A DNA stretch of 64,000 nt from Amyelois transitella. Its lineage: Eukaryota; Arthropoda; Insecta; Lepidoptera; Pyralidae. This document shows, one piece after another, positions 1 to 64,000 of the stretch. The stretch lies in assembly GCF_032362555.1 (NCBI RefSeq), contig NC_083507.1, positions 4,157,001 to 4,221,000 of the forward strand, given 5' to 3'. Numbering within the stretch: position 1 is the stretch's first letter; the number at the start of each line of letters is the position of its first letter. The notes beneath the pieces were generated by a model. It saw only the letters and a list, made by a program, of their open reading frames with translations, did no database searches and was not told the DNA's origin. The position numbers and the translations under genes were made by a program.

Positions 1-150
1 CGAGCTGAGGGAGTTCTTGCAAATAGCAGGCATAGTGGCAGGTTGCTAACCCATCGCCTAAAAAATAATCCCAAGTTTGTAAGCCTATTCCTTAGTCGCC
101 TTTTACGACATCCATGGGAAAGAGATGAGTGGTCCTATTCTTTTTTGATC
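1..150 (-). repeat. Lepidopteran SINE-like repeat, copy 1 (cut by window edge)
   Basis: This is the reverse complement of a dispersed repeat whose + strand copies carry the phrases 'gatgggttagcaacctgtca' and 'ttgggattcttct'. Here they read as 'caggttgctaacccatcg' and 'aataatcccaag'. Related copies lie near 1309, 3130, 29885, 34590 and 56430. No open reading frame is present. The family assignment (SINE-like, non-coding) rests on length and recurrence only. Confidence 0.6.
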
Positions 151-734
151 ATCAAAAAAGATTTACACATACAAAATTATATTGTATATTATACCTAATT
201 AACAAAAACTATTTCTTGGTTTTCTATCATCACCATATTGACACTTTTTTAGCCTTAAGTTCTTGTTTGGGCGGGGCCGGGAGCTGTCATTAAAGGGGTG
301 TCATAAATAAAGTGTCATTAAATCATCCAGTTTACCGAGCTGCATCACCCACAACACAATCAATAGCCATGACAGCTTAATCATGGATACGAAGATGGTA
401 CCGATTAGCAATCAAAATCAGTAAATTGGTAGCCTCCATCTTTCATTGTAAGTACAGTTTCAAGTCATAACACTGAAGAACTCAAACCATCTAGGTAGTT
501 ACTTATAAGTTATGAGTTTGGCGAACAAGTTGTATGTGATGTGATTGTTAAATAATGTGACCTTTAAATGCGTTCGTGTAGTCATCGCCAATATCCACGG
601 GGCCACGACAAGTAGGTACTTACGTAAATCGCCGCAAATAACACGCAATGCAATTTAAAAATAATTGGAGCTGAAAGTAAATGCAGATAAAATGTAGACC
701 CAGGAATGAGTGAATATTAGGTATAAGAACTCAC
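151..734. other. Spacer, no gene seen
   Basis: AT-rich sequence without a convincing coding exon. If the candidate exon at 735-801 is real, this is the start of its first intron on the minus strand. Confidence 0.5.
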
Positions 735-801
735 CGCATCTGTAGAGCCATCCTTCGGCGCGACATGGGTATGGTATCACCACCAAGTCGGGGCTCCTCA
801 T
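735..801 (-). CDS. Possible first coding exon of an unidentified minus-strand gene
   Basis: On the minus strand an ATG at 801-799 opens 22 codons (begins MRSPDLVVIPYP, ends GWLYRC plus one base) and stops at a good donor, GTGAGT (734-729). The roughly 190 bases upstream of the ATG contain several CAGTGA motifs and look like an insect 5' leader. A possible acceptor (TTATTGACAG) precedes position 985 on the minus strand. I do not recognise the peptide. The rest of the gene would lie to the left, outside the window. A chance ORF remains possible. Confidence 0.35.
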
Positions 802-1308
802 ATTTCGTGGCAATCACAAACACATAGTATTGTAACAATCACTGAACTATTTTTGTGCCTTGTACAACTTGCACTACATTTCACTGATTCACTATCCTAA
901 CACAGTACGTTGTTCGACGCACAAATTGCTGCGGATACCTAGCAGCTGGCTCCTCGGACGCCGCACTCGCAATCACTTTCACCGCTGTCAATAAAAATAC
1001 AAATTTGTCATCACTGAGGCATACCATTAGATAAGTAGGTAGGTAGGTATATTTAAATTGAAATGACAAAAAGACGCGATTCCACAATTTTAAACTCTAA
1101 CAACTCGGTCTTCCAATTCATCCAAAAAGATTCATCTAGTTGTGATTTTATATGAGATAAGAAATAAAAAGGTAACGTGAATACATGCGTTGAAGGAGTT
1201 CAACTTAATTCCATCATTGAGCCATCCACCCGAACGTAGCCTTTCATTATTTTATAGACTGTTGTGTCTGTCTAACTCGTAAAGGATAAAAACATGATAT
1301 GTGTGTGT
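802..1308. other. Possible 5' leader and promoter of the minus-strand exon; otherwise nothing recognised
   Basis: The part next to the exon reads as a plausible untranslated leader on the minus strand. A short (GTAG)n-like run lies near 1035. I found no protein-coding evidence beyond chance ORFs. Confidence 0.3.
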
Positions 1309-1545
1309 TGTGTGCCGTGGGGTTCATGGCACTTCAGAATAGGTTGTCGTATAAGGCGACTAAGGGTAGGCTAACTTGGGATTCTTCTTGTAGACGATGG
1401 GTTAGCAACCTGTCACTATTTGAATCACCATTCCATTATTAAATTAAGTCATACAGTTGAACATGGCATTTCAGTCTTTTGTCTGTGTCTACCCCGCAAG
1501 GGATATAGATGTGACTATATGTATATAAGTAGGTATATGTATTTA
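1309..1545 (+). repeat. Lepidopteran SINE-like repeat, copy 2
   Basis: The order of blocks matches the other family copies: 'gtgccgtgg', 'ggcgactaaggg', 'ttgggattcttct', 'gatgggttagcaacctgtca', 'accccgcaagggatatagat', then a 'tgtatgta'-type tail. No coding capacity. Confidence 0.65.
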
Positions 1546-2464
1546 TGTATGTGTATATTTTTGTATGTAAGAACTGGATATCACATATTCTTAAATTGTA
1601 ATTCCCAACCACTTTAAGAATAATAATTAATAACTTACACTTACAAATAAAAATAAATAAATTTAGGTAATAAGATTTATAATTGTAACAAATATTATTT
1701 TATAGTGAATAACTCACTTAGATAGGTAGGATATTTAAGTTCTACTCCATTTTATACATATAGGTACCTGTTCCAAACTTTAGAAATTCAATTAAGTAGG
1801 TAATATTAATTAGCCTATTTTTAATAGTCATTTTTTTTTTACCTTTCATTTACCTTCGACATTTAACGAAATGGTTCACAAATAGTCATCAAAAAATATT
1901 CGAAAAGTTATTTTATACGCACGTGTAAATCACAATATCTTGATCACAAGTTACACATCCACATTGCCCGCAAGCACACACATAACTGACTACCTACAGT
2001 GACTACCTAACCTACAGCCCACAGTTGTATCGGTCTGACGGTCTATTTTATGCTCTGCTATTCTGTATCAGCAAATCAAGTAGTGTGTGTGAAGATGAAA
2101 GAAGGACAGAAAGGGAGCTATATTTTTATCTCTGTTGAACTTTATCGATCCTCCTTCGTCCTCCTCCCTCCTGCCTTCTGTAGATCTGATTCTATCCCAA
2201 CTTGTGTCTCTAGGCCCCAACATGGACATAGCCCCGATCCTAATGCCCCAAATACTTCCTAGCATTTGTAATTGAAATTGATCGGACTGGGTTATGGGCT
2301 ATCTATTTTTTTATAGTCTTAGTCTCAAATATAAAGGAATTCATCTACAACATTGAAATCAATTCAATTTAAAAAAAAATCACATTAAGGCATCTTGATG
2401 GAAGCTCTTTGCCACACGTCGTTTTGACAGCTGAAAAAAATAAAAAATATTAGTCTAGTGCAAG
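1546..2464. other. Region upstream of Rop, no gene seen
   Basis: AT-rich sequence with short ORFs on both strands that show no family resemblance. The Rop start codon follows at 2465. No clear TATA box. The 60 bases before the ATG are the likely Rop 5' leader. Confidence 0.5.
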
Positions 2465-5400
2465 ATGGCTCTGAAGGCGCTTGTTGGGCAAAGTAAGTTT
2501 ATAATAAATGTTTTTTTTTTACTTGAATAGAATTATATTTTGTATACAATTATGTAGTTTTATATTGTCTTAGGTACTAAGTTTTTAAATATTTATTCAT
2601 AGTGCCCAGTGATATCATATTTATGACTAATCCAATACAGTCCTCCCCGATTTTTCTTCTTATTGAAAAAACCTTATCTCTACGTGTTTTGTCAAACATT
2701 TTATATTCTAAATCAAACAGCATTTATAATAATAAATATTTCAAGTCCTAAGACTCACATCCTAATGAATATACGAAACGAACGTCTAGCTCCAGTCTTT
2801 ACCCAATACAGGCAAAATGACATTTTTTGACTATGATATAAACATTAGCTGATCCTTAATGATAGCATAAAATTAAGGTATTATTAAACATCGAATAGAA
2901 AATTTTCCTAACTCAACAATAGAATCTTTATATCTTAATGTTCAAATTATTGATTTTCTTGTGTCATGTCAGTGGGGTGGGGTGTTACTTTACGTCATTC
3001 ACTGCTTGATAACGCAAAACGCTGTGCTTAGGTAGCTTGTGCAGTTATTTTTCATAGTATTGAGATAATTAGTACTGATATGGCTTTTTATAAACTACAA
3101 AACAAAAACAAAATAGGAACACATAAAAATGAGTATGTACCCATGGATGTCGTAAATGGTGACTAAGGGAAAGGCTTATAATCTTGGGATTCTTCTTTTA
3201 GGTAATGGGCTGTAAACCTGTCACTATTTGAATCTTAATTCTATCATTAAGCTTTACATGGCCTATCATTCTTTACAAAACTGTTGAGTCTGTGGCAAGG
3301 GATATATACGTGATTATATTTTTGTATGTAAAAAATGTAAAAATTAGTAATTATAAATAAAAAACATTAAAATCTTATTTTGTTACAAAAAAAAATCTGG
3401 AATGATTCCAAACTATTGTAACCTTCCCCTACATACCCCTATATTAAATGTTAGTTTATGTTTTTAGCATTATATCTAAATATATCATCAGATACATGTT
3501 AAATGATTACACACATTATACAATACAACAATAAAGTTACATTTCAAGACCGATAGAATACTATAATATGTATAATTATCCTAAATTATATTATAAGTGT
3601 GAAAGTAAGTTTGTATGTTTATTTACTTTTCACACATTATCTACTGAACTTTGTTGATAACAAGGTCAATGTGCAGATTAACTGAACAAAAAAAATGTAT
3701 GTAGACAAAATGAAACTGGCCTCCTATAATCAATATTATACCATTTTGTGTTTACTCTAATTTACAGAGATTATGAATGAGGTGATCCGCTATCGCGGTC
3801 CCAAAGGAAAAGAGTCTCAGCGTATAGAATGGAGAATCCTGATAGTAGACCAACTGTCCATGAGAATGGTATCTGCATGCTGCAAGATGCATGATATCTC
3901 TGCTGAAGGCATTACTTGTAAGTAATATTGATGAGATTTAATCCTTTGATATGTCAACCTACTGATTTGAACAGGGTCATATAATTTGACTTACTTGACT
4001 TAAGATCCTATGTCCCCTAGCTGGGGCAGAGGGCATCCACAGTGCGTTGCCATCCTGCTCGGTCTTGAGCTTCGCGTTTTATTTCGCTCCAAGTCTTCCC
4101 AAGATTCTTCACCTCTGCGATGATTGTCCTCCGCCAGGTCTGTTTAGGGCGGCCACGTTTACGCTTTCCTTGGGGATTCCAGTCTAGGGCTTGCCTCGGT
4201 ATGTGTTCGGGGTCCCTTCGGAGCGTGTGGCCGATCCAGTTCCATTTGCGGCGTTTGATCTGCTGGTCGATCGGAGTCTCACCGCAGCGTTCCCACAGGT
4301 CTACGTTGGAGATTTTCTCAGGCCAGTAAACACCGAGAATACGGCGAAGACAGCGGTTAATGACGACTTGGAGACGGTGCGAGATGTCTTTAGTCACCTT
4401 CCATGTCTCACACCCATACAGCAAAATGGTTTTCACATTGGACCGGAATATTTTGAGCTTAACTCTCCTAGTCAGTTTCCGTGAATGCCATACGGACGGA
4501 GCTGTGCGAAGGTTGCTCTTGCCTTGGCGATTCTCGAAGTGATGTCCTCTTCGGTCCTTCCAGTTTCCGACACTACGAAAATTATATTCATATTCAGTCA
4601 TATAATTTAACTGATGTTAAACATCAGACTAAACATCATGACTGGCATGTTTTCAAAACTTTTAAACTTTATATGACTGATTTATATTACAAATTTTCAG
4701 ATATTATCTTACTATAGAAACTATATGATTTTTATAATGAAATTACATATTAGTTAATGTCATGATTATTTAATAAATTTAAGCAATATATTAAATAATC
4801 ATGACATTAAAAAGCCATTGTATTACAGTGGTAGAAGATATTCACAAGAAAAGGGAGCCACTATGCACCATGGATGGTATTTACCTCATCACTCCATGTG
4901 AAAAATCAGTCCACGCTCTCATCAATGACTTTTCAGTGGGCAACCGCATCATGTACAAAGCTGCCCATGTCTTCTTCACTGAAGGTATAATATAAAGTAA
5001 TAAATATAATGTTATTTCCCTTTAGCTTGTAGGTTATTTTGTTTTCTATTCTGCATACCTCTAAATGCAATTCACAAACTTTAATTTGAGGACATTATTG
5101 GTTAAAAGTTGTGTTTTTATAAAAATAGGTTTGTCCTTATAATAATTAATCAGTGATATTACATTCCGCCATGTAGATGTATGCCTTCCATTCATTTGCA
5201 AATTGCTAAATGCCATTATTGTTTAGTTCATGCTTCTTTTATTTGCATTTTCAATTTTCATTTTTATTTTAATTTTACAGCTTGCCCTGATGCATTATTT
5301 GATGAAATCTCACGTAGTCGTCTAGCTAAATATATAAAAACATTAAAGGAAATCAACATAGCTTTCATTCCATATGAACAACAGGTTTGTCTTAATTATT

Positions 5401-8400
5401 TTCACATCAACATTTGTAGGGTTCTATTAAAGCTTTCTGTTTAAAGACTGCCTCAAGTTGGTTTTAACATATTTGGAATGTTATTTTACACGCTGCATTA
5501 GTATGCCCTGAGGAGTTATTCAATGAAATCTGTAAGTCTTCTGCTGCAAGGAAAATCAAAACTTTGAAGGAAATTAACATTGCGTTTTTGCCCTATGAAA
5601 GCCAGGTAAACATGTCCTTAATTTTTGCATACATGAAGTATAAAATATAACTTTTAATGTTTTTTCATACTGTAAATTCTGCTTATGTGACCTGAGACAT
5701 TTGTATTAGATATGTTTGAAAGTAATTCCTATCTATCCCCATGTGACAGCATTTATTTAATTTCGGATGTTTTAAGCTATGATTAGAATGACAGAGATTT
5801 ATGTTTCGCCTTAGGTATTTTCTCTGGACTCTCCAGAGACCTTTCAATGCATGTACAATCCAGCGCTCGCGCAAACACGCAACGCCAACATGGAGCGCAT
5901 TGCCGAACAAATTGCTACACTCTGTGCTACGCTGGGAGAGTATCCATCCGTACGCTATCGCAGGTATGTTTTAAATAATAATTAATGTACATTGAAATGT
6001 CTAACCATTGAAAAATTGTTATCTTGGCAAGAGGATAGTGCAAAATATTAAACGAGCCTTCGACCTTGCAGATTAATTAATGCGTAATTTGTAAAAGATT
6101 CTAGATTATTGTCTATTATATTTTTATTTTGTTTTAGTGACTGGGAGCGTAATGTGGAACTGGCCCAGCTGATTCAGCAGAAACTTGATGCGTATAAGGT
6201 ATTATATGTATTCTTATGTAGGAAATTACTTTTATGTTTTTCTGTCTCATTTAGTGTAAAACAAAACAGTAAGTAATTGTAATTATTTTCCTTTCCGTAA
6301 AAGGCCGATGAACCAACAATGGGCGAGGGTCCCGAAAAGGCTCGCTCACAGCTCCTGGTCCTGGACCGCGGCTTCGATTGCGTCTCTCCTTTGCTACACG
6401 AGTTGACTCTCCAAGCTATGGCTTACGATCTTCTGCCCATAGAAAATGATGTCTATAAGTAAGATAATATTGTTGATAACTTAACTCTATTTAGTATTAC
6501 TTTGATCTAAGCAATTAACATCTTCACTCAAATCTCACTAAAATATTATACGCCATAAAGTTTCTTAAACAAATTATATATGTTTATTTTTATTGTACAA
6601 TATTCATACAGGTGTATGCATTATCTACTAGTTAACCATTGGTACTAATAGGAAATATGTATGTAATCCGTTTTAGATATGAGGCATCCCAAGGGCAACT
6701 GAAAGAGGTTTTGTTGGACGAGAATGATGAGCTATGGGTGGAACTGCGACATCAGCATATAGCTGTTGTGTCCACCTCTGTCACCAAGAACTTGAAAAAG
6801 TTCACTGAATCCAAACGCATGGGCGGTGGTAAGTTAGCCGTTCATATTATTCACCTCTATGAATTTTAATAAGTAATTTTAATAGGTTTTAGATTAAGGT
6901 TCTAAGCCCAGGAAGCTTGCACAAGATATCCCAAACATTTAACCGATTTTCGCATAAATGCCATGGTAAATACGACGCCGTAAAACTGTCAACCAATTTT
7001 TTATGCCATTTTACAAAACTACTTTTCATTATTTTTTCAGGAGACAAACAGTCCATGAGGGACTTGTCTCAAATGATCAAGAAAATGCCTCAGTACCAGA
7101 AGGAGTTATCTAAATACGCGACACATCTGAAACTCGCCGAAGACTGCATGAAAGCGTACCAGGGGTACGTCGACAAACTCTGCAAAGTGGAACAGGTTCG
7201 ATTATCTTCATATCTGTAACTTACCTAGTTTACAACTAAACCAGCCAGTGATTATCAAGGGGATATGGATTTTTGTCATGTTTAGGTTTTAGTGAATAAA
7301 ATAAAACCTGATAATATTTTAAATTAAATTGTCATAACAGTTTATTCCAATCAGTCTATTCTTCTGTAGAAAAAGATTTATTTTCGAAATGGAAAATAAA
7401 TTAGAAATTATTTGCTACTTATTAGAAAGGATGTTTATTTAAAAATTATATCTTAAATTAGAATTAGCTCTTCCAAAGAAAAAGTATAGAATAGCGAAAG
7501 ATTAAAATTGCGTTATAAATGTAAAATTTTATATCTTTCTTATTTCAGGATCTAGCCATGGGAACTGATGCTGAAGGTGAAAAGATCAAAGATCATATGC
7601 GTAGCATTGTGCCTGTTCTACTAGACCAGGTAATAATAGGACCAGGACCAGTAAATACCATGATTGACAATTTAATAAATCCAAAACATAATAATGAAAC
7701 TTTAATAAAAATGTAAATGTGTTATTTGCTGTTGTTTCAGGCTGTCTCCAACTTCAACAAGATGCGCATTATCGCTCTGTACATTATGTCTAAGAATGGC
7801 ATATCTGAGGAGAACCTGAACAAGTTGGTGACGCACGCGCAGCTCGAGCCTTCCGACAAGCAGGCGCTGCTGAACCTCGCCAACCTCGGCCTCAACGTTG
7901 TGCTGGATGTAAGGCTATTTTACAACTAGCTGTTGCCCTTGCGATTGCCACTTCTTGCCGTAGCCGAAGAAATCCTTTGGCAATATTTTTCAAGTTCAGA
8001 CATGGGCCAGTTAGAATTTTATGACATGTGTGGATAAACAATAATTACACCAATCAATTCTATAAACCTGTTTTTTGGAAATGCACTAATCACAACGATG
8101 GGTACAGAAAGTTACATCCCACGCTTACATTAAATTCGCCAATATAATTTGATCTTACAGGGCAACAGAAAAAAGCAATATCAAGTGCCGAGAAAGGAGA
8201 GAATCACTGAACAAACTTACCAAATGTCGAGATGGACGCCCATTTTGAAGGTAACCATTTATGTGTGCCCCTAAAACGGCTTGTCAAATGGCAAGTCATT
8301 ATTATATTTTCAATTATGCATAACTTTACCAGTTTTGCTGTGGTGTACAAATTAACAAATCTTTTTTTACCCAGGATATCATGGAGGACGCTATTGATGA

Positions 8401-11028
8401 AAAACTGGACCAGCGTCACTTCCCGTTCCTAGCTGGTCGCGCCCAGAGTTCCGGCTATCAAGCACCCACCAGGTGAACTTTGATTCTTATGCGCTTTTGT
8501 AAAGATACTCATCCTAGCATCAATAGGCTAGTTGACTGTTTTTTGGTCTTGGGTTTGGGTTTTGGTTGGTGTTCATTAGTTTATATTTGTTATTTTGGCC
8601 CAAAAAATATATAACATTTTTTTAAATATCTATTAAGTACCAAAAATTTCTTTATATGATTTTAATTTTTCAAAAACGAGCGTAAATGCTATCCGCCACC
8701 GCCGCTATGTAGTGTATTTATTATCTGTGCTCTGACGTCATAGTATAAACAAACATTTGACTTGAAATGATGTGTAGGGACTTATTTACATATAGTTTAT
8801 ATTTCTGACGTATCAAATTCAAAAATTAACACACATTTTTAAAATGGGGTTCATAGCGCTTTAAATTGTTAAAATTTATATATTTTGTTTTCCTTGATTT
8901 AATAGGATAGGAAATATTCATTTATTATATGAAATTCATTATGAGTTTAGTAGCCTGTTCCAGTTATCTCTTCACCTCTCTGAAGAGGAGCCCGGGTGCA
9001 CTTTCGACCATGAACCTAGACCCTGTGATTCAGGTTTTTTCACTCAGCGTCTCTCATCTGACCTTCGCAACCTTTTCAGGGTAATTTGGTCCTTATTGAA
9101 TCGTGGTTAGACATCCAGATTTTCTTAACGATGTTTTAGTGCATCAGTTGTCACTGAAACTAATGTACACAACACAGAAATAAGTCATATAGGATTTGAA
9201 ATTGTGCCTGCACATCCAATGTTCACACATATTACTTATTCTTCAGACTGCCGCTGATAAACAAATAGTACCCTGTTAACCGAGCTTTGCTTGGTCTACC
9301 AGAGATGGCGCAGATATAGTTTCTTAAAACGCGGTTTTTAAAATGTTTATATATCTTGGGAACCGAGATTTTCTCGAACCTTGGTAAATCGATTCCTTGA
9401 GCCGAAAAGCCCCTAATCTGTAACTTTCATGAAAATCGTTGGAGCCGTGTCCGAGATCCTGATAATATACATATATACAAGAATTGCTCGTTTAAATATA
9501 TTAGATAGATAGTTGTTTATTTTCTATTCCTGCGCTTAATATGAACGATTTAATATTAAAAGGTGTAATCATTTATTGTTTCAGTGTAAGATATGGGCAC
9601 TGGCACAAGGATAAAGCTCAGCAAACCATCAAGAATGTTCCACGTCTTCTCGTTTTTATCGTAGGCGGTAAGTTATACCTTATTCCCCATAGTTTTTGAT
9701 CAGTTGTAGTCACATCTTTTTCGAGCAATGTACGAGGCATATCCTAGAATGTAATTTGTCAAGACTAAATATTTATTTGATCATAACAAATATTGCCCTT
9801 AAATGCCTTTTTTTATATATTTATAATTCTTAATACAAGTTTTGACCCGAGATATTAATTTTATGATGATGAATGCATCATCAGCATAAAGCTGAAAAGA
9901 GATAAAGAAAAGTAACTTGATGGTCAGCGGAATGCTCGCGGTGCTCAGTATAAATTCCTTCGTGGTGATAACCGTACATTTCTCCATCGTCGTGCACCAA
10001 TCAGACTTTACTTGTCAGCAAGTCTTCTCCACTTGTCCTGCATCCCCCTCTGCAATTATTTTACGACTTCAAACTTCCTTACGGAGATATTAGGCTCCTT
10101 ATATATTTAACTAATTTGAAAGCGCTCCTCCCGCGTAAAACGAAATATCCCTTTAACCTCGTGGGAATTACAGAAAATTTATTATTTACATGTCAAATTT
10201 CAAGTTTTTAGACCCAGATGGGGTTGAGAGGGAAGTGAGTTTTCTAAGCTTTCTGTCTCACAAGAACGGAAAAGTTTTGTATAATATTGATGTAAATTAT
10301 ACTTTTGTTCTCGGAAAAAAGGGCCTTATTGAATGTTAATTATGGTAGAGATTGTCTAAGCTGAAGTGACGCGCCCCACCTTCGTATTTACGCACACAAG
10401 CAAATATCAAATATGGACGCAATACACCTAAACATCAATCGTTCATTTGCCGGTTAGGCTCAAACTGTTTTTCTCAAATTTGTTGAATTTTGTTGCCCAA
10501 CTAGTTTAGTTGAACTTAAACGTTCGAGAGGAGAGGACGTTTTGTTTCATACAATATGACGTCGCTGCTCCATAGAGCGAGCGTGGTCGGATTTATCGCC
10601 CGACAAGTCGACCGTATTGTTCACGTGCAGATCGTAGTTCACTGAACAATCGACGCTACCACACAGATGAAGTGTCGTCATTAATATTTGCACTCACACA
10701 TCTAAATAAACTAATTAAGTAGTGGGGCGCGTCACTTCAGCTTAGACAATCTCTATGTAAAAAAGCACCATACGTTCTCAGTGCTTCAAACTACTCCAAA
10801 ATGGTGTACGAATTTCATGTAGAAGTGATGAGAACACAACACTTTCCATTTACAATAATATGAACCAATAATATATGTCGTTTTTTGTTGTCAGGAGTAT
10901 GCTTTTCGGAAATTCGTTGTGCTTACGAAGTGACAGCTGCCCTCAAAAACTGGGAAGTGATCATCGGCTCTTCGCACATTCTCACGCCCGACACTTTCTT
11001 GTCCGATCTCAGCTCCCTCACCGCCTAA
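2465..11028 (+). CDS. Rop: Rop, Sec1/Munc18 family syntaxin-binding protein (complete copy)
   Basis: Rop/Munc18-1 (STXBP1) clasps syntaxin and controls SNARE assembly in synaptic and general secretion. It is a cytosolic, peripheral membrane protein. Coding exons: 2465-2492, 3768-3917, 4829-4984, 4a 5281-5384 or 4b 5502-5605, 5815-5963, 6138-6198, 6304-6458, 6677-6828, 7041-7195, 7549-7629, 7741-7908, 8161-8250, 8375-8472, 9585-9667, 10895-11028. With one exon 4 this gives 1764 nt and 587 aa, the usual family length, and all junctions stay in frame. The protein starts MALKALVGQ, as in fly Rop. It keeps [19 protein letters not shown]-like, [33 protein letters not shown] and [10 protein letters not shown] segments. 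It ends in DLSSLTA. Exons 3-15 also occur in the second copy downstream. Confidence 0.95.
3130..3330 (+). repeat. Lepidopteran SINE-like repeat, copy 3, in Rop intron 1
   Basis: Same block order as the copy at 1309: 'acccatggatgtcgtaaa', 'ttgggattcttct', 'cctgtcactatttgaatc', 'gcaagggatatatacgtgat'. It is diverged and non-coding. Confidence 0.6.
3976..4608 (-). mobile_element. 5'-truncated LINE (RTE-like), reverse transcriptase C-terminal end, in Rop intron 2
   Basis: A minus-strand ORF (4601-4017, 194 aa) encodes the C-terminal tail of a non-LTR reverse transcriptase. Recognisable pieces are [43 protein letters not shown] and [15 protein letters not shown]. The 12-bp sequence GTCATATAATTT flanks it at 3976-3987 and 4597-4608 and fits a target-site duplication. 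The 3' end carries a short AAGTCAAGTAAGTC-type repeat instead of poly(A), as in RTE elements. The 5' part of the element is missing, as usual for LINE insertions. An open frame and a perfect flanking repeat suggest a young insertion. Confidence 0.8.
5281..5384 (+). other. Rop: Rop alternative exon 4a
   Basis: A 104-nt exon after a TTTTACAG acceptor, with donor GTTTGT. It encodes residues 112-146 of domain 1 and begins [14 protein letters not shown]. It closely resembles exon 4b in length, phase and sequence. The start resembles vertebrate Munc18-1 (ACPDALFNEL). Because 104 is not a multiple of three, using both exon 4 versions or neither would shift the frame, so splicing must choose one. Confidence 0.9.
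5502..5605 (+). other. Rop: Rop alternative exon 4b
   Basis: A second 104-nt exon 117 bases after 4a, with acceptor CATTAG and donor GTAAAC. It begins [16 protein letters not shown] and ends FLPYESQ, very close to the single constitutive version in fly Rop ([16 protein letters not shown]). Exon 4b is therefore likely the ancestral form and 4a the diverged duplicate. Confidence 0.9.
8940..9275 (-). repeat. tRNA-derived SINE-like repeat in Rop intron 13
   Basis: It contains blocks common in Lepidoptera: 'cctctctgaagaggagccc', 'cctagaccctgtgattcag' and 'gtcactgaaactaatgtaca'. It ends in 'gaaattgtgcctgc' and 'actgccgctg', which look like degenerate B and A boxes on the minus strand. No ORF. Confidence 0.5.
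9290..9512 (+). repeat. Non-coding LINE 3'-end-like fragment in Rop intron 13
   Basis: It contains 'accgagctttgcttggtcta', 'catgaaaatcgttggagccg' and a terminal 'agaattgctcgttt' followed by an AGATAGATAG-like tail. This resembles the 3' end of an arthropod non-LTR element. The assignment is by resemblance only. Confidence 0.35.
10346..10755. mobile_element. MITE with 34-bp perfect terminal inverted repeats, in Rop intron 14
   Basis: Positions 10346-10379 and 10722-10755 are exact reverse complements (start TAGAGATTGTCTAAGC). The element begins and ends with TA, the target duplication typical of Tc1/mariner-type MITEs. The 340-bp interior has no ORF. Perfect ends suggest recent activity. Confidence 0.8.
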
Positions 11029-12540
11029 ACGAGATTCACGAAGTACGCATTACGGTATGGATGACTTTAACTTGCAAGGCTAAAAATGAATAAAATGTCA
11101 GAGGAAACTTGGCGGAAACCGATTCAACGCAATACTGATAGATAAAATAGCACTCGAAATTGTACGGGAAAGTATAACAAAAACATTAAGCTACACTGTA
11201 AAACATTTACTGGTTTGTATACTCGATATAAAATTGCTGCAAAAGAAATAAAGCGTAATATTTTCCCCTGAGTTGAAGTTCCGTTGATAAGTTGTAGGTA
11301 TTTTCGATATTCGGAACATTTTCCGCCAGGTTTTATTTATACTGCCTTGTCGGATTCTGACTTTAGATTTTCGATTAGCATTTTATTGAAATAGTCGATC
11401 TTTATAAAGTGATATAAGGTATTGTAATTTTGCAGCTACTTGCTGAGATAGACACCAATAATAGGCTTATCTATTGTCGACTTGATGTTAATGGTAGTAC
11501 AATGTGACAAATAGAAAAAGCTGTTTTATTATTACATCCTTAATTTTCAATACCTAAATTTTTGTTCTTATTTTCTACGAGGCCTGTAAACATCGCTCCT
11601 AAAAAGATAACTTCGGTCATTTGTGATATTAAAAAATTATTGAAGTTAATTTTTGTAAATTATGTAGAATTATAGTGTTATAATTGTATACAAATGTTTT
11701 ATAATTTAAGTCGTTCTATATTAAGTTATAAGAATTACTTACTTTTTTATTATATTATTAACTATTTCGTGTTGATGTTTCAAACATTCAATCTTTTTAA
11801 TAATTTAAAAAAAAAATAAAAAATAAAATCTTTATAAAATAAAACCATGATCATTATTCAGGCGTGGATGATAAATAGTATTGTTGAAATATTGTGCTAT
11901 CACTAGAATTAGACCGTGACGTGATCCTATGTAACTACATATTAGTAAAGGTTTAAATTTGTTTTATTAGCTAAACATCGCCTTGTTTCATTAATTTAAT
12001 GCCAAATGGTTTAGCAGTGCGGATATTTCGTAGTGTGTAATTATGACAAATGCCCCAACAGAGAAATGAAAACATTAATAGGCACACCATAAGTTCATTC
12101 TGTCATGTTTAAATGGTGATATAATATTTGCTAGTATTAATAAAGTAGGAATTTTCGATCTTATTATTCTAAATGTTAAATCACATATACTGGATCCAGT
12201 TTTGTTTACATTCCAATAAATATTATATGTATGTACATTATATTATGATGTTACTCGCTTTTTCACTCGAGTCGTTTGTCGATTAGTATTAAAACTAGAA
12301 TATATTTCTTACACATTACATTAGAAAGTAATCTTTGAAATCACAAGGTTATAATCAATTATTTGATTTGTCAACAAATTAACACTTTCAAAATGAATAT
12401 GACATTAACATTGTTGAAGTATAGGGATGTAATGTTCACCTAGTGAACTATATATTCATTATTATAGCCTCTGAATATAAACTCTGTATGCTTTATCGTA
12501 ATTTGTTTGAAAACTAAGGAAATACTACGATCATTTATAA
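11029..12540. other. Spacer between Rop and ASS1, no gene seen
   Basis: AT-rich sequence that includes the Rop 3' UTR; AATAAA motifs lie near 11815 and 12218. No convincing ORF or RNA gene. Confidence 0.55.
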
Positions 12541-13171
12541 ATGTCGCAGGAAAATGAAGTGAACCAGAGATTTCGCGAAATCCCTAGGGATACCACGAAA
12601 GCACGGCATATGTTGAATATTCTTATTTACGACGCTTTCTTACTAAAATAGTCAGTGAAATGTCATTTCACTAAATTAAATCTAGTGAAATGTCAGAAAA
12701 ACGGATACCTCCGAGTAAAAATCGTCCAATGTATCTCTCCCTCTCTCTACCCAAACGGACACAAGTGGGAGCGGAAGGAAGCCGCCGTGAAAGCGACCGC
12801 CGCGTCACGAATATGATCGATGGCACCATGTGGTTTTAGCGGGTTCAAGCCCCACATATCCCTAACTTTAACCTTCCCGAACCCGGCCGGGTAGACGAAG
12901 GTCTTTCCACACGTAAAAAAAAAGGTTAGGTTAGGTTAATAATTATGAAAGTACTTTTAAAAGGACTTAGCACGAACCTTTTTCATTCTGTATTTCACTA
13001 GATTTAGATGAGTGAAATGATATATCACTAGATTGAAATAGTATTTTGTCATATCACTAATAATTTTTAGTAAGAAGATGTATTAAATAGGAATATTCAC
13101 CATCTTCCGTGATTTCGTGGTATACCGAGGGATTTCGTGAAATCTCTGATATCCTCATTTCTCTGCGACAT
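12541..13171. mobile_element. Long-TIR DNA element with internal poly(A) and telomere-like repeat
   Basis: The ends are long imperfect inverted repeats. They begin TGTCGCAGG and end CTGCGACA, and similarity runs for about 150 bases on each side (for example 'cagagatttcgcgaaatccc' against its reverse complement). A TAAA flanks both ends. The middle holds a GC-rich block, a B-box-like GGGTTCAAGCCCC, then a run of nine A followed by GGTTAGGTTAGGTT at 12916-12938. No ORF. It is non-autonomous. Confidence 0.65.
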
Positions 13172-13475
13172 AAATACATAAGGTAGTTTCAAATACCACA
13201 GTGTCATGATCACTGCTATCATGTGCAATAACAGTAGTTCATATTGTCTAACACAGTTAACTTATCAGTATTGGATTGTTAAGAGTTTCATTAAATTATT
13301 CTATATTATCTTTAATATTTTGTTTTTCTTTTATCTAAACCTTTCATATATTCTTGTTATCATAGTATTTATCTCTATGTTTGTTATATACTTGAAGTTT
13401 ACCGTGGTGTCAACAGCCCAAATGACCCTAAGGTTATCGATTATTATTAAATATTATTAGATACAATTAAAACAT

Positions 13476-13481
13476 TCAGTC
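13476..13481 (+). promoter_or_regulatory. Candidate initiator (TCAGTC) of ASS1, copy A
   Basis: TCAGTC matches the arthropod initiator consensus and lies 35 bases before the ASS1 start codon, giving a short 5' leader. No TATA box was found at the expected distance. The same site is at 25962-25967 in the second copy. Confidence 0.35.
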
Positions 13482-13515
13482 ATTACATGATCGTTGACTA
13501 CGGCTCCCGACAACA

Positions 13516-14435
13516 ATGGCTAAGGATCTAGTTATTCTTGCTTATTCCGGAGGATTGGATACTAGTTGCATATTGAAATGGTAAAACTCCTTAAATAAAT
13601 TCATTTTTGATGCGTGATTTATTAAGATTTGATTTGTTTAACAATGATATTTTTTTTTAAAACTTGTTCGAAGGTTAATAGTACCTACCTATAGCTCAAA
13701 GATAAAGCTATCCCAATTATTTACTGCGCTTGTATGTTACCAGGTTAATTCAGCAAAATTATGACGTTGTTTGCTATTTAGCTGATGTCGGTCAGAACGA
13801 AAATTTTGAAAAAGCAAAGGTGAAAGCCAAATCGATTGGAGCCAAAGATGTAAGTACTTAAACTTTTTGCAAAGAAAATCCCGCGATTTCTTGTCCAGCC
13901 ACACAAAACGAAGTATTGGTAGTCGAAATCCCGTTCTGAGTTTTTAGAGGCCTGCTGGCAGTGGGGTTATTGCGAGTTTTACCCGATCAAACTAGTCTAG
14001 CAAGTGGAATGGAAATGCATTAGGTGCATCTCAAACTAAATATGTATATGATTTTTCGTCCAAGAGGTGCATGGCATAAGATTCTTCGCGTCACTACTAG
14101 GTGGCGCTGATTAAATCATATACATATTTGCATTTAATTGCTCCAATCGTTTGATGAAATTAAACTCACATTAACCCCGCAGGTCTTCAACTCCAACAGA
14201 TATCCACCTCTTTCTAAAGAATTAGTCAAAGAAAAGAAAGAAGTGCTTTGTAGAACTAAATTATTGATTTTAAGGTAATTGTGGAAGATTTACGTGAGGA
14301 GTTCATCAGCAATTACATGTTTCCGGCAATTCAAATGGGTTTAGTGTACGAAAGCCGATACTTGTTAGGAACTTCGTTGGCAAGACCATGCATCTCAGTT
14401 GGAATCGTCAAAGCAGCAAAAACATTGGGCGCCAA
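13516..14435 (+). pseudogene. ASS1: ASS1 5' part, broken inner copy (exons 1-3 only)
   Basis: Exons 13516-13580, 13744-13849 and 14275-14435 encode the N-terminal 110 residues of argininosuccinate synthase. They include the ATP-binding loop AYSGGLDTS and the [12 protein letters not shown]-like segment (here [13 protein letters not shown]). The remaining seven exons are absent before the MULE element and the second Rop copy. The exons match the complete gene downstream exactly. It carries its own initiator-like site, so it may be transcribed, but it cannot make the enzyme. Confidence 0.9.
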
Positions 14436-14478
14436 GTACGTCTACAGTTTTAATATTTTTCTCACTATAATGTGCATA

Positions 14479-14675
14479 TCCTACTACTATTATAAAGGCG
14501 AAAGTTTGTATGGATGTTTGTTACTCTTTCACGCAAAAACTACTGAACCGATTACCATGAAATTTGGTATGTAGGTAGCTGAAGTCCCAGAATAACACAT
14601 AGGCTACTTTTTATCCCAGAGTTCCCGCGGGATTGATAGGGTTTCCATGCGGACGAAGTCGCGGGCGGCCTCTAG
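14479..14675 (+). mobile_element. Short Helitron-like element in ASS1 intron 3, copy A
   Basis: It begins TC after A and ends CTAG before T, the Helitron insertion signature. Just before the end it has the 3' hairpin-type block 'gcggacgaagtcgcgggcgg'. A close relative lies at 51273-51489. Non-autonomous, no ORF. Confidence 0.7.
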
Positions 14676-14817
14676 TACTAAATATATACCAGTCTTCTGT
14701 ACATAGAAAATATTTAAAAAAAATATTCATCGGGGGTGTTACTAGATCGACCCAAAATCCCAAAAGGTGATAAGAAATAATTTTTGTCTGTATATTCGAG
14801 CATGACTCGACTAACAA

Positions 14818-16449
14818 TTAAATTTGATTACCAATAAGTATACTTAGCATCCTAGGCACAATACACCCAATATATCTATTAATTTTCGCATGCCATCCTT
14901 CAAGGCTATTATTAGTTCTTATATTTTCGTTACCACAAGAGCAAGACATCATCATTTCATTTTTCTTTATCCATTGTTTATTAAAGTATTTATTAAATTT
15001 TTGCAACCCGTCAGATGGATTTCTAGGGTTTTTGCTCATAACATATTCATATCCTTTTTCTATGTATTGAACAGGAAGACGAGCTAAACCAACGCACCGT
15101 GCAACATGCCTCTTTTCGGTTCTTAATTTGACATTTAAAGCTTTTGCTTTTTTCCATAAGCAACGATTAAAATGAAAGTAGCAGCCTTTGAATATAATTT
15201 TTGGAAATACTTTTTTAATTGCATTTATTGCTGCCACTTCGAAATCAAGGGTTATTTTTTGGGGGTTCCAACCGATGCTTGTCTTGATTAGGCTGAACAA
15301 AACTTTGTATGTTTCTGTTTTTTTATCCGGCAGCAGAGCAAAAATTAAAGGAGCTACTGAATTGTTATTCTTATTGTATCCATGTATTGAATATAGTTGA
15401 TAAAATCCTTTCGGACAACACTTAAAAGTGCCGTCAGCGTAAAAATGATGATACTTATTCATCTCCTTTCTGTTTTCATTAGAACAGAACACGATGATTC
15501 GTTTATCGTCATCCACGTAGTCAGCAACACAAAAATTTTTATATTTAGTGGGTACAATAAAATCATGACAATTATTAAAACGTGACTTTGCAACGCCCAA
15601 AACTTTGTTTCTTTCATTATATAATCCCGTCTTTATGTTATTAAACTGTGGTATTTTATTTATAAATTGAAAACCGTCGTTTTTGAGTCCTTTGACAACA
15701 TCCTCATACTGTTTTTGAATCGATATAAAATTACAACTGCTCCTTTGCTTCAAGTCGTCCATCTTTTTCAAAATTAAATTTTTTCCAATATCAGCTTCAC
15801 AGTCTGCGTCATGTTCCTTTGTTATTTTAATTATTTCATTTCGTGCATTTATGGTTAAATTACCTCTGCATCCATTTTTAACATAGCATTTATAAAATGA
15901 GTCTCCATTTTTATATATTTTTTTACGATGATAACGGCGTCCTTCATGTAATATTGATACACCTCCTCTTCTTGTAGTTATATATTCTACTGTAGAGGAA
16001 TTTGGATATATGTTTGAAGTAGACATCACAATGAAATAAAATTCGTTTTTTTTCAAGCGAGGCTAGTTCGCGACAAAATATGTGTACTGACTTGACAGGG
16101 AAAATTAATGACATATTATTTAATTGACATATATCAATTAAAAGGAAAAATAATCCTGGCCAGTAATTCTAGAAATAGGATTTAATATAAGTACGGATTG
16201 ACCGCAAAGATTGTCAACCCATTACTTCCCATTATTTTTGACGCAACTTGTTGTCAAGAAAGAATTTTAAATCATTTTTCACAACTGGTTGAGAAACTCA
16301 GTTGCCATGGTCGATAAAAATTTTCTTGGTTGGCAACTAGTTGCTTACAAAGAAAAAAAAATCCTTATTCGTAACTAGTTGCCGATAAGGAATTGAAATG
16401 TCTTTTTCTCAACCGGTTGCGAAGTTTGGTTGCCATGACGGCCGAAAGG
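14818..16449 (-). mobile_element. MULE-family DNA transposon, 3'-truncated, at the duplication junction
   Basis: A minus-strand ORF (16056-14818, 412 aa) encodes a Mutator-like transposase. An N-terminal FLYWCH-type zinc finger covers about residues 20-86 (C57, C63, H82). The MULE DDE core has D208 in ADGTF, D271 in TLDFE and E386 in NNSLEGWH, with GCYFHFNRCLW between. The likely start is M1 or M11. The end (SILIGNQI) is abrupt, and the expected C-terminal region is probably missing. The 16057-16449 flank has four palindromic AACTAGTT-like motifs and would be the 5' terminal region. No matching inverted repeat is visible on the other side. The last 52 coding bases lie inside the duplicated block. 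Confidence 0.8.
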
Positions 16450-16461
16450 GATTTGAACAGG

Positions 16462-17094
16462 GTCATATAATTTGACTTACTTGACTTAAGATCCTATGTC
16501 CCCTAGCTGGGGCAGAGGGCATCCACAGTGCGTTGCCATCCTGCTCGGTCTTGAGCTTCGCGTTTTATTTCGCTCCAAGTCTTCCCAAGATTCTTCACCT
16601 CTGCGATGATTGTCCTCCGCCAGGTCTGTTTAGGGCGGCCACGTTTACGCTTTCCTTGGGGATTCCAGTCTAGGGCTTGCCTCGGTATGTGTTCGGGGTC
16701 CCTTCGGAGCGTGTGGCCGATCCAGTTCCATTTGCGGCGTTTGATCTGCTGGTCGATCGGAGTCTCACCGCAGCGTTCCCACAGGTCTACGTTGGAGATT
16801 TTCTCAGGCCAGTAAACACCGAGAATACGGCGAAGACAGCGGTTAATGACGACTTGGAGACGGTGCGAGATGTCTTTAGTCACCTTCCATGTCTCACACC
16901 CATACAGCAAAATGGTTTTCACATTGGACCGGAATATTTTGAGCTTAACTCTCCTAGTCAGTTTCCGTGAATGCCATACGGACGGAGCTGTGCGAAGGTT
17001 GCTCTTGCCTTGGCGATTCTCGAAGTGATGTCCTCTTCGGTCCTTCCAGTTTCCGACACTACGAAAATTATATTCATATTCAGTCATATAATTT
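16462..17094 (-). mobile_element. 5'-truncated LINE (RTE-like), copy in duplication B
   Basis: Identical to the element at 3976-4608, including the 12-bp flanking repeat, so the LINE inserted before the block was duplicated. Confidence 0.8.
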
Positions 17095-20000
17095 AACTGA
17101 TGTTAAACATCAGACTAAACATCATGACTGGCATGTTTTCAAAACTTTTAAACTTTATATGACTGATTTATATTACAAATTTTCAGATATTATCTTACTA
17201 TAGAAACTATATGATTTTTATAATGAAATTACATATTAGTTAATGTCATGATTATTTAATAAATTTAAGCAATATATTAAATAATCATGACATTAAAAAG
17301 CCATTGTATTACAGTGGTAGAAGATATTCACAAGAAAAGGGAGCCACTATGCACCATGGATGGTATTTACCTCATCACTCCATGTGAAAAATCAGTCCAC
17401 GCTCTCATCAATGACTTTTCAGTGGGCAACCGCATCATGTACAAAGCTGCCCATGTCTTCTTCACTGAAGGTATAATATAAAGTAATAAATATAATGTTA
17501 TTTCCCTTTAGCTTGTAGGTTATTTTGTTTTCTATTCTGCATACCTCTAAATGCAATTCACAAACTTTAATTTGAGGACATTATTGGTTAAAAGTTGTGT
17601 TTTTATAAAAATAGGTTTGTCCTTATAATAATTAATCAGTGATATTACATTCCGCCATGTAGATGTATGCCTTCCATTCATTTGCAAATTGCTAAATGCC
17701 ATTATTGTTTAGTTCATGCTTCTTTTATTTGCATTTTCAATTTTCATTTTTATTTTAATTTTACAGCTTGCCCTGATGCATTATTTGATGAAATCTCACG
17801 TAGTCGTCTAGCTAAATATATAAAAACATTAAAGGAAATCAACATAGCTTTCATTCCATATGAACAACAGGTTTGTCTTAATTATTTTCACATCAACATT
17901 TGTAGGGTTCTATTAAAGCTTTCTGTTTAAAGACTGCCTCAAGTTGGTTTTAACATATTTGGAATGTTATTTTACACGCTGCATTAGTATGCCCTGAGGA
18001 GTTATTCAATGAAATCTGTAAGTCTTCTGCTGCAAGGAAAATCAAAACTTTGAAGGAAATTAACATTGCGTTTTTGCCCTATGAAAGCCAGGTAAACATG
18101 TCCTTAATTTTTGCATACATGAAGTATAAAATATAACTTTTAATGTTTTTTCATACTGTAAATTCTGCTTATGTGACCTGAGACATTTGTATTAGATATG
18201 TTTGAAAGTAATTCCTATCTATCCCCATGTGACAGCATTTATTTAATTTCGGATGTTTTAAGCTATGATTAGAATGACAGAGATTTATGTTTCGCCTTAG
18301 GTATTTTCTCTGGACTCTCCAGAGACCTTTCAATGCATGTACAATCCAGCGCTCGCGCAAACACGCAACGCCAACATGGAGCGCATTGCCGAACAAATTG
18401 CTACACTCTGTGCTACGCTGGGAGAGTATCCATCCGTACGCTATCGCAGGTATGTTTTAAATAATAATTAATGTACATTGAAATGTCTAACCATTGAAAA
18501 ATTGTTATCTTGGCAAGAGGATAGTGCAAAATATTAAACGAGCCTTCGACCTTGCAGATTAATTAATGCGTAATTTGTAAAAGATTCTAGATTATTGTCT
18601 ATTATATTTTTATTTTGTTTTAGTGACTGGGAGCGTAATGTGGAACTGGCCCAGCTGATTCAGCAGAAACTTGATGCGTATAAGGTATTATATGTATTCT
18701 TATGTAGGAAATTACTTTTATGTTTTTCTGTCTCATTTAGTGTAAAACAAAACAGTAAGTAATTGTAATTATTTTCCTTTCCGTAAAAGGCCGATGAACC
18801 AACAATGGGCGAGGGTCCCGAAAAGGCTCGCTCACAGCTCCTGGTCCTGGACCGCGGCTTCGATTGCGTCTCTCCTTTGCTACACGAGTTGACTCTCCAA
18901 GCTATGGCTTACGATCTTCTGCCCATAGAAAATGATGTCTATAAGTAAGATAATATTGTTGATAACTTAACTCTATTTAGTATTACTTTGATCTAAGCAA
19001 TTAACATCTTCACTCAAATCTCACTAAAATATTATACGCCATAAAGTTTCTTAAACAAATTATATATGTTTATTTTTATTGTACAATATTCATACAGGTG
19101 TATGCATTATCTACTAGTTAACCATTGGTACTAATAGGAAATATGTATGTAATCCGTTTTAGATATGAGGCATCCCAAGGGCAACTGAAAGAGGTTTTGT
19201 TGGACGAGAATGATGAGCTATGGGTGGAACTGCGACATCAGCATATAGCTGTTGTGTCCACCTCTGTCACCAAGAACTTGAAAAAGTTCACTGAATCCAA
19301 ACGCATGGGCGGTGGTAAGTTAGCCGTTCATATTATTCACCTCTATGAATTTTAATAAGTAATTTTAATAGGTTTTAGATTAAGGTTCTAAGCCCAGGAA
19401 GCTTGCACAAGATATCCCAAACATTTAACCGATTTTCGCATAAATGCCATGGTAAATACGACGCCGTAAAACTGTCAACCAATTTTTTATGCCATTTTAC
19501 AAAACTACTTTTCATTATTTTTTCAGGAGACAAACAGTCCATGAGGGACTTGTCTCAAATGATCAAGAAAATGCCTCAGTACCAGAAGGAGTTATCTAAA
19601 TACGCGACACATCTGAAACTCGCCGAAGACTGCATGAAAGCGTACCAGGGGTACGTCGACAAACTCTGCAAAGTGGAACAGGTTCGATTATCTTCATATC
19701 TGTAACTTACCTAGTTTACAACTAAACCAGCCAGTGATTATCAAGGGGATATGGATTTTTGTCATGTTTAGGTTTTAGTGAATAAAATAAAACCTGATAA
19801 TATTTTAAATTAAATTGTCATAACAGTTTATTCCAATCAGTCTATTCTTCTGTAGAAAAAGATTTATTTTCGAAATGGAAAATAAATTAGAAATTATTTG
19901 CTACTTATTAGAAAGGATGTTTATTTAAAAATTATATCTTAAATTAGAATTAGCTCTTCCAAAGAAAAAGTATAGAATAGCGAAAGATTAAAATTGCGTT

Positions 20001-21425
20001 ATAAATGTAAAATTTTATATCTTTCTTATTTCAGGATCTAGCCATGGGAACTGATGCTGAAGGTGAAAAGATCAAAGATCATATGCGTAGCATTGTGCCT
20101 GTTCTACTAGACCAGGTAATAATAGGACCAGGACCAGTAAATACCATGATTGACAATTTAATAAATCCAAAACATAATAATGAAACTTTAATAAAAATGT
20201 AAATGTGTTATTTGCTGTTGTTTCAGGCTGTCTCCAACTTCAACAAGATGCGCATTATCGCTCTGTACATTATGTCTAAGAATGGCATATCTGAGGAGAA
20301 CCTGAACAAGTTGGTGACGCACGCGCAGCTCGAGCCTTCCGACAAGCAGGCGCTGCTGAACCTCGCCAACCTCGGCCTCAACGTTGTGCTGGATGTAAGG
20401 CTATTTTACAACTAGCTGTTGCCCTTGCGATTGCCACTTCTTGCCGTAGCCGAAGAAATCCTTTGGCAATATTTTTCAAGTTCAGACATGGGCCAGTTAG
20501 AATTTTATGACATGTGTGGATAAACAATAATTACACCAATCAATTCTATAAACCTGTTTTTTGGAAATGCACTAATCACAACGATGGGTACAGAAAGTTA
20601 CATCCCACGCTTACATTAAATTCGCCAATATAATTTGATCTTACAGGGCAACAGAAAAAAGCAATATCAAGTGCCGAGAAAGGAGAGAATCACTGAACAA
20701 ACTTACCAAATGTCGAGATGGACGCCCATTTTGAAGGTAACCATTTATGTGTGCCCCTAAAACGGCTTGTCAAATGGCAAGTCATTATTATATTTTCAAT
20801 TATGCATAACTTTACCAGTTTTGCTGTGGTGTACAAATTAACAAATCTTTTTTTACCCAGGATATCATGGAGGACGCTATTGATGAAAAACTGGACCAGC
20901 GTCACTTCCCGTTCCTAGCTGGTCGCGCCCAGAGTTCCGGCTATCAAGCACCCACCAGGTGAACTTTGATTCTTATGCGCTTTTGTAAAGATACTCATCC
21001 TAGCATCAATAGGCTAGTTGACTGTTTTTTGGTCTTGGGTTTGGGTTTTGGTTGGTGTTCATTAGTTTATATTTGTTATTTTGGCCCAAAAAATATATAA
21101 CATTTTTTTAAATATCTATTAAGTACCAAAAATTTCTTTATATGATTTTAATTTTTCAAAAACGAGCGTAAATGCTATCCGCCACCGCCGCTATGTAGTG
21201 TATTTATTATCTGTGCTCTGACGTCATAGTATAAACAAACATTTGACTTGAAATGATGTGTAGGGACTTATTTACATATAGTTTATATTTCTGACGTATC
21301 AAATTCAAAAATTAACACACATTTTTAAAATGGGGTTCATAGCGCTTTAAATTGTTAAAATTTATATATTTTGTTTTCCTTGATTTAATAGGATAGGAAA
21401 TATTCATTTATTATATGAAATTCAT

Positions 21426-21761
21426 TATGAGTTTAGTAGCCTGTTCCAGTTATCTCTTCACCTCTCTGAAGAGGAGCCCGGGTGCACTTTCGACCATGAA
21501 CCTAGACCCTGTGATTCAGGTTTTTTCACTCAGCGTCTCTCATCTGACCTTCGCAACCTTTTCAGGGTAATTTGGTCCTTATTGAATCGTGGTTAGACAT
21601 CCAGATTTTCTTAACGATGTTTTAGTGCATCAGTTGTCACTGAAACTAATGTACACAACACAGAAATAAGTCATATAGGATTTGAAATTGTGCCTGCACA
21701 TCCAATGTTCACACATATTACTTATTCTTCAGACTGCCGCTGATAAACAAATAGTACCCTG
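21426..21761 (-). repeat. tRNA-derived SINE-like repeat, copy in duplication B
   Basis: Duplicate of the repeat at 8940-9275. The LINE-like fragment that follows (21776-21998) likewise repeats 9290-9512. Confidence 0.5.
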
Positions 21762-22831
21762 TTAACCGAGCTTTGCTTGGTCTACCAGAGATGGCGCAGA
21801 TATAGTTTCTTAAAACGCGGTTTTTAAAATGTTTATATATCTTGGGAACCGAGATTTTCTCGAACCTTGGTAAATCGATTCCTTGAGCCGAAAAGCCCCT
21901 AATCTGTAACTTTCATGAAAATCGTTGGAGCCGTGTCCGAGATCCTGATAATATACATATATACAAGAATTGCTCGTTTAAATATATTAGATAGATAGTT
22001 GTTTATTTTCTATTCCTGCGCTTAATATGAACGATTTAATATTAAAAGGTGTAATCATTTATTGTTTCAGTGTAAGATATGGGCACTGGCACAAGGATAA
22101 AGCTCAGCAAACCATCAAGAATGTTCCACGTCTTCTCGTTTTTATCGTAGGCGGTAAGTTATACCTTATTCCCCATAGTTTTTGATCAGTTGTAGTCACA
22201 TCTTTTTCGAGCAATGTACGAGGCATATCCTAGAATGTAATTTGTCAAGACTAAATATTTATTTGATCATAACAAATATTGCCCTTAAATGCCTTTTTTT
22301 ATATATTTATAATTCTTAATACAAGTTTTGACCCGAGATATTAATTTTATGATGATGAATGCATCATCAGCATAAAGCTGAAAAGAGATAAAGAAAAGTA
22401 ACTTGATGGTCAGCGGAATGCTCGCGGTGCTCAGTATAAATTCCTTCGTGGTGATAACCGTACATTTCTCCATCGTCGTGCACCAATCAGACTTTACTTG
22501 TCAGCAAGTCTTCTCCACTTGTCCTGCATCCCCCTCTGCAATTATTTTACGACTTCAAACTTCCTTACGGAGATATTAGGCTCCTTATATATTTAACTAA
22601 TTTGAAAGCGCTCCTCCCGCGTAAAACGAAATATCCCTTTAACCTCGTGGGAATTACAGAAAATTTATTATTTACATGTCAAATTTCAAGTTTTTAGACC
22701 CAGATGGGGTTGAGAGGGAAGTGAGTTTTCTAAGCTTTCTGTCTCACAAGAACGGAAAAGTTTTGTATAATATTGATGTAAATTATACTTTTGTTCTCGG
22801 AAAAAAGGGCCTTATTGAATGTTAATTATGG

Positions 22832-23241
22832 TAGAGATTGTCTAAGCTGAAGTGACGCGCCCCACCTTCGTATTTACGCACACAAGCAAATATCAAATAT
22901 GGACGCAATACACCTAAACATCAATCGTTCATTTGCCGGTTAGGCTCAAACTGTTTTTCTCAAATTTGTTGAATTTTGTTGCCCAACTAGTTTAGTTGAA
23001 CTTAAACGTTCGAGAGGAGAGGACGTTTTGTTTCATACAATATGACGTCGCTGCTCCATAGAGCGAGCGTGGTCGGATTTATCGCCCGACAAGTCGACCG
23101 TATTGTTCACGTGCAGATCGTAGTTCACTGAACAATCGACGCTACCACACAGATGAAGTGTCGTCATTAATATTTGCACTCACACATCTAAATAAACTAA
23201 TTAAGTAGTGGGGCGCGTCACTTCAGCTTAGACAATCTCTA
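22832..23241. mobile_element. MITE with 34-bp perfect TIRs, copy in duplication B
   Basis: Duplicate of the element at 10346-10755. Confidence 0.8.
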
Positions 23242-23514
23242 TGTAAAAAAGCACCATACGTTCTCAGTGCTTCAAACTACTCCAAAATGGTGTACGAATT
23301 TCATGTAGAAGTGATGAGAACACAACACTTTCCATTTACAATAATATGAACCAATAATATATGTCGTTTTTTGTTGTCAGGAGTATGCTTTTCGGAAATT
23401 CGTTGTGCTTACGAAGTGACAGCTGCCCTCAAAAACTGGGAAGTGATCATCGGCTCTTCGCACATTCTCACGCCCGACACTTTCTTGTCCGATCTCAGCT
23501 CCCTCACCGCCTAA

Positions 23515-25026
23515 ACGAGATTCACGAAGTACGCATTACGGTATGGATGACTTTAACTTGCAAGGCTAAAAATGAATAAAATGTCAGAGGAAACTTGGCG
23601 GAAACCGATTCAACGCAATACTGATAGATAAAATAGCACTCGAAATTGTACGGGAAAGTATAACAAAAACATTAAGCTACACTGTAAAACATTTACTGGT
23701 TTGTATACTCGATATAAAATTGCTGCAAAAGAAATAAAGCGTAATATTTTCCCCTGAGTTGAAGTTCCGTTGATAAGTTGTAGGTATTTTCGATATTCGG
23801 AACATTTTCCGCCAGGTTTTATTTATACTGCCTTGTCGGATTCTGACTTTAGATTTTCGATTAGCATTTTATTGAAATAGTCGATCTTTATAAAGTGATA
23901 TAAGGTATTGTAATTTTGCAGCTACTTGCTGAGATAGACACCAATAATAGGCTTATCTATTGTCGACTTGATGTTAATGGTAGTACAATGTGACAAATAG
24001 AAAAAGCTGTTTTATTATTACATCCTTAATTTTCAATACCTAAATTTTTGTTCTTATTTTCTACGAGGCCTGTAAACATCGCTCCTAAAAAGATAACTTC
24101 GGTCATTTGTGATATTAAAAAATTATTGAAGTTAATTTTTGTAAATTATGTAGAATTATAGTGTTATAATTGTATACAAATGTTTTATAATTTAAGTCGT
24201 TCTATATTAAGTTATAAGAATTACTTACTTTTTTATTATATTATTAACTATTTCGTGTTGATGTTTCAAACATTCAATCTTTTTAATAATTTAAAAAAAA
24301 AATAAAAAATAAAATCTTTATAAAATAAAACCATGATCATTATTCAGGCGTGGATGATAAATAGTATTGTTGAAATATTGTGCTATCACTAGAATTAGAC
24401 CGTGACGTGATCCTATGTAACTACATATTAGTAAAGGTTTAAATTTGTTTTATTAGCTAAACATCGCCTTGTTTCATTAATTTAATGCCAAATGGTTTAG
24501 CAGTGCGGATATTTCGTAGTGTGTAATTATGACAAATGCCCCAACAGAGAAATGAAAACATTAATAGGCACACCATAAGTTCATTCTGTCATGTTTAAAT
24601 GGTGATATAATATTTGCTAGTATTAATAAAGTAGGAATTTTCGATCTTATTATTCTAAATGTTAAATCACATATACTGGATCCAGTTTTGTTTACATTCC
24701 AATAAATATTATATGTATGTACATTATATTATGATGTTACTCGCTTTTTCACTCGAGTCGTTTGTCGATTAGTATTAAAACTAGAATATATTTCTTACAC
24801 ATTACATTAGAAAGTAATCTTTGAAATCACAAGGTTATAATCAATTATTTGATTTGTCAACAAATTAACACTTTCAAAATGAATATGACATTAACATTGT
24901 TGAAGTATAGGGATGTAATGTTCACCTAGTGAACTATATATTCATTATTATAGCCTCTGAATATAAACTCTGTATGCTTTATCGTAATTTGTTTGAAAAC
25001 TAAGGAAATACTACGATCATTTATAA
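23515..25026. other. Spacer, no gene seen (copy B of 11029-12540)
   Basis: Same sequence as the first Rop-ASS1 spacer. No gene recognised. Confidence 0.55.
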
Positions 25027-25657
25027 ATGTCGCAGGAAAATGAAGTGAACCAGAGATTTCGCGAAATCCCTAGGGATACCACGAAAGCACGGCATATGTT
25101 GAATATTCTTATTTACGACGCTTTCTTACTAAAATAGTCAGTGAAATGTCATTTCACTAAATTAAATCTAGTGAAATGTCAGAAAAACGGATACCTCCGA
25201 GTAAAAATCGTCCAATGTATCTCTCCCTCTCTCTACCCAAACGGACACAAGTGGGAGCGGAAGGAAGCCGCCGTGAAAGCGACCGCCGCGTCACGAATAT
25301 GATCGATGGCACCATGTGGTTTTAGCGGGTTCAAGCCCCACATATCCCTAACTTTAACCTTCCCGAACCCGGCCGGGTAGACGAAGGTCTTTCCACACGT
25401 AAAAAAAAAGGTTAGGTTAGGTTAATAATTATGAAAGTACTTTTAAAAGGACTTAGCACGAACCTTTTTCATTCTGTATTTCACTAGATTTAGATGAGTG
25501 AAATGATATATCACTAGATTGAAATAGTATTTTGTCATATCACTAATAATTTTTAGTAAGAAGATGTATTAAATAGGAATATTCACCATCTTCCGTGATT
25601 TCGTGGTATACCGAGGGATTTCGTGAAATCTCTGATATCCTCATTTCTCTGCGACAT
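25027..25657. mobile_element. Long-TIR DNA element, copy in duplication B
   Basis: Duplicate of 12541-13171, with the A-run and GGTTAGGTTAGGTT at 25402-25424. Confidence 0.65.
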
Positions 25658-26001
25658 AAATACATAAGGTAGTTTCAAATACCACAGTGTCATGATCACT
25701 GCTATCATGTGCAATAACAGTAGTTCATATTGTCTAACACAGTTAACTTATCAGTATTGGATTGTTAAGAGTTTCATTAAATTATTCTATATTATCTTTA
25801 ATATTTTGTTTTTCTTTTATCTAAACCTTTCATATATTCTTGTTATCATAGTATTTATCTCTATGTTTGTTATATACTTGAAGTTTACCGTGGTGTCAAC
25901 AGCCCAAATGACCCTAAGGTTATCGATTATTATTAAATATTATTAGATACAATTAAAACATTCAGTCATTACATGATCGTTGACTACGGCTCCCGACAAC
26001 A

Positions 26002-29000
26002 ATGGCTAAGGATCTAGTTATTCTTGCTTATTCCGGAGGATTGGATACTAGTTGCATATTGAAATGGTAAAACTCCTTAAATAAATTCATTTTTGATGCG
26101 TGATTTATTAAGATTTGATTTGTTTAACAATGATATTTTTTTTTAAAACTTGTTCGAAGGTTAATAGTACCTACCTATAGCTCAAAGATAAAGCTATCCC
26201 AATTATTTACTGCGCTTGTATGTTACCAGGTTAATTCAGCAAAATTATGACGTTGTTTGCTATTTAGCTGATGTCGGTCAGAACGAAAATTTTGAAAAAG
26301 CAAAGGTGAAAGCCAAATCGATTGGAGCCAAAGATGTAAGTACTTAAACTTTTTGCAAAGAAAATCCCGCGATTTCTTGTCCAGCCACACAAAACGAAGT
26401 ATTGGTAGTCGAAATCCCGTTCTGAGTTTTTAGAGGCCTGCTGGCAGTGGGGTTATTGCGAGTTTTACCCGATCAAACTAGTCTAGCAAGTGGAATGGAA
26501 ATGCATTAGGTGCATCTCAAACTAAATATGTATATGATTTTTCGTCCAAGAGGTGCATGGCATAAGATTCTTCGCGTCACTACTAGGTGGCGCTGATTAA
26601 ATCATATACATATTTGCATTTAATTGCTCCAATCGTTTGATGAAATTAAACTCACATTAACCCCGCAGGTCTTCAACTCCAACAGATATCCACCTCTTTC
26701 TAAAGAATTAGTCAAAGAAAAGAAAGAAGTGCTTTGTAGAACTAAATTATTGATTTTAAGGTAATTGTGGAAGATTTACGTGAGGAGTTCATCAGCAATT
26801 ACATGTTTCCGGCAATTCAAATGGGTTTAGTGTACGAAAGCCGATACTTGTTAGGAACTTCGTTGGCAAGACCATGCATCTCAGTTGGAATCGTCAAAGC
26901 AGCAAAAACATTGGGCGCCAAGTACGTCTACAGTTTTAATATTTTTCTCACTATAATGTGCATATCCTACTACTATTATAAAGGCGAAAGTTTGTATGGA
27001 TGTTTGTTACTCTTTCACGCAAAAACTACTGAACCGATTACCATGAAATTTGGTATGTAGGTAGCTGAAGTCCCAGAATAACACATAGGCTACTTTTTAT
27101 CCCAGAGTTCCCGCGGGATTGATAGGGTTTCCATGCGGACGAAGTCGCGGGCGGCCTCTAGTACTAAATATATACCAGTCTTCTGTACATAGAAAATATT
27201 TAAAAAAAATATTCATCGGGGGTGTTACTAGATCGACCCAAAATCCCAAAAGGTGATAAGAAATAATTTTTGTCTGTATATTCGAGCATGACTCGACTAA
27301 CAATTAAATTTGATTACCAATAAGTATACTTAGCATCCTAGGCACAATACACCCAGTATTGTGCCTAGGATGCTAAGGACTTTAAATGCTCGAAAAAAGT
27401 ACTATTCCGCGAAATTTGCGAAAAACCACCGCGGGAAATTTGGCATGTACATTATTACACAGTGTAGGGAAGGGAGCACTTGGAGGAGAATCGCGAAACA
27501 TTGTCAAAGGCGCGCACCGCGTTCGTCTTCAGAGGGGTGAGGATGTTAACGCGGCCAACACCAGGAGAAAAAAGAAGAATAAAATAGCATTCGCTACTAA
27601 ATTATTTTTCGACTTTCAGATACATTTCCCATGGCGCTACAGGTAAAGGAAATGATCAAGTGCGCTTTGAGTTAAGCGTTTATTCTCTTTGGCCAGAAGG
27701 AAAGGTATGTTGTGTGTCTCGTTCTATGTTCGGGTTTCGTACACCATAAAAATATGATTTAGCAGTGAAACTATGTCAAAATTGTATATTGCATATATTG
27801 TCATCAGAATACATATTAGGATACCTAAATATGATTTAAAGTGATGGAAAACGTAACTACCTACAAGTAAATACAAATCATCTTTCATCAAATGCAGGTG
27901 ATAGCTCCGTGGCGTATCCCTGAATTTTTCCAAAGATTTCAAGGAAGAAGCGATCTAATCGAGTATGCCAAGAACGAGAACATACCTGTATCGGCAACTC
28001 CCAAGGAACCGTGGTCTACTGATGAAAACATCATGCATATCAGGTACCTACTTAATTTAGAATTTGTTGTCTCTATAGGTATAATGTCAAACTCAAATAC
28101 TGCGGAACGGAAAGGCAATTGTATTTAAACCACAAAAAAAATCTGTTGCTGGGATCTAACCACTGAGCCACTAGTGAAGTTATCGCGCACGCCCTATAAT
28201 TATCGATGCTAGCGACCATCTTATATGGTAAAATGATATGCGCAAAAATCACAGAAAATAAAATAATTTACGTGTTTTATTTCATAACACACGCACACGC
28301 AAACAATCGACGCAGGTCCTTCCTCTGCAGCGTCTCCGACTAAAGTATATTCGAAAGATTTCTATAACTGGTAGCTCTCACAGACTGTCATCGTTAGTCA
28401 AGAGAATGTATGGTTGCTCTATGAAAAAAATATAAAAAACTACTTATATAACAATATTGTTTATAAACTTAGGTATATGATATGATAGGGGCGAAATATG
28501 CAACATAAAAAAAAATCATTTAAAATAAAATTAAGTACCGGTGAAAATTAAGTCCTTGAATCGTATTTTGGATTTAGGATATTTTGAAACAGATTTTTTT
28601 CGAAAAATCAAGCGTCTGAATTTTAAAGTCACCTAGCCTGTACCTACTTAATTCAGAATATCTCTCCAAAAATTCACAAATTTTGATTTGCCGCACCTTA
28701 AAGCCGCTGAGATTTTGACCTGAGAGCTTGTTTGTTTCAGCAAAGGAAAAAAAAAAGAACAAATTTGTACGCCAGAGGCTCCGAATGCTTAATAATCACT
28801 GCCGCTGAATAATCACATTAATTTCCGCTAGTATTCTGGGAAATTATGTAATCTACATGCCTAATTTCAAATCTCCAGAAGGTTTGGGCTATGTAATATG
28901 CCAAAAAATCAGTAATGTCCTCTTTTATTTATTGTTAGATATGCTAAGTTTTCTTTCAATATACACTTACAGTTACGAATCTGGCGTACTTGAGGATCCA

Positions 29001-32000
29001 GCTTCAATACCACCTAAAGGTATTTACAAAATGACGCGTGATCTCCAGGATGCCGAAGATTACCCAACCACTGTAGATATTAACTTTGTGAAAGGTTTGT
29101 AAATTATTACTAGATACCTACTCAAATTTAGTTACTTATTACTACCACTTGTTAGGGCGAGGCATACTTTTAAATGTTCTGTTTCGCATTACAGGGTTTC
29201 CAAATTCAATACGTATCCCTAGCGGCCAAGAAAAGCCGTTGGTTATATCTGGTGTGCTGCCGTGCGTTCAGACACTCAACAAATTAGGAGGTCAGCACGG
29301 CATCGGTCGCATTGACATCGTAGAAAATCGCTTCCTAGGACTGAAGGTAATCTTGGGTTGGCTTTACAAAAATGTGTGCCGCTGGCATTACTGGGAACAA
29401 TAACGAATAGAACCTCGCAAAATTTTTACCGTGAATGTCGTTAAACGAGAGGAAGAAGAAAAAATATATTTTGTGCCTATTGCTTTTCATCCCGTGCGTA
29501 TTGTAAAAGTTATAGGAAAGACTCATAATTGGTGTCGTTTTAGGCTATAGACCCATCTCGTTGAGATTATCCAAATTTCATTTGAAATAACTTAATCTCA
29601 ATTCGATCACTAATCCCTTCTTAGCTGGGGTTTCTTAGGGTGGCTGTTAAGAATGTAAATTCACTCCCATATTCATAAACATTCCCTTATAACAAACTAA
29701 ACTTATTGGAGGAAGTTTAAGGTGTTCCCCAATTCGAATTTCGTATTGATAAGTAGTTAAAATCTCTCCTCCACATAAATATCCTCCAAAGAGGACAAGT
29801 CACGGTTTTGAACGAGTTTCATTTTTGTGAGATGGTACTTTTCTCAATGGCGATGACGTACCAAATAACGTACGATAACGTACAATCCACTTAGGATTCT
29901 TCTTTAAGACAATGGGCTAGCAACCTGTCACTATTTGAATCTCAATTCTATCATTAAGCCAAACAGCTGAACGTGGCCTATCAGTCTTTCAAGACTGCTG
30001 AGGCTCTGTGTAAACTGAAAATTACAAATACCTACGTGATTATATGAATGACTCAAAAGATCAGTTTTTGAATCTTTTGTGGATTATCATTCATAATCCA
30101 CAAAATATTCAAAAACTGATATTTTAAAAAAAAGCACAACCAAGGCGAATAACCGAAGCGTCGCAATAGCAATCTAGTTCAAGGGATCCTCAACGTAGCT
30201 GCCGACCAACAGTCGTGCCATCTTTCATTAAACAACTTAATGAAAGACGACCTAAAAGAAAAAAATAAAATTATAATTTTTTATGTTTCTAGTCAAGAGG
30301 CCTCTATGAAACTCCTGCTGGCACCATTCTCAACGTGGCGCATATTGACTTGGAAGCATACTGTCTTGACAGAGAAGTATTACGGTACGGATATTTATCA
30401 TTAGAGATCATATAATGATCTAAGAGGTAAAGAAATCAGTAAAAAAATTTCACCATTCACATTTTATTTTATGTTGATTTTATGCAGATCAGCTGCAATA
30501 ATGTGTATGCCGCTGATCTGCTGCATTATTGCACACTATTGATGAGGGTATTTTTCCAAATTTAATGAAATGTAGCAAATTAATCCCTTTGTTCAAAAAT
30601 GAGAGAAAATAGACCTTATTCTATATAAGCAAGGTCTTTGAGAAGATGATGCTCAATCAAATGCAACAGTATATTAAAATCAACAACATTTTCCATTCCC
30701 AACAATATGGCGTAGATCATTAGACACTTCTGCGCATATATTTTTGCGCTGCGCAATACATTTTTAATCTTATAATGTATGTTAGGAAAAATACCTCTAA
30801 AGGAAATAACATAATTTAGTCATGCCGTGGCTTAGGAAAGTCAGTAAATCATTTATGGGGAACTGTATACGATTTTATAATAGGTTGCCGGAGTCGGTTC
30901 TTGATATGCCTAACCAAAAATACAAAGTGTATGTAAAGAAAGTACTTAAGAAAGTGCGAAAAGGCTTATTATAGGACTGATTATTACCTGAATGATAAAA
31001 ACATCTGGCTTGAGCTTGGCACAGGAACCTCATAAAGAATTTAAAATTGCCAATCCAAAAAAATATCGTATTTTTTTATTATTAAAATTTCATATCAATT
31101 AATCTGAATTCAAGTCAATTAATCTGAACAATGTATTCTCTCGTCCACATTGCTATTCTAAGTTTGGATAGTTGTGAAGTTGACGTTGTGGAAGAAAATG
31201 CTGCAGTGCAGTTTGTTACCGCTTTTCCTGTACTAACGCTTTGGAAGCGGCAGTAAACTTAGTTTTAAGTAATTTATTTGACATCAATCAATGTTGTGAA
31301 ACCAAAAGATATGACAATTATTAAGTGATATGAAGTGTCCCTTAATTATGAATAAAAATTTTGAATTTGAAATTGAAATTTGAATTTGTTGCAGCATCAA
31401 AAAATCGCTCCAAAACAAAATGGCCGATTTTGTGTACAATGGTTTCTGGTTTTCTCCAGAGGCCAATTACACCCGAACCTGCTTAGAATTATCCCAAGAA
31501 AACGTCACCGGTACTGTAAGGGTTCAACTGTTCAAAGGAAATGGTAAGTTATCTTTACTATTCACGCTATACAGGGTGACATTTAAAACAACTGCATCCT
31601 TTTAAACATAGACTATACCCATGCTTCTGAGCTGTTTGAGCCTATTTTTATTTAAATTAAACGTCATCATTTTCACATTTAAAAAACCCTCAAAAACTAC
31701 GTCACACGCTTTATTAAAGACCAATACTACAAAAAGAAATTAAAACTAAACATGTAAATAAATGTCTGAAAAATAAATAATTTTTCTAGTATCAAGATCA
31801 AGTAAAGTACAGAGTTGTCGAGATCGCTCAGCTGAATGAATTGTGTCGTTGACCTCTGAATCTTACGCTTTTCCGCCGGCCGGGGTGATACGACGTATTT
31901 AGGATCGTTGATTTTGAAACTTTTATTTTTTTCGTACTTTCTGAAATATGAACCGATATTTTTCTTTTAACGTTTTTAAATATCCTTTAGATGAGTACAC

Positions 32001-33228
32001 TTAACAGTTAAATTTATGCAGTTGAATTAAAAGTCACCCTGTATACTTGCGTTAGAACAAACATAAGTACAATACATTGGTATATACAACTTTTCGCATC
32101 CCAACTTATATTATAAATCTATACTAATATTATAAAGCTGAAGAGTTTGTTTGTTTGTTTGAATGACGAAATTATTTTTGTGTTGAATAGACCATTTATA
32201 GAGGAAGGCTTTATATAACATCACGCTGCAACGCTAAGAAATAATAGAAAATGTGAAAAAAAACAAGGAAAATGATTCATCATTGAGGGCTTCAATAATG
32301 CCCAAAATAACTATTCCACGCGGACAGCTAGTGAATGATATGATGATTATTTTTAGATTACTTTTAGATCAAAGTAAACATCAGATGGCAAGTGTGATAG
32401 TGATATTGAAAGGAGAGTGAACGCGGGGAACATGGTGAATGGAGCTTTGCGTGCCTTTATGAACAGTCAGAAACTGTCCAAAAAGGCTCGCCTGGCTGTG
32501 CATAGGGGCGTGTTGGTCCCGACATTAATGTATGGGAGAGAAAGTTGGGTGTGACAAAAGAAGCACGAAAGCAGAATAAATGCGGTGGAAATTAAAGCGT
32601 TAAGGAGTATGATCGGTGTGAAATAGAGTGACCGAATAAGGAACAGCGTGATAAGGGAATTTTGTGATGTGAAAGAGGGTGAATGAAAGCAGGTTGACTA
32701 AGCAGATTACAAGGAGAGTGTGGAGGGAAAGGGCGGATTGGAAAGGCCTAGACGAACGTATCTTGATCAAATTAAGGACGTCCTGGCAAAGGGTCAGGAC
32801 CAGAGTACCCGAAACCGCCGAGCTTGCATGAAGATAGTTATGAATGTGAATGAAGCGAAGGAAGTATGCAGAGATCGTGGCAAGAGGAAAGAGGTAGTCT
32901 CTGCCTCCCCTCCCCCTCCCCTCCGGGAAAAAGGCATGATTTTATCTATGTATGTATTCTTTTAGGTAAGTAGTCAAAAATCATTTAGTACATAATTTTT
33001 TTCGTAGATATTTATACCTAATTAATAGTAATTAGCTGATTTATCACTTATTTTCTTTTTTCAGTATCAGTGCTGTCCAGAGAAAGCTCCACAAGCATGT
33101 ATAATAAAGAATTGGTGTCCATGGACGTTGCTGGTGGATTTTCTCCGGAAGATAGTACTGGATTTATAAACATCAACGCATTACGCCTCAAAGAATATTC
33201 TCGGTTCATGACACAAACTAAGATTTAA
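26002..33228 (+). CDS. ASS1: Argininosuccinate synthase (complete copy)
   Basis: The enzyme joins citrulline and aspartate using ATP (giving AMP and pyrophosphate) to form argininosuccinate, the penultimate step of arginine synthesis in the cytosol. Exons: 26002-26066, 26230-26335, 26761-26921, 27620-27704, 27898-28043, 28973-29094, 29195-29346, 30293-30384, 31395-31543, 33065-33228. The sum is 1242 nt and 413 aa (human 412), with every junction in frame. Landmarks are the P-loop-like AYSGGLDTS near residue 9, [48 protein letters not shown] and the C-terminal [14 protein letters not shown]. Exons 1-3 lie in the duplicated block and exons 4-10 are single copy. Introns 7-9 carry a SINE, LINE fragments and a Helitron-like element. 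Confidence 0.96.
26965..27161 (+). mobile_element. Short Helitron-like element, copy in duplication B
   Basis: Duplicate of 14479-14675. It lies in intron 3 of the complete ASS1 gene. Confidence 0.7.
27329..27377. repeat. Fold-back: perfect 22-bp inverted repeat at the edge of duplication B
   Basis: Arms 27329-27350 and 27356-27377 are exact reverse complements with a 5-base loop (ACCCA). The left arm is the transposase segment that codes GCIVPRML on the minus strand. The right arm reads the same codons on the + strand and stays open for about 50 further codons (begins [14 protein letters not shown]). A second, oppositely oriented transposase 3' end may therefore lie between here and ASS1 exon 4. 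Confidence 0.8.
28140..28190 (-). repeat. tRNA-like SINE head fragment in ASS1 intron 5
   Basis: On the minus strand it reads 'tggctcagtggttagatccc', an A-box-like block. There is no full SINE body. Confidence 0.3.
29885..30045 (+). repeat. Lepidopteran SINE-like repeat, copy 4, in ASS1 intron 7
   Basis: Blocks 'taggattcttctttaagaca', 'atgggctagcaacctgtcac', 'cctatcagtctttcaagact' and 'tacgtgattatatga' match the family order. Confidence 0.65.
30060..30120. repeat. Hairpin with 27-bp arms in ASS1 intron 7
   Basis: Arms 30060-30086 and 30094-30120 are complementary with one mismatch and a 7-base loop. It looks like a tiny fold-back MITE. No ORF. Confidence 0.6.
30530..31390 (+). mobile_element. 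Decayed LINE (Jockey-like) in ASS1 intron 8
   Basis: Translated fragments resemble a non-LTR reverse transcriptase: [17 protein letters not shown], then a YRP-region remnant and [14 protein letters not shown] in shifted frames, then [20 protein letters not shown] near 30850. The 3' part (31100-31390) has the 'ctgcagtgcagttt' block and ends in a GAAATTGAAATTTGAATT-like tail. Several frameshifts and stops are present and most of the element is missing. It is old. Confidence 0.55.
32118..32331 (+). mobile_element. Short Helitron-like element in ASS1 intron 9
   Basis: Starts TCTATACTAATATTATAAAG, ends CAGCTAG before T. The 3' hairpin block is shortened ('cacgcggacagctag'). Same family as 33420, 44562 and 50445. 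Confidence 0.7.
32340..32950 (+). mobile_element. LINE fragment, reverse transcriptase C-terminal end, in ASS1 intron 9
   Basis: The reading in shifting frames gives [45 protein letters not shown] and [18 protein letters not shown], the familiar tail of a non-LTR reverse transcriptase. Internal stops and frameshifts show that it is dead. The 5' end is truncated. Confidence 0.65.
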
Positions 33229-33419
33229 TTTATTTCTTTTACTAGATACCTATAAGTAGGTACCTATATGTAATATACTTAAATATTTTTAGTAATTCAC
33301 TGTTTTATTGGCATGTGCTACGTTCTTTGTGTTGCTTAGGAGTGCACTTAAAGTGGATTTCATTGGTTATTGTGCATTGGTTAGCACCTTAGCAAACTAA
33401 TGTAGTTACATATACATAA
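33229..33419. other. ASS1 3' UTR and spacer
   Basis: Follows the ASS1 stop. No canonical AATAAA was found close by. Nothing else recognised. Confidence 0.4.
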
Positions 33420-33587
33420 CTAGCTGTGCCCGCGACTCACACTTTCCATTATTTCTTAGCTCCAATAGTTGCAGCGTGATATTATATAGCCTAAAGCCTT
33501 CCTCGATAAATGGTGAACCAGTAGTTCCTGAGATTAGCGCGTTCAAACAAACAAACAAACTCTTCAGCTTTATAATATTAGTATAGA
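33420..33587 (-). mobile_element. Short Helitron-like element, reverse orientation
   Basis: It begins with the reverse complement of CAGCTAG (CTAGCTGTGCCCGCGACT) and ends with the reverse complement of TCTATACTAATATTATAAAG. It lies just downstream of ASS1. Confidence 0.7.
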
Positions 33588-34419
33588 TTTAAAAATTGAG
33601 TCATTGTCATTGGTAGGTTGAAATTACGCACAGTGTATCCCTATTTTAAAAAAATATCCATCTTCCGTTGCGTTGTGCGTATGACGTAGTCAACCATCTT
33701 CCATACAACCTCTGCATATGGGGCTATCTGTGATCTTCGTTTGGTTAGGTACATTTCTCATTGTGTCGCTTCAGGCCCTGCCAGCTACATTTCACGAAGG
33801 CTAACTGACGTTTAATTTTGCCCATTTAACTGACGTGTGATGACGGGTCTGGACCGCGTCACTAAATTATACAGATTGAGTTGGCCGCGAAGTAAGTTTG
33901 AAACTTCTGTAACAATTCAAAGTTCACAAAATTTTCGCCAAAGATTGATTTTAATAACACAGAGCTAATGGACCATTTTATTTTTGTGTAAAAAAAATGG
34001 TCCACCCTAACCCTAGCTTTGGAGTTTAAGTTGAGTTACAAAATTGTATCTACAAGTAGTGATCGTGATGATTTCATTCTGAACAATCGAAAAGTGATAG
34101 GTACTGTGCTTACCGTAAACCAAAACTTTAAAAGATATATACCACGGGGTCCTTCTTGTAAGTAAAATACAGCATGCCAATATACATACCTCACAAACAA
34201 TAGGTACCTTTAAAAGGAACTCAAAGGAGTACAATCTCTCTTAACCTTATCTTCATTTTTCATTTCTTCATTTATCATTTTCAATATTCATGTCAATCTA
34301 GCTATTTTATATACGTAGATATGTATTTATTTATTTTATGTAGTATTTTATTAATTGTATGTAGTCTGTGTAAGTTTATATCAATAGTTTATGTATGTAT
34401 ATTTAGTATACACTTATAT
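33588..34419. other. Spacer with a SINE-tail fragment, no gene seen
   Basis: At about 33868-33915 it carries 'acagattgagttggccgcg', similar to the 3' tail of the SINE at 42150-42364 in the same orientation. A small hairpin lies at 33970-34003. No coding exon was recognised. Confidence 0.45.
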
Positions 34420-34589
34420 CTGTAAGGTATGCTGCCCATCCGGTTTCATGTTTTACCTTTCATTACCCAAAGGTTAGCTGTAAGAGATTACTTAGCGGTA
34501 TTTCCGCCTTTGCTCAACATTTTCGTAATATATGTTTCTACTACATGTGTATTTTATGGGCAGTAAAGATAATTTGTATTGTATATCGG
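34420..34589 (+). repeat. LINE 3'-end-like fragment
   Basis: Contains 'acccaaaggttagctgtaag', 'gcggtatttccgcctttgct' and a terminal 'cagtaaagataatttgtatt', a block order common at the 3' ends of lepidopteran non-LTR elements. Non-coding here. Confidence 0.4.
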
Positions 34590-34835
34590 TACCTACATAC
34601 AATCACGTCTATATATCCCTTGCAGGGTAGACAAAGTCAACAGTCTTGATAAAACTGAAAGCTGTATGGCTCAATGATGGAATAGAGATTCAAATAGTAA
34701 CAGGTTACTAGCTGTTAGCCCATCACTTTAAAGAAGAATATGAAGTTAAATATATTTTCCCTTGGTCGCCTTCTACGACACCCATGGGAAGATATGGAGT
34801 GGATCTATTCTAAAGCGCCAGGAAAGGAAGGCCAA
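34590..34835 (-). repeat. Lepidopteran SINE-like repeat, copy 5
   Basis: Reverse orientation: 'aatcacgtctatatatccct', 'caggttactagctgttagcc', 'ccttggtcgccttctacgac', 'acccatgggaagatatggag'. All family blocks are present. Confidence 0.65.
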
Positions 34836-36667
34836 GGAAAGGCCACATGGCCAATAGTAACTAAGTTACTTAAGTCACTAAGTAGCAAAATGTATGAAAT
34901 TAACTATCGGAATTAAATATAATTTGATAGATGTAATGACCACAAATTAGGTCTTGTAAATTGCACTACTTTGAAAGCAGAAGTAGTAAAAAGAGAAACG
35001 CCTATGCTATTACGGCCACCTGTTGCGGAAGCTTGCTCACTTTCTGGGAAAGAACTGTCTCGCTATGCCATCTCCGCCTGTAAAGAGATTAGTGTGACGT
35101 TGCAAATTATTATATACGTGCCCATGTCACTGCGAACCGAACAAAATGGGAGGATAAATGACGGAAAGCTAGACCCATGTCAGACGAAGACAGCGTGAGA
35201 GACTCTAGCCCAGGCTAACACGCGATGGCGAAAAGGATGAAGTTGTAGTAGATACATAAGTAAGTTATGTTGACTTTTTAAGGCTTAACCTTGAATCGTT
35301 TTTTAAAAATATGTAAATGAATTTGTAAATAAAGATTAACGTACATAAATAATGCACTTTGTTTTATTAACAATTGGGAAATGTTACCCAATTGTTAATT
35401 AAATATAACAATTGGGAATTTTTATCTCTTGGTTATTGATATCATTTATATATCACTAATTGCAGCCTATTGATTGGAGGATTGATTTATTTACCAAAAG
35501 AGTAACCTTAATTTGAAATCTCGTATTTAACGTGGATGTACCACACCTAATTTCATCACAAACGGTCCAGCGGTTTAACTATAATCTGAATCATAGGGTA
35601 TTAATTATATTTGATTTCCAAACACTTTTTATCAGAATGACATTGGTGATAGATAGAATATTGTTGGACCTTAGATTATAGCCAAAATAGTTAGGATATA
35701 GAACAGACGTATTAAACTTTAGGTACAGCTGTGATCGGACATGAACAATCTTAACCCTTCATTGCATGATTTTTCCTATTTCTTTTAAAATAAATCAGGT
35801 TGATGTAATTAATGCTCTAGATTAAAGGAAAAATATTTAAAAAAATCCTAGTATAAATAAGAATTTGAATTATTTAAAAAACAGTGATAAAAATTTACAT
35901 CATTATACATTGTTACATATATAACTCATTACTAAATAAGTCAAAAGATATTGTTTACTTAATCTCCTTTATTCTAAATGATAATTTAAAAAACAATTAT
36001 TATTTTTATTCAACCACAAATTAACTTCACATTGATTACACGAAATTGTGGAATAGCCTTTACATTTGGGAAATTTACACCGAAGTGACCTTTCTTTTTT
36101 TTTATTGTAATTCTTCTTCTAGTAGACTGGTACTAGGGTTTTGTTGTACGCAATAGTCATTTATAAAGTTGCCAGCAACAACAAATTTAAAGTTTACAGT
36201 TTTTGAGTACCTTTTTTTCTTCACTAAATGTTATGATTGAAATTTCCATCACCATGCAAAGAAGGGTTAACTCACTCATCCATCGATAAAATGAAGAACG
36301 GGAATCGAAGAACAAGTGAACATCTCTAGGCCGCCATGTTGGTCACCCGGTTTATTTATTTAGGTATGCAGGAAAAGTACATGCTTAGGGCACTTCCAAG
36401 CGCAATGGTTGGTAAACATTTTTTGTTTAATGTCAAGTCAAAAATCGGCGAAATTTTTCATGTCCCAAAAAAGTGCGCACCCTTTCTGACACTGACTGAC
36501 CGTCAAGTAGCGAGGCGAGAGCACTCGCGCGAGAATGAACAGCTGTTTTAAAGATACATATTTCTACTTATTTTGTGGTGTAAAGTAAAAGATATTCGTT
36601 TTGATTTTCTTCACTTATCCTCCGTTCTCTAAAAATATTTGCCTTACACTATTATTAGTTATATATA
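34836..36667. other. Spacer between ASS1 and MED22, no gene seen
   Basis: AT-rich. It contains a 12-bp inverted repeat (arms 35367-35378 and 35387-35398) and short ORFs at 34971 and 36336 without family resemblance. The last 100 bases are the likely MED22 promoter and leader. Confidence 0.5.
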
Positions 36668-38335
36668 ATGCACAGAAATCTTCCCCAAAATAAAGAAGCT
36701 TTGCTGAAATCGTATACAACAAGACTTAAAGAAGACGTCAAAAGTATGCTAGAAAATTTTGAAGGTATGGTATTCATTTCAGTTTATTTCAAGTATTTTA
36801 CCGAGAAATTTCCAGCATGATGTACCGACAACAGGCCTGAAGTCGCGGCGAAACGTTGAATGAATTTTGCTTCCAACAGAGCGAGGTGAAAATGATTGGT
36901 GGAGGCCTATCAGCAGTGGACGTGAGACTTACCGGTTGTGTATGAATTGTCTACTCATATTATTATGTGCGTTTTTTCTTAGGTCATTAACGTTATTAAA
37001 GACGTATTGTTCTATAACGTAGAGTGTATAGATCAAAAGAAACTATACACATAGAATATGAGAAAATATATATTTGGCAAAAAAATACACCATTACACAT
37101 GAACGACAACATTTGAAGTCTGTTTATAAAACAAATATTTCACCTATTTCTTTTTTATTATAAATCTGGAATAATTTAAATCCTATGTAAGTAGATGTTA
37201 CTCAACATGTTCTACCCAAATTAACCATTCTGGACCTTCCTTGTCTTGTCAAAGGATTGATAAATGTGGCCAAATAATAAAAATAATGACAACATGCAAT
37301 GATGTAAAAAGTTGGCCAGCCCCACAAGAAGAATTTCACAATTTATACATTTACTTTACAGTTCCATAACCAAAAGGCAATAAAAAACCAAAAAACCCAT
37401 ATTTTATGTATTTTTATTTTTGAACTCTGGTCTAAATAACTATTTATAGAAATAGTGAAGTTTGATACATATACACAAAATATCAAAATTAATGCAGTGA
37501 AAGCAATTTTCATACAGTCATTCCCCAAATTTATAAGTAGTCCTTTGAGGGACGATTTGTAAAAAATAAACTCAGATATTCAACTTTATGTTAAACAAAT
37601 TTCAACAAAATTGGTCCAGCAACATAGCTGTGAAAGTTTTAATGGAATATCTTTTGCATTTATAATATTAGTGTGGATATGTAGTGTACAGTCTATTTAT
37701 CATTTATTTCTTTTTAGAAATAATAAGGTTGGCTAAAGGAGAAAGAGGGGAGAATGAATCCCAACTGAATAGAATGACACAAATAGAGCAAGATACATTT
37801 GAAATGCAAGTCCGAGCTGCTAATATAGGTAAATATATTTCATATTCATGATTTAGGTTCCTACTCAACACTGCCTCTGTAGCTTAGTGGTTATGCGCTT
37901 ATTTGTGATACCAGAGGTCCCAGGTACAAATCTCAGCCAGGGCCAGGATGAGAAACAACCTTGTCTGATGGGCCTGGGTCTTGGATATTCATTATTAAAT
38001 ATATCATTGGGTTGGTATCTCGTAACACAAGTATATTATTGTATTATACTCAAATTTGAATTTATTTTGGTACATAGAAGGCATGTGATTCTGTTTTAAA
38101 TTGTCTTTTTTTTACAGTGCGAGCTGGGGAATCATTAATGAAACTAGTATCTGATATCAAACAGTATTTAATATTGAATGATTTTCCATCAGTTAATGAA
38201 GCAATTACTCAAAACTCCAAACTCTTCCGCACCAAACAACAGGAGTGTGACCAAAAACTGATGTCTTTACGTGATGAAATTGCAGCAGACCTCTATGACT
38301 TGGAAGATGAATACTTTACTAGTATTTATAAATAA
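36668..38335 (+). CDS. MED22: Mediator complex subunit 22
   Basis: MED22 (Surf5) is a small head-module subunit of Mediator, which links transcription factors to RNA polymerase II in the nucleus. Exons 36668-36764, 37718-37828 and 38118-38335 give 426 nt and 141 aa. The protein starts [16 protein letters not shown] and keeps the family's most conserved stretch, with [32 protein letters not shown] and a final LYDLEDEY. The long C-terminal tail of the mammalian form is absent, as in other invertebrates. The helical, coiled-coil-rich composition fits the family. Intron 2 contains a SINE. Confidence 0.95.
37871..38060 (+). repeat. tRNA-derived SINE in MED22 intron 2
   Basis: It has an A box (TAGCTTAGTGG at 37880-37890) and a B box (GGTACAAATCT near 37923). 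These are followed by a shared body ('ggcctgggtcttggatattc', 'ggttggtatctcgtaacaca') also present at 42150-42364. Confidence 0.75.
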
Positions 38336-39134
38336 TTGTAGAAGTCAAAATTCCAAATCTTTTGTGTGAAGTTCAAGATGAAATCCAAGAGCTTTATTAT
38401 GAAGTTGGGGAGCCACATCAATTTTATCAGAAATTATTCAACCATCATGGAGGCTGTTTCAATAGACCATTCAGATTATTTAAATAACTACAAAATGCAA
38501 TGTTTGGTTTTTGTTTATGTAAATGATATTATTTTAACACTTTTAAAATATCAGGATCTTAAATACTGTATGTACTGTACTGTACTATAATTTAACGTAC
38601 ATATTTTATAAGTATGACCATAATATTTTTATACTCATAGTTATTGATGGTTCTTTTTAAATATTTGTATCATTTATCCTTGCCAAATTATCTACAGTTT
38701 TACTATCGATACTATTTATAATATTGATATATTTCAGCTATCGATAGTGAGCTGGAATTCATGAGTATTTATTTAAGGAGAGCAGGTAGGGGAAGAACCC
38801 AGTTCACTATTGATAGGCATAAACAATAATAAGGAAAGTATTAATAGGACTATTGATACTATCCTTTATAGATTTTATTAATTCACTTTACTCATCTATT
38901 GATAGTGGACTATCAATTGGCAACACTAGGATCATTCTGTAATACAGCAATTTAGTTTTCCTGTTTAAAAAGTCATTTATTCTTCTTACCTAATTAAAAA
39001 CATATTTTTAGGATAAAGTACATAGTGGATGGATATCTGCATAAATAAACAACATTTAATTTTATGTTTGTTTAATATTTTAATGTCGCTATTAACTTTT
39101 GACTATATAAATAAGCAAAAATTTGATATTGCAT
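38336..39134. other. MED22-NDUFB8 intergenic region with TATCGATA-like cluster
   Basis: Between the convergent 3' ends there is no ORF with family resemblance. Between 38702 and 38925 the motif CTATCGATAGT or a variant with TTGATAG occurs at least five times, including one perfect TATCGATA (38739-38746). Confidence 0.5.
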
Positions 39135-40627
39135 CTATTTAGGCGCAAATAGGTAATGGGGTCCTTCATGGGGATACTGTTTGACAGTTACAGGTCTACC
39201 AATTTTATAATCTTCCAGATATAAATATAATGTGAATGAAGCTCCAAGAACTCCAAAAAACCACATGCACTGTCTCAAAACTGAGAACCTAGGTTTCATA
39301 CTGATGTCGTAACGATCTTCTCCAATTATCTCTGATTGAATATGCATCTGTAAAAAAAGAACTGAATCATCATCTTATCCTTAATGAGCACTCTCCCAAA
39401 GAAGACACCAGGATTTTATGGACACAATCCTATAATCAATTAGTCTACAACCTAGTATAGCATCTTACCCAAAGTATTATCTTGTTTGCCATATTGTGTC
39501 ATCAATTGATGATAAAAAATATAATGGTACTCTTAGATTGAAAAGAGATAAAGTTACCTATTTTAAATTTTATAGCCATAACTAGTGACCTGCCTATCCA
39601 GCATCCATTTGGATAGCATTAATGCATACAAACTTCCTCTTGAACCATTCTATTAAAAAAAACCACATCAAAATCAATTTTGTAGTTTTTATTTTATTTT
39701 ATTTATTCATTTGGAATAACAAACAGCTATATTATAAAGACATATTAAAAGTTATTATATGCCAAAGTAGTAACAATATAGCCCACACCGTTATTCACAG
39801 ATTAGTAAACAATATTGGGGCTGTTAGTTTGACATGAAAAAATAAAATCATTCAAAACTAGGAAAAAAAACAGAGTAAACAAAGAAATTTAACATTGTGA
39901 CGATGACAAAAAACAACTTTAAGAGAAAAGCCTAACTTACACATTCATTAACATGGTTGCAACTTTTCTTTTAAATTGAAATGTACTGCAAGAAAAAATG
40001 TCTACATTGATAAAAAAAAGTTTTAAAGCTCTAGCTACATACATACAGACATAGGGACAGATGCATGAAGAGATTGTTTTAAACTATGATACAATATAGC
40101 AAATATAATTTTACAGCGCTAATCATACATGGTCCACAAGACTACTAAACAATAACACTGAATGAAGAAGCAAAGTGTAGGTAGGTAATAAGGAAATGCT
40201 TTTTAATGAGAATAAGAAATATTGTGCAGAATAACAAACCGGTTCATTGAAGTTTCTTTTCAATTCCGGACAGTCGTAGGGATAGAATGGATCTTTTGAA
40301 TCTGCTCCAATATCGGGTAATTTAGGGTAATCTCCATAACCCATATCCTCGGGATACGGATGATATTCCTCCAAAGTCATGCCATACTTTTTAGCGGCAG
40401 CAGCCCGCTCTTCCATTGTCTTGGGATAGGGACCCGGTTTGTACTGATAATTCCAATCTGTAAGAAATGTGACGTAACTAAGTATGTAGGTACTTTTATT
40501 TTATATAAAAGTATCAATACCGATTAAATTCTAACATACGGTTTCGCACAGCATTGCAAAATATTCCAACCGTCTTACGAACGGTATATGGATTTGACAA
40601 AATTGTCTTTTTAATTATAGAATTCAT
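39135..40627 (-). CDS. NDUFB8: NADH dehydrogenase [ubiquinone] 1 beta subcomplex subunit 8
   Basis: NDUFB8 (ASHI) is an accessory subunit of respiratory complex I in the mitochondrial inner membrane. On the minus strand the exons are 40627-40540, 40457-40240 and 39347-39135, totalling 519 nt and 172 aa. The N-terminus is basic and hydroxylated, like a mitochondrial presequence ([18 protein letters not shown]). The diagnostic core is [20 protein letters not shown], then [13 protein letters not shown] and [12 protein letters not shown] single membrane helix ([16 protein letters not shown]) lies near residue 130, followed by [11 protein letters not shown] and the C-terminus LFAPK. It is divergent from SCYL3 with about 860 bp between the start codons. 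Confidence 0.94.
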
Positions 40628-41488
40628 TTTTATTCCCTGATATTCTAAAAATTTTTGTATTGATTTGATAGATCAGTTTGGTTTGGCATCTGGGACTAGA
40701 AATCTGAATCGGTTCAATTGACATTGACATAGAATGCGTTTTTTTTATTAAGGATTCGGGCGAGGTAGATTTTTAGTAAGTATGTATGTTTAATTTAAAC
40801 GCGACTTTCGAACCGCTGGTCTGATTTTGATGAAATATTAAAGGTTCTGTCAAAAAAATTTTTAAGTTTGTGTGGCAACAATCTTTTAAGAGTCGTTTTG
40901 AGATACTCACAATAAAAAAAAATTAAAGTATTTGCGAGATCTGAGTTCACGAGTCATGACGTAGATAATTAAACGGCACTCACGGCGCAGTGCAGCGTGC
41001 CACCGTTAGTCGCTAGTCGTCAGTCAGTGACACGTTCCACTGCGCTGCGCCGTTTAACTGTTTACGCACGCTTCGCGGGCAATGGCATACTCTTGTTCTT
41101 ACTCTGCTGTTAACCTGGAAATGGAGTGAGAGGGAAGTTAAAACTACTAGTGGATCGCCTTGAACTGTCTATATTTTTTATTGTTCGTTCGTTCAATCCA
41201 GTCTGTTCAAGTCGGTCAGACTTAGGTCGCACAAAGTCGGGGTCCTCTGGGAGCTTATTTCCGAACGAAAGTTGATATGGATACGTACCTTTGACAATGA
41301 CAAATGGATATTTGAAAAAAAAATAAGGGATTATAAGAACTAACCAGAGAAATTAAATTAAATGTTTATATATTTTCTATCTAACCTGTATAGATAGAAT
41401 AGGTACTTAAATATTTCATGGTAAAACGAAAGGAAACAATAATTAATAGTTTAAAATAAATTTGATATTATAGTGAGTTAGTGATTAC
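40628..41488. promoter_or_regulatory. Divergent upstream region shared by NDUFB8 and SCYL3
   Basis: The space between two divergent start codons holds both promoters. An imperfect inverted repeat lies at about 40969-41058 ('taaacggc ... gccgttta', with 'gcgcagtgcagcgtgcca' opposed to 'acgttccactgcgctgcgcc'). No TATA box or named site could be assigned. Confidence 0.4.
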
Positions 41489-44400
41489 ATGATGGGCAAC
41501 GAGAGTTCTCAATTGCGTGGCTTAGAAATCGAGGAAAACGCAGTGGAATTGACAGATTTTTGGTCACAGTATCAGGCCACAATAAAAGATAGTTGCCGAT
41601 ATTTTAGTTTAAAGGGTGATGGCTCAGTATCAGTATTCAAAGGACAAGCAGCTTTGGGCCCTCTGTGGGCTGTGTCTACTCCTCTAGAGAAGTTTTCAAA
41701 TGTAAAGTATACCTAGTCACTTCTTTTAAAAAATATACCTCTGGACAATAGTTTTTATGAAAATTTTGCCATTGCTTTTGTGTTATTGCAATTATGTACT
41801 TGTTTTCTTACTGCATATTTTGTTATCTTTTTGGGAGAGTTATTATTATAGAGTGCATATCTATTCATCTTCTCGGTAACCCTTGTAATGCACTCTATTA
41901 ATAATGAGGAAAATATTTGTATTTTTGTATGTTTATAATGAATAAAATCAAAAACTTCTAAACTGATTACAAACATCCTTTTATCATTAGAAGAAGTAAG
42001 TGCTACATATACATATGGCTGCTTCTGATCATCAAATTGTCTTCCAAGAGTTCTAAAATTACATGTTGTAAAGGGCTATCCTCAAGAGATAAACATATAC
42101 CATTGTGGACTTTTTTGTGGACCTTTTTAAGGTATAAATAAATATATTACACAGATTGAGTTAGCCTCAAAGTAAGTTCGAAACTTGTGTTTCGAGATAC
42201 TAACTCAACGATACTATATTTTATAACAAATACTTATATAGATAAACATCCAAGACCCAGGCCAATCAGAAAAAGTTCTTTTCTCATCATGCCCTGGCCG
42301 GGATTCGAACCCGGGACCTCCGGAGTCACAGACAAGCGTACTACTGCTGCGCCACAGAGGCCGTCAATGTATACAATATTTAGTACATTATTTTGATCTA
42401 TCTTGTAGAGTTCACCCAGGAATCTGGAAAAAAAGCACTTCAAAAACCTTAATGTAAGGGATGAATACGTCAATGCCAAATTGTATGTTAAAATTATTAA
42501 TGAACTGCTGAATATTTTATAAAGAATTTTATTTATATATTTTTCTTTCTGATTAAATATTGCAAATTTTAATGTTTGTTCACTTAATTTAAACCTATAG
42601 GTTCATGAAAACAGTATGTCCACTCACGCATTTGCTGGAAAACTAATCTCTTACAAAAAAATGCTCATATGCAACTTAATTCTGTCAAAATGTTGGATAA
42701 AAACAGTACAAATCTCTTGCGTGTTTATCAACACTTTAGGACCACCTGTTAATTAAGATATAAATAGTTGAATGTCGACTATTTTAATCAGGATTTTATG
42801 TATTATTTGTTTTATTAATTTATTCCATAAATGCTGTTTTTATGAACTGATTTACGAGAAGCTATCAGTGCGATGTGGGTAATTTGTTATGAGATGCGGA
42901 ATCGGTGAGTGACACAAGTTTGGATATAGTGTGGCACAGGTAGGAAAGGAATCTATGCTTTTTGTTGTATGTCTATGTTTCGGTTTCATCAGTTTTTATT
43001 TCTTTATATTTAACAGACTGCTGTTTGTGTCACACCTTCCCGACTTGTGTCACATTTAATATAATACATAAATTTAATGTTCAGCTTCGGATGGTGTCGT
43101 TTTATTCAATCGCTTTTGATCTCATCTTGTGCGATTAAATCTTAAGTGTTATAGGTATAACTATATCTATTGACTATTATATATATTGACCTAGGTAGGT
43201 CTATAGATAGATAGATAGATAGTCTATCATTCGTCTTGGTAATATTATGTAAAATACAATTAAGTTTTAGACGAATGAAACCAGCCTTTGTCAATATAAA
43301 CTCTTAATAGCTCCGAAACCGCCACTAAAGTTGCACATAATATATTGCTTATTAAATTCAGTGACGTGTTCTATACAGATTATGATCATTGTATTTATAG
43401 ATTCTAAAATAACATAAAATATTTTAAGTGGTAGGTACTGTTGACTGCAGCCCTCGGCTAGAACGTTCATGTTGGTGTTTAAATGGATACAGGAACAGTG
43501 CATGTGGAAGCAAAGGTTTCAATTTTATCCTTAAAAATATTATTCAAAGGAACTTAATTTTTTTCTCTTGTTAATTTATTAGAGAAACACAGGCACTTTC
43601 ATAATTTAGGAATTATTGTGATAAAATTTCTCTGCAGATGCTTCCGTGAAAATGTCCCTTGGGAACAGTAAATAAATACTTTTTAAGTACCTAGTGCGAA
43701 GTATGCAGTATTAATACCTTTCTTCTAAGTACATGCAAAAATTTAATATTGGTTGAGTGGATAAAGTATGAAGATCTTTCATCCCGAAAAAAGGAATGTA
43801 TGTTTCCAAAGGATTTTCTATGAACTTTCTAAAAATACCTGTGAAAACTATGTTTGGCATGGTCCAACTTATAAACTAATAAACTAGAATTTCTCTCCCA
43901 CCTTCAATACACAGGATATGGTTTTTTTATTAAGATTCTCAGCAACAGCTAGTGTACTAATAAATTAATCACATGCACTGAGCAGATTTCTTATTTACAG
44001 AATTTGCTTAAATATCGCCACCCATGTATTGTTCACTATATATCAGCATGGCAGCAAAGATCAATTTTTCACCTAGCTACAGAGTTTGTGCAGCCTCTAA
44101 GCCAAGTCTTGACAGCTCAGACACCATTACAGAAATGTATAGGGCTTAACAATATTTTGAGGGCATTGGTATTCTTACATGAACAGGTAATAATTAATTG
44201 GTTTTTTAAATATGTCTTACGTTAAAATGAACACTTGTTTATCCACATACTCAGAACAGAAACTGAATTTGTATTTCTTTTTATAGGTTTGAATCTTTAT
44301 TCAATAACCGATTATAAGATTTAGCGGTATGATTTAGCAAACTAATTAAGTTACCAGGTTGCCTCAGGAGTACAATGGCTACATTTCAAAGATGTGGCAA

Positions 44401-47400
44401 CAACATATTTAATTATTTATATTACCTATTTAGTTATTTCACTCCTTATGAACTTATGGAGAAATACAGTCTATTTCACAAAGTACCTATTTCAGAGATT
44501 GTGATAGGTTGCAATTGCAAGCCCATCACATAGGCAGAAGGCTAGCAAGTTAGTAATGATATCTATACTAATATTATAAAGCTGAAGAGTTTGTTTGTTT
44601 GAACGCGCTAATCTCAGGAACTATTGGTTCGATTTGAAAATTTTTGTGTTGAATAGACCAGTTATCAAGGAAGGCTTTAGGCTATATAACATCACGCTGC
44701 AACTATAAGGAGCGAAGAAATAATGGAAAATGTGAAAAAAACGAGGAAAATTATTCATCCTTGAGGACTTCAATAATGCTCAAAATAACTATTTCACGCG
44801 GACGAAGTCGCGGGCACAGCTAGTTTATTATGAGATTTATTATATTTTCATTTTTAATCTGATTTACTTTGATTGTATCCATGATTTTTATATTTTAAAT
44901 AATTTCAGGCGGGTATGTCACATAACAATGTAAGCATGTCAGCAATATATGTAACAGGGGATGGACAGTGGAAACTTGGTGGCCTACAATATCTTTGCCC
45001 TTTCACTGATTTGACATCTGCATATTTGAAACATGCTAGAATTCACAGGTATATGACACCAAACTATTACCTTGGTATTTTGAAATAATTTTGCTATGCA
45101 TCCATGCTGATGAGAAAATATTTATATGTTTGTTTGTAATTAATAAACTTAAAAACTACTGGACCAATTTGACCGAAATTGCATTTCCCTAGAATATTTA
45201 TTCAGGAGCAATGTAGGGACAGAAGCCCAGCATAAAAAATTGTATTTTACAATGCTTTTTATAATTTTTTTCAGATATGATAAAGCAATAGATCCTAATG
45301 AAGATTCTTTTGAGACAAATACCACAATTGATCAGTATGGGTTTGCTATTCTGGTAGAAGATGTCTATAAGAATAATAAAGAGGGTAAATATTTTGGTTA
45401 CATATACAAATTTAATGTACATCCTAAAATATTAATATAAAAAAAAACCGTTCGACCACAGATGCTTTTAATTCTTTGGGTTCTGAATCTGACAGACCAA
45501 GGATTTCACCATGTTCATTTGGCCGCGGATTAACTTAACAACTTACTAAAATGATTAAATTTGGTATGGGTATTTATTGGAACTAGAATTTATTGTATTA
45601 TGAATTTAATATATTCGGTATTTATTAAAAGCTGAACTTGGCCTGTTTATTCATATATGTGCAAATTAATGGGAATAAAAGAAATTTGAAGGTTAATAAC
45701 AGACTCCCGTTATTAAAAAGAAATTTCAAAAAATGTTAGCCAGTTATATATATCTTGAGTCTTGAAATCATTAAAAGTTAGTTAATTAGAGAATATTTTT
45801 TTTTGCAGATGAAGTACCACATTTAAGGGAATTTAAAAAATATTGTCAGGAGCTTCTTCAACACCGTGATCCCACGCATAGACCAAGCTTGTCAATTGTA
45901 CTTCAACACAATTTCTTCAACCATGAATTTATAACCATCTATAAGTTTTTAAACTTTTTGCCACTGAAAAATGAAGAAGAAAAATGTCAGTTCTTCAGTA
46001 ACATTTTGGAGAATCTTAAATGTTATGATGAGGAGACTGTTGCCAAACAACTTAGTGGTCTTTTGCTGTCTAGACTGACGATGTTGGATCAAACAGCGCG
46101 AAAAGACGTTATTCCTTATATTCTCAAACCTAAAAATGGTAATTAGAGTCAGAGCTATTCTTATATATTACTCACTATCTATATATCACTCATAGATAAC
46201 CTTCAATTCAAGAGAATTTTCTTTGATCGCGCCTGTTACGTTCAAAATTTTTCTTAGATCGAAAATACTGTAAAACCTGAGAGGATGACTACGCCATAAA
46301 TGCTTGACTGGCCGAAAACTGTAAATTTGGCCGGACAGGTAACTTAAAAGCCTGACCTGACCGTACTGTAAAAAGTATTTACCTACCGTACAATTCCTAG
46401 GTAACGCTTTTGACAATCACAATATAACTATGTAACAAAAATGTTTTTTAATTTACAGAGCGGTCTCAAAATTGCGATCAACCTGGATTATTCAACCTTG
46501 GTGTATTCAAGGAACATGTAAAGCCCAGATTAATACAACTATTTGGTGTGAGGGACAGTCAAATTAGATTATTATTACTATCCCATTTTTCAAAATTTGT
46601 TCATGTCTTCTCACACGAAGAGTTGTCTCAGCATATTCTTCCAGAGGTATGATTCTTTATATGTTTAAAAATTCCATTTCATAGTTATTAAGGACAGGTT
46701 CTGACATTAAAACAGCAATGAATTGGTCTTCTCTTATTTAAATTTGTTCCTGAGATAGTTGAACAGAAATTATTATATACTTATTTTAGTTTGTAATAAT
46801 TTTAGTCTCACAGATCAGTTGCGCAAGATTTAAGTATTAAGTTTTAGTTCCGTAGTATCATCATAAGTACTGCTTGTGTATTAAATGAAATTTAAAAAAT
46901 ATATATTAGCACCTATATTATTCCTATGTAGCTTTTGCATGAAAGATTTCATAACTATATGCATACTAACAAATTTTTGTAGTATAAATGAATAAAAATA
47001 TATATTTCAGCTCCTACTGGGTATCAAAGATATTGATGACAATTTAGTATCAGCAACACTTATCTGTTTAAGTGAATTAGTGCCAATATTAGGAGCTAGC
47101 ACGGTAATTGGTGGCCAGCGATCAAAATTCTTTACAGATGGGAGACCTAAGTCAAAAGCCACAGGTGATAAATTGTATGAAAAAGACATATTCTCAACGA
47201 AGAAACCCTTACGAGATTTACCATGTTCTGAAACTGCATTTAACAATGGAAATGAAATGCAAGAATCGGGGTACATAGAAACGTCATTAACATTGATAGA
47301 AAGGCCATCACCTGTTGGGGGAGAATCTATTGATGACGAGATAACAATTATGGAATCTGCTATGAATAAAGGTAACAGTGAAGAAGACTGGAGTGACTGG

Positions 47401-47799
47401 GATAATACAAACCACAAGCTTACATTAGCAGAGTCTGAAGATATCAATGTAAAAGTCAATTTAGTTGATAACCAACTTCATCACAATGAAGTTATACCAA
47501 TAACGTTATCAAATGTTAGTAGTTTAAGAACAACTCATTTGCAAAAGGCAGCTTTGGAAGCAAAGAAAAACATTGTAGATATATCTGAATTGGATATTAA
47601 AAACCAGAAGGTGGACAGTCGTAAGAAGAGTAATGAAGACTTTGATTTCTTTGCAGACATGAAACCTGTTATAGAAAAACCTAATATTGTAAATGTTTCC
47701 CAAAATAACCTTATTCAAGATTTTAGTAGTAAGTTAAATTTTGTCCCAGATAATCACGAGGACGAAAATGAAGGATGGGGGGACTCATGGGAAGACTAA
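41489..47799 (+). CDS. SCYL3: SCY1-like pseudokinase 3 (PACE-1)
   Basis: SCYL3 is a catalytically inactive kinase-like protein. In mammals it binds ezrin and localises to the Golgi and lamellipodia. Exons: 41489-41701, 44001-44186, 44909-45048, 45275-45384, 45809-46138, 46459-46646, 47011-47799, totalling 1956 nt and 651 aa. The start is MMGNESSQL; a myristoylation-type MGNESS begins at the second Met, as in human MGSENS. The kinase fold spans residues 20-270 with degenerate motifs: HNN replaces HRD (GMSHNNVSMS) and LGG replaces DFG (WKLGGLQ). HEAT-like repeats follow (ILPELLLGIKDIDDNLVSAT). The low-complexity acidic tail ends EGWGDSWED. A choice between Met1 and Met2 cannot be made from sequence, but Met2 exposes the glycine. 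Confidence 0.93.
42150..42364 (-). repeat. tRNA-derived SINE in SCYL3 intron 1
   Basis: On the minus strand it begins GGCCTCTGTGGCGCAGCAG (A box) with a perfect B box GGTTCGAATCC (complement of 42301-42311). The SINE body and the tail 'gaggctaactcaatctgtgt' follow. It is better preserved than the copy in MED22. Confidence 0.8.
43199..43225. repeat. (ATAG)n microsatellite
   Basis: About five repeats of ATAG, in SCYL3 intron 1. Confidence 0.7.
44562..44823 (+). mobile_element. Short Helitron-like element in SCYL3 intron 2
   Basis: Starts TCTATACTAATATTATAAAG after an A and ends GCACAGCTAG before a T, with the hairpin block 'cgcggacgaagtcgcggg' just before the end. 262 bp, non-autonomous. This is the best-preserved copy in the window. 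Confidence 0.8.
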
Positions 47800-49507
47800 T
47801 AAAAATTGTTAAATTAATTAATAAAATAGAAAAGAATATAATAATTATGAGGATACATTTATGTTATTTTAAAGTATCTTCACTTTTAAAATAAAACATG
47901 CATAAATGAGTCAAGGTATTTCTTTATTTTCACACTGCTGCTACAAGCGGTTTCAATTTAATTTTGTGTTGTACATATCATTGAAAGTTATACCTGATTA
48001 GTGTTTATTTTGTAGGTATGATATTACCAAAAGTGTAAAACTATGTATTTCATACTTTAAGGAAATTTTTAATATTGTTTCTAATCTAGTTTGTAGCTAC
48101 TTACTTTAAAGCAATTGAAAAGTCCAGCAATCATATGATTTGTGATGTGTTACCAAAGATATTGAATTCTTGAAAAAAAAAAAAAATATCTTAATAATTA
48201 TATAACCTTATTAATTACACAACATTCCTCCATTTTAGTATTAAAATTATTATGTGTCATACTTTACTGTGTAACTACGCATTATCATATTTAACATATC
48301 CAGGGACAAATACCGAAGATTATTTCTTTTTAAGCGCAGCGATCAATTTATCTGTTTGAAATTAAATTTTGACCGCACATAACAAGAGATTTTATACAAA
48401 TTCAATTACCTACTCATATTTTATACACTCATAATAATAATACAGTGAGAATTTTTTTACTGTGTTATAATATTTTATTTATGAAATTATGATAGTTACT
48501 TTTATGTGCCTAAAGTTTGTTTTGATTTATCCTAACAATAGCCACAGCAAGCAAAAAATTGTGAATGTTTTACAACCACTAAACGTTTAGTTAGTTTTAG
48601 TACATTTAATTTTTTTGTTTTTAAAGCAAAATTATAAATTGGTTGACTTGAAAATACGCTATCGCACACTCACAACCTCACAATTCAAGACACTTATGTA
48701 TTGGTAAAGGGTGATATCCCATTTAGAGCTAGTTTTTTATTACACAGTTAAAAGATAATTGATAAATTGCAATAGCACCGAAAACAAAAGTTCTGGAAGT
48801 GGTAACTGTTTTAATACTACACTGTATTGCGATTTATCTATTTGATACCATAAACCCGGCTTTAAAAAAAAACTAACCTTAAACAAATTCTGTTATTCCA
48901 ACTTAATATTAGGGACATGCTTCCATAATTTCACAAATTTTGACCTATGCCACACGCAATACATATCTTGCTTATTTGCACAAATCTTTGTGCCAATAAG
49001 TAAGATATTTGTCAAACATGTTGCATATAATGAGTAGCAATCGGAGACTGCTGCAATTCTGAATCTTATGTGTTAGCAATAAGGTAAAGAATTGAAATTA
49101 AAAAAGGAGTCTATCACATTGATTAAAGACATTCATTGAATACCACCCAAATAGACACAGCCAAAAATGCTAATCAAAGTTTATAAAAAAAAATATCAGG
49201 TTAGAAAGTTCATTTTGACTAGATTCCATGAGAAAATATACGAACAACAATAGTTGTAGAATTAATCATTATACCTAACTAATAGTAACAATAATTAAAT
49301 AACAAAATATAATGGAACTCAATAGCGAGTAAAACAAACAGGTACTATGTGACTAGAAAAAAAAAATTTTAAATAGAAACAATACAACACCGAGGTGTAC
49401 ACTAGCTAGAGGTAATATTCCATAGGGCATGACTTTGTTCCCTTTTGTACAATTATTGATATTATATGGAATAGTTTAGCTTAATTCTAGAAATGAGGAA
49501 GTGTCAT
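47800..49507. other. SCYL3-acyltransferase intergenic region (convergent 3' ends)
   Basis: AATAAA at about 47890 is the likely SCYL3 polyadenylation signal. The remaining AT-rich sequence probably includes the acyltransferase 3' UTR on the minus strand. No ORF or repeat of note. Confidence 0.5.
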
Positions 49508-52500
49508 TTACACAACAACCTTGTTTTGTATAACTAAATCTTTGGAGCTTTCATTGAAAACATCAATCATTTGCTGCCGGGCCCGCTCAGAGAGGGCATC
49601 CAAGTCATCATGTGTCATTCCTTTAGTAGGTATAGGAGGCAAAGTTGTTATCACCACTTTTCCTGCAGAATTAAAAAGTAAATATTTATTTTAAAGAATT
49701 AAGTAACGTAATTCCGATTTAATTAAATGATTAGTTTTTTTATTAATTTATGATATTGGTTCATATATCTACCCATGTAAAAAAATCGTAGGTTAGTAAC
49801 CAATGATGCCCTTGTTTTGAATGTTTTTTACCGTTATAACAGCCCCACCGATTGATTCCCGGTCGTCCCGACTGGGTATGATAGGAAAAAAAGGTACCCC
49901 AGTATAGACAATTGGAACTTCTCATTTTTAACTTTTCCGTCCGTCCGCAGACTATGAGTCAAAATGAAATAATCCAATAATCGAAACATTATAATAATTT
50001 ATTGTGGTGATCCTCACTATTAATGAAGAGGAAAGATTTGTATTTTTGTATGTTTGTAACAAATAAACTCAAATTGAAAAAGAAGACAATGACTACTGGA
50101 CTGATTTTCATGAAATTTGGTACAGATATAGAATTTCTCACAGGAGCATACCCTAGCGCTAAAGCTAGTTTACAATTATTTAAGAAGACATTTAGGAAAT
50201 AAGCATACATACTTAATAGATATAATAGCTAAATTTGCGCTGGCAAATCTGTGAGTAAAAACTAGTTTTTAATTTTGGTTAATCTTGTGATTATTGCATT
50301 TTGACTCTTGGCCGGTAGTGGGAGTAGTGGGATAAAAAGGGATCAATGGTTACCACTTTAGAAACAAAACTTTAATCAACTTTTTATGTTTATACTAGTG
50401 AGAATGGAGGAAAAATATCTGGTATTAGTCACTTTGATCTATACTCTATACTAATAATATTATAAAGCTGAAGAGTTTGTTTGTTTGGACGCGCTAATCT
50501 CAGAAACTTTTCTACTGGTTGGAAATAAAAAAATTATTTTTGTTTTCAATATGTCATTTATCAAGGAAGGCTTTAGGCTATATAACATCATGCTGCAAAT
50601 ATTATGGGCGAAGAAATAATGGAAAATGTGAAAAAAAAAAAACAGAAATGTGAAAGAACTCGGGGTAAATTATTCATCCTTGAGGGCTTCAATGATGCCC
50701 ATAATAACTATTCCACACGGACGAAGTCGCGGGCACAGCACTAGCTGTGCCCGCGACTTCGTCCGTTCTCCAGACTCTATGTTATACTAATAACATAGAG
50801 TCTGGAGAAGGACAAAGGGTAAAAACTATGGCTCCTGTGGGATTTGCTTTTGTAGTTAGCTCTAAATTTATCGCTTTTTATAGGTGGTACAAATTTCTTC
50901 TTTGAGGGCTTCAATGATGCCCAAAATAACTTTTCCACGCGGACGAAGTTGCGGGCACAGCTAGTTTGTAAATTTGTATATAAAATTTACTTTATTATGT
51001 GTCACTGTTCTTAGTAAGCAAATTTTAATAATAAACAAATTATAGTTATTTTATTATACTCTTCTTTTTGGCAATGGCCTAGCAAGCAATCTGTCACTAT
51101 TTTAATATCTTTGCAATAGAAGAAGTTGTGATTATATGTTTGTCTAGATATTCACTGAATAATAATTTCGTCAATAAAATCAGTGAAACAAGTGACTTAC
51201 ATAATATTTTAATTTGTTACACATTTAGACTTATGTAGATAGGTGTTGGAACAGGAGGCATCCAGTTACGAATCCTACTAATGTTATAAATGCGAAAGTT
51301 TGTGAGTATGTCACGATGTCAGTATGGGTGTTTGTTAATCTTTCACGCAAAAACTACTGAACCGATTATGATGAAATTTGGTATGTAGGTAGCTGAAGAC
51401 CCAGAATAACATATAGGCTACTTTTTATCCCGGAGTTCAAGCGGGATTGATAGGGTTTCCATGCGGACAAAGTCGCGGGCGGCCTCTAGTCAGAAATAAG
51501 GTAACAAAGTGATAATGATCTCACTCAACAATTTAGTGAAATGAGTTATTTTCTAACCTGGTTCAAATGTTTTAGTTTCACCATCAAGAAAGTAATACTG
51601 GCTAAACACAACAGGCATTATTGGAATCTGCGCATCTATAGCCAAGTAAAAAGCTCCTTTCTTGAATGGTTGTATAGTGCCTTTGTTGAATCTTGCTCCT
51701 TCAGGAAAAACCCATAACTTTGTCTAAAATTAAATTGTCTATAGAGCACATTACATTATTATTAAATAAAATTAAAATTGCAAAAACAAATAATTGAGCA
51801 CATAAGCTGCAACTGGTTATTTATGCACTGTTATCTACTCAAATACATACAAGAAATGGTTAAGATCAAGTAACAACAGTAGTAAATAACATTGTGTAAA
51901 GGTAATTGTTAATTGTACTTTTGTAGCAGAACAATTACACATATATTTTTCCATGATGCAAAACATGAAAAGGTGGCAAACAAATGAAAACAACCAATTA
52001 GTACAAAGAAACCTTACCTTCTCTCGCTTTACTCTCTCTGTGGCATCTCTCATCAACTGTCTAGCCTTATCAGTTTTTAAGCGGTCAATGAAAACAAGGC
52101 CAGAGAGCCATGCTCCAAAACCAAAAGCTCCAGTGAACATTAGTGGTCGCTTTGCTACCACAGTGCATCGCTTCATGCGGGGCCACATCTCAAACATACC
52201 TACAGAAGAAAACGAATGTCTTGTTATGATATTAAAACAATAAACAAAATTTTCCAAAAGGATTTTTTTTACCTAATATATCTAATGAGCTTTGGTGATT
52301 TGATATCACAATGTAGCACTGCTCATTATCCCAGTGTTCTAAACCTCTTAATTCCCATTCTATTCCCACTATGTACGAAGCATAACGACAAAATCTGGAA
52401 GCAACGCTGTAAAGAAATTACGCCATAAATATCAACTGCAGTAAAATTGTGAACAAAATGAACTGTAAAAAATCGATAGCTTACATTAAATTTGTAACAT

Positions 52501-52675
52501 CCCTTGGATATAACAATACAACTGGTAATAATACAGTACAAGTAATTAATACATAGGCATAGTAAAGAAAAAACTTCAAATAATACCGGAAAAGATTACT
52601 CTTTTCATATAAAAATGGCAAGGTAAATATAAAACCCGCCAAAAATAACTCGGGATATGAATACGAGGAGGCCAT
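49508..52675 (-). CDS. AGPAT: 1-acyl-sn-glycerol-3-phosphate acyltransferase (AGPAT1/2 type)
   Basis: It acylates lysophosphatidic acid to phosphatidic acid in the ER membrane, an early step of phospholipid and triacylglycerol synthesis. Minus-strand exons are 52675-52485, 52406-52273, 52199-52018, 51723-51558 and 49662-49508: 828 nt, 275 aa. Two hydrophobic N-terminal segments (LFLAGFIFTLPFLY; YAYVLITCTVLLPVVLLY) anchor it. The catalytic NHxxxxD motif is SNHQSSLD at an exon 2 site, followed by GVFIDR-like GLVFIDR, and FPEGAR replaces the usual FPEGTR. The VPIVP-like block is IPIMPVVFS. An alternative acceptor 32 bases upstream of exon 2 exists, but only the chosen one keeps the frame. Whether it equals AGPAT1 or AGPAT2 is not decidable here. 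Confidence 0.92.
50445..50740 (+). mobile_element. Helitron-like element in acyltransferase intron 4
   Basis: Starts TCTATACTAATAATATTATA and carries the family body. The 3' hairpin block 'acgaagtcgcgggcacagc' runs directly into an inverted copy of itself instead of CTAG-T. Confidence 0.65.
50719..50809. repeat. Two adjacent perfect palindromes within nested Helitron-like ends
   Basis: First palindrome: arms 50719-50739 and 50744-50764 (21 bp), formed by opposed Helitron 3' ends. Second: arms 50766-50784 and 50791-50809 (19 bp, 6-base loop TACTAA). Both are exact. Confidence 0.85.
50810..50964 (+). mobile_element. 3' part of a second Helitron-like element
   Basis: Contains 'gagggcttcaatgatgccca' and ends 'gcgggcacagctag' before T, as the family does. 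The 5' half is missing or replaced by the palindromes. Confidence 0.6.
51273..51489 (+). mobile_element. Short Helitron-like element, second subfamily, in acyltransferase intron 4
   Basis: Starts TCCTACTAATGTTATAAATG and ends GGCGGCCTCTAG before T. It is closely related to the copy in ASS1 intron 3. Confidence 0.7.
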
Positions 52676-52773
52676 AGCGTTAGTTGAGTTGACATTCATT
52701 ATCAACAATGTGACATTGACTGATTGAATTGACATAAATGACATTTAAATAATATTGCCAACAGTTGAAATTA

Positions 52774-52865
52774 TTAACCGATTCATTGCGGATGACGCCA
52801 ATGAGCGTCATTGATTTCTTTTCATCAATGACGCTCATTGGCGTCGTCCGCAATGAATCGGTTAA
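52774..52865. mobile_element. 92-bp fold-back MITE with TTAA ends (piggyBac-type)
   Basis: Arms of 42 bases (52774-52815 and 52824-52865) are complementary with one mismatch around an 8-base loop. Both outer ends are TTAA, the piggyBac target site, followed by CCGATTCATTGCGG. It lies about 100 bases upstream of the acyltransferase start codon. Confidence 0.75.
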
Positions 52866-53760
52866 TAGGTTTTTTTTTTTCATCGTGGAAATCAAACATC
52901 AACAACAAAAGCCAAATTTTGCCTCGAGTTTAAATTTTTAGTCGAAGACACAGTTTTCTCTATGTACGCCAGTGAAGCGTGCCACTAACTTCGTCGAACC
53001 TAGGTCTGACAGACTGGATTCTCTCTCTCTCATCTCCGTCTTCCTCCGCTTTCCGATACTTTTGGACAGACTGCATTATTAAATCCATACACTCGTATGT
53101 AATTAAATGCGACTGACGATTTGAGGCCGTCCCAGACCTAGCTATAAATGTAGCTAGCTATAGGTACCACACATGGAAATGAAGCTTTTGGGTAGTATAT
53201 TAGTGTAATAGTTTAATAGTGGAACTCGTTTACACAACTTTGCAGCCGAGCAACAACTTTGCTGATTGTGATAACGATCTATTGACAACTATTTGTACGA
53301 CTTCATGGGTTATCTACTGAACCAATCTTTTTGAAATTTTCCTTTATTTAATCATTAAGAGTCTGGAAAAGGACAGGGTACCTTTCGTCTTGGTAAAAGT
53401 TGAAGATGGTCTTGAGGATACAGATTTTGTATGTGGAGTTGCTTCTATTATTTTTAACTTATTTAAAGAAATTTTAATTCGTCTAAGGTTTTTTTTTAAA
53501 TTTAATTGTTTCCTCATTTTTCCCTAACAAAGCAGATTTTATGCTAAAATCTCGGCGTATAATCGTTTCCGACTACCGCATGTTAGTGCAGTGACAGTAA
53601 CAGTGACAGTGACAGCTGACAAAAACTGAAGTGTCAAACACAATCCAACCAATCGCAATCAGTAAAAAACCTTCCTTTTCTCTTGCTTGCTTGTTCCTTC
53701 TTTCTTTAAGGCGTGTTGTGCGTACGTATTTGTGCACCGCCGCCGCAGTTATTTAATAAA
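52866..53760. promoter_or_regulatory. Divergent region upstream of RpL5
   Basis: No coding exon. The 60-90 bases before the RpL5 ATG contain a long pyrimidine-rich run ('ccttccttttctcttgcttg', 'ttccttctttctttaag', about 53671-53711). This fits the 5' terminal oligopyrimidine start typical of ribosomal protein genes. A (CAGTGA)n-like stretch lies at 53588-53615. Confidence 0.5.
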
Positions 53761-56700
53761 ATGGTGAGATACAAAATTGAAAATATTTGTGAGGTTTAAA
53801 ACCCGCGCCTGCAATTAACGTGTATATTTGATTAATTAGAGAAATAGATTTGTGATCACTTTAATAATCTCTGATAAATTTGAACATGTTGTGTGAAATG
53901 ACATGTATTTCTTAACCTGTGCACCTCAAATTATAAGCTCCTGTTTGGGTTCTTTCTTGTTTTCTTTGAAATAGCTAGCTCGAAATGATGATTTACCGAC
54001 ACATGCGCGTCATCTGACGCCTCTGAAGAAATGTAATTAAATTGCAGTGCAGTGTTCTACTTGTGCTGTTCGTTTGGTTACGTTTTCTAATTAGGCGTAT
54101 ATGATTAAAAGGTGTCTCTGATTACAGTCTTCGAAAAACCTTACATTCGCTGATATACATAATAAGGGTGGTTGATATATAACCTCTTTTACAGGGATTC
54201 GTAAAAGTCGTGAAAAATAAACAATACTTCAAGAGATACCAAGTTAAATTCAAGAGGCGTCGTGAAGGCAAAACCGACTACTATGCCCGTAAACGTCTTA
54301 TCGTTCAGGTAATTATGTGTTATGTTGTCATCAGCTGATGTTAAACACCCTGAATAAATCTCTATAATAATCTTAACAGCCACATTATGACAATTTAATT
54401 ATTTTATTATTAGATGTTTAGTGTATTAAATTAAATGACAGCTTCCATTTTAGGACAAAAACAAGTACAACACGCCCAAGTACCGCCTGATTGTCCGTCT
54501 CTCCAATAAGGATGTGACCTGCCAGGTTGCCTACTCTCGCATAGAGGGAGACCACATTGTGTGCGCTGCTTACTCTCATGAGTTGCCCAAATATGGCATC
54601 AAGGTATGTAGGTATACTTCATTTAATTTTGGTCATTAGGAATATTATTAATGCTTACACATGTTTCATGCATTTTATGATTGTGTAGGCCACAAACTAA
54701 ATGAAATGGTTTGAACATAAAGCAATGGATAACAAATAAATCAAATGATGATTTTGAACGGGCGGTCTGAAGTTGACGTACAATCACAGAAAATGTGGCT
54801 AATATGTTCAATACTGATTTTAACTTTATAATATTATTTATTTAATTATATGTTAGTGTTTACAATGATTCAAGGTGTTTGTGTAATTTCAAGGTTGGAC
54901 TGACAAACTATGCCGCTGCTTACTGTACTGGCTTGTTGTTGGCACGCCGTCTTCTTCAGAGGCTGGGCCTTGACTCCTTGTACATTGGCCAGACTGACGT
55001 CACTGGTGATGAATACAATGTAGAACCAGTAGACAATGGCCCAGGTGCATTCAGGTAATGATTGTTTGTTTGTATAAACTTAATTATTGTACACTAATCA
55101 ATATAAACTATAACTATAAAACTATCTGTGTGACTAAAAGACTATTCGCTCTAAGGCCTATCTGCACACAACAGTGACAATCAGTAACACTTCTATCAGT
55201 GTCAGTGAAGAATTTTTAAGTTATTCTATTATTTTATGTCCATGTTTCTGTAAATTCAATAACTTGCTGAACTTGCACATAAAATAATGAGTAGGCAATA
55301 ACCAAAGCTCTGATATTTTGAATAATTGGTGTGTTCCTTCTCTTTCCCATTCTCTCCCATGCAGCATAAACAAATTGGTTGCTTGTCTGTTTTTGTTTAC
55401 TTTTTAATGTTGCTTCTGTATTAAAACTGCAGAAATAATAATGTACCAAAAAAAAAAAAACTGTTGTGTTTGGATAGCCCAACAAAGTGACAGAAAACAG
55501 GCTGGAAAACAATAATATACAATGGGGGACATATTCCTTGTAGGAATTTCATTATTTCAATGATTGTTTTGTAGATTTAATGATGAAATGATTACGGGCG
55601 GACTGAAGGCAAGTACAATGCTATAAATGTATGTTGTATTGTAATCAACTGAAATAAAATCACATGTGCAATAAATCCATCTTATATGATAAAGGTATTA
55701 TATTTTCTATAATATTTAATTGTTGTTATTTTAGATGTTACTTGGATGTTGGTTTAGCACGTACCACAACTGGCGCAAGAGTGTTCGGTGCCATGAAAGG
55801 TGCTGTTGACGGTGGTCTCAATGTTCCCCACTCAATCAAAAGGTTCCCAGGTTATGATGCTGAAGCAAAGAAATTCAATGCTGAAGTACACAGGTTGGTA
55901 TATTTTTCACACATATTTAGGCTCCATTCATCCACTTATTACTAGCACCTCTAGTAATGAGGCAGCCCTATTGGAGCAATATAAAATTGCAGGGTTACTG
56001 GTTGTCGAAAAAAAAAAACCTTTTTTTTTAACCAATTTTGCTTACATTTTGTTTTCTTTCTCTAAAACTTATACCTACTTGTCAGAATCGCAAATATGTA
56101 CTAACAATATGTTTCGTTTATCAGGTCACATATCTTTGGTCTACACATAGCAGAATATATGAGGAACTTGGAACAAGAGGATGATGATTCTTTCAAGCGG
56201 CAATTTGGCAAATATATCAAGTTTGGTGTAGCAGCTGATGCAGTATGTTTATATATTATATATGTATATATTTCTTGTAACGTCCAAGCAAATTACTGTT
56301 CCAACTTTGTGATGAAACAGTGTCGACATTGGACTACATAATCAGCATATAAAACATTTTTTCACCATCTCAGTAGATTTTAAGATTACTTTTATTTGCT
56401 ACAGTTTTATTCAAATTTGAAAAAGAAAGTGTGAAGAATTTAATTCTATCATCAAGCTTTAAAGCTGAATGTAGCCTATCAGTCTTTTCAAGACTGTTAG
56501 CTCTGTCTACCCTGCAAGCGATAAAGACATTTCTAGTTGTATGTAATATGAAAGTGTGAAGAAAATAAAACTATTTTATTGTAAAATGGTACATTACATA
56601 ATTCTCATTTGTTTTCTAGATTGAAGGTCTCTACAAGAAAGCCCATGAAGCCATCCGCGCAGATCCATCTCACAAGAAGAGGGATGAGAAGAAGGACCCT

Positions 56701-56814
56701 GCTAAACAAAAACGCTGGAATAAGCGCAAGCTTACACTGGCTGAGAGAAAGAACAGGATCAAGCAGAAGAAGGAGTCCTTCATCAAGAGGTTGCAGGCGC
56801 AAGCCGAAGCTTAG
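53761..56814 (+). CDS. RpL5: 60S ribosomal protein L5
   Basis: uL18/RpL5 binds 5S rRNA with RpL11 and enters the central protuberance of the large ribosomal subunit. Exons: 53761-53763 (ATG only), 54195-54308, 54454-54603, 54894-55054, 55735-55893, 56125-56242, 56620-56814, totalling 900 nt and 299 aa (human 297). It begins [20 protein letters not shown] and keeps RYRRRR-like [20 protein letters not shown]-like [42 protein letters not shown] and KRFPGYD. The C-terminus is the basic family tail. AATAAA at about 56829 is the polyadenylation signal. The first exon carries only the start codon, a common arrangement in ribosomal protein genes. Introns 3 and 4 host snoRNAs. Confidence 0.97.
53980..54125 (+). 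ncRNA. Possible box C/D snoRNA in RpL5 intron 1
   Basis: Box C ATGATGA (53985-53991) is followed by CATGCGCGTCAT and CTGA (54014-54017). The 11-base TGACGCGCATG, the complement of 54002-54012, matches a conserved segment of 28S rRNA (from memory: AGTGACGCGCATGAATGG). The end is unclear: CTGA at 54023 would be too near, and CTGA at 54118 would give a long RNA with a weak TCGAA/TTCGA terminal stem. Confidence 0.4.
54741..54821 (+). ncRNA. Box C/D snoRNA, U43/snR70-like, in RpL5 intron 3
   Basis: Box C ATGATGA (54745-54751), guide ACGGGCGGT (54758-54766), box D' CTGA (54767-54770) and box D CTGA (54814-54817). The guide is complementary to ACCGCCCGT in the highly conserved 3' part of 18S rRNA. 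By the five-base rule it points to the middle C, the same residue targeted by vertebrate U43 (SNORD43) and yeast snR70. The sequence just before box D' closely resembles U43. The terminal stem is weak. Confidence 0.75.
55574..55658 (+). ncRNA. Box C/D snoRNA, second U43/snR70-like copy, in RpL5 intron 4
   Basis: Box C AATGATGA (55579-55586), guide ATTACGGGCGGA, box D' CTGA (55603-55606) and box D CTGA (55649-55652). Flanking ATTT and AAAT can form a short terminal stem. The guide targets the same 18S cytosine as the intron 3 copy, and the two share the box C to D' layout. They look like paralogues from an intronic duplication. Confidence 0.72.
56430..56560 (+). repeat. Lepidopteran SINE-like repeat, copy 6 (partial), in RpL5 intron 6
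   Basis: Only the 3' half remains: 'attctatcatcaagctttaa', 'cctatcagtcttttcaagac', 'ctctgtctaccctgcaagcg'. Confidence 0.55.
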
Positions 56815-57818
56815 TGGCTTTTTTAAACAATAAAAGCCATATTTTGATGAATTCTTTCTTGTTTTAATATCCAAAAAAGCAAATCAATACATAAAAACCT
56901 ATGATAAAAACTATTGACCCTATTTGGATGAAATTAAGTTTGGTTGCTGCTAATATTATACATATACTACAGAAGTTATAATTGATTATAAGGATTGTTA
57001 AAAATGCGGAACACGGTTATGATAATATTTAATAGGATGGGTAATGATATAAATGCGAAAGTAATACTGTCTGTCTGTTATGCTACGAGAGAGTTGACTC
57101 TGTGAAAGAACAGGCAATTTATTTTTTTTGCTAAAAAAACCACGCGGGTCTTCGCTCAAATATCACGAGGGCTCTAAGGGGTACATAGTGTTAGTATCAA
57201 ATAATTAATGTGATTTATAGTGGGCCTTATTCAAAACAAGCCAACGGGCTTGCTTAGAATATAGGGCGAGAAATACAGGTTCTTACGGTTTGTTCCCATT
57301 CAGTCACACCCCGATCTGTAACACTGTTACTCAATGGAAAAAAAAATCCAGTTGTGTAGCAGTGGTACACATTGCAACTATCGTTTTCCCAATAAGTAAC
57401 ACTGTTACACAGTGGCACTTTGTATTCCCGATCAGTTATACTTGCGAAAGTTAAATGAAGTAAGCGGAAGAATTCAAAATTTATTTATAATAAGTAACAG
57501 AATAAGAGTGTAATAGGAAAAAATATGTAGATAGAATATAAATAGACAATGAAACAAACTATTCATATGTTTTGTTCGTCAGTTGTTCTAAAAAAGTACC
57601 GAAATAAATAATTCAATTTGTTCACTGCTTCAAAGCAAAGTCTGTGTATATTAAATAAACAACATTATAAGAATAATGATTTAAAAACTACTTTCATGGT
57701 ATCATAACCAGTCTTATTTATCATCTCCTATTTTAATGTACTTACTAAAATTAAACTTTCAAAACAATCAACAAAAAATAGACAACAATAAAAAAAAAAT
57801 CACAATCAATCAAAGCAA
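56815..57818. other. RpL5 3' UTR and spacer, no gene seen
   Basis: After the RpL5 polyadenylation signal the sequence is AT-rich. It holds a repeated phrase 'gtaacactgttac' at about 57317 and 57401 and a fragment with 'aaatgcgaaag' near 57049 that resembles the start of a Helitron-like repeat. No ORF. Confidence 0.5.
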
Positions 57819-58079
57819 TTAACCCTTCGTAAGCTTTAGGCCGTATCCGGGCATGTACTAGGAATGCTTTGTTCCGGATCCGTCCAAATGCACTCGTCGT
57901 AGTTTTTACACAAATATAATATCTAATAACAAGAAATAAGGTGTTTTATTATTTGAAATGTATTTCTAACGAATGAAGCCGTCATAGACAACTGTCAAAT
58001 ATGAATTTCATCCGTTCATTTAGCTAACCAAGTCATTTCAAATTGTGACTTCGTTGTGTTGCAAAGTGACTGAAGAACG

Positions 58080-58118
58080 TGTGAGAAAACTCGTCTTTTT
58101 TGGCTGTAATTACAAACA
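58080..58118 (+). other. Probable 5' non-coding exon end of the transposase gene
   Basis: The sequence around 58100 ends in a strong donor (ACAAACAG then GTATGTAAA at 58121 or nearby). The first coding exon has a good acceptor (TTATTGACAG at 59470-59479) just seven bases before the ATG. An untranslated first exon and a 1.35-kb intron are the simplest reading. The exact start is unknown. Confidence 0.45.
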
Positions 58119-58609
58119 GGTATGTAAATGTTTTTATTTCGTTATTATATAGTTACTTTCGAAGCAATTACGTGTAAAAGTTTATAGATTTAGTAAAAAA
58201 AGAAGGATTTTAGCTTTTTCAAAAGTAGATGGAGTGTGTTACATATTTCTTTCGTGTTAGTTTATGCATTATATCCAATACCTCTGTAATGGATATAATT
58301 GGTTTTAGATAGTAAATTTATTATACTATTGAAATACACTAACTTTTTTACAATAAATACATGGATTTTGTAAATATCTTATATTTTTCAAGACTGAGAA
58401 TCCGTTACACGCACACATACGCACTATGTCCGCCATCTTACTTGTGTCGTACACTGTCTGTGTATTGTATCGCGACGCTAATATACAGCATGCTTTCAAA
58501 AGCCTCTGTGATTTATTCATTGATTGAAACTAAATCTACGAAATTTATTTTATTGGTTTTAGTCAAAATGTCGTTTGGTTTTGATGACATGATGTCATGA
58601 TAGTTGGGA

Positions 58610-59430
58610 GATGGTATACAGGATCTACGCTCCGGTAACTCGTATCGCGCTGTGTTTTAGCTCGTTAGTTTTGTCTCCGTGAGCACTTTCTGATGAAGTG
58701 ACATCGAGGGTCTGATGATGCAGTCGGAAGGTGGTATACAGGATCTACGCTCCGGTAACTCGTATCGCGCTGTGTTTTAGCTCGTCAGTTTTGTCTCAGT
58801 GAGCACTTTCTGATGAAGTGACATCGAGGGTCTGATGATGCAGTCGGAAGGTGGTATACAGGATCTATGCTCCGGTAACTCGTATCGCGCTGTGTTTTAG
58901 CTCGTTAGTTTTGTCTCCGTGAGCACTTTCTGATGAAGTGACATCGAGGGTCTGATGATGCAGTCGGAAGGTGGTATACAGGATCTACGCTCCGGTAACT
59001 CGTATCGCGCTGTGTTTTAGCTCGTCAGTTTTGTCTCAGTGAGCACTTTCTGATGAAGTGACATCGAGGGTCTGATGATGCAGTCGGAAGGTGGTATACA
59101 GTATACAGGATCTACGCTCCGGTAACTCGTATCGCGCTGTGTTTTAGCTCGTTAGTTTTGTCTCCGTGAGCACTTTCTGATGAAGTGACATCGAGGGTCT
59201 GATGATGCAGTCGGAAGGTGGTATACAGTATACAGGATCTATGCTCCGGTAACTCGTATCGCGCTGTGTTTTAGCTCGTTAGTTTTGTCTCCGTGAGCAC
59301 TTTCTGATGAAGTGACATCGAGGGTCTGATGATGCAGTCGGAAGGTGGTATACAGGATCTACGCTCCGGTAACTCGTATCGCGCTGTGTTTTAGCTCGTT
59401 AGTTTTGTCTCCGTGAGCACTTTCTGATGA
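58610..59430 (+). repeat. Minisatellite, seven ~120-bp units, in the transposase 5' intron
   Basis: Units start with GGATCTACGCTCCGG at 58621, 58741, 58861, 58981, 59108, 59235 and 59355. Four periods are exactly 120 bases and two are 127 because GTATACA is duplicated. Units 1/2 and 3/4 alternate in the same two sites (CTCGTTAG with CTCCG, CTCGTCAG with CTCAG), so a two-unit block was itself duplicated. Each full unit has CTGATGA twice. No ORF. Confidence 0.9.
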
Positions 59431-59485
59431 CATCGATGTCTGGTTTGAATACATGCTAATAATTTTATTTTATTGACAGATTAAA

Positions 59486-62173
59486 ATGGAACCCCAAACC
59501 CCAAGTACTTCCAGAAGCATGTTTGTCGGCTTGGAGGTGACTAGAACTCCTCAGGGATCCCTTATTCGGGGCAGAGATGTAGTCTTGGAGACATCTGGAT
59601 CAGGGAGGATTAGAGTATGTTATTTTCCAGTTTTGTTAACTTTCCCTTTTACTTTAAAAACAAAAACTGATTATTTCGTATATTTTATTACAGCCTTGGC
59701 GGCCCCAAAATTTATCTGTGGAAGGCGAAGCCATAGAGATCGTGGATGAGTTGGTCCATGGCGGCGAAAAAGTAGCTGCTGTAAGAATGGTTTTCTTTTT
59801 TTTGATAACTTTAGTAGATGTTCAACTTTTTTTTAACTACCAAGATAATAATATGTCGAGATGTATACTAACTTATTGCTCACTTATTGATGTCTATTGT
59901 AAGGATTATCGAAACAAAATATTACCTATTATCACAACATGCAATGTTATTTACAAAATAATTATTTTTTAGGTACCAGAGGAACGTACGAAAGGTCAGC
60001 CGCGTAATCTTTTTGGCCGAGAACCTGTAAGTTTCATTTTCATAACACTCTTTGAAAGTATAAATTACTTGCATTGAGAAAGGGATTTTTATTTATTGCC
60101 GCTCTCATCGTGCACCGGACTATCTGATAGAAATCTAGTCCATCCAGTAACTAAGGTAATGTAACTAAGGGTGTTTGGTTTGTGCTTCAATAACACAATT
60201 CTGCTAAAATTGGCAATGCGGTATGAATGTATTGTAACTTCATTGATATAAAGGTGTTTGGTGTATGCTCAATAACGTAATTCAGCGAAATTGGCAATAT
60301 GGCATGAATATATTGAAAGTTAATTGAATAAAAATGAACAGGAATCTCTATTCCTGTTCATCGTTGGGATACACTAATTATTCCTTTTTATAAAAATATT
60401 GTGGTTGGCATCTCTAACAATACCCGCTTTTGTTATGTTTGTGTGTATGCTTGCATGTGGTTTAGGGTTTGGTTTTTTTAATAGGATGAAGACATACTGG
60501 ATCCTGAGCTGGCTGAAGAATTAGCCATCGACTCTGGAAGTGATGAGGATGCCGAGGAAGAATTGACTCTCGATCAGTTACAGCAGATGTTGGAATCAGA
60601 TGACGATTTTATTGAAGATGAAGTTAGTGAGGAGCCATTGACTTGGTCATCTGATTTTAACGAATTTAGAGGGGTCAGGGAGGACTTCAACGAAGAAGCT
60701 GGTCCTAAAATTGAGGGAACAAGTCCTTTAGGCTTGTTTACTCAAATTTGGGACCAGCCTCTGATGGATTCTATTGTCCACGAAACGAATCATTACGCTT
60801 GGGAAACAATAACCGGTTTCTTTGAAACCGGAGACTCCATGCCAAGTAAATCTCGCATGAACGACTGGGTGGAAACTTCGGTTTCCGAACTATATAGGCT
60901 TATAGGTGTGATGATATTTATGTCAATATGTGTAAGAAGTAGGTTAGAGGAATATTGGATGACGGGTGTGATGGGTATGCCGGAGTTTCGAAAACTGATG
61001 TCAAGGGATCATTACGTAATGCTCTTAAAATTTTTGCACTTTACTGATAACAACAACATACATGTACAGGGGCGTGATAAGAAAATAGCTAAAATAAAAC
61101 CTATTATAGATTATTTAAATAAAAAATTCCAGTCCATTTACGTGCCTCACAGAGAAGTATCGATAGACGAATCGTTGCTGCTTTGGAAGGGTCATTTAAG
61201 CTGGAAACAATGCATTCGTTCCAAAGCAGCTCGATTCGGTATCAAAAGTTATGAACTCTGTGAGGCCGTAACTGGATACGTAGTAAATTTAATTTTGTAT
61301 GCCGGCAAAGGCACGACAACTGCAGAAACGGTTTACGGGTTTACTACATCCACTGCCAAAATAGTCCTTGAGCTTTTCAAGAACTATTTAGGCAAGGGAT
61401 ATACCCTGTTCATGGACAATTTTTATAATTCTGTTCCTCTGACCCAATTTCTAAAAAAACATAAAACTGACGTAGTCGGTACTCTGAACCGTCGCCGAAA
61501 AGACACGCCCGTAGAAATCCAAAATTTGCAGGATAAAAGGATGGCTAGGGGTAGTGTGGTAAGTAGACACTGTGGTGATGTATCCGTCATAGCATGGAAA
61601 GATGTGAAGCTTGTCACCACTGTATCTACTTACCACAAAACAGATATGGCTCCAGGGCACAGGGCTGGCCAACCCTGCTCCAAACCAGTCGTGGTCCATG
61701 AATATAATAAATACATGGGAGGCGTCGATCTCAAAGATCAAAAGCTAAGCATGTATTTATTAGAAAGAAAGAGGGGAATCAAATGGTATATTAAAGTTTT
61801 TAGACGTCTTTTAAATATATCTATTTTAAATGCATATATTATATATTGTGCTAACATTGGCCAGCATAAAAAAATGACTCACCGCCAATTTCGTTTCAAG
61901 CTTGCTGAAGAGCTCTGCTTAGAATTCGGACAAAACGTCTCCTCACGTTCGCGCCAGGTCCCCATCCCCACCTGTAGCAGGCTGAACAGGGATTTTAATC
62001 ATTTCCCTGTTCATAATGAGGTGACCGAGGAGCGAACCAAAAAACAAGATAAATTTAAGAGGGGACGTTGTGTTAGATGCAGGCAAAAATGTAACATCGC
62101 GTGCAGTCATTGCACGGTGTATATTTGTGTTGGCCAATGTTGGCTTGAGTATCATACTTTAGAAAATCTATAG
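59486..62173 (+). CDS. piggyBac transposase (four coding exons)
   Basis: Exons 59486-59614, 59694-59780, 59973-60026 and 60485-62173 give 1959 nt and 652 aa, and all three introns fall between codons. The N-terminal region is acidic (ELAIDSGSDEDAEEEL). The DDE-type core keeps the three aspartates: D318 (SIDESLLLWKG), D401 (FMDNFYNS) and D505 (GGVDLKDQ). The C-terminus is a cysteine-rich zinc domain, residues 619-647, spaced C-x2-C-x3-C-x3-C-x2-C-x4-C-x3-C-x4-H. It cuts and pastes DNA at TTAA. Nothing in the frame is broken, so it may be active. Domestication as a host gene is the alternative but is less likely given TTAA ends and inverted repeats. Confidence 0.9.
60170..60361 (+). repeat. Two ~83-bp direct repeats and a hairpin in transposase intron 3
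   Basis: Degenerate repeats start GGTGTTTGGT at 60170 and 60253. A perfect 12-bp inverted repeat follows (60334-60345 and 60350-60361). Confidence 0.65.
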
Positions 62174-62261
62174 TTTGTAAATTACTTCTGTAGTTACATA
62201 TATATAAAATATATAATTAAATATTATCTATTTATTTATATTAGTTATATATTTATATAAA

Positions 62262-62400
62262 ATGTGTGATGTAGTAGTCAACACACCAGACTGCTACTTC
62301 CAGGTCTCGGGTTCGATCCCCAGTCAGGTCAAGTTGGTAAATTATCTTTTTCATATTGACTTCTGATCTTGGGTGTTTATCTATTTATGTATACATTATT
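62262..62400 (+). repeat. tRNA-derived SINE-like repeat inside the piggyBac element
   Basis: A degenerate A box (GATGTAGTAGTCAAC) and a B box (GGGTTCGATCCCC at 62309-62321) are followed by 'cttgggtgtttatctattta', which resembles the SINE body at 42240. It probably inserted into the 3' part of the transposon. Confidence 0.55.
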
Positions 62401-62529
62401 TTATTTTTAAATATTAATATTAGGATTATTGTTTAAAAATACTTTTTTCTCTTTGATCCCTTCTTTCTTAGGACTGCACTGGTTTGGTCTACGGGTTATA
62501 AGATACATAGAATGAATATACAAATAAAA

Positions 62530-62960
62530 TAAAAAAAAAAAAAATTCAAAGCCCTTCAGGCGAGTAGGCGACCAATACTGTTGAAAAGAGTTTCTTTCGG
62601 CGTTTCTTCTCTTGCAGTGGTCGGTTACGAAGCGCTAGTAGTCTTTAGCTTTGAAAGAATTAATAATTTTAAATTTGAGTTTTGAATACATATCTATTTA
62701 ATTTATCTAAATCGATAATTTTTACATGTAATTTGACGTAAAAAAGTGCCTACAAAGGCCTATTTTCTGAATAAACGTTTGAGTTTGGTTACAGTCGGCT
62801 TGAGCTCGATCGAACGCATGCGTGTTTTGAGTCCAAACATGCTTTGTTTAAAATTTAAGTTGACGTCATTTAGAGACACTGCTGCAGTGCAGTTTGGTGC
62901 CTATTCTTCTGTTATCCTATTCTTCACTTGCGCTTCTGAATTTGTGTAAACTTTTTTGCA
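62530..62960 (+). repeat. LINE 3'-end-like blocks
   Basis: 'gtttctttcggcgtttcttc' with 'acgaagcgctagtagtcttt' (62590-62650), and 'ctgctgcagtgcagttt' (62879-62895) shared with the LINE remnant near 31200. Non-coding. Confidence 0.4.
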
Positions 62961-63305
62961 TATGAATATTCTGCAGACTGTTTAAATAACACCCTTTTAA
63001 AACGTTGTTGTTATCAGTAAAGTGAAATGATGGGAATCTAAAATTTCGATTCCTACGCAAAATTTTTTTGTTTAATTTGAATTCATAATTCATTAAAAAT
63101 AAGTATTTTTTTTTACAAAACAACCGACTTCAACACTATTCCCTATCTCAAAAATTACTGAACCGATTTTGATGAAAGTATTTTTTTTCAATAAGTCTTT
63201 ATATATTACATAGTTCTTATCATTATAGATTTATTGAAAAAAAAAACTTATCAAAAACAGTTCAGTAATTATTTTTACAAAATTGTAATTTTATTTTTAT
63301 TTTTT

Positions 63306-63377
63306 CATTGGTAAAAATAATTCCTAGTATGTACTATGAATCATTGGTAAAAATAATTACTAGTATGTACTATGAAT
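63306..63377 (+). repeat. Tandem duplication, 36 bp x 2
   Basis: CATTGGTAAAAATAATT-type unit at 63306-63341 and 63342-63377 with one difference. Confidence 0.85.
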
Positions 63378-63606
63378 TGAATAGGTTTAGAGTAGTGGAA
63401 ACCAATAAACATTGTACATTTTTGTATTCCAATAAAAGAAACATTTTAATCAACATTTTATTTTTATTTTTACAAGACACTCTTTTCCAAATTACTAACG
63501 TGCACAACTAAAAACAAACATCCTGTAGATATGCCCAGATCCGACCTAAAGCAGTTAGACAAACATTGACAGTGGACGGATACGGCCATCAGCAGTTAGG
63601 CGTTAA

Positions 63607-64000
63607 CCACATGCCGCCATTTTGTCCAGATACGGCCATCAGCAGACAAGCAAGGCAAACAAGTCACGCACACAGACATACATTTTTCTAGTTTTTGGCT
63701 ATGGTTTTTCGCTCATTTTCTCTAGGCAAGCTATATATGTCTGATATAAAAACGAAACTACAATTTTTCGTGTTTGCCACACTGCCCTTACAGTTGAGCA
63801 AAGACAAATGTAAGTGAATGAACGAGCCAATTGAAAAAATGATAGTTTTCTAGGTAAGTTTTCAGTTTTTAGTAGAAATATACTATTTTAAGACATTTAG
63901 ATACATTTTACTTGTTGTTTTGTGAAGCCAAATACATTATTTACGATTACAATGCCTCAAATAAATCTACATTTCAATATTTTCATGGTAATAGAAGTAT
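63607..64000. other. Right end of window, no gene seen
   Basis: It contains one more copy of the motif ATACGGCCATCAGCAG (63632-63647), outside the right TTAA. Otherwise AT-rich sequence without recognisable genes. Confidence 0.4.

What the first reader, a model, noticed from the sequence alone, without database searches (positions are those of the whole stretch)
3964..27355. 10.9-kb tandem duplication with no visible divergence, splitting Rop and ASS1
Two collinear 10,906-bp copies, offset exactly 12,486 bases, carry introns, LINE, MITE and Helitron-like insertions without a net indel and without a mismatch in any stretch I compared. Introns in moths differ between haplotypes, so such identity implies either a very recent duplication or an assembly error. 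If real, it keeps one intact Rop and one intact ASS1 while creating broken inner copies.
Basis: partly seen in the sequence, partly recalled or inferred. Interest (0 to 1): 0.75.

Follow-up and report, generated by a model that had tools for sequence, protein, structure and literature searches.

The report
Moth gene-pair duplication with cut transposon
In a moth genome a 10.9-kb stretch holding parts of two genes stands twice in a row, letter for letter, and the sequence at its two ends suggests a recent accident in which a DNA break in a hairpin loop was joined to a broken jumping gene; it is an instructive but ordinary kind of duplication.

Summary
In detail: 3964-14869 and 16450-27355 are identical over 10,906 bp; two probes from the block found no third full-length copy. 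The species is inferred to be Amyelois transitella.

The boundaries explain the duplication. The 1,580-bp spacer is a cut Mutator-like transposon (MULE). The 8 intact copies examined are 2,160 bp with 8-bp target-site duplications. Position 16449 is the exact MULE terminus. So the block's left edge is only the predicted target site (GATTTGAA) of a MULE insertion in Rop intron 2, still empty at 3964.

The only truly new junction is 14869|14870: 3 bp of microhomology (CCA), in the 5-nt loop of a perfect 22-bp hairpin in ASS1 intron 3, joined to the MULE at its base 580/581.

Best explanation: one non-homologous end joining between a chromatid without and one with the MULE. The outer Rop (from its second exon) and ASS1 stay open; the inner copies are broken. 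No reads were available, so an artefact is not excluded. A known kind of event.

The parts
3773..3917 (+). Rop (Munc18/STXBP1 homologue) second coding exon (from its Met) in the left flank L; donor GTAAGT at 3918
   Evidence: phmmer to S-SEC1; spliced open frame
3964..14869 (+). Block copy A1: Rop exons 3 to end, intergenic region, ASS1 exons 1-3 and part of ASS1 intron 3
   Evidence: 10,906 bp identical to 16450-27355
3964..3971 (+). GATTTGAA: predicted empty target site of the MULE insertion, single copy, no footprint, after 46 bp of Rop intron 2
   Evidence: 8-bp target-site duplications flank other copies; same 8 bp follow the MULE end at 16450
13516..14435 (+). ASS1 exons 1-3 in A1 (truncated copy); protein record P0090 (156 aa) equals these exons plus read-through to the stop at 14572-14574
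14867..14869 (+). CCA: 3-bp microhomology at the only new junction, A1 (ASS1 intron 3) to MULE interior
   Evidence: intact MULE reads TTCCA|ATATATC, intact ASS1 intron reads ACCCA|GTATTG, junction reads ACCCA|ATATATC
14870..16449 (-). Spacer B: 1,580 of 2,160 bp of a MULE, lacking 580 bp on the 14870 side; transposase ORF cut within codon 386
   Evidence: 0 differences to the intact copy in L008; 12 places with the top score over all 1,580 bp including this one; protein alignment; Pfam MULE and FLYWCH
16450..27355 (+). Block copy A2: Rop exons 3 to end without its start, plus ASS1 exons 1-3 of the open ASS1 gene
16450..16457 (+). GATTTGAA beside the MULE terminus: predicted retained half of its target-site duplication
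27329..27377 (.). Perfect 22-bp hairpin with 5-nt loop ACCCA in ASS1 intron 3; the block ends at the last loop base (27355); A1 keeps only the left arm (14843-14864)
   Evidence: no other locus matched the palindrome in a genome search
26002..33228 (+). ASS1 (argininosuccinate synthase), 10 exons, 413 codons open across A2-R

Best explanation
This is a real, recent tandem duplication made by one non-homologous end-joining event between two nearly identical chromatids, sisters or homologues of a low-diversity line. Shown from sequence: the spacer is a MULE with one exact end and one broken end; the left edge of the block lies exactly at that end and begins with a fitting 8-bp target site; the only junction not explained by an insertion is 14869|14870, with 3 bp of microhomology, inside the loop of a perfect hairpin. 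Inferred: a MULE inserted at GATTTGAA in Rop intron 2 of one chromatid; that chromatid broke inside the MULE; the other, still without the MULE, broke at the hairpin in ASS1 intron 3; and the left part of the second was joined to the right part of the first. The product is L-A-(cut MULE)-A-R, and the reciprocal product would be a deletion of A. The outer Rop and ASS1 stay open, so the event is probably near neutral (inference). The inner copies are an ASS1 5' fragment and a Rop fragment without its start. A splice from inner ASS1 exon 3 to inner Rop exon 3 would be out of frame and stop after 24 codons.
For: One perfect run of 10,906 bp. MULE anatomy from 8 of the 11 other top-scoring places: 2,160 bp in 8 of 8, 8-bp target-site duplication exact in 7 of 8 and matching at 7 of 8 bases in one. 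MULE ends exactly at 16449 and A2 begins with GATTTGAA, single copy at 3964. Window protein identical to P0001 through residue 387 (385 of them encoded wholly by the MULE part), then different. CCA microhomology. Hairpin 22/22 with the break in its 5-nt loop; only 4 such hairpins (perfect arms of 14 or more, loop up to 12) in 64 kb, so a chance break in any such loop is about 4-6 in 10,000. No other locus matched the palindrome. Open outer genes; out-of-frame fusion.
Against: No reads or depth were available, so neither junction is shown in a single molecule. No chromosome with the whole MULE at this site, and no reciprocal deletion, is held. Four other one-ended MULE copies whose host flank I searched (C21, C20, C16, C10) show no second full-length copy of that flank, so cut MULEs of this family do not usually come with a duplication. 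The chance figure for the hairpin was computed after seeing it. The target-site reading rests on the terminus and the 8-bp rule of other copies; the partner copy of GATTTGAA on the lost side cannot be seen. Order of events is inferred from parsimony.
Confidence: 0.62

Rival explanations
1. Assembly artefact: the sampled animal or line was polymorphic for a MULE insertion at Rop intron 2, and a chimeric read or a wrong join linked a contig ending at the hairpin to a contig starting inside the repeated MULE, writing the block twice.
For: Both sides of 14869|14870 are places where assemblies or polymerases may stumble (my judgement): a hairpin loop, and a repeat with 11 other top-scoring places. 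Identity is perfect. False duplications are a known assembly problem (PMC9516828, search listing and start of abstract).
Against: The join is gap-free, without N, with only 3 bp in common, which overlap assembly does not normally accept (recalled); a physical chimeric molecule would be needed. An ordinary uncollapsed haplotype would give a join at homologous positions, not in unrelated sequence. The protein record P0090 only shows that the truncated ASS1 copy has been annotated; its contig length (13,257,997) is not that of C3 (13,252,500), so whether it stands for an independent assembly is unknown.
Confidence: 0.18
2. Abortive alternative transposition: transposase acted on MULE ends of two sister chromatids, as in maize Ac/Ds, but one end was broken and repaired by end joining, leaving a tandem direct duplication with a cut element at its junction.
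For: Tandem direct duplication with a class II element between the copies is the product described for maize Ac (PMC3744419, passages read). The family looks recently active: among 8 full copies only 3 positions vary. Sister chromatids explain zero divergence.
Against: The 8-bp target-site duplication at the new breakpoint and the second MULE end are missing. The L-A1 site is a clean empty site without footprint. The maize study started from a pair of reversely oriented ends; no second MULE was found in this 64-kb window.
Confidence: 0.12
3. Replication-based template switching (MMBIR/FoSTeS): a fork stalled at the ASS1 hairpin and restarted by 3-bp microhomology in the MULE on the sister chromatid.
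For: Same product and same 3-bp microhomology; palindromes are known fragile sites (start of abstract of PMC7999016) and hairpins stall forks (recalled).
Against: No second switch or inserted scrap is seen at the junction. A single clean join needs only end joining. Sequence alone can hardly tell the two apart.
Confidence: 0.08

Closest known systems
Unequal non-homologous recombination making tandem duplications (yeast CUP1 arrays, PMC4232551; abstract with start of introduction, and section 17 read)
   Same: One join of two different break sites on two copies of a chromosome gives a tandem duplication and, reciprocally, a deletion; junction repeats there are 3 bp or less; breaks are suggested at fragile sequences.
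   Different: Here one of the two breaks is inside a transposon that was present on only one of the two chromatids (inferred), so a cut transposon stands between the copies; the block is 10.9 kb, not about 1.2-2 kb.
Reversed-ends transposition of maize Ac giving tandem direct duplications (PMC3744419; 12 of 19 found passages read)
   Same: Direct duplication with a DNA transposon at the junction; sister chromatids involved.
   Different: The twinned Ac duplication and deletion alleles share an 8-bp target-site duplication at the new breakpoints and the duplication carries Ac; here that end is missing and the break shows microhomology.
Mutator-like elements of the Phantom group (PMC6446971; 12 of 15 found passages read)
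   Same: Animal MULE with FLYWCH domain, TIRs and 8-bp target-site duplication within the ranges given there (8-10 bp, TIR 18-613 bp or none).
   Different: Group membership was not tested by a tree; the copy in the window is cut and has only one end.

Membership tests
Tandem duplication by unequal non-homologous end joining | Direct repeat without long homology at the two breakpoints | tested here: met
   3-bp CCA only at 14867-14869
Tandem duplication by unequal non-homologous end joining | Junction present in a single DNA molecule | not testable with these tools
   no reads held
Tandem duplication by unequal non-homologous end joining | Reciprocal deletion in the population | not testable with these tools
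   one assembly only
Reversed-ends or sister-chromatid transposition | Target-site duplication and intact transposon end at the new breakpoint | tested here: not met
   MULE lacks 580 bp and its second TIR at 14870
Mutator-like element (MULE superfamily) | MULE transposase domain | tested here: met
   PF10551 54.6 bits against cut-off 27.6 for the window's ORF
Mutator-like element (MULE superfamily) | TIRs and 8-11 bp target-site duplication in intact copies | tested here: met
   about 127-bp TIRs 90-91% alike; 8 bp exact in 7 of 8 copies examined
Phantom group of MULEs | Phylogenetic place within the group | not tested
   no tree built
Duplication by non-allelic homologous recombination | Long homology between the two breakpoint regions of the single-copy locus | tested here: not met
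   no match between the left and right edges of the block in the self-comparisons

The most novel reading that the evidence does not exclude
A Mutator-like element in an animal produced a tandem gene-block duplication in the act of moving: one end was inserted by transposase at an 8-bp target, while the other end broke and was captured by a hairpin break on the sister chromatid. That would be an animal MULE counterpart, with an end-joined second end, of the alternative-transposition duplications of maize. It overlaps in part with the best explanation (insertion and break in one act) and in part with the second rival.
Probability: 0.15. Interest if true: 0.55.

Novelty: new member of a known kind. 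Interest (0 to 1): 0.34.

Why it matters
It is a nearly unscarred case in which both edges of a young gene-block duplication can be read to the base: one edge is a transposon target site, the other a hairpin loop joined by 3 bp. It shows how a polymorphic transposon insertion plus a hairpin can copy a gene block while leaving the outer genes open. It is also a warning for annotation: the inner fragment is listed as a separate argininosuccinate synthase-like protein.

Tried and rejected
Considered and rejected. (1) Homologous unequal crossing over: no match between the two edges. (2) MULE inserted after a plain A-A duplication: the element lacks one end and that side's target-site copy, so an insertion would need a second event ending exactly at the block edge. 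(3) The block edge as the 3' end of the LINE-like element: no shared word longer than 8 bp was found as a target-site pair, and the exact MULE terminus explains the edge better. (4) The hairpin as part of a transposon family: no other locus matched it (the tool skips very common words, so this is not absolute; the right flank at about 27489-27585 has 13 weak matches of 74-83% elsewhere). (5) A general habit of cut MULEs to duplicate flanks: 4 of 4 one-ended copies tested (C21, C20, C16, C10) have one full-length match of the host flank, itself (the C20 flank also holds a dispersed repeat, 87 matches in all). Self-comparison of about 20 kb around each of 9 sites, these 4 included, listed (first 12 rows each, over 150 bp and 90%) a longest match of 614 bp, inverted, and a longest direct match of 382 bp, none like a flanking duplication. 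(6) An in-frame ASS1-Rop fusion: exon 3 to exon 3 is out of frame. (7) P0090 as independent proof: its contig length fits none of the 32 contig lengths of the held assembly that I read (C28 was not read), so I could not tell which record it stands for. Led nowhere: viral-contig scan (five stretches matched a pattern, none confirmed); paper searches on the assembly (listings only) did not give the read type; the search of the left flank did not complete, nor one across the MULE-A2 edge.
Full report
OBSERVATION. Comparing the window with itself at offset 12,486 gives one uninterrupted match of 10,906 bp, 3964-14869 against 16450-27355, with no mismatch. BLASTN finds the same pair and, apart from a 120-bp tandem array, no other match over 300 bp in the window. 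Two probes from inside the block give two full-length matches each in the whole assembly of 327,366,114 bp, both in this window, which is G000:C3:4157001-4221000. I call the parts L - A1 (3964-14869) - B (14870-16449) - A2 (16450-27355) - R.

SPECIES. The transposase frame in B matches a 454-aa protein of Amyelois transitella (navel orangeworm) at 100% over the 385 residues searched, and that record's contig length (14,039,998) equals contig C31 of the held assembly.

GENES. Frames with stops read as X, searched against solved structures, place Rop (syntaxin-binding protein) and ASS1 (argininosuccinate synthase) on the plus strand. Spliced by GT-AG, Rop is open for 576 codons from 3773 to 11028 across L and A1, with either of two alternative fourth exons; its short first exon was not located. 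ASS1 is open for 413 codons from 26002 to 33228 across A2 and R. The inner copies are ASS1 exons 1-3 in A1 and Rop exons 3 to end in A2. If inner ASS1 exon 3 were spliced to inner Rop exon 3, the frame would be lost and stop after 24 codons, 134 in all. A protein record named argininosuccinate synthase-like of A. transitella, 156 aa, equals ASS1 exons 1-3 plus read-through into intron 3, so the fragment has been annotated as a gene. Its contig length (13,257,997) differs from C3 (13,252,500) and from the other 31 of 33 contig lengths I read (C28 not read); I do not know which record it stands for.

THE SPACER. B has 53 matches in the assembly (a capped search, so a lower bound). 14 rows cover all 1,580 bp at 100% as rounded, 12 of them, this place included, with the top score. 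Of the 11 other top-scoring places I examined 8 with flanks: all 8 are 2,160 bp long, begin CCTTTCGGCCG and end in its reverse complement; 7 of 8 have an exact 8-bp target-site duplication and one differs at one base. Among the 8 full copies only positions 12, 22 and 86 vary: a young family. It has the Pfam MULE and FLYWCH domains. In the window the element keeps its transposase-start end, exactly to its last base at 16449, and has lost 580 bp at the other end; its protein equals that of the intact copy through residue 387 (385 residues lie wholly in the MULE, the next two match across the microhomology) and then runs into A1.

THE LEFT EDGE IS A TARGET SITE. Right of the MULE end stand the bases GATTTGAA (16450-16457), which are also the first 8 bases of A1 (3964-3971), after 46 bp of Rop intron 2. 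There they stand once and without footprint. This is what a MULE insertion at that site on one chromosome, and an empty site on the other, would look like. The left edge of the duplicated block thus needs no rearrangement of its own.

THE ONE NEW JUNCTION. At 14869|14870 the sequence changes from ASS1 intron 3 to the MULE interior. The intact MULE reads ...TTCCA|ATATATC, the intact intron (A2-R) ...ACCCA|GTATTG, the junction ...ACCCA|ATATATC: three bases (CCA) are shared. In A2-R the same spot is the loop of a perfect hairpin, arms 27329-27350 and 27356-27377, loop ACCCA; only 4 hairpins with perfect arms of at least 14 and loops up to 12 were found in the window, so a random break would fall in such a loop with a chance of about 4-6 in 10,000 (computed after the fact). 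No hairpin lies at the MULE break. In a genome search of 27300-27600 no other locus matched the palindrome; the flank at about 27489-27585 has 13 weak matches of 74-83% elsewhere.

MECHANISM. Joining the left part of a chromatid without MULE, broken at the hairpin, to the right part of a chromatid with the MULE, broken inside it, gives L-A-(cut MULE)-A-R in one step. The same logic, two breaks on sister chromatids joined end to end with little or no homology, was proposed for yeast CUP1 arrays (PMC4232551; abstract and section 17 read). The product also resembles the tandem direct duplications made by maize Ac (PMC3744419; passages read), but the target-site duplication and transposon end at the new breakpoint are missing, so I do not file it there.

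AGE. No difference in 10,906 bp bounds the age at about 47,000 generations (95%, two lineages, 2.9e-9 per site and generation; rate from the start of the abstract of PMC4271535; a butterfly, not this moth). Random haplotypes at 0.5-1% diversity (assumed, not measured) would differ at about 55-109 sites, so the two copies descend from one recent haplotype, or from sister chromatids.

RESULTS AGAINST. I have no reads. Other cut MULE copies occur, but in 4 of 4 tested the host flank has no second full-length copy, so this duplication is a single case and not a habit of the family. An assembly artefact would need a physical chimera at a spot with 3 bp in common; possible, less likely.

VERDICT. 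Observation confirmed; interpretation refined. A real recent tandem duplication by end joining is most likely (0.62), artefact 0.18, abortive alternative transposition 0.12, template switching 0.08. The top rows of five paper searches (listings, each a part of all papers found) showed no paper on this locus, which does not prove there is none.

Noticed in passing
window 5281-5384 and 5502-5605: Two alternative versions of Rop exon 4 (104 bp each), each keeping the frame open: probably mutually exclusive exons. Relatives in several moths and butterflies are listed as isoforms X1, X2 and so on; I did not compare those isoforms.
   Followed up: partly
window 58612-59430: Tandem array of a 120-bp unit, 6.7 copies, 96% matches.
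   Followed up: no
G000:C20:1322968-1323895 (L019/L020): Two cut copies of the same MULE head to tail: 259 bp up to the exact terminus, directly followed by a 669-bp piece ending in the terminus; the host flank has one full-length match, itself. A small analogue of the window's event inside the element.
   Followed up: partly
G000:C16:93582-94117 and G000:C21:727817-728163: MULE copies with one exact end and one cut end, without a matching target-site copy at the cut end: one-ended copies recur in this genome.
   Followed up: partly
window 14508-14676, 26994-27162 and 51322-51490: A 169-bp dispersed repeat, 94% identical, that supplies the last part of the annotated 156-aa argininosuccinate synthase-like protein.
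   Followed up: no
window about 36671-38329: Two stretches matching Mediator subunit 22 downstream of ASS1.
   Followed up: no
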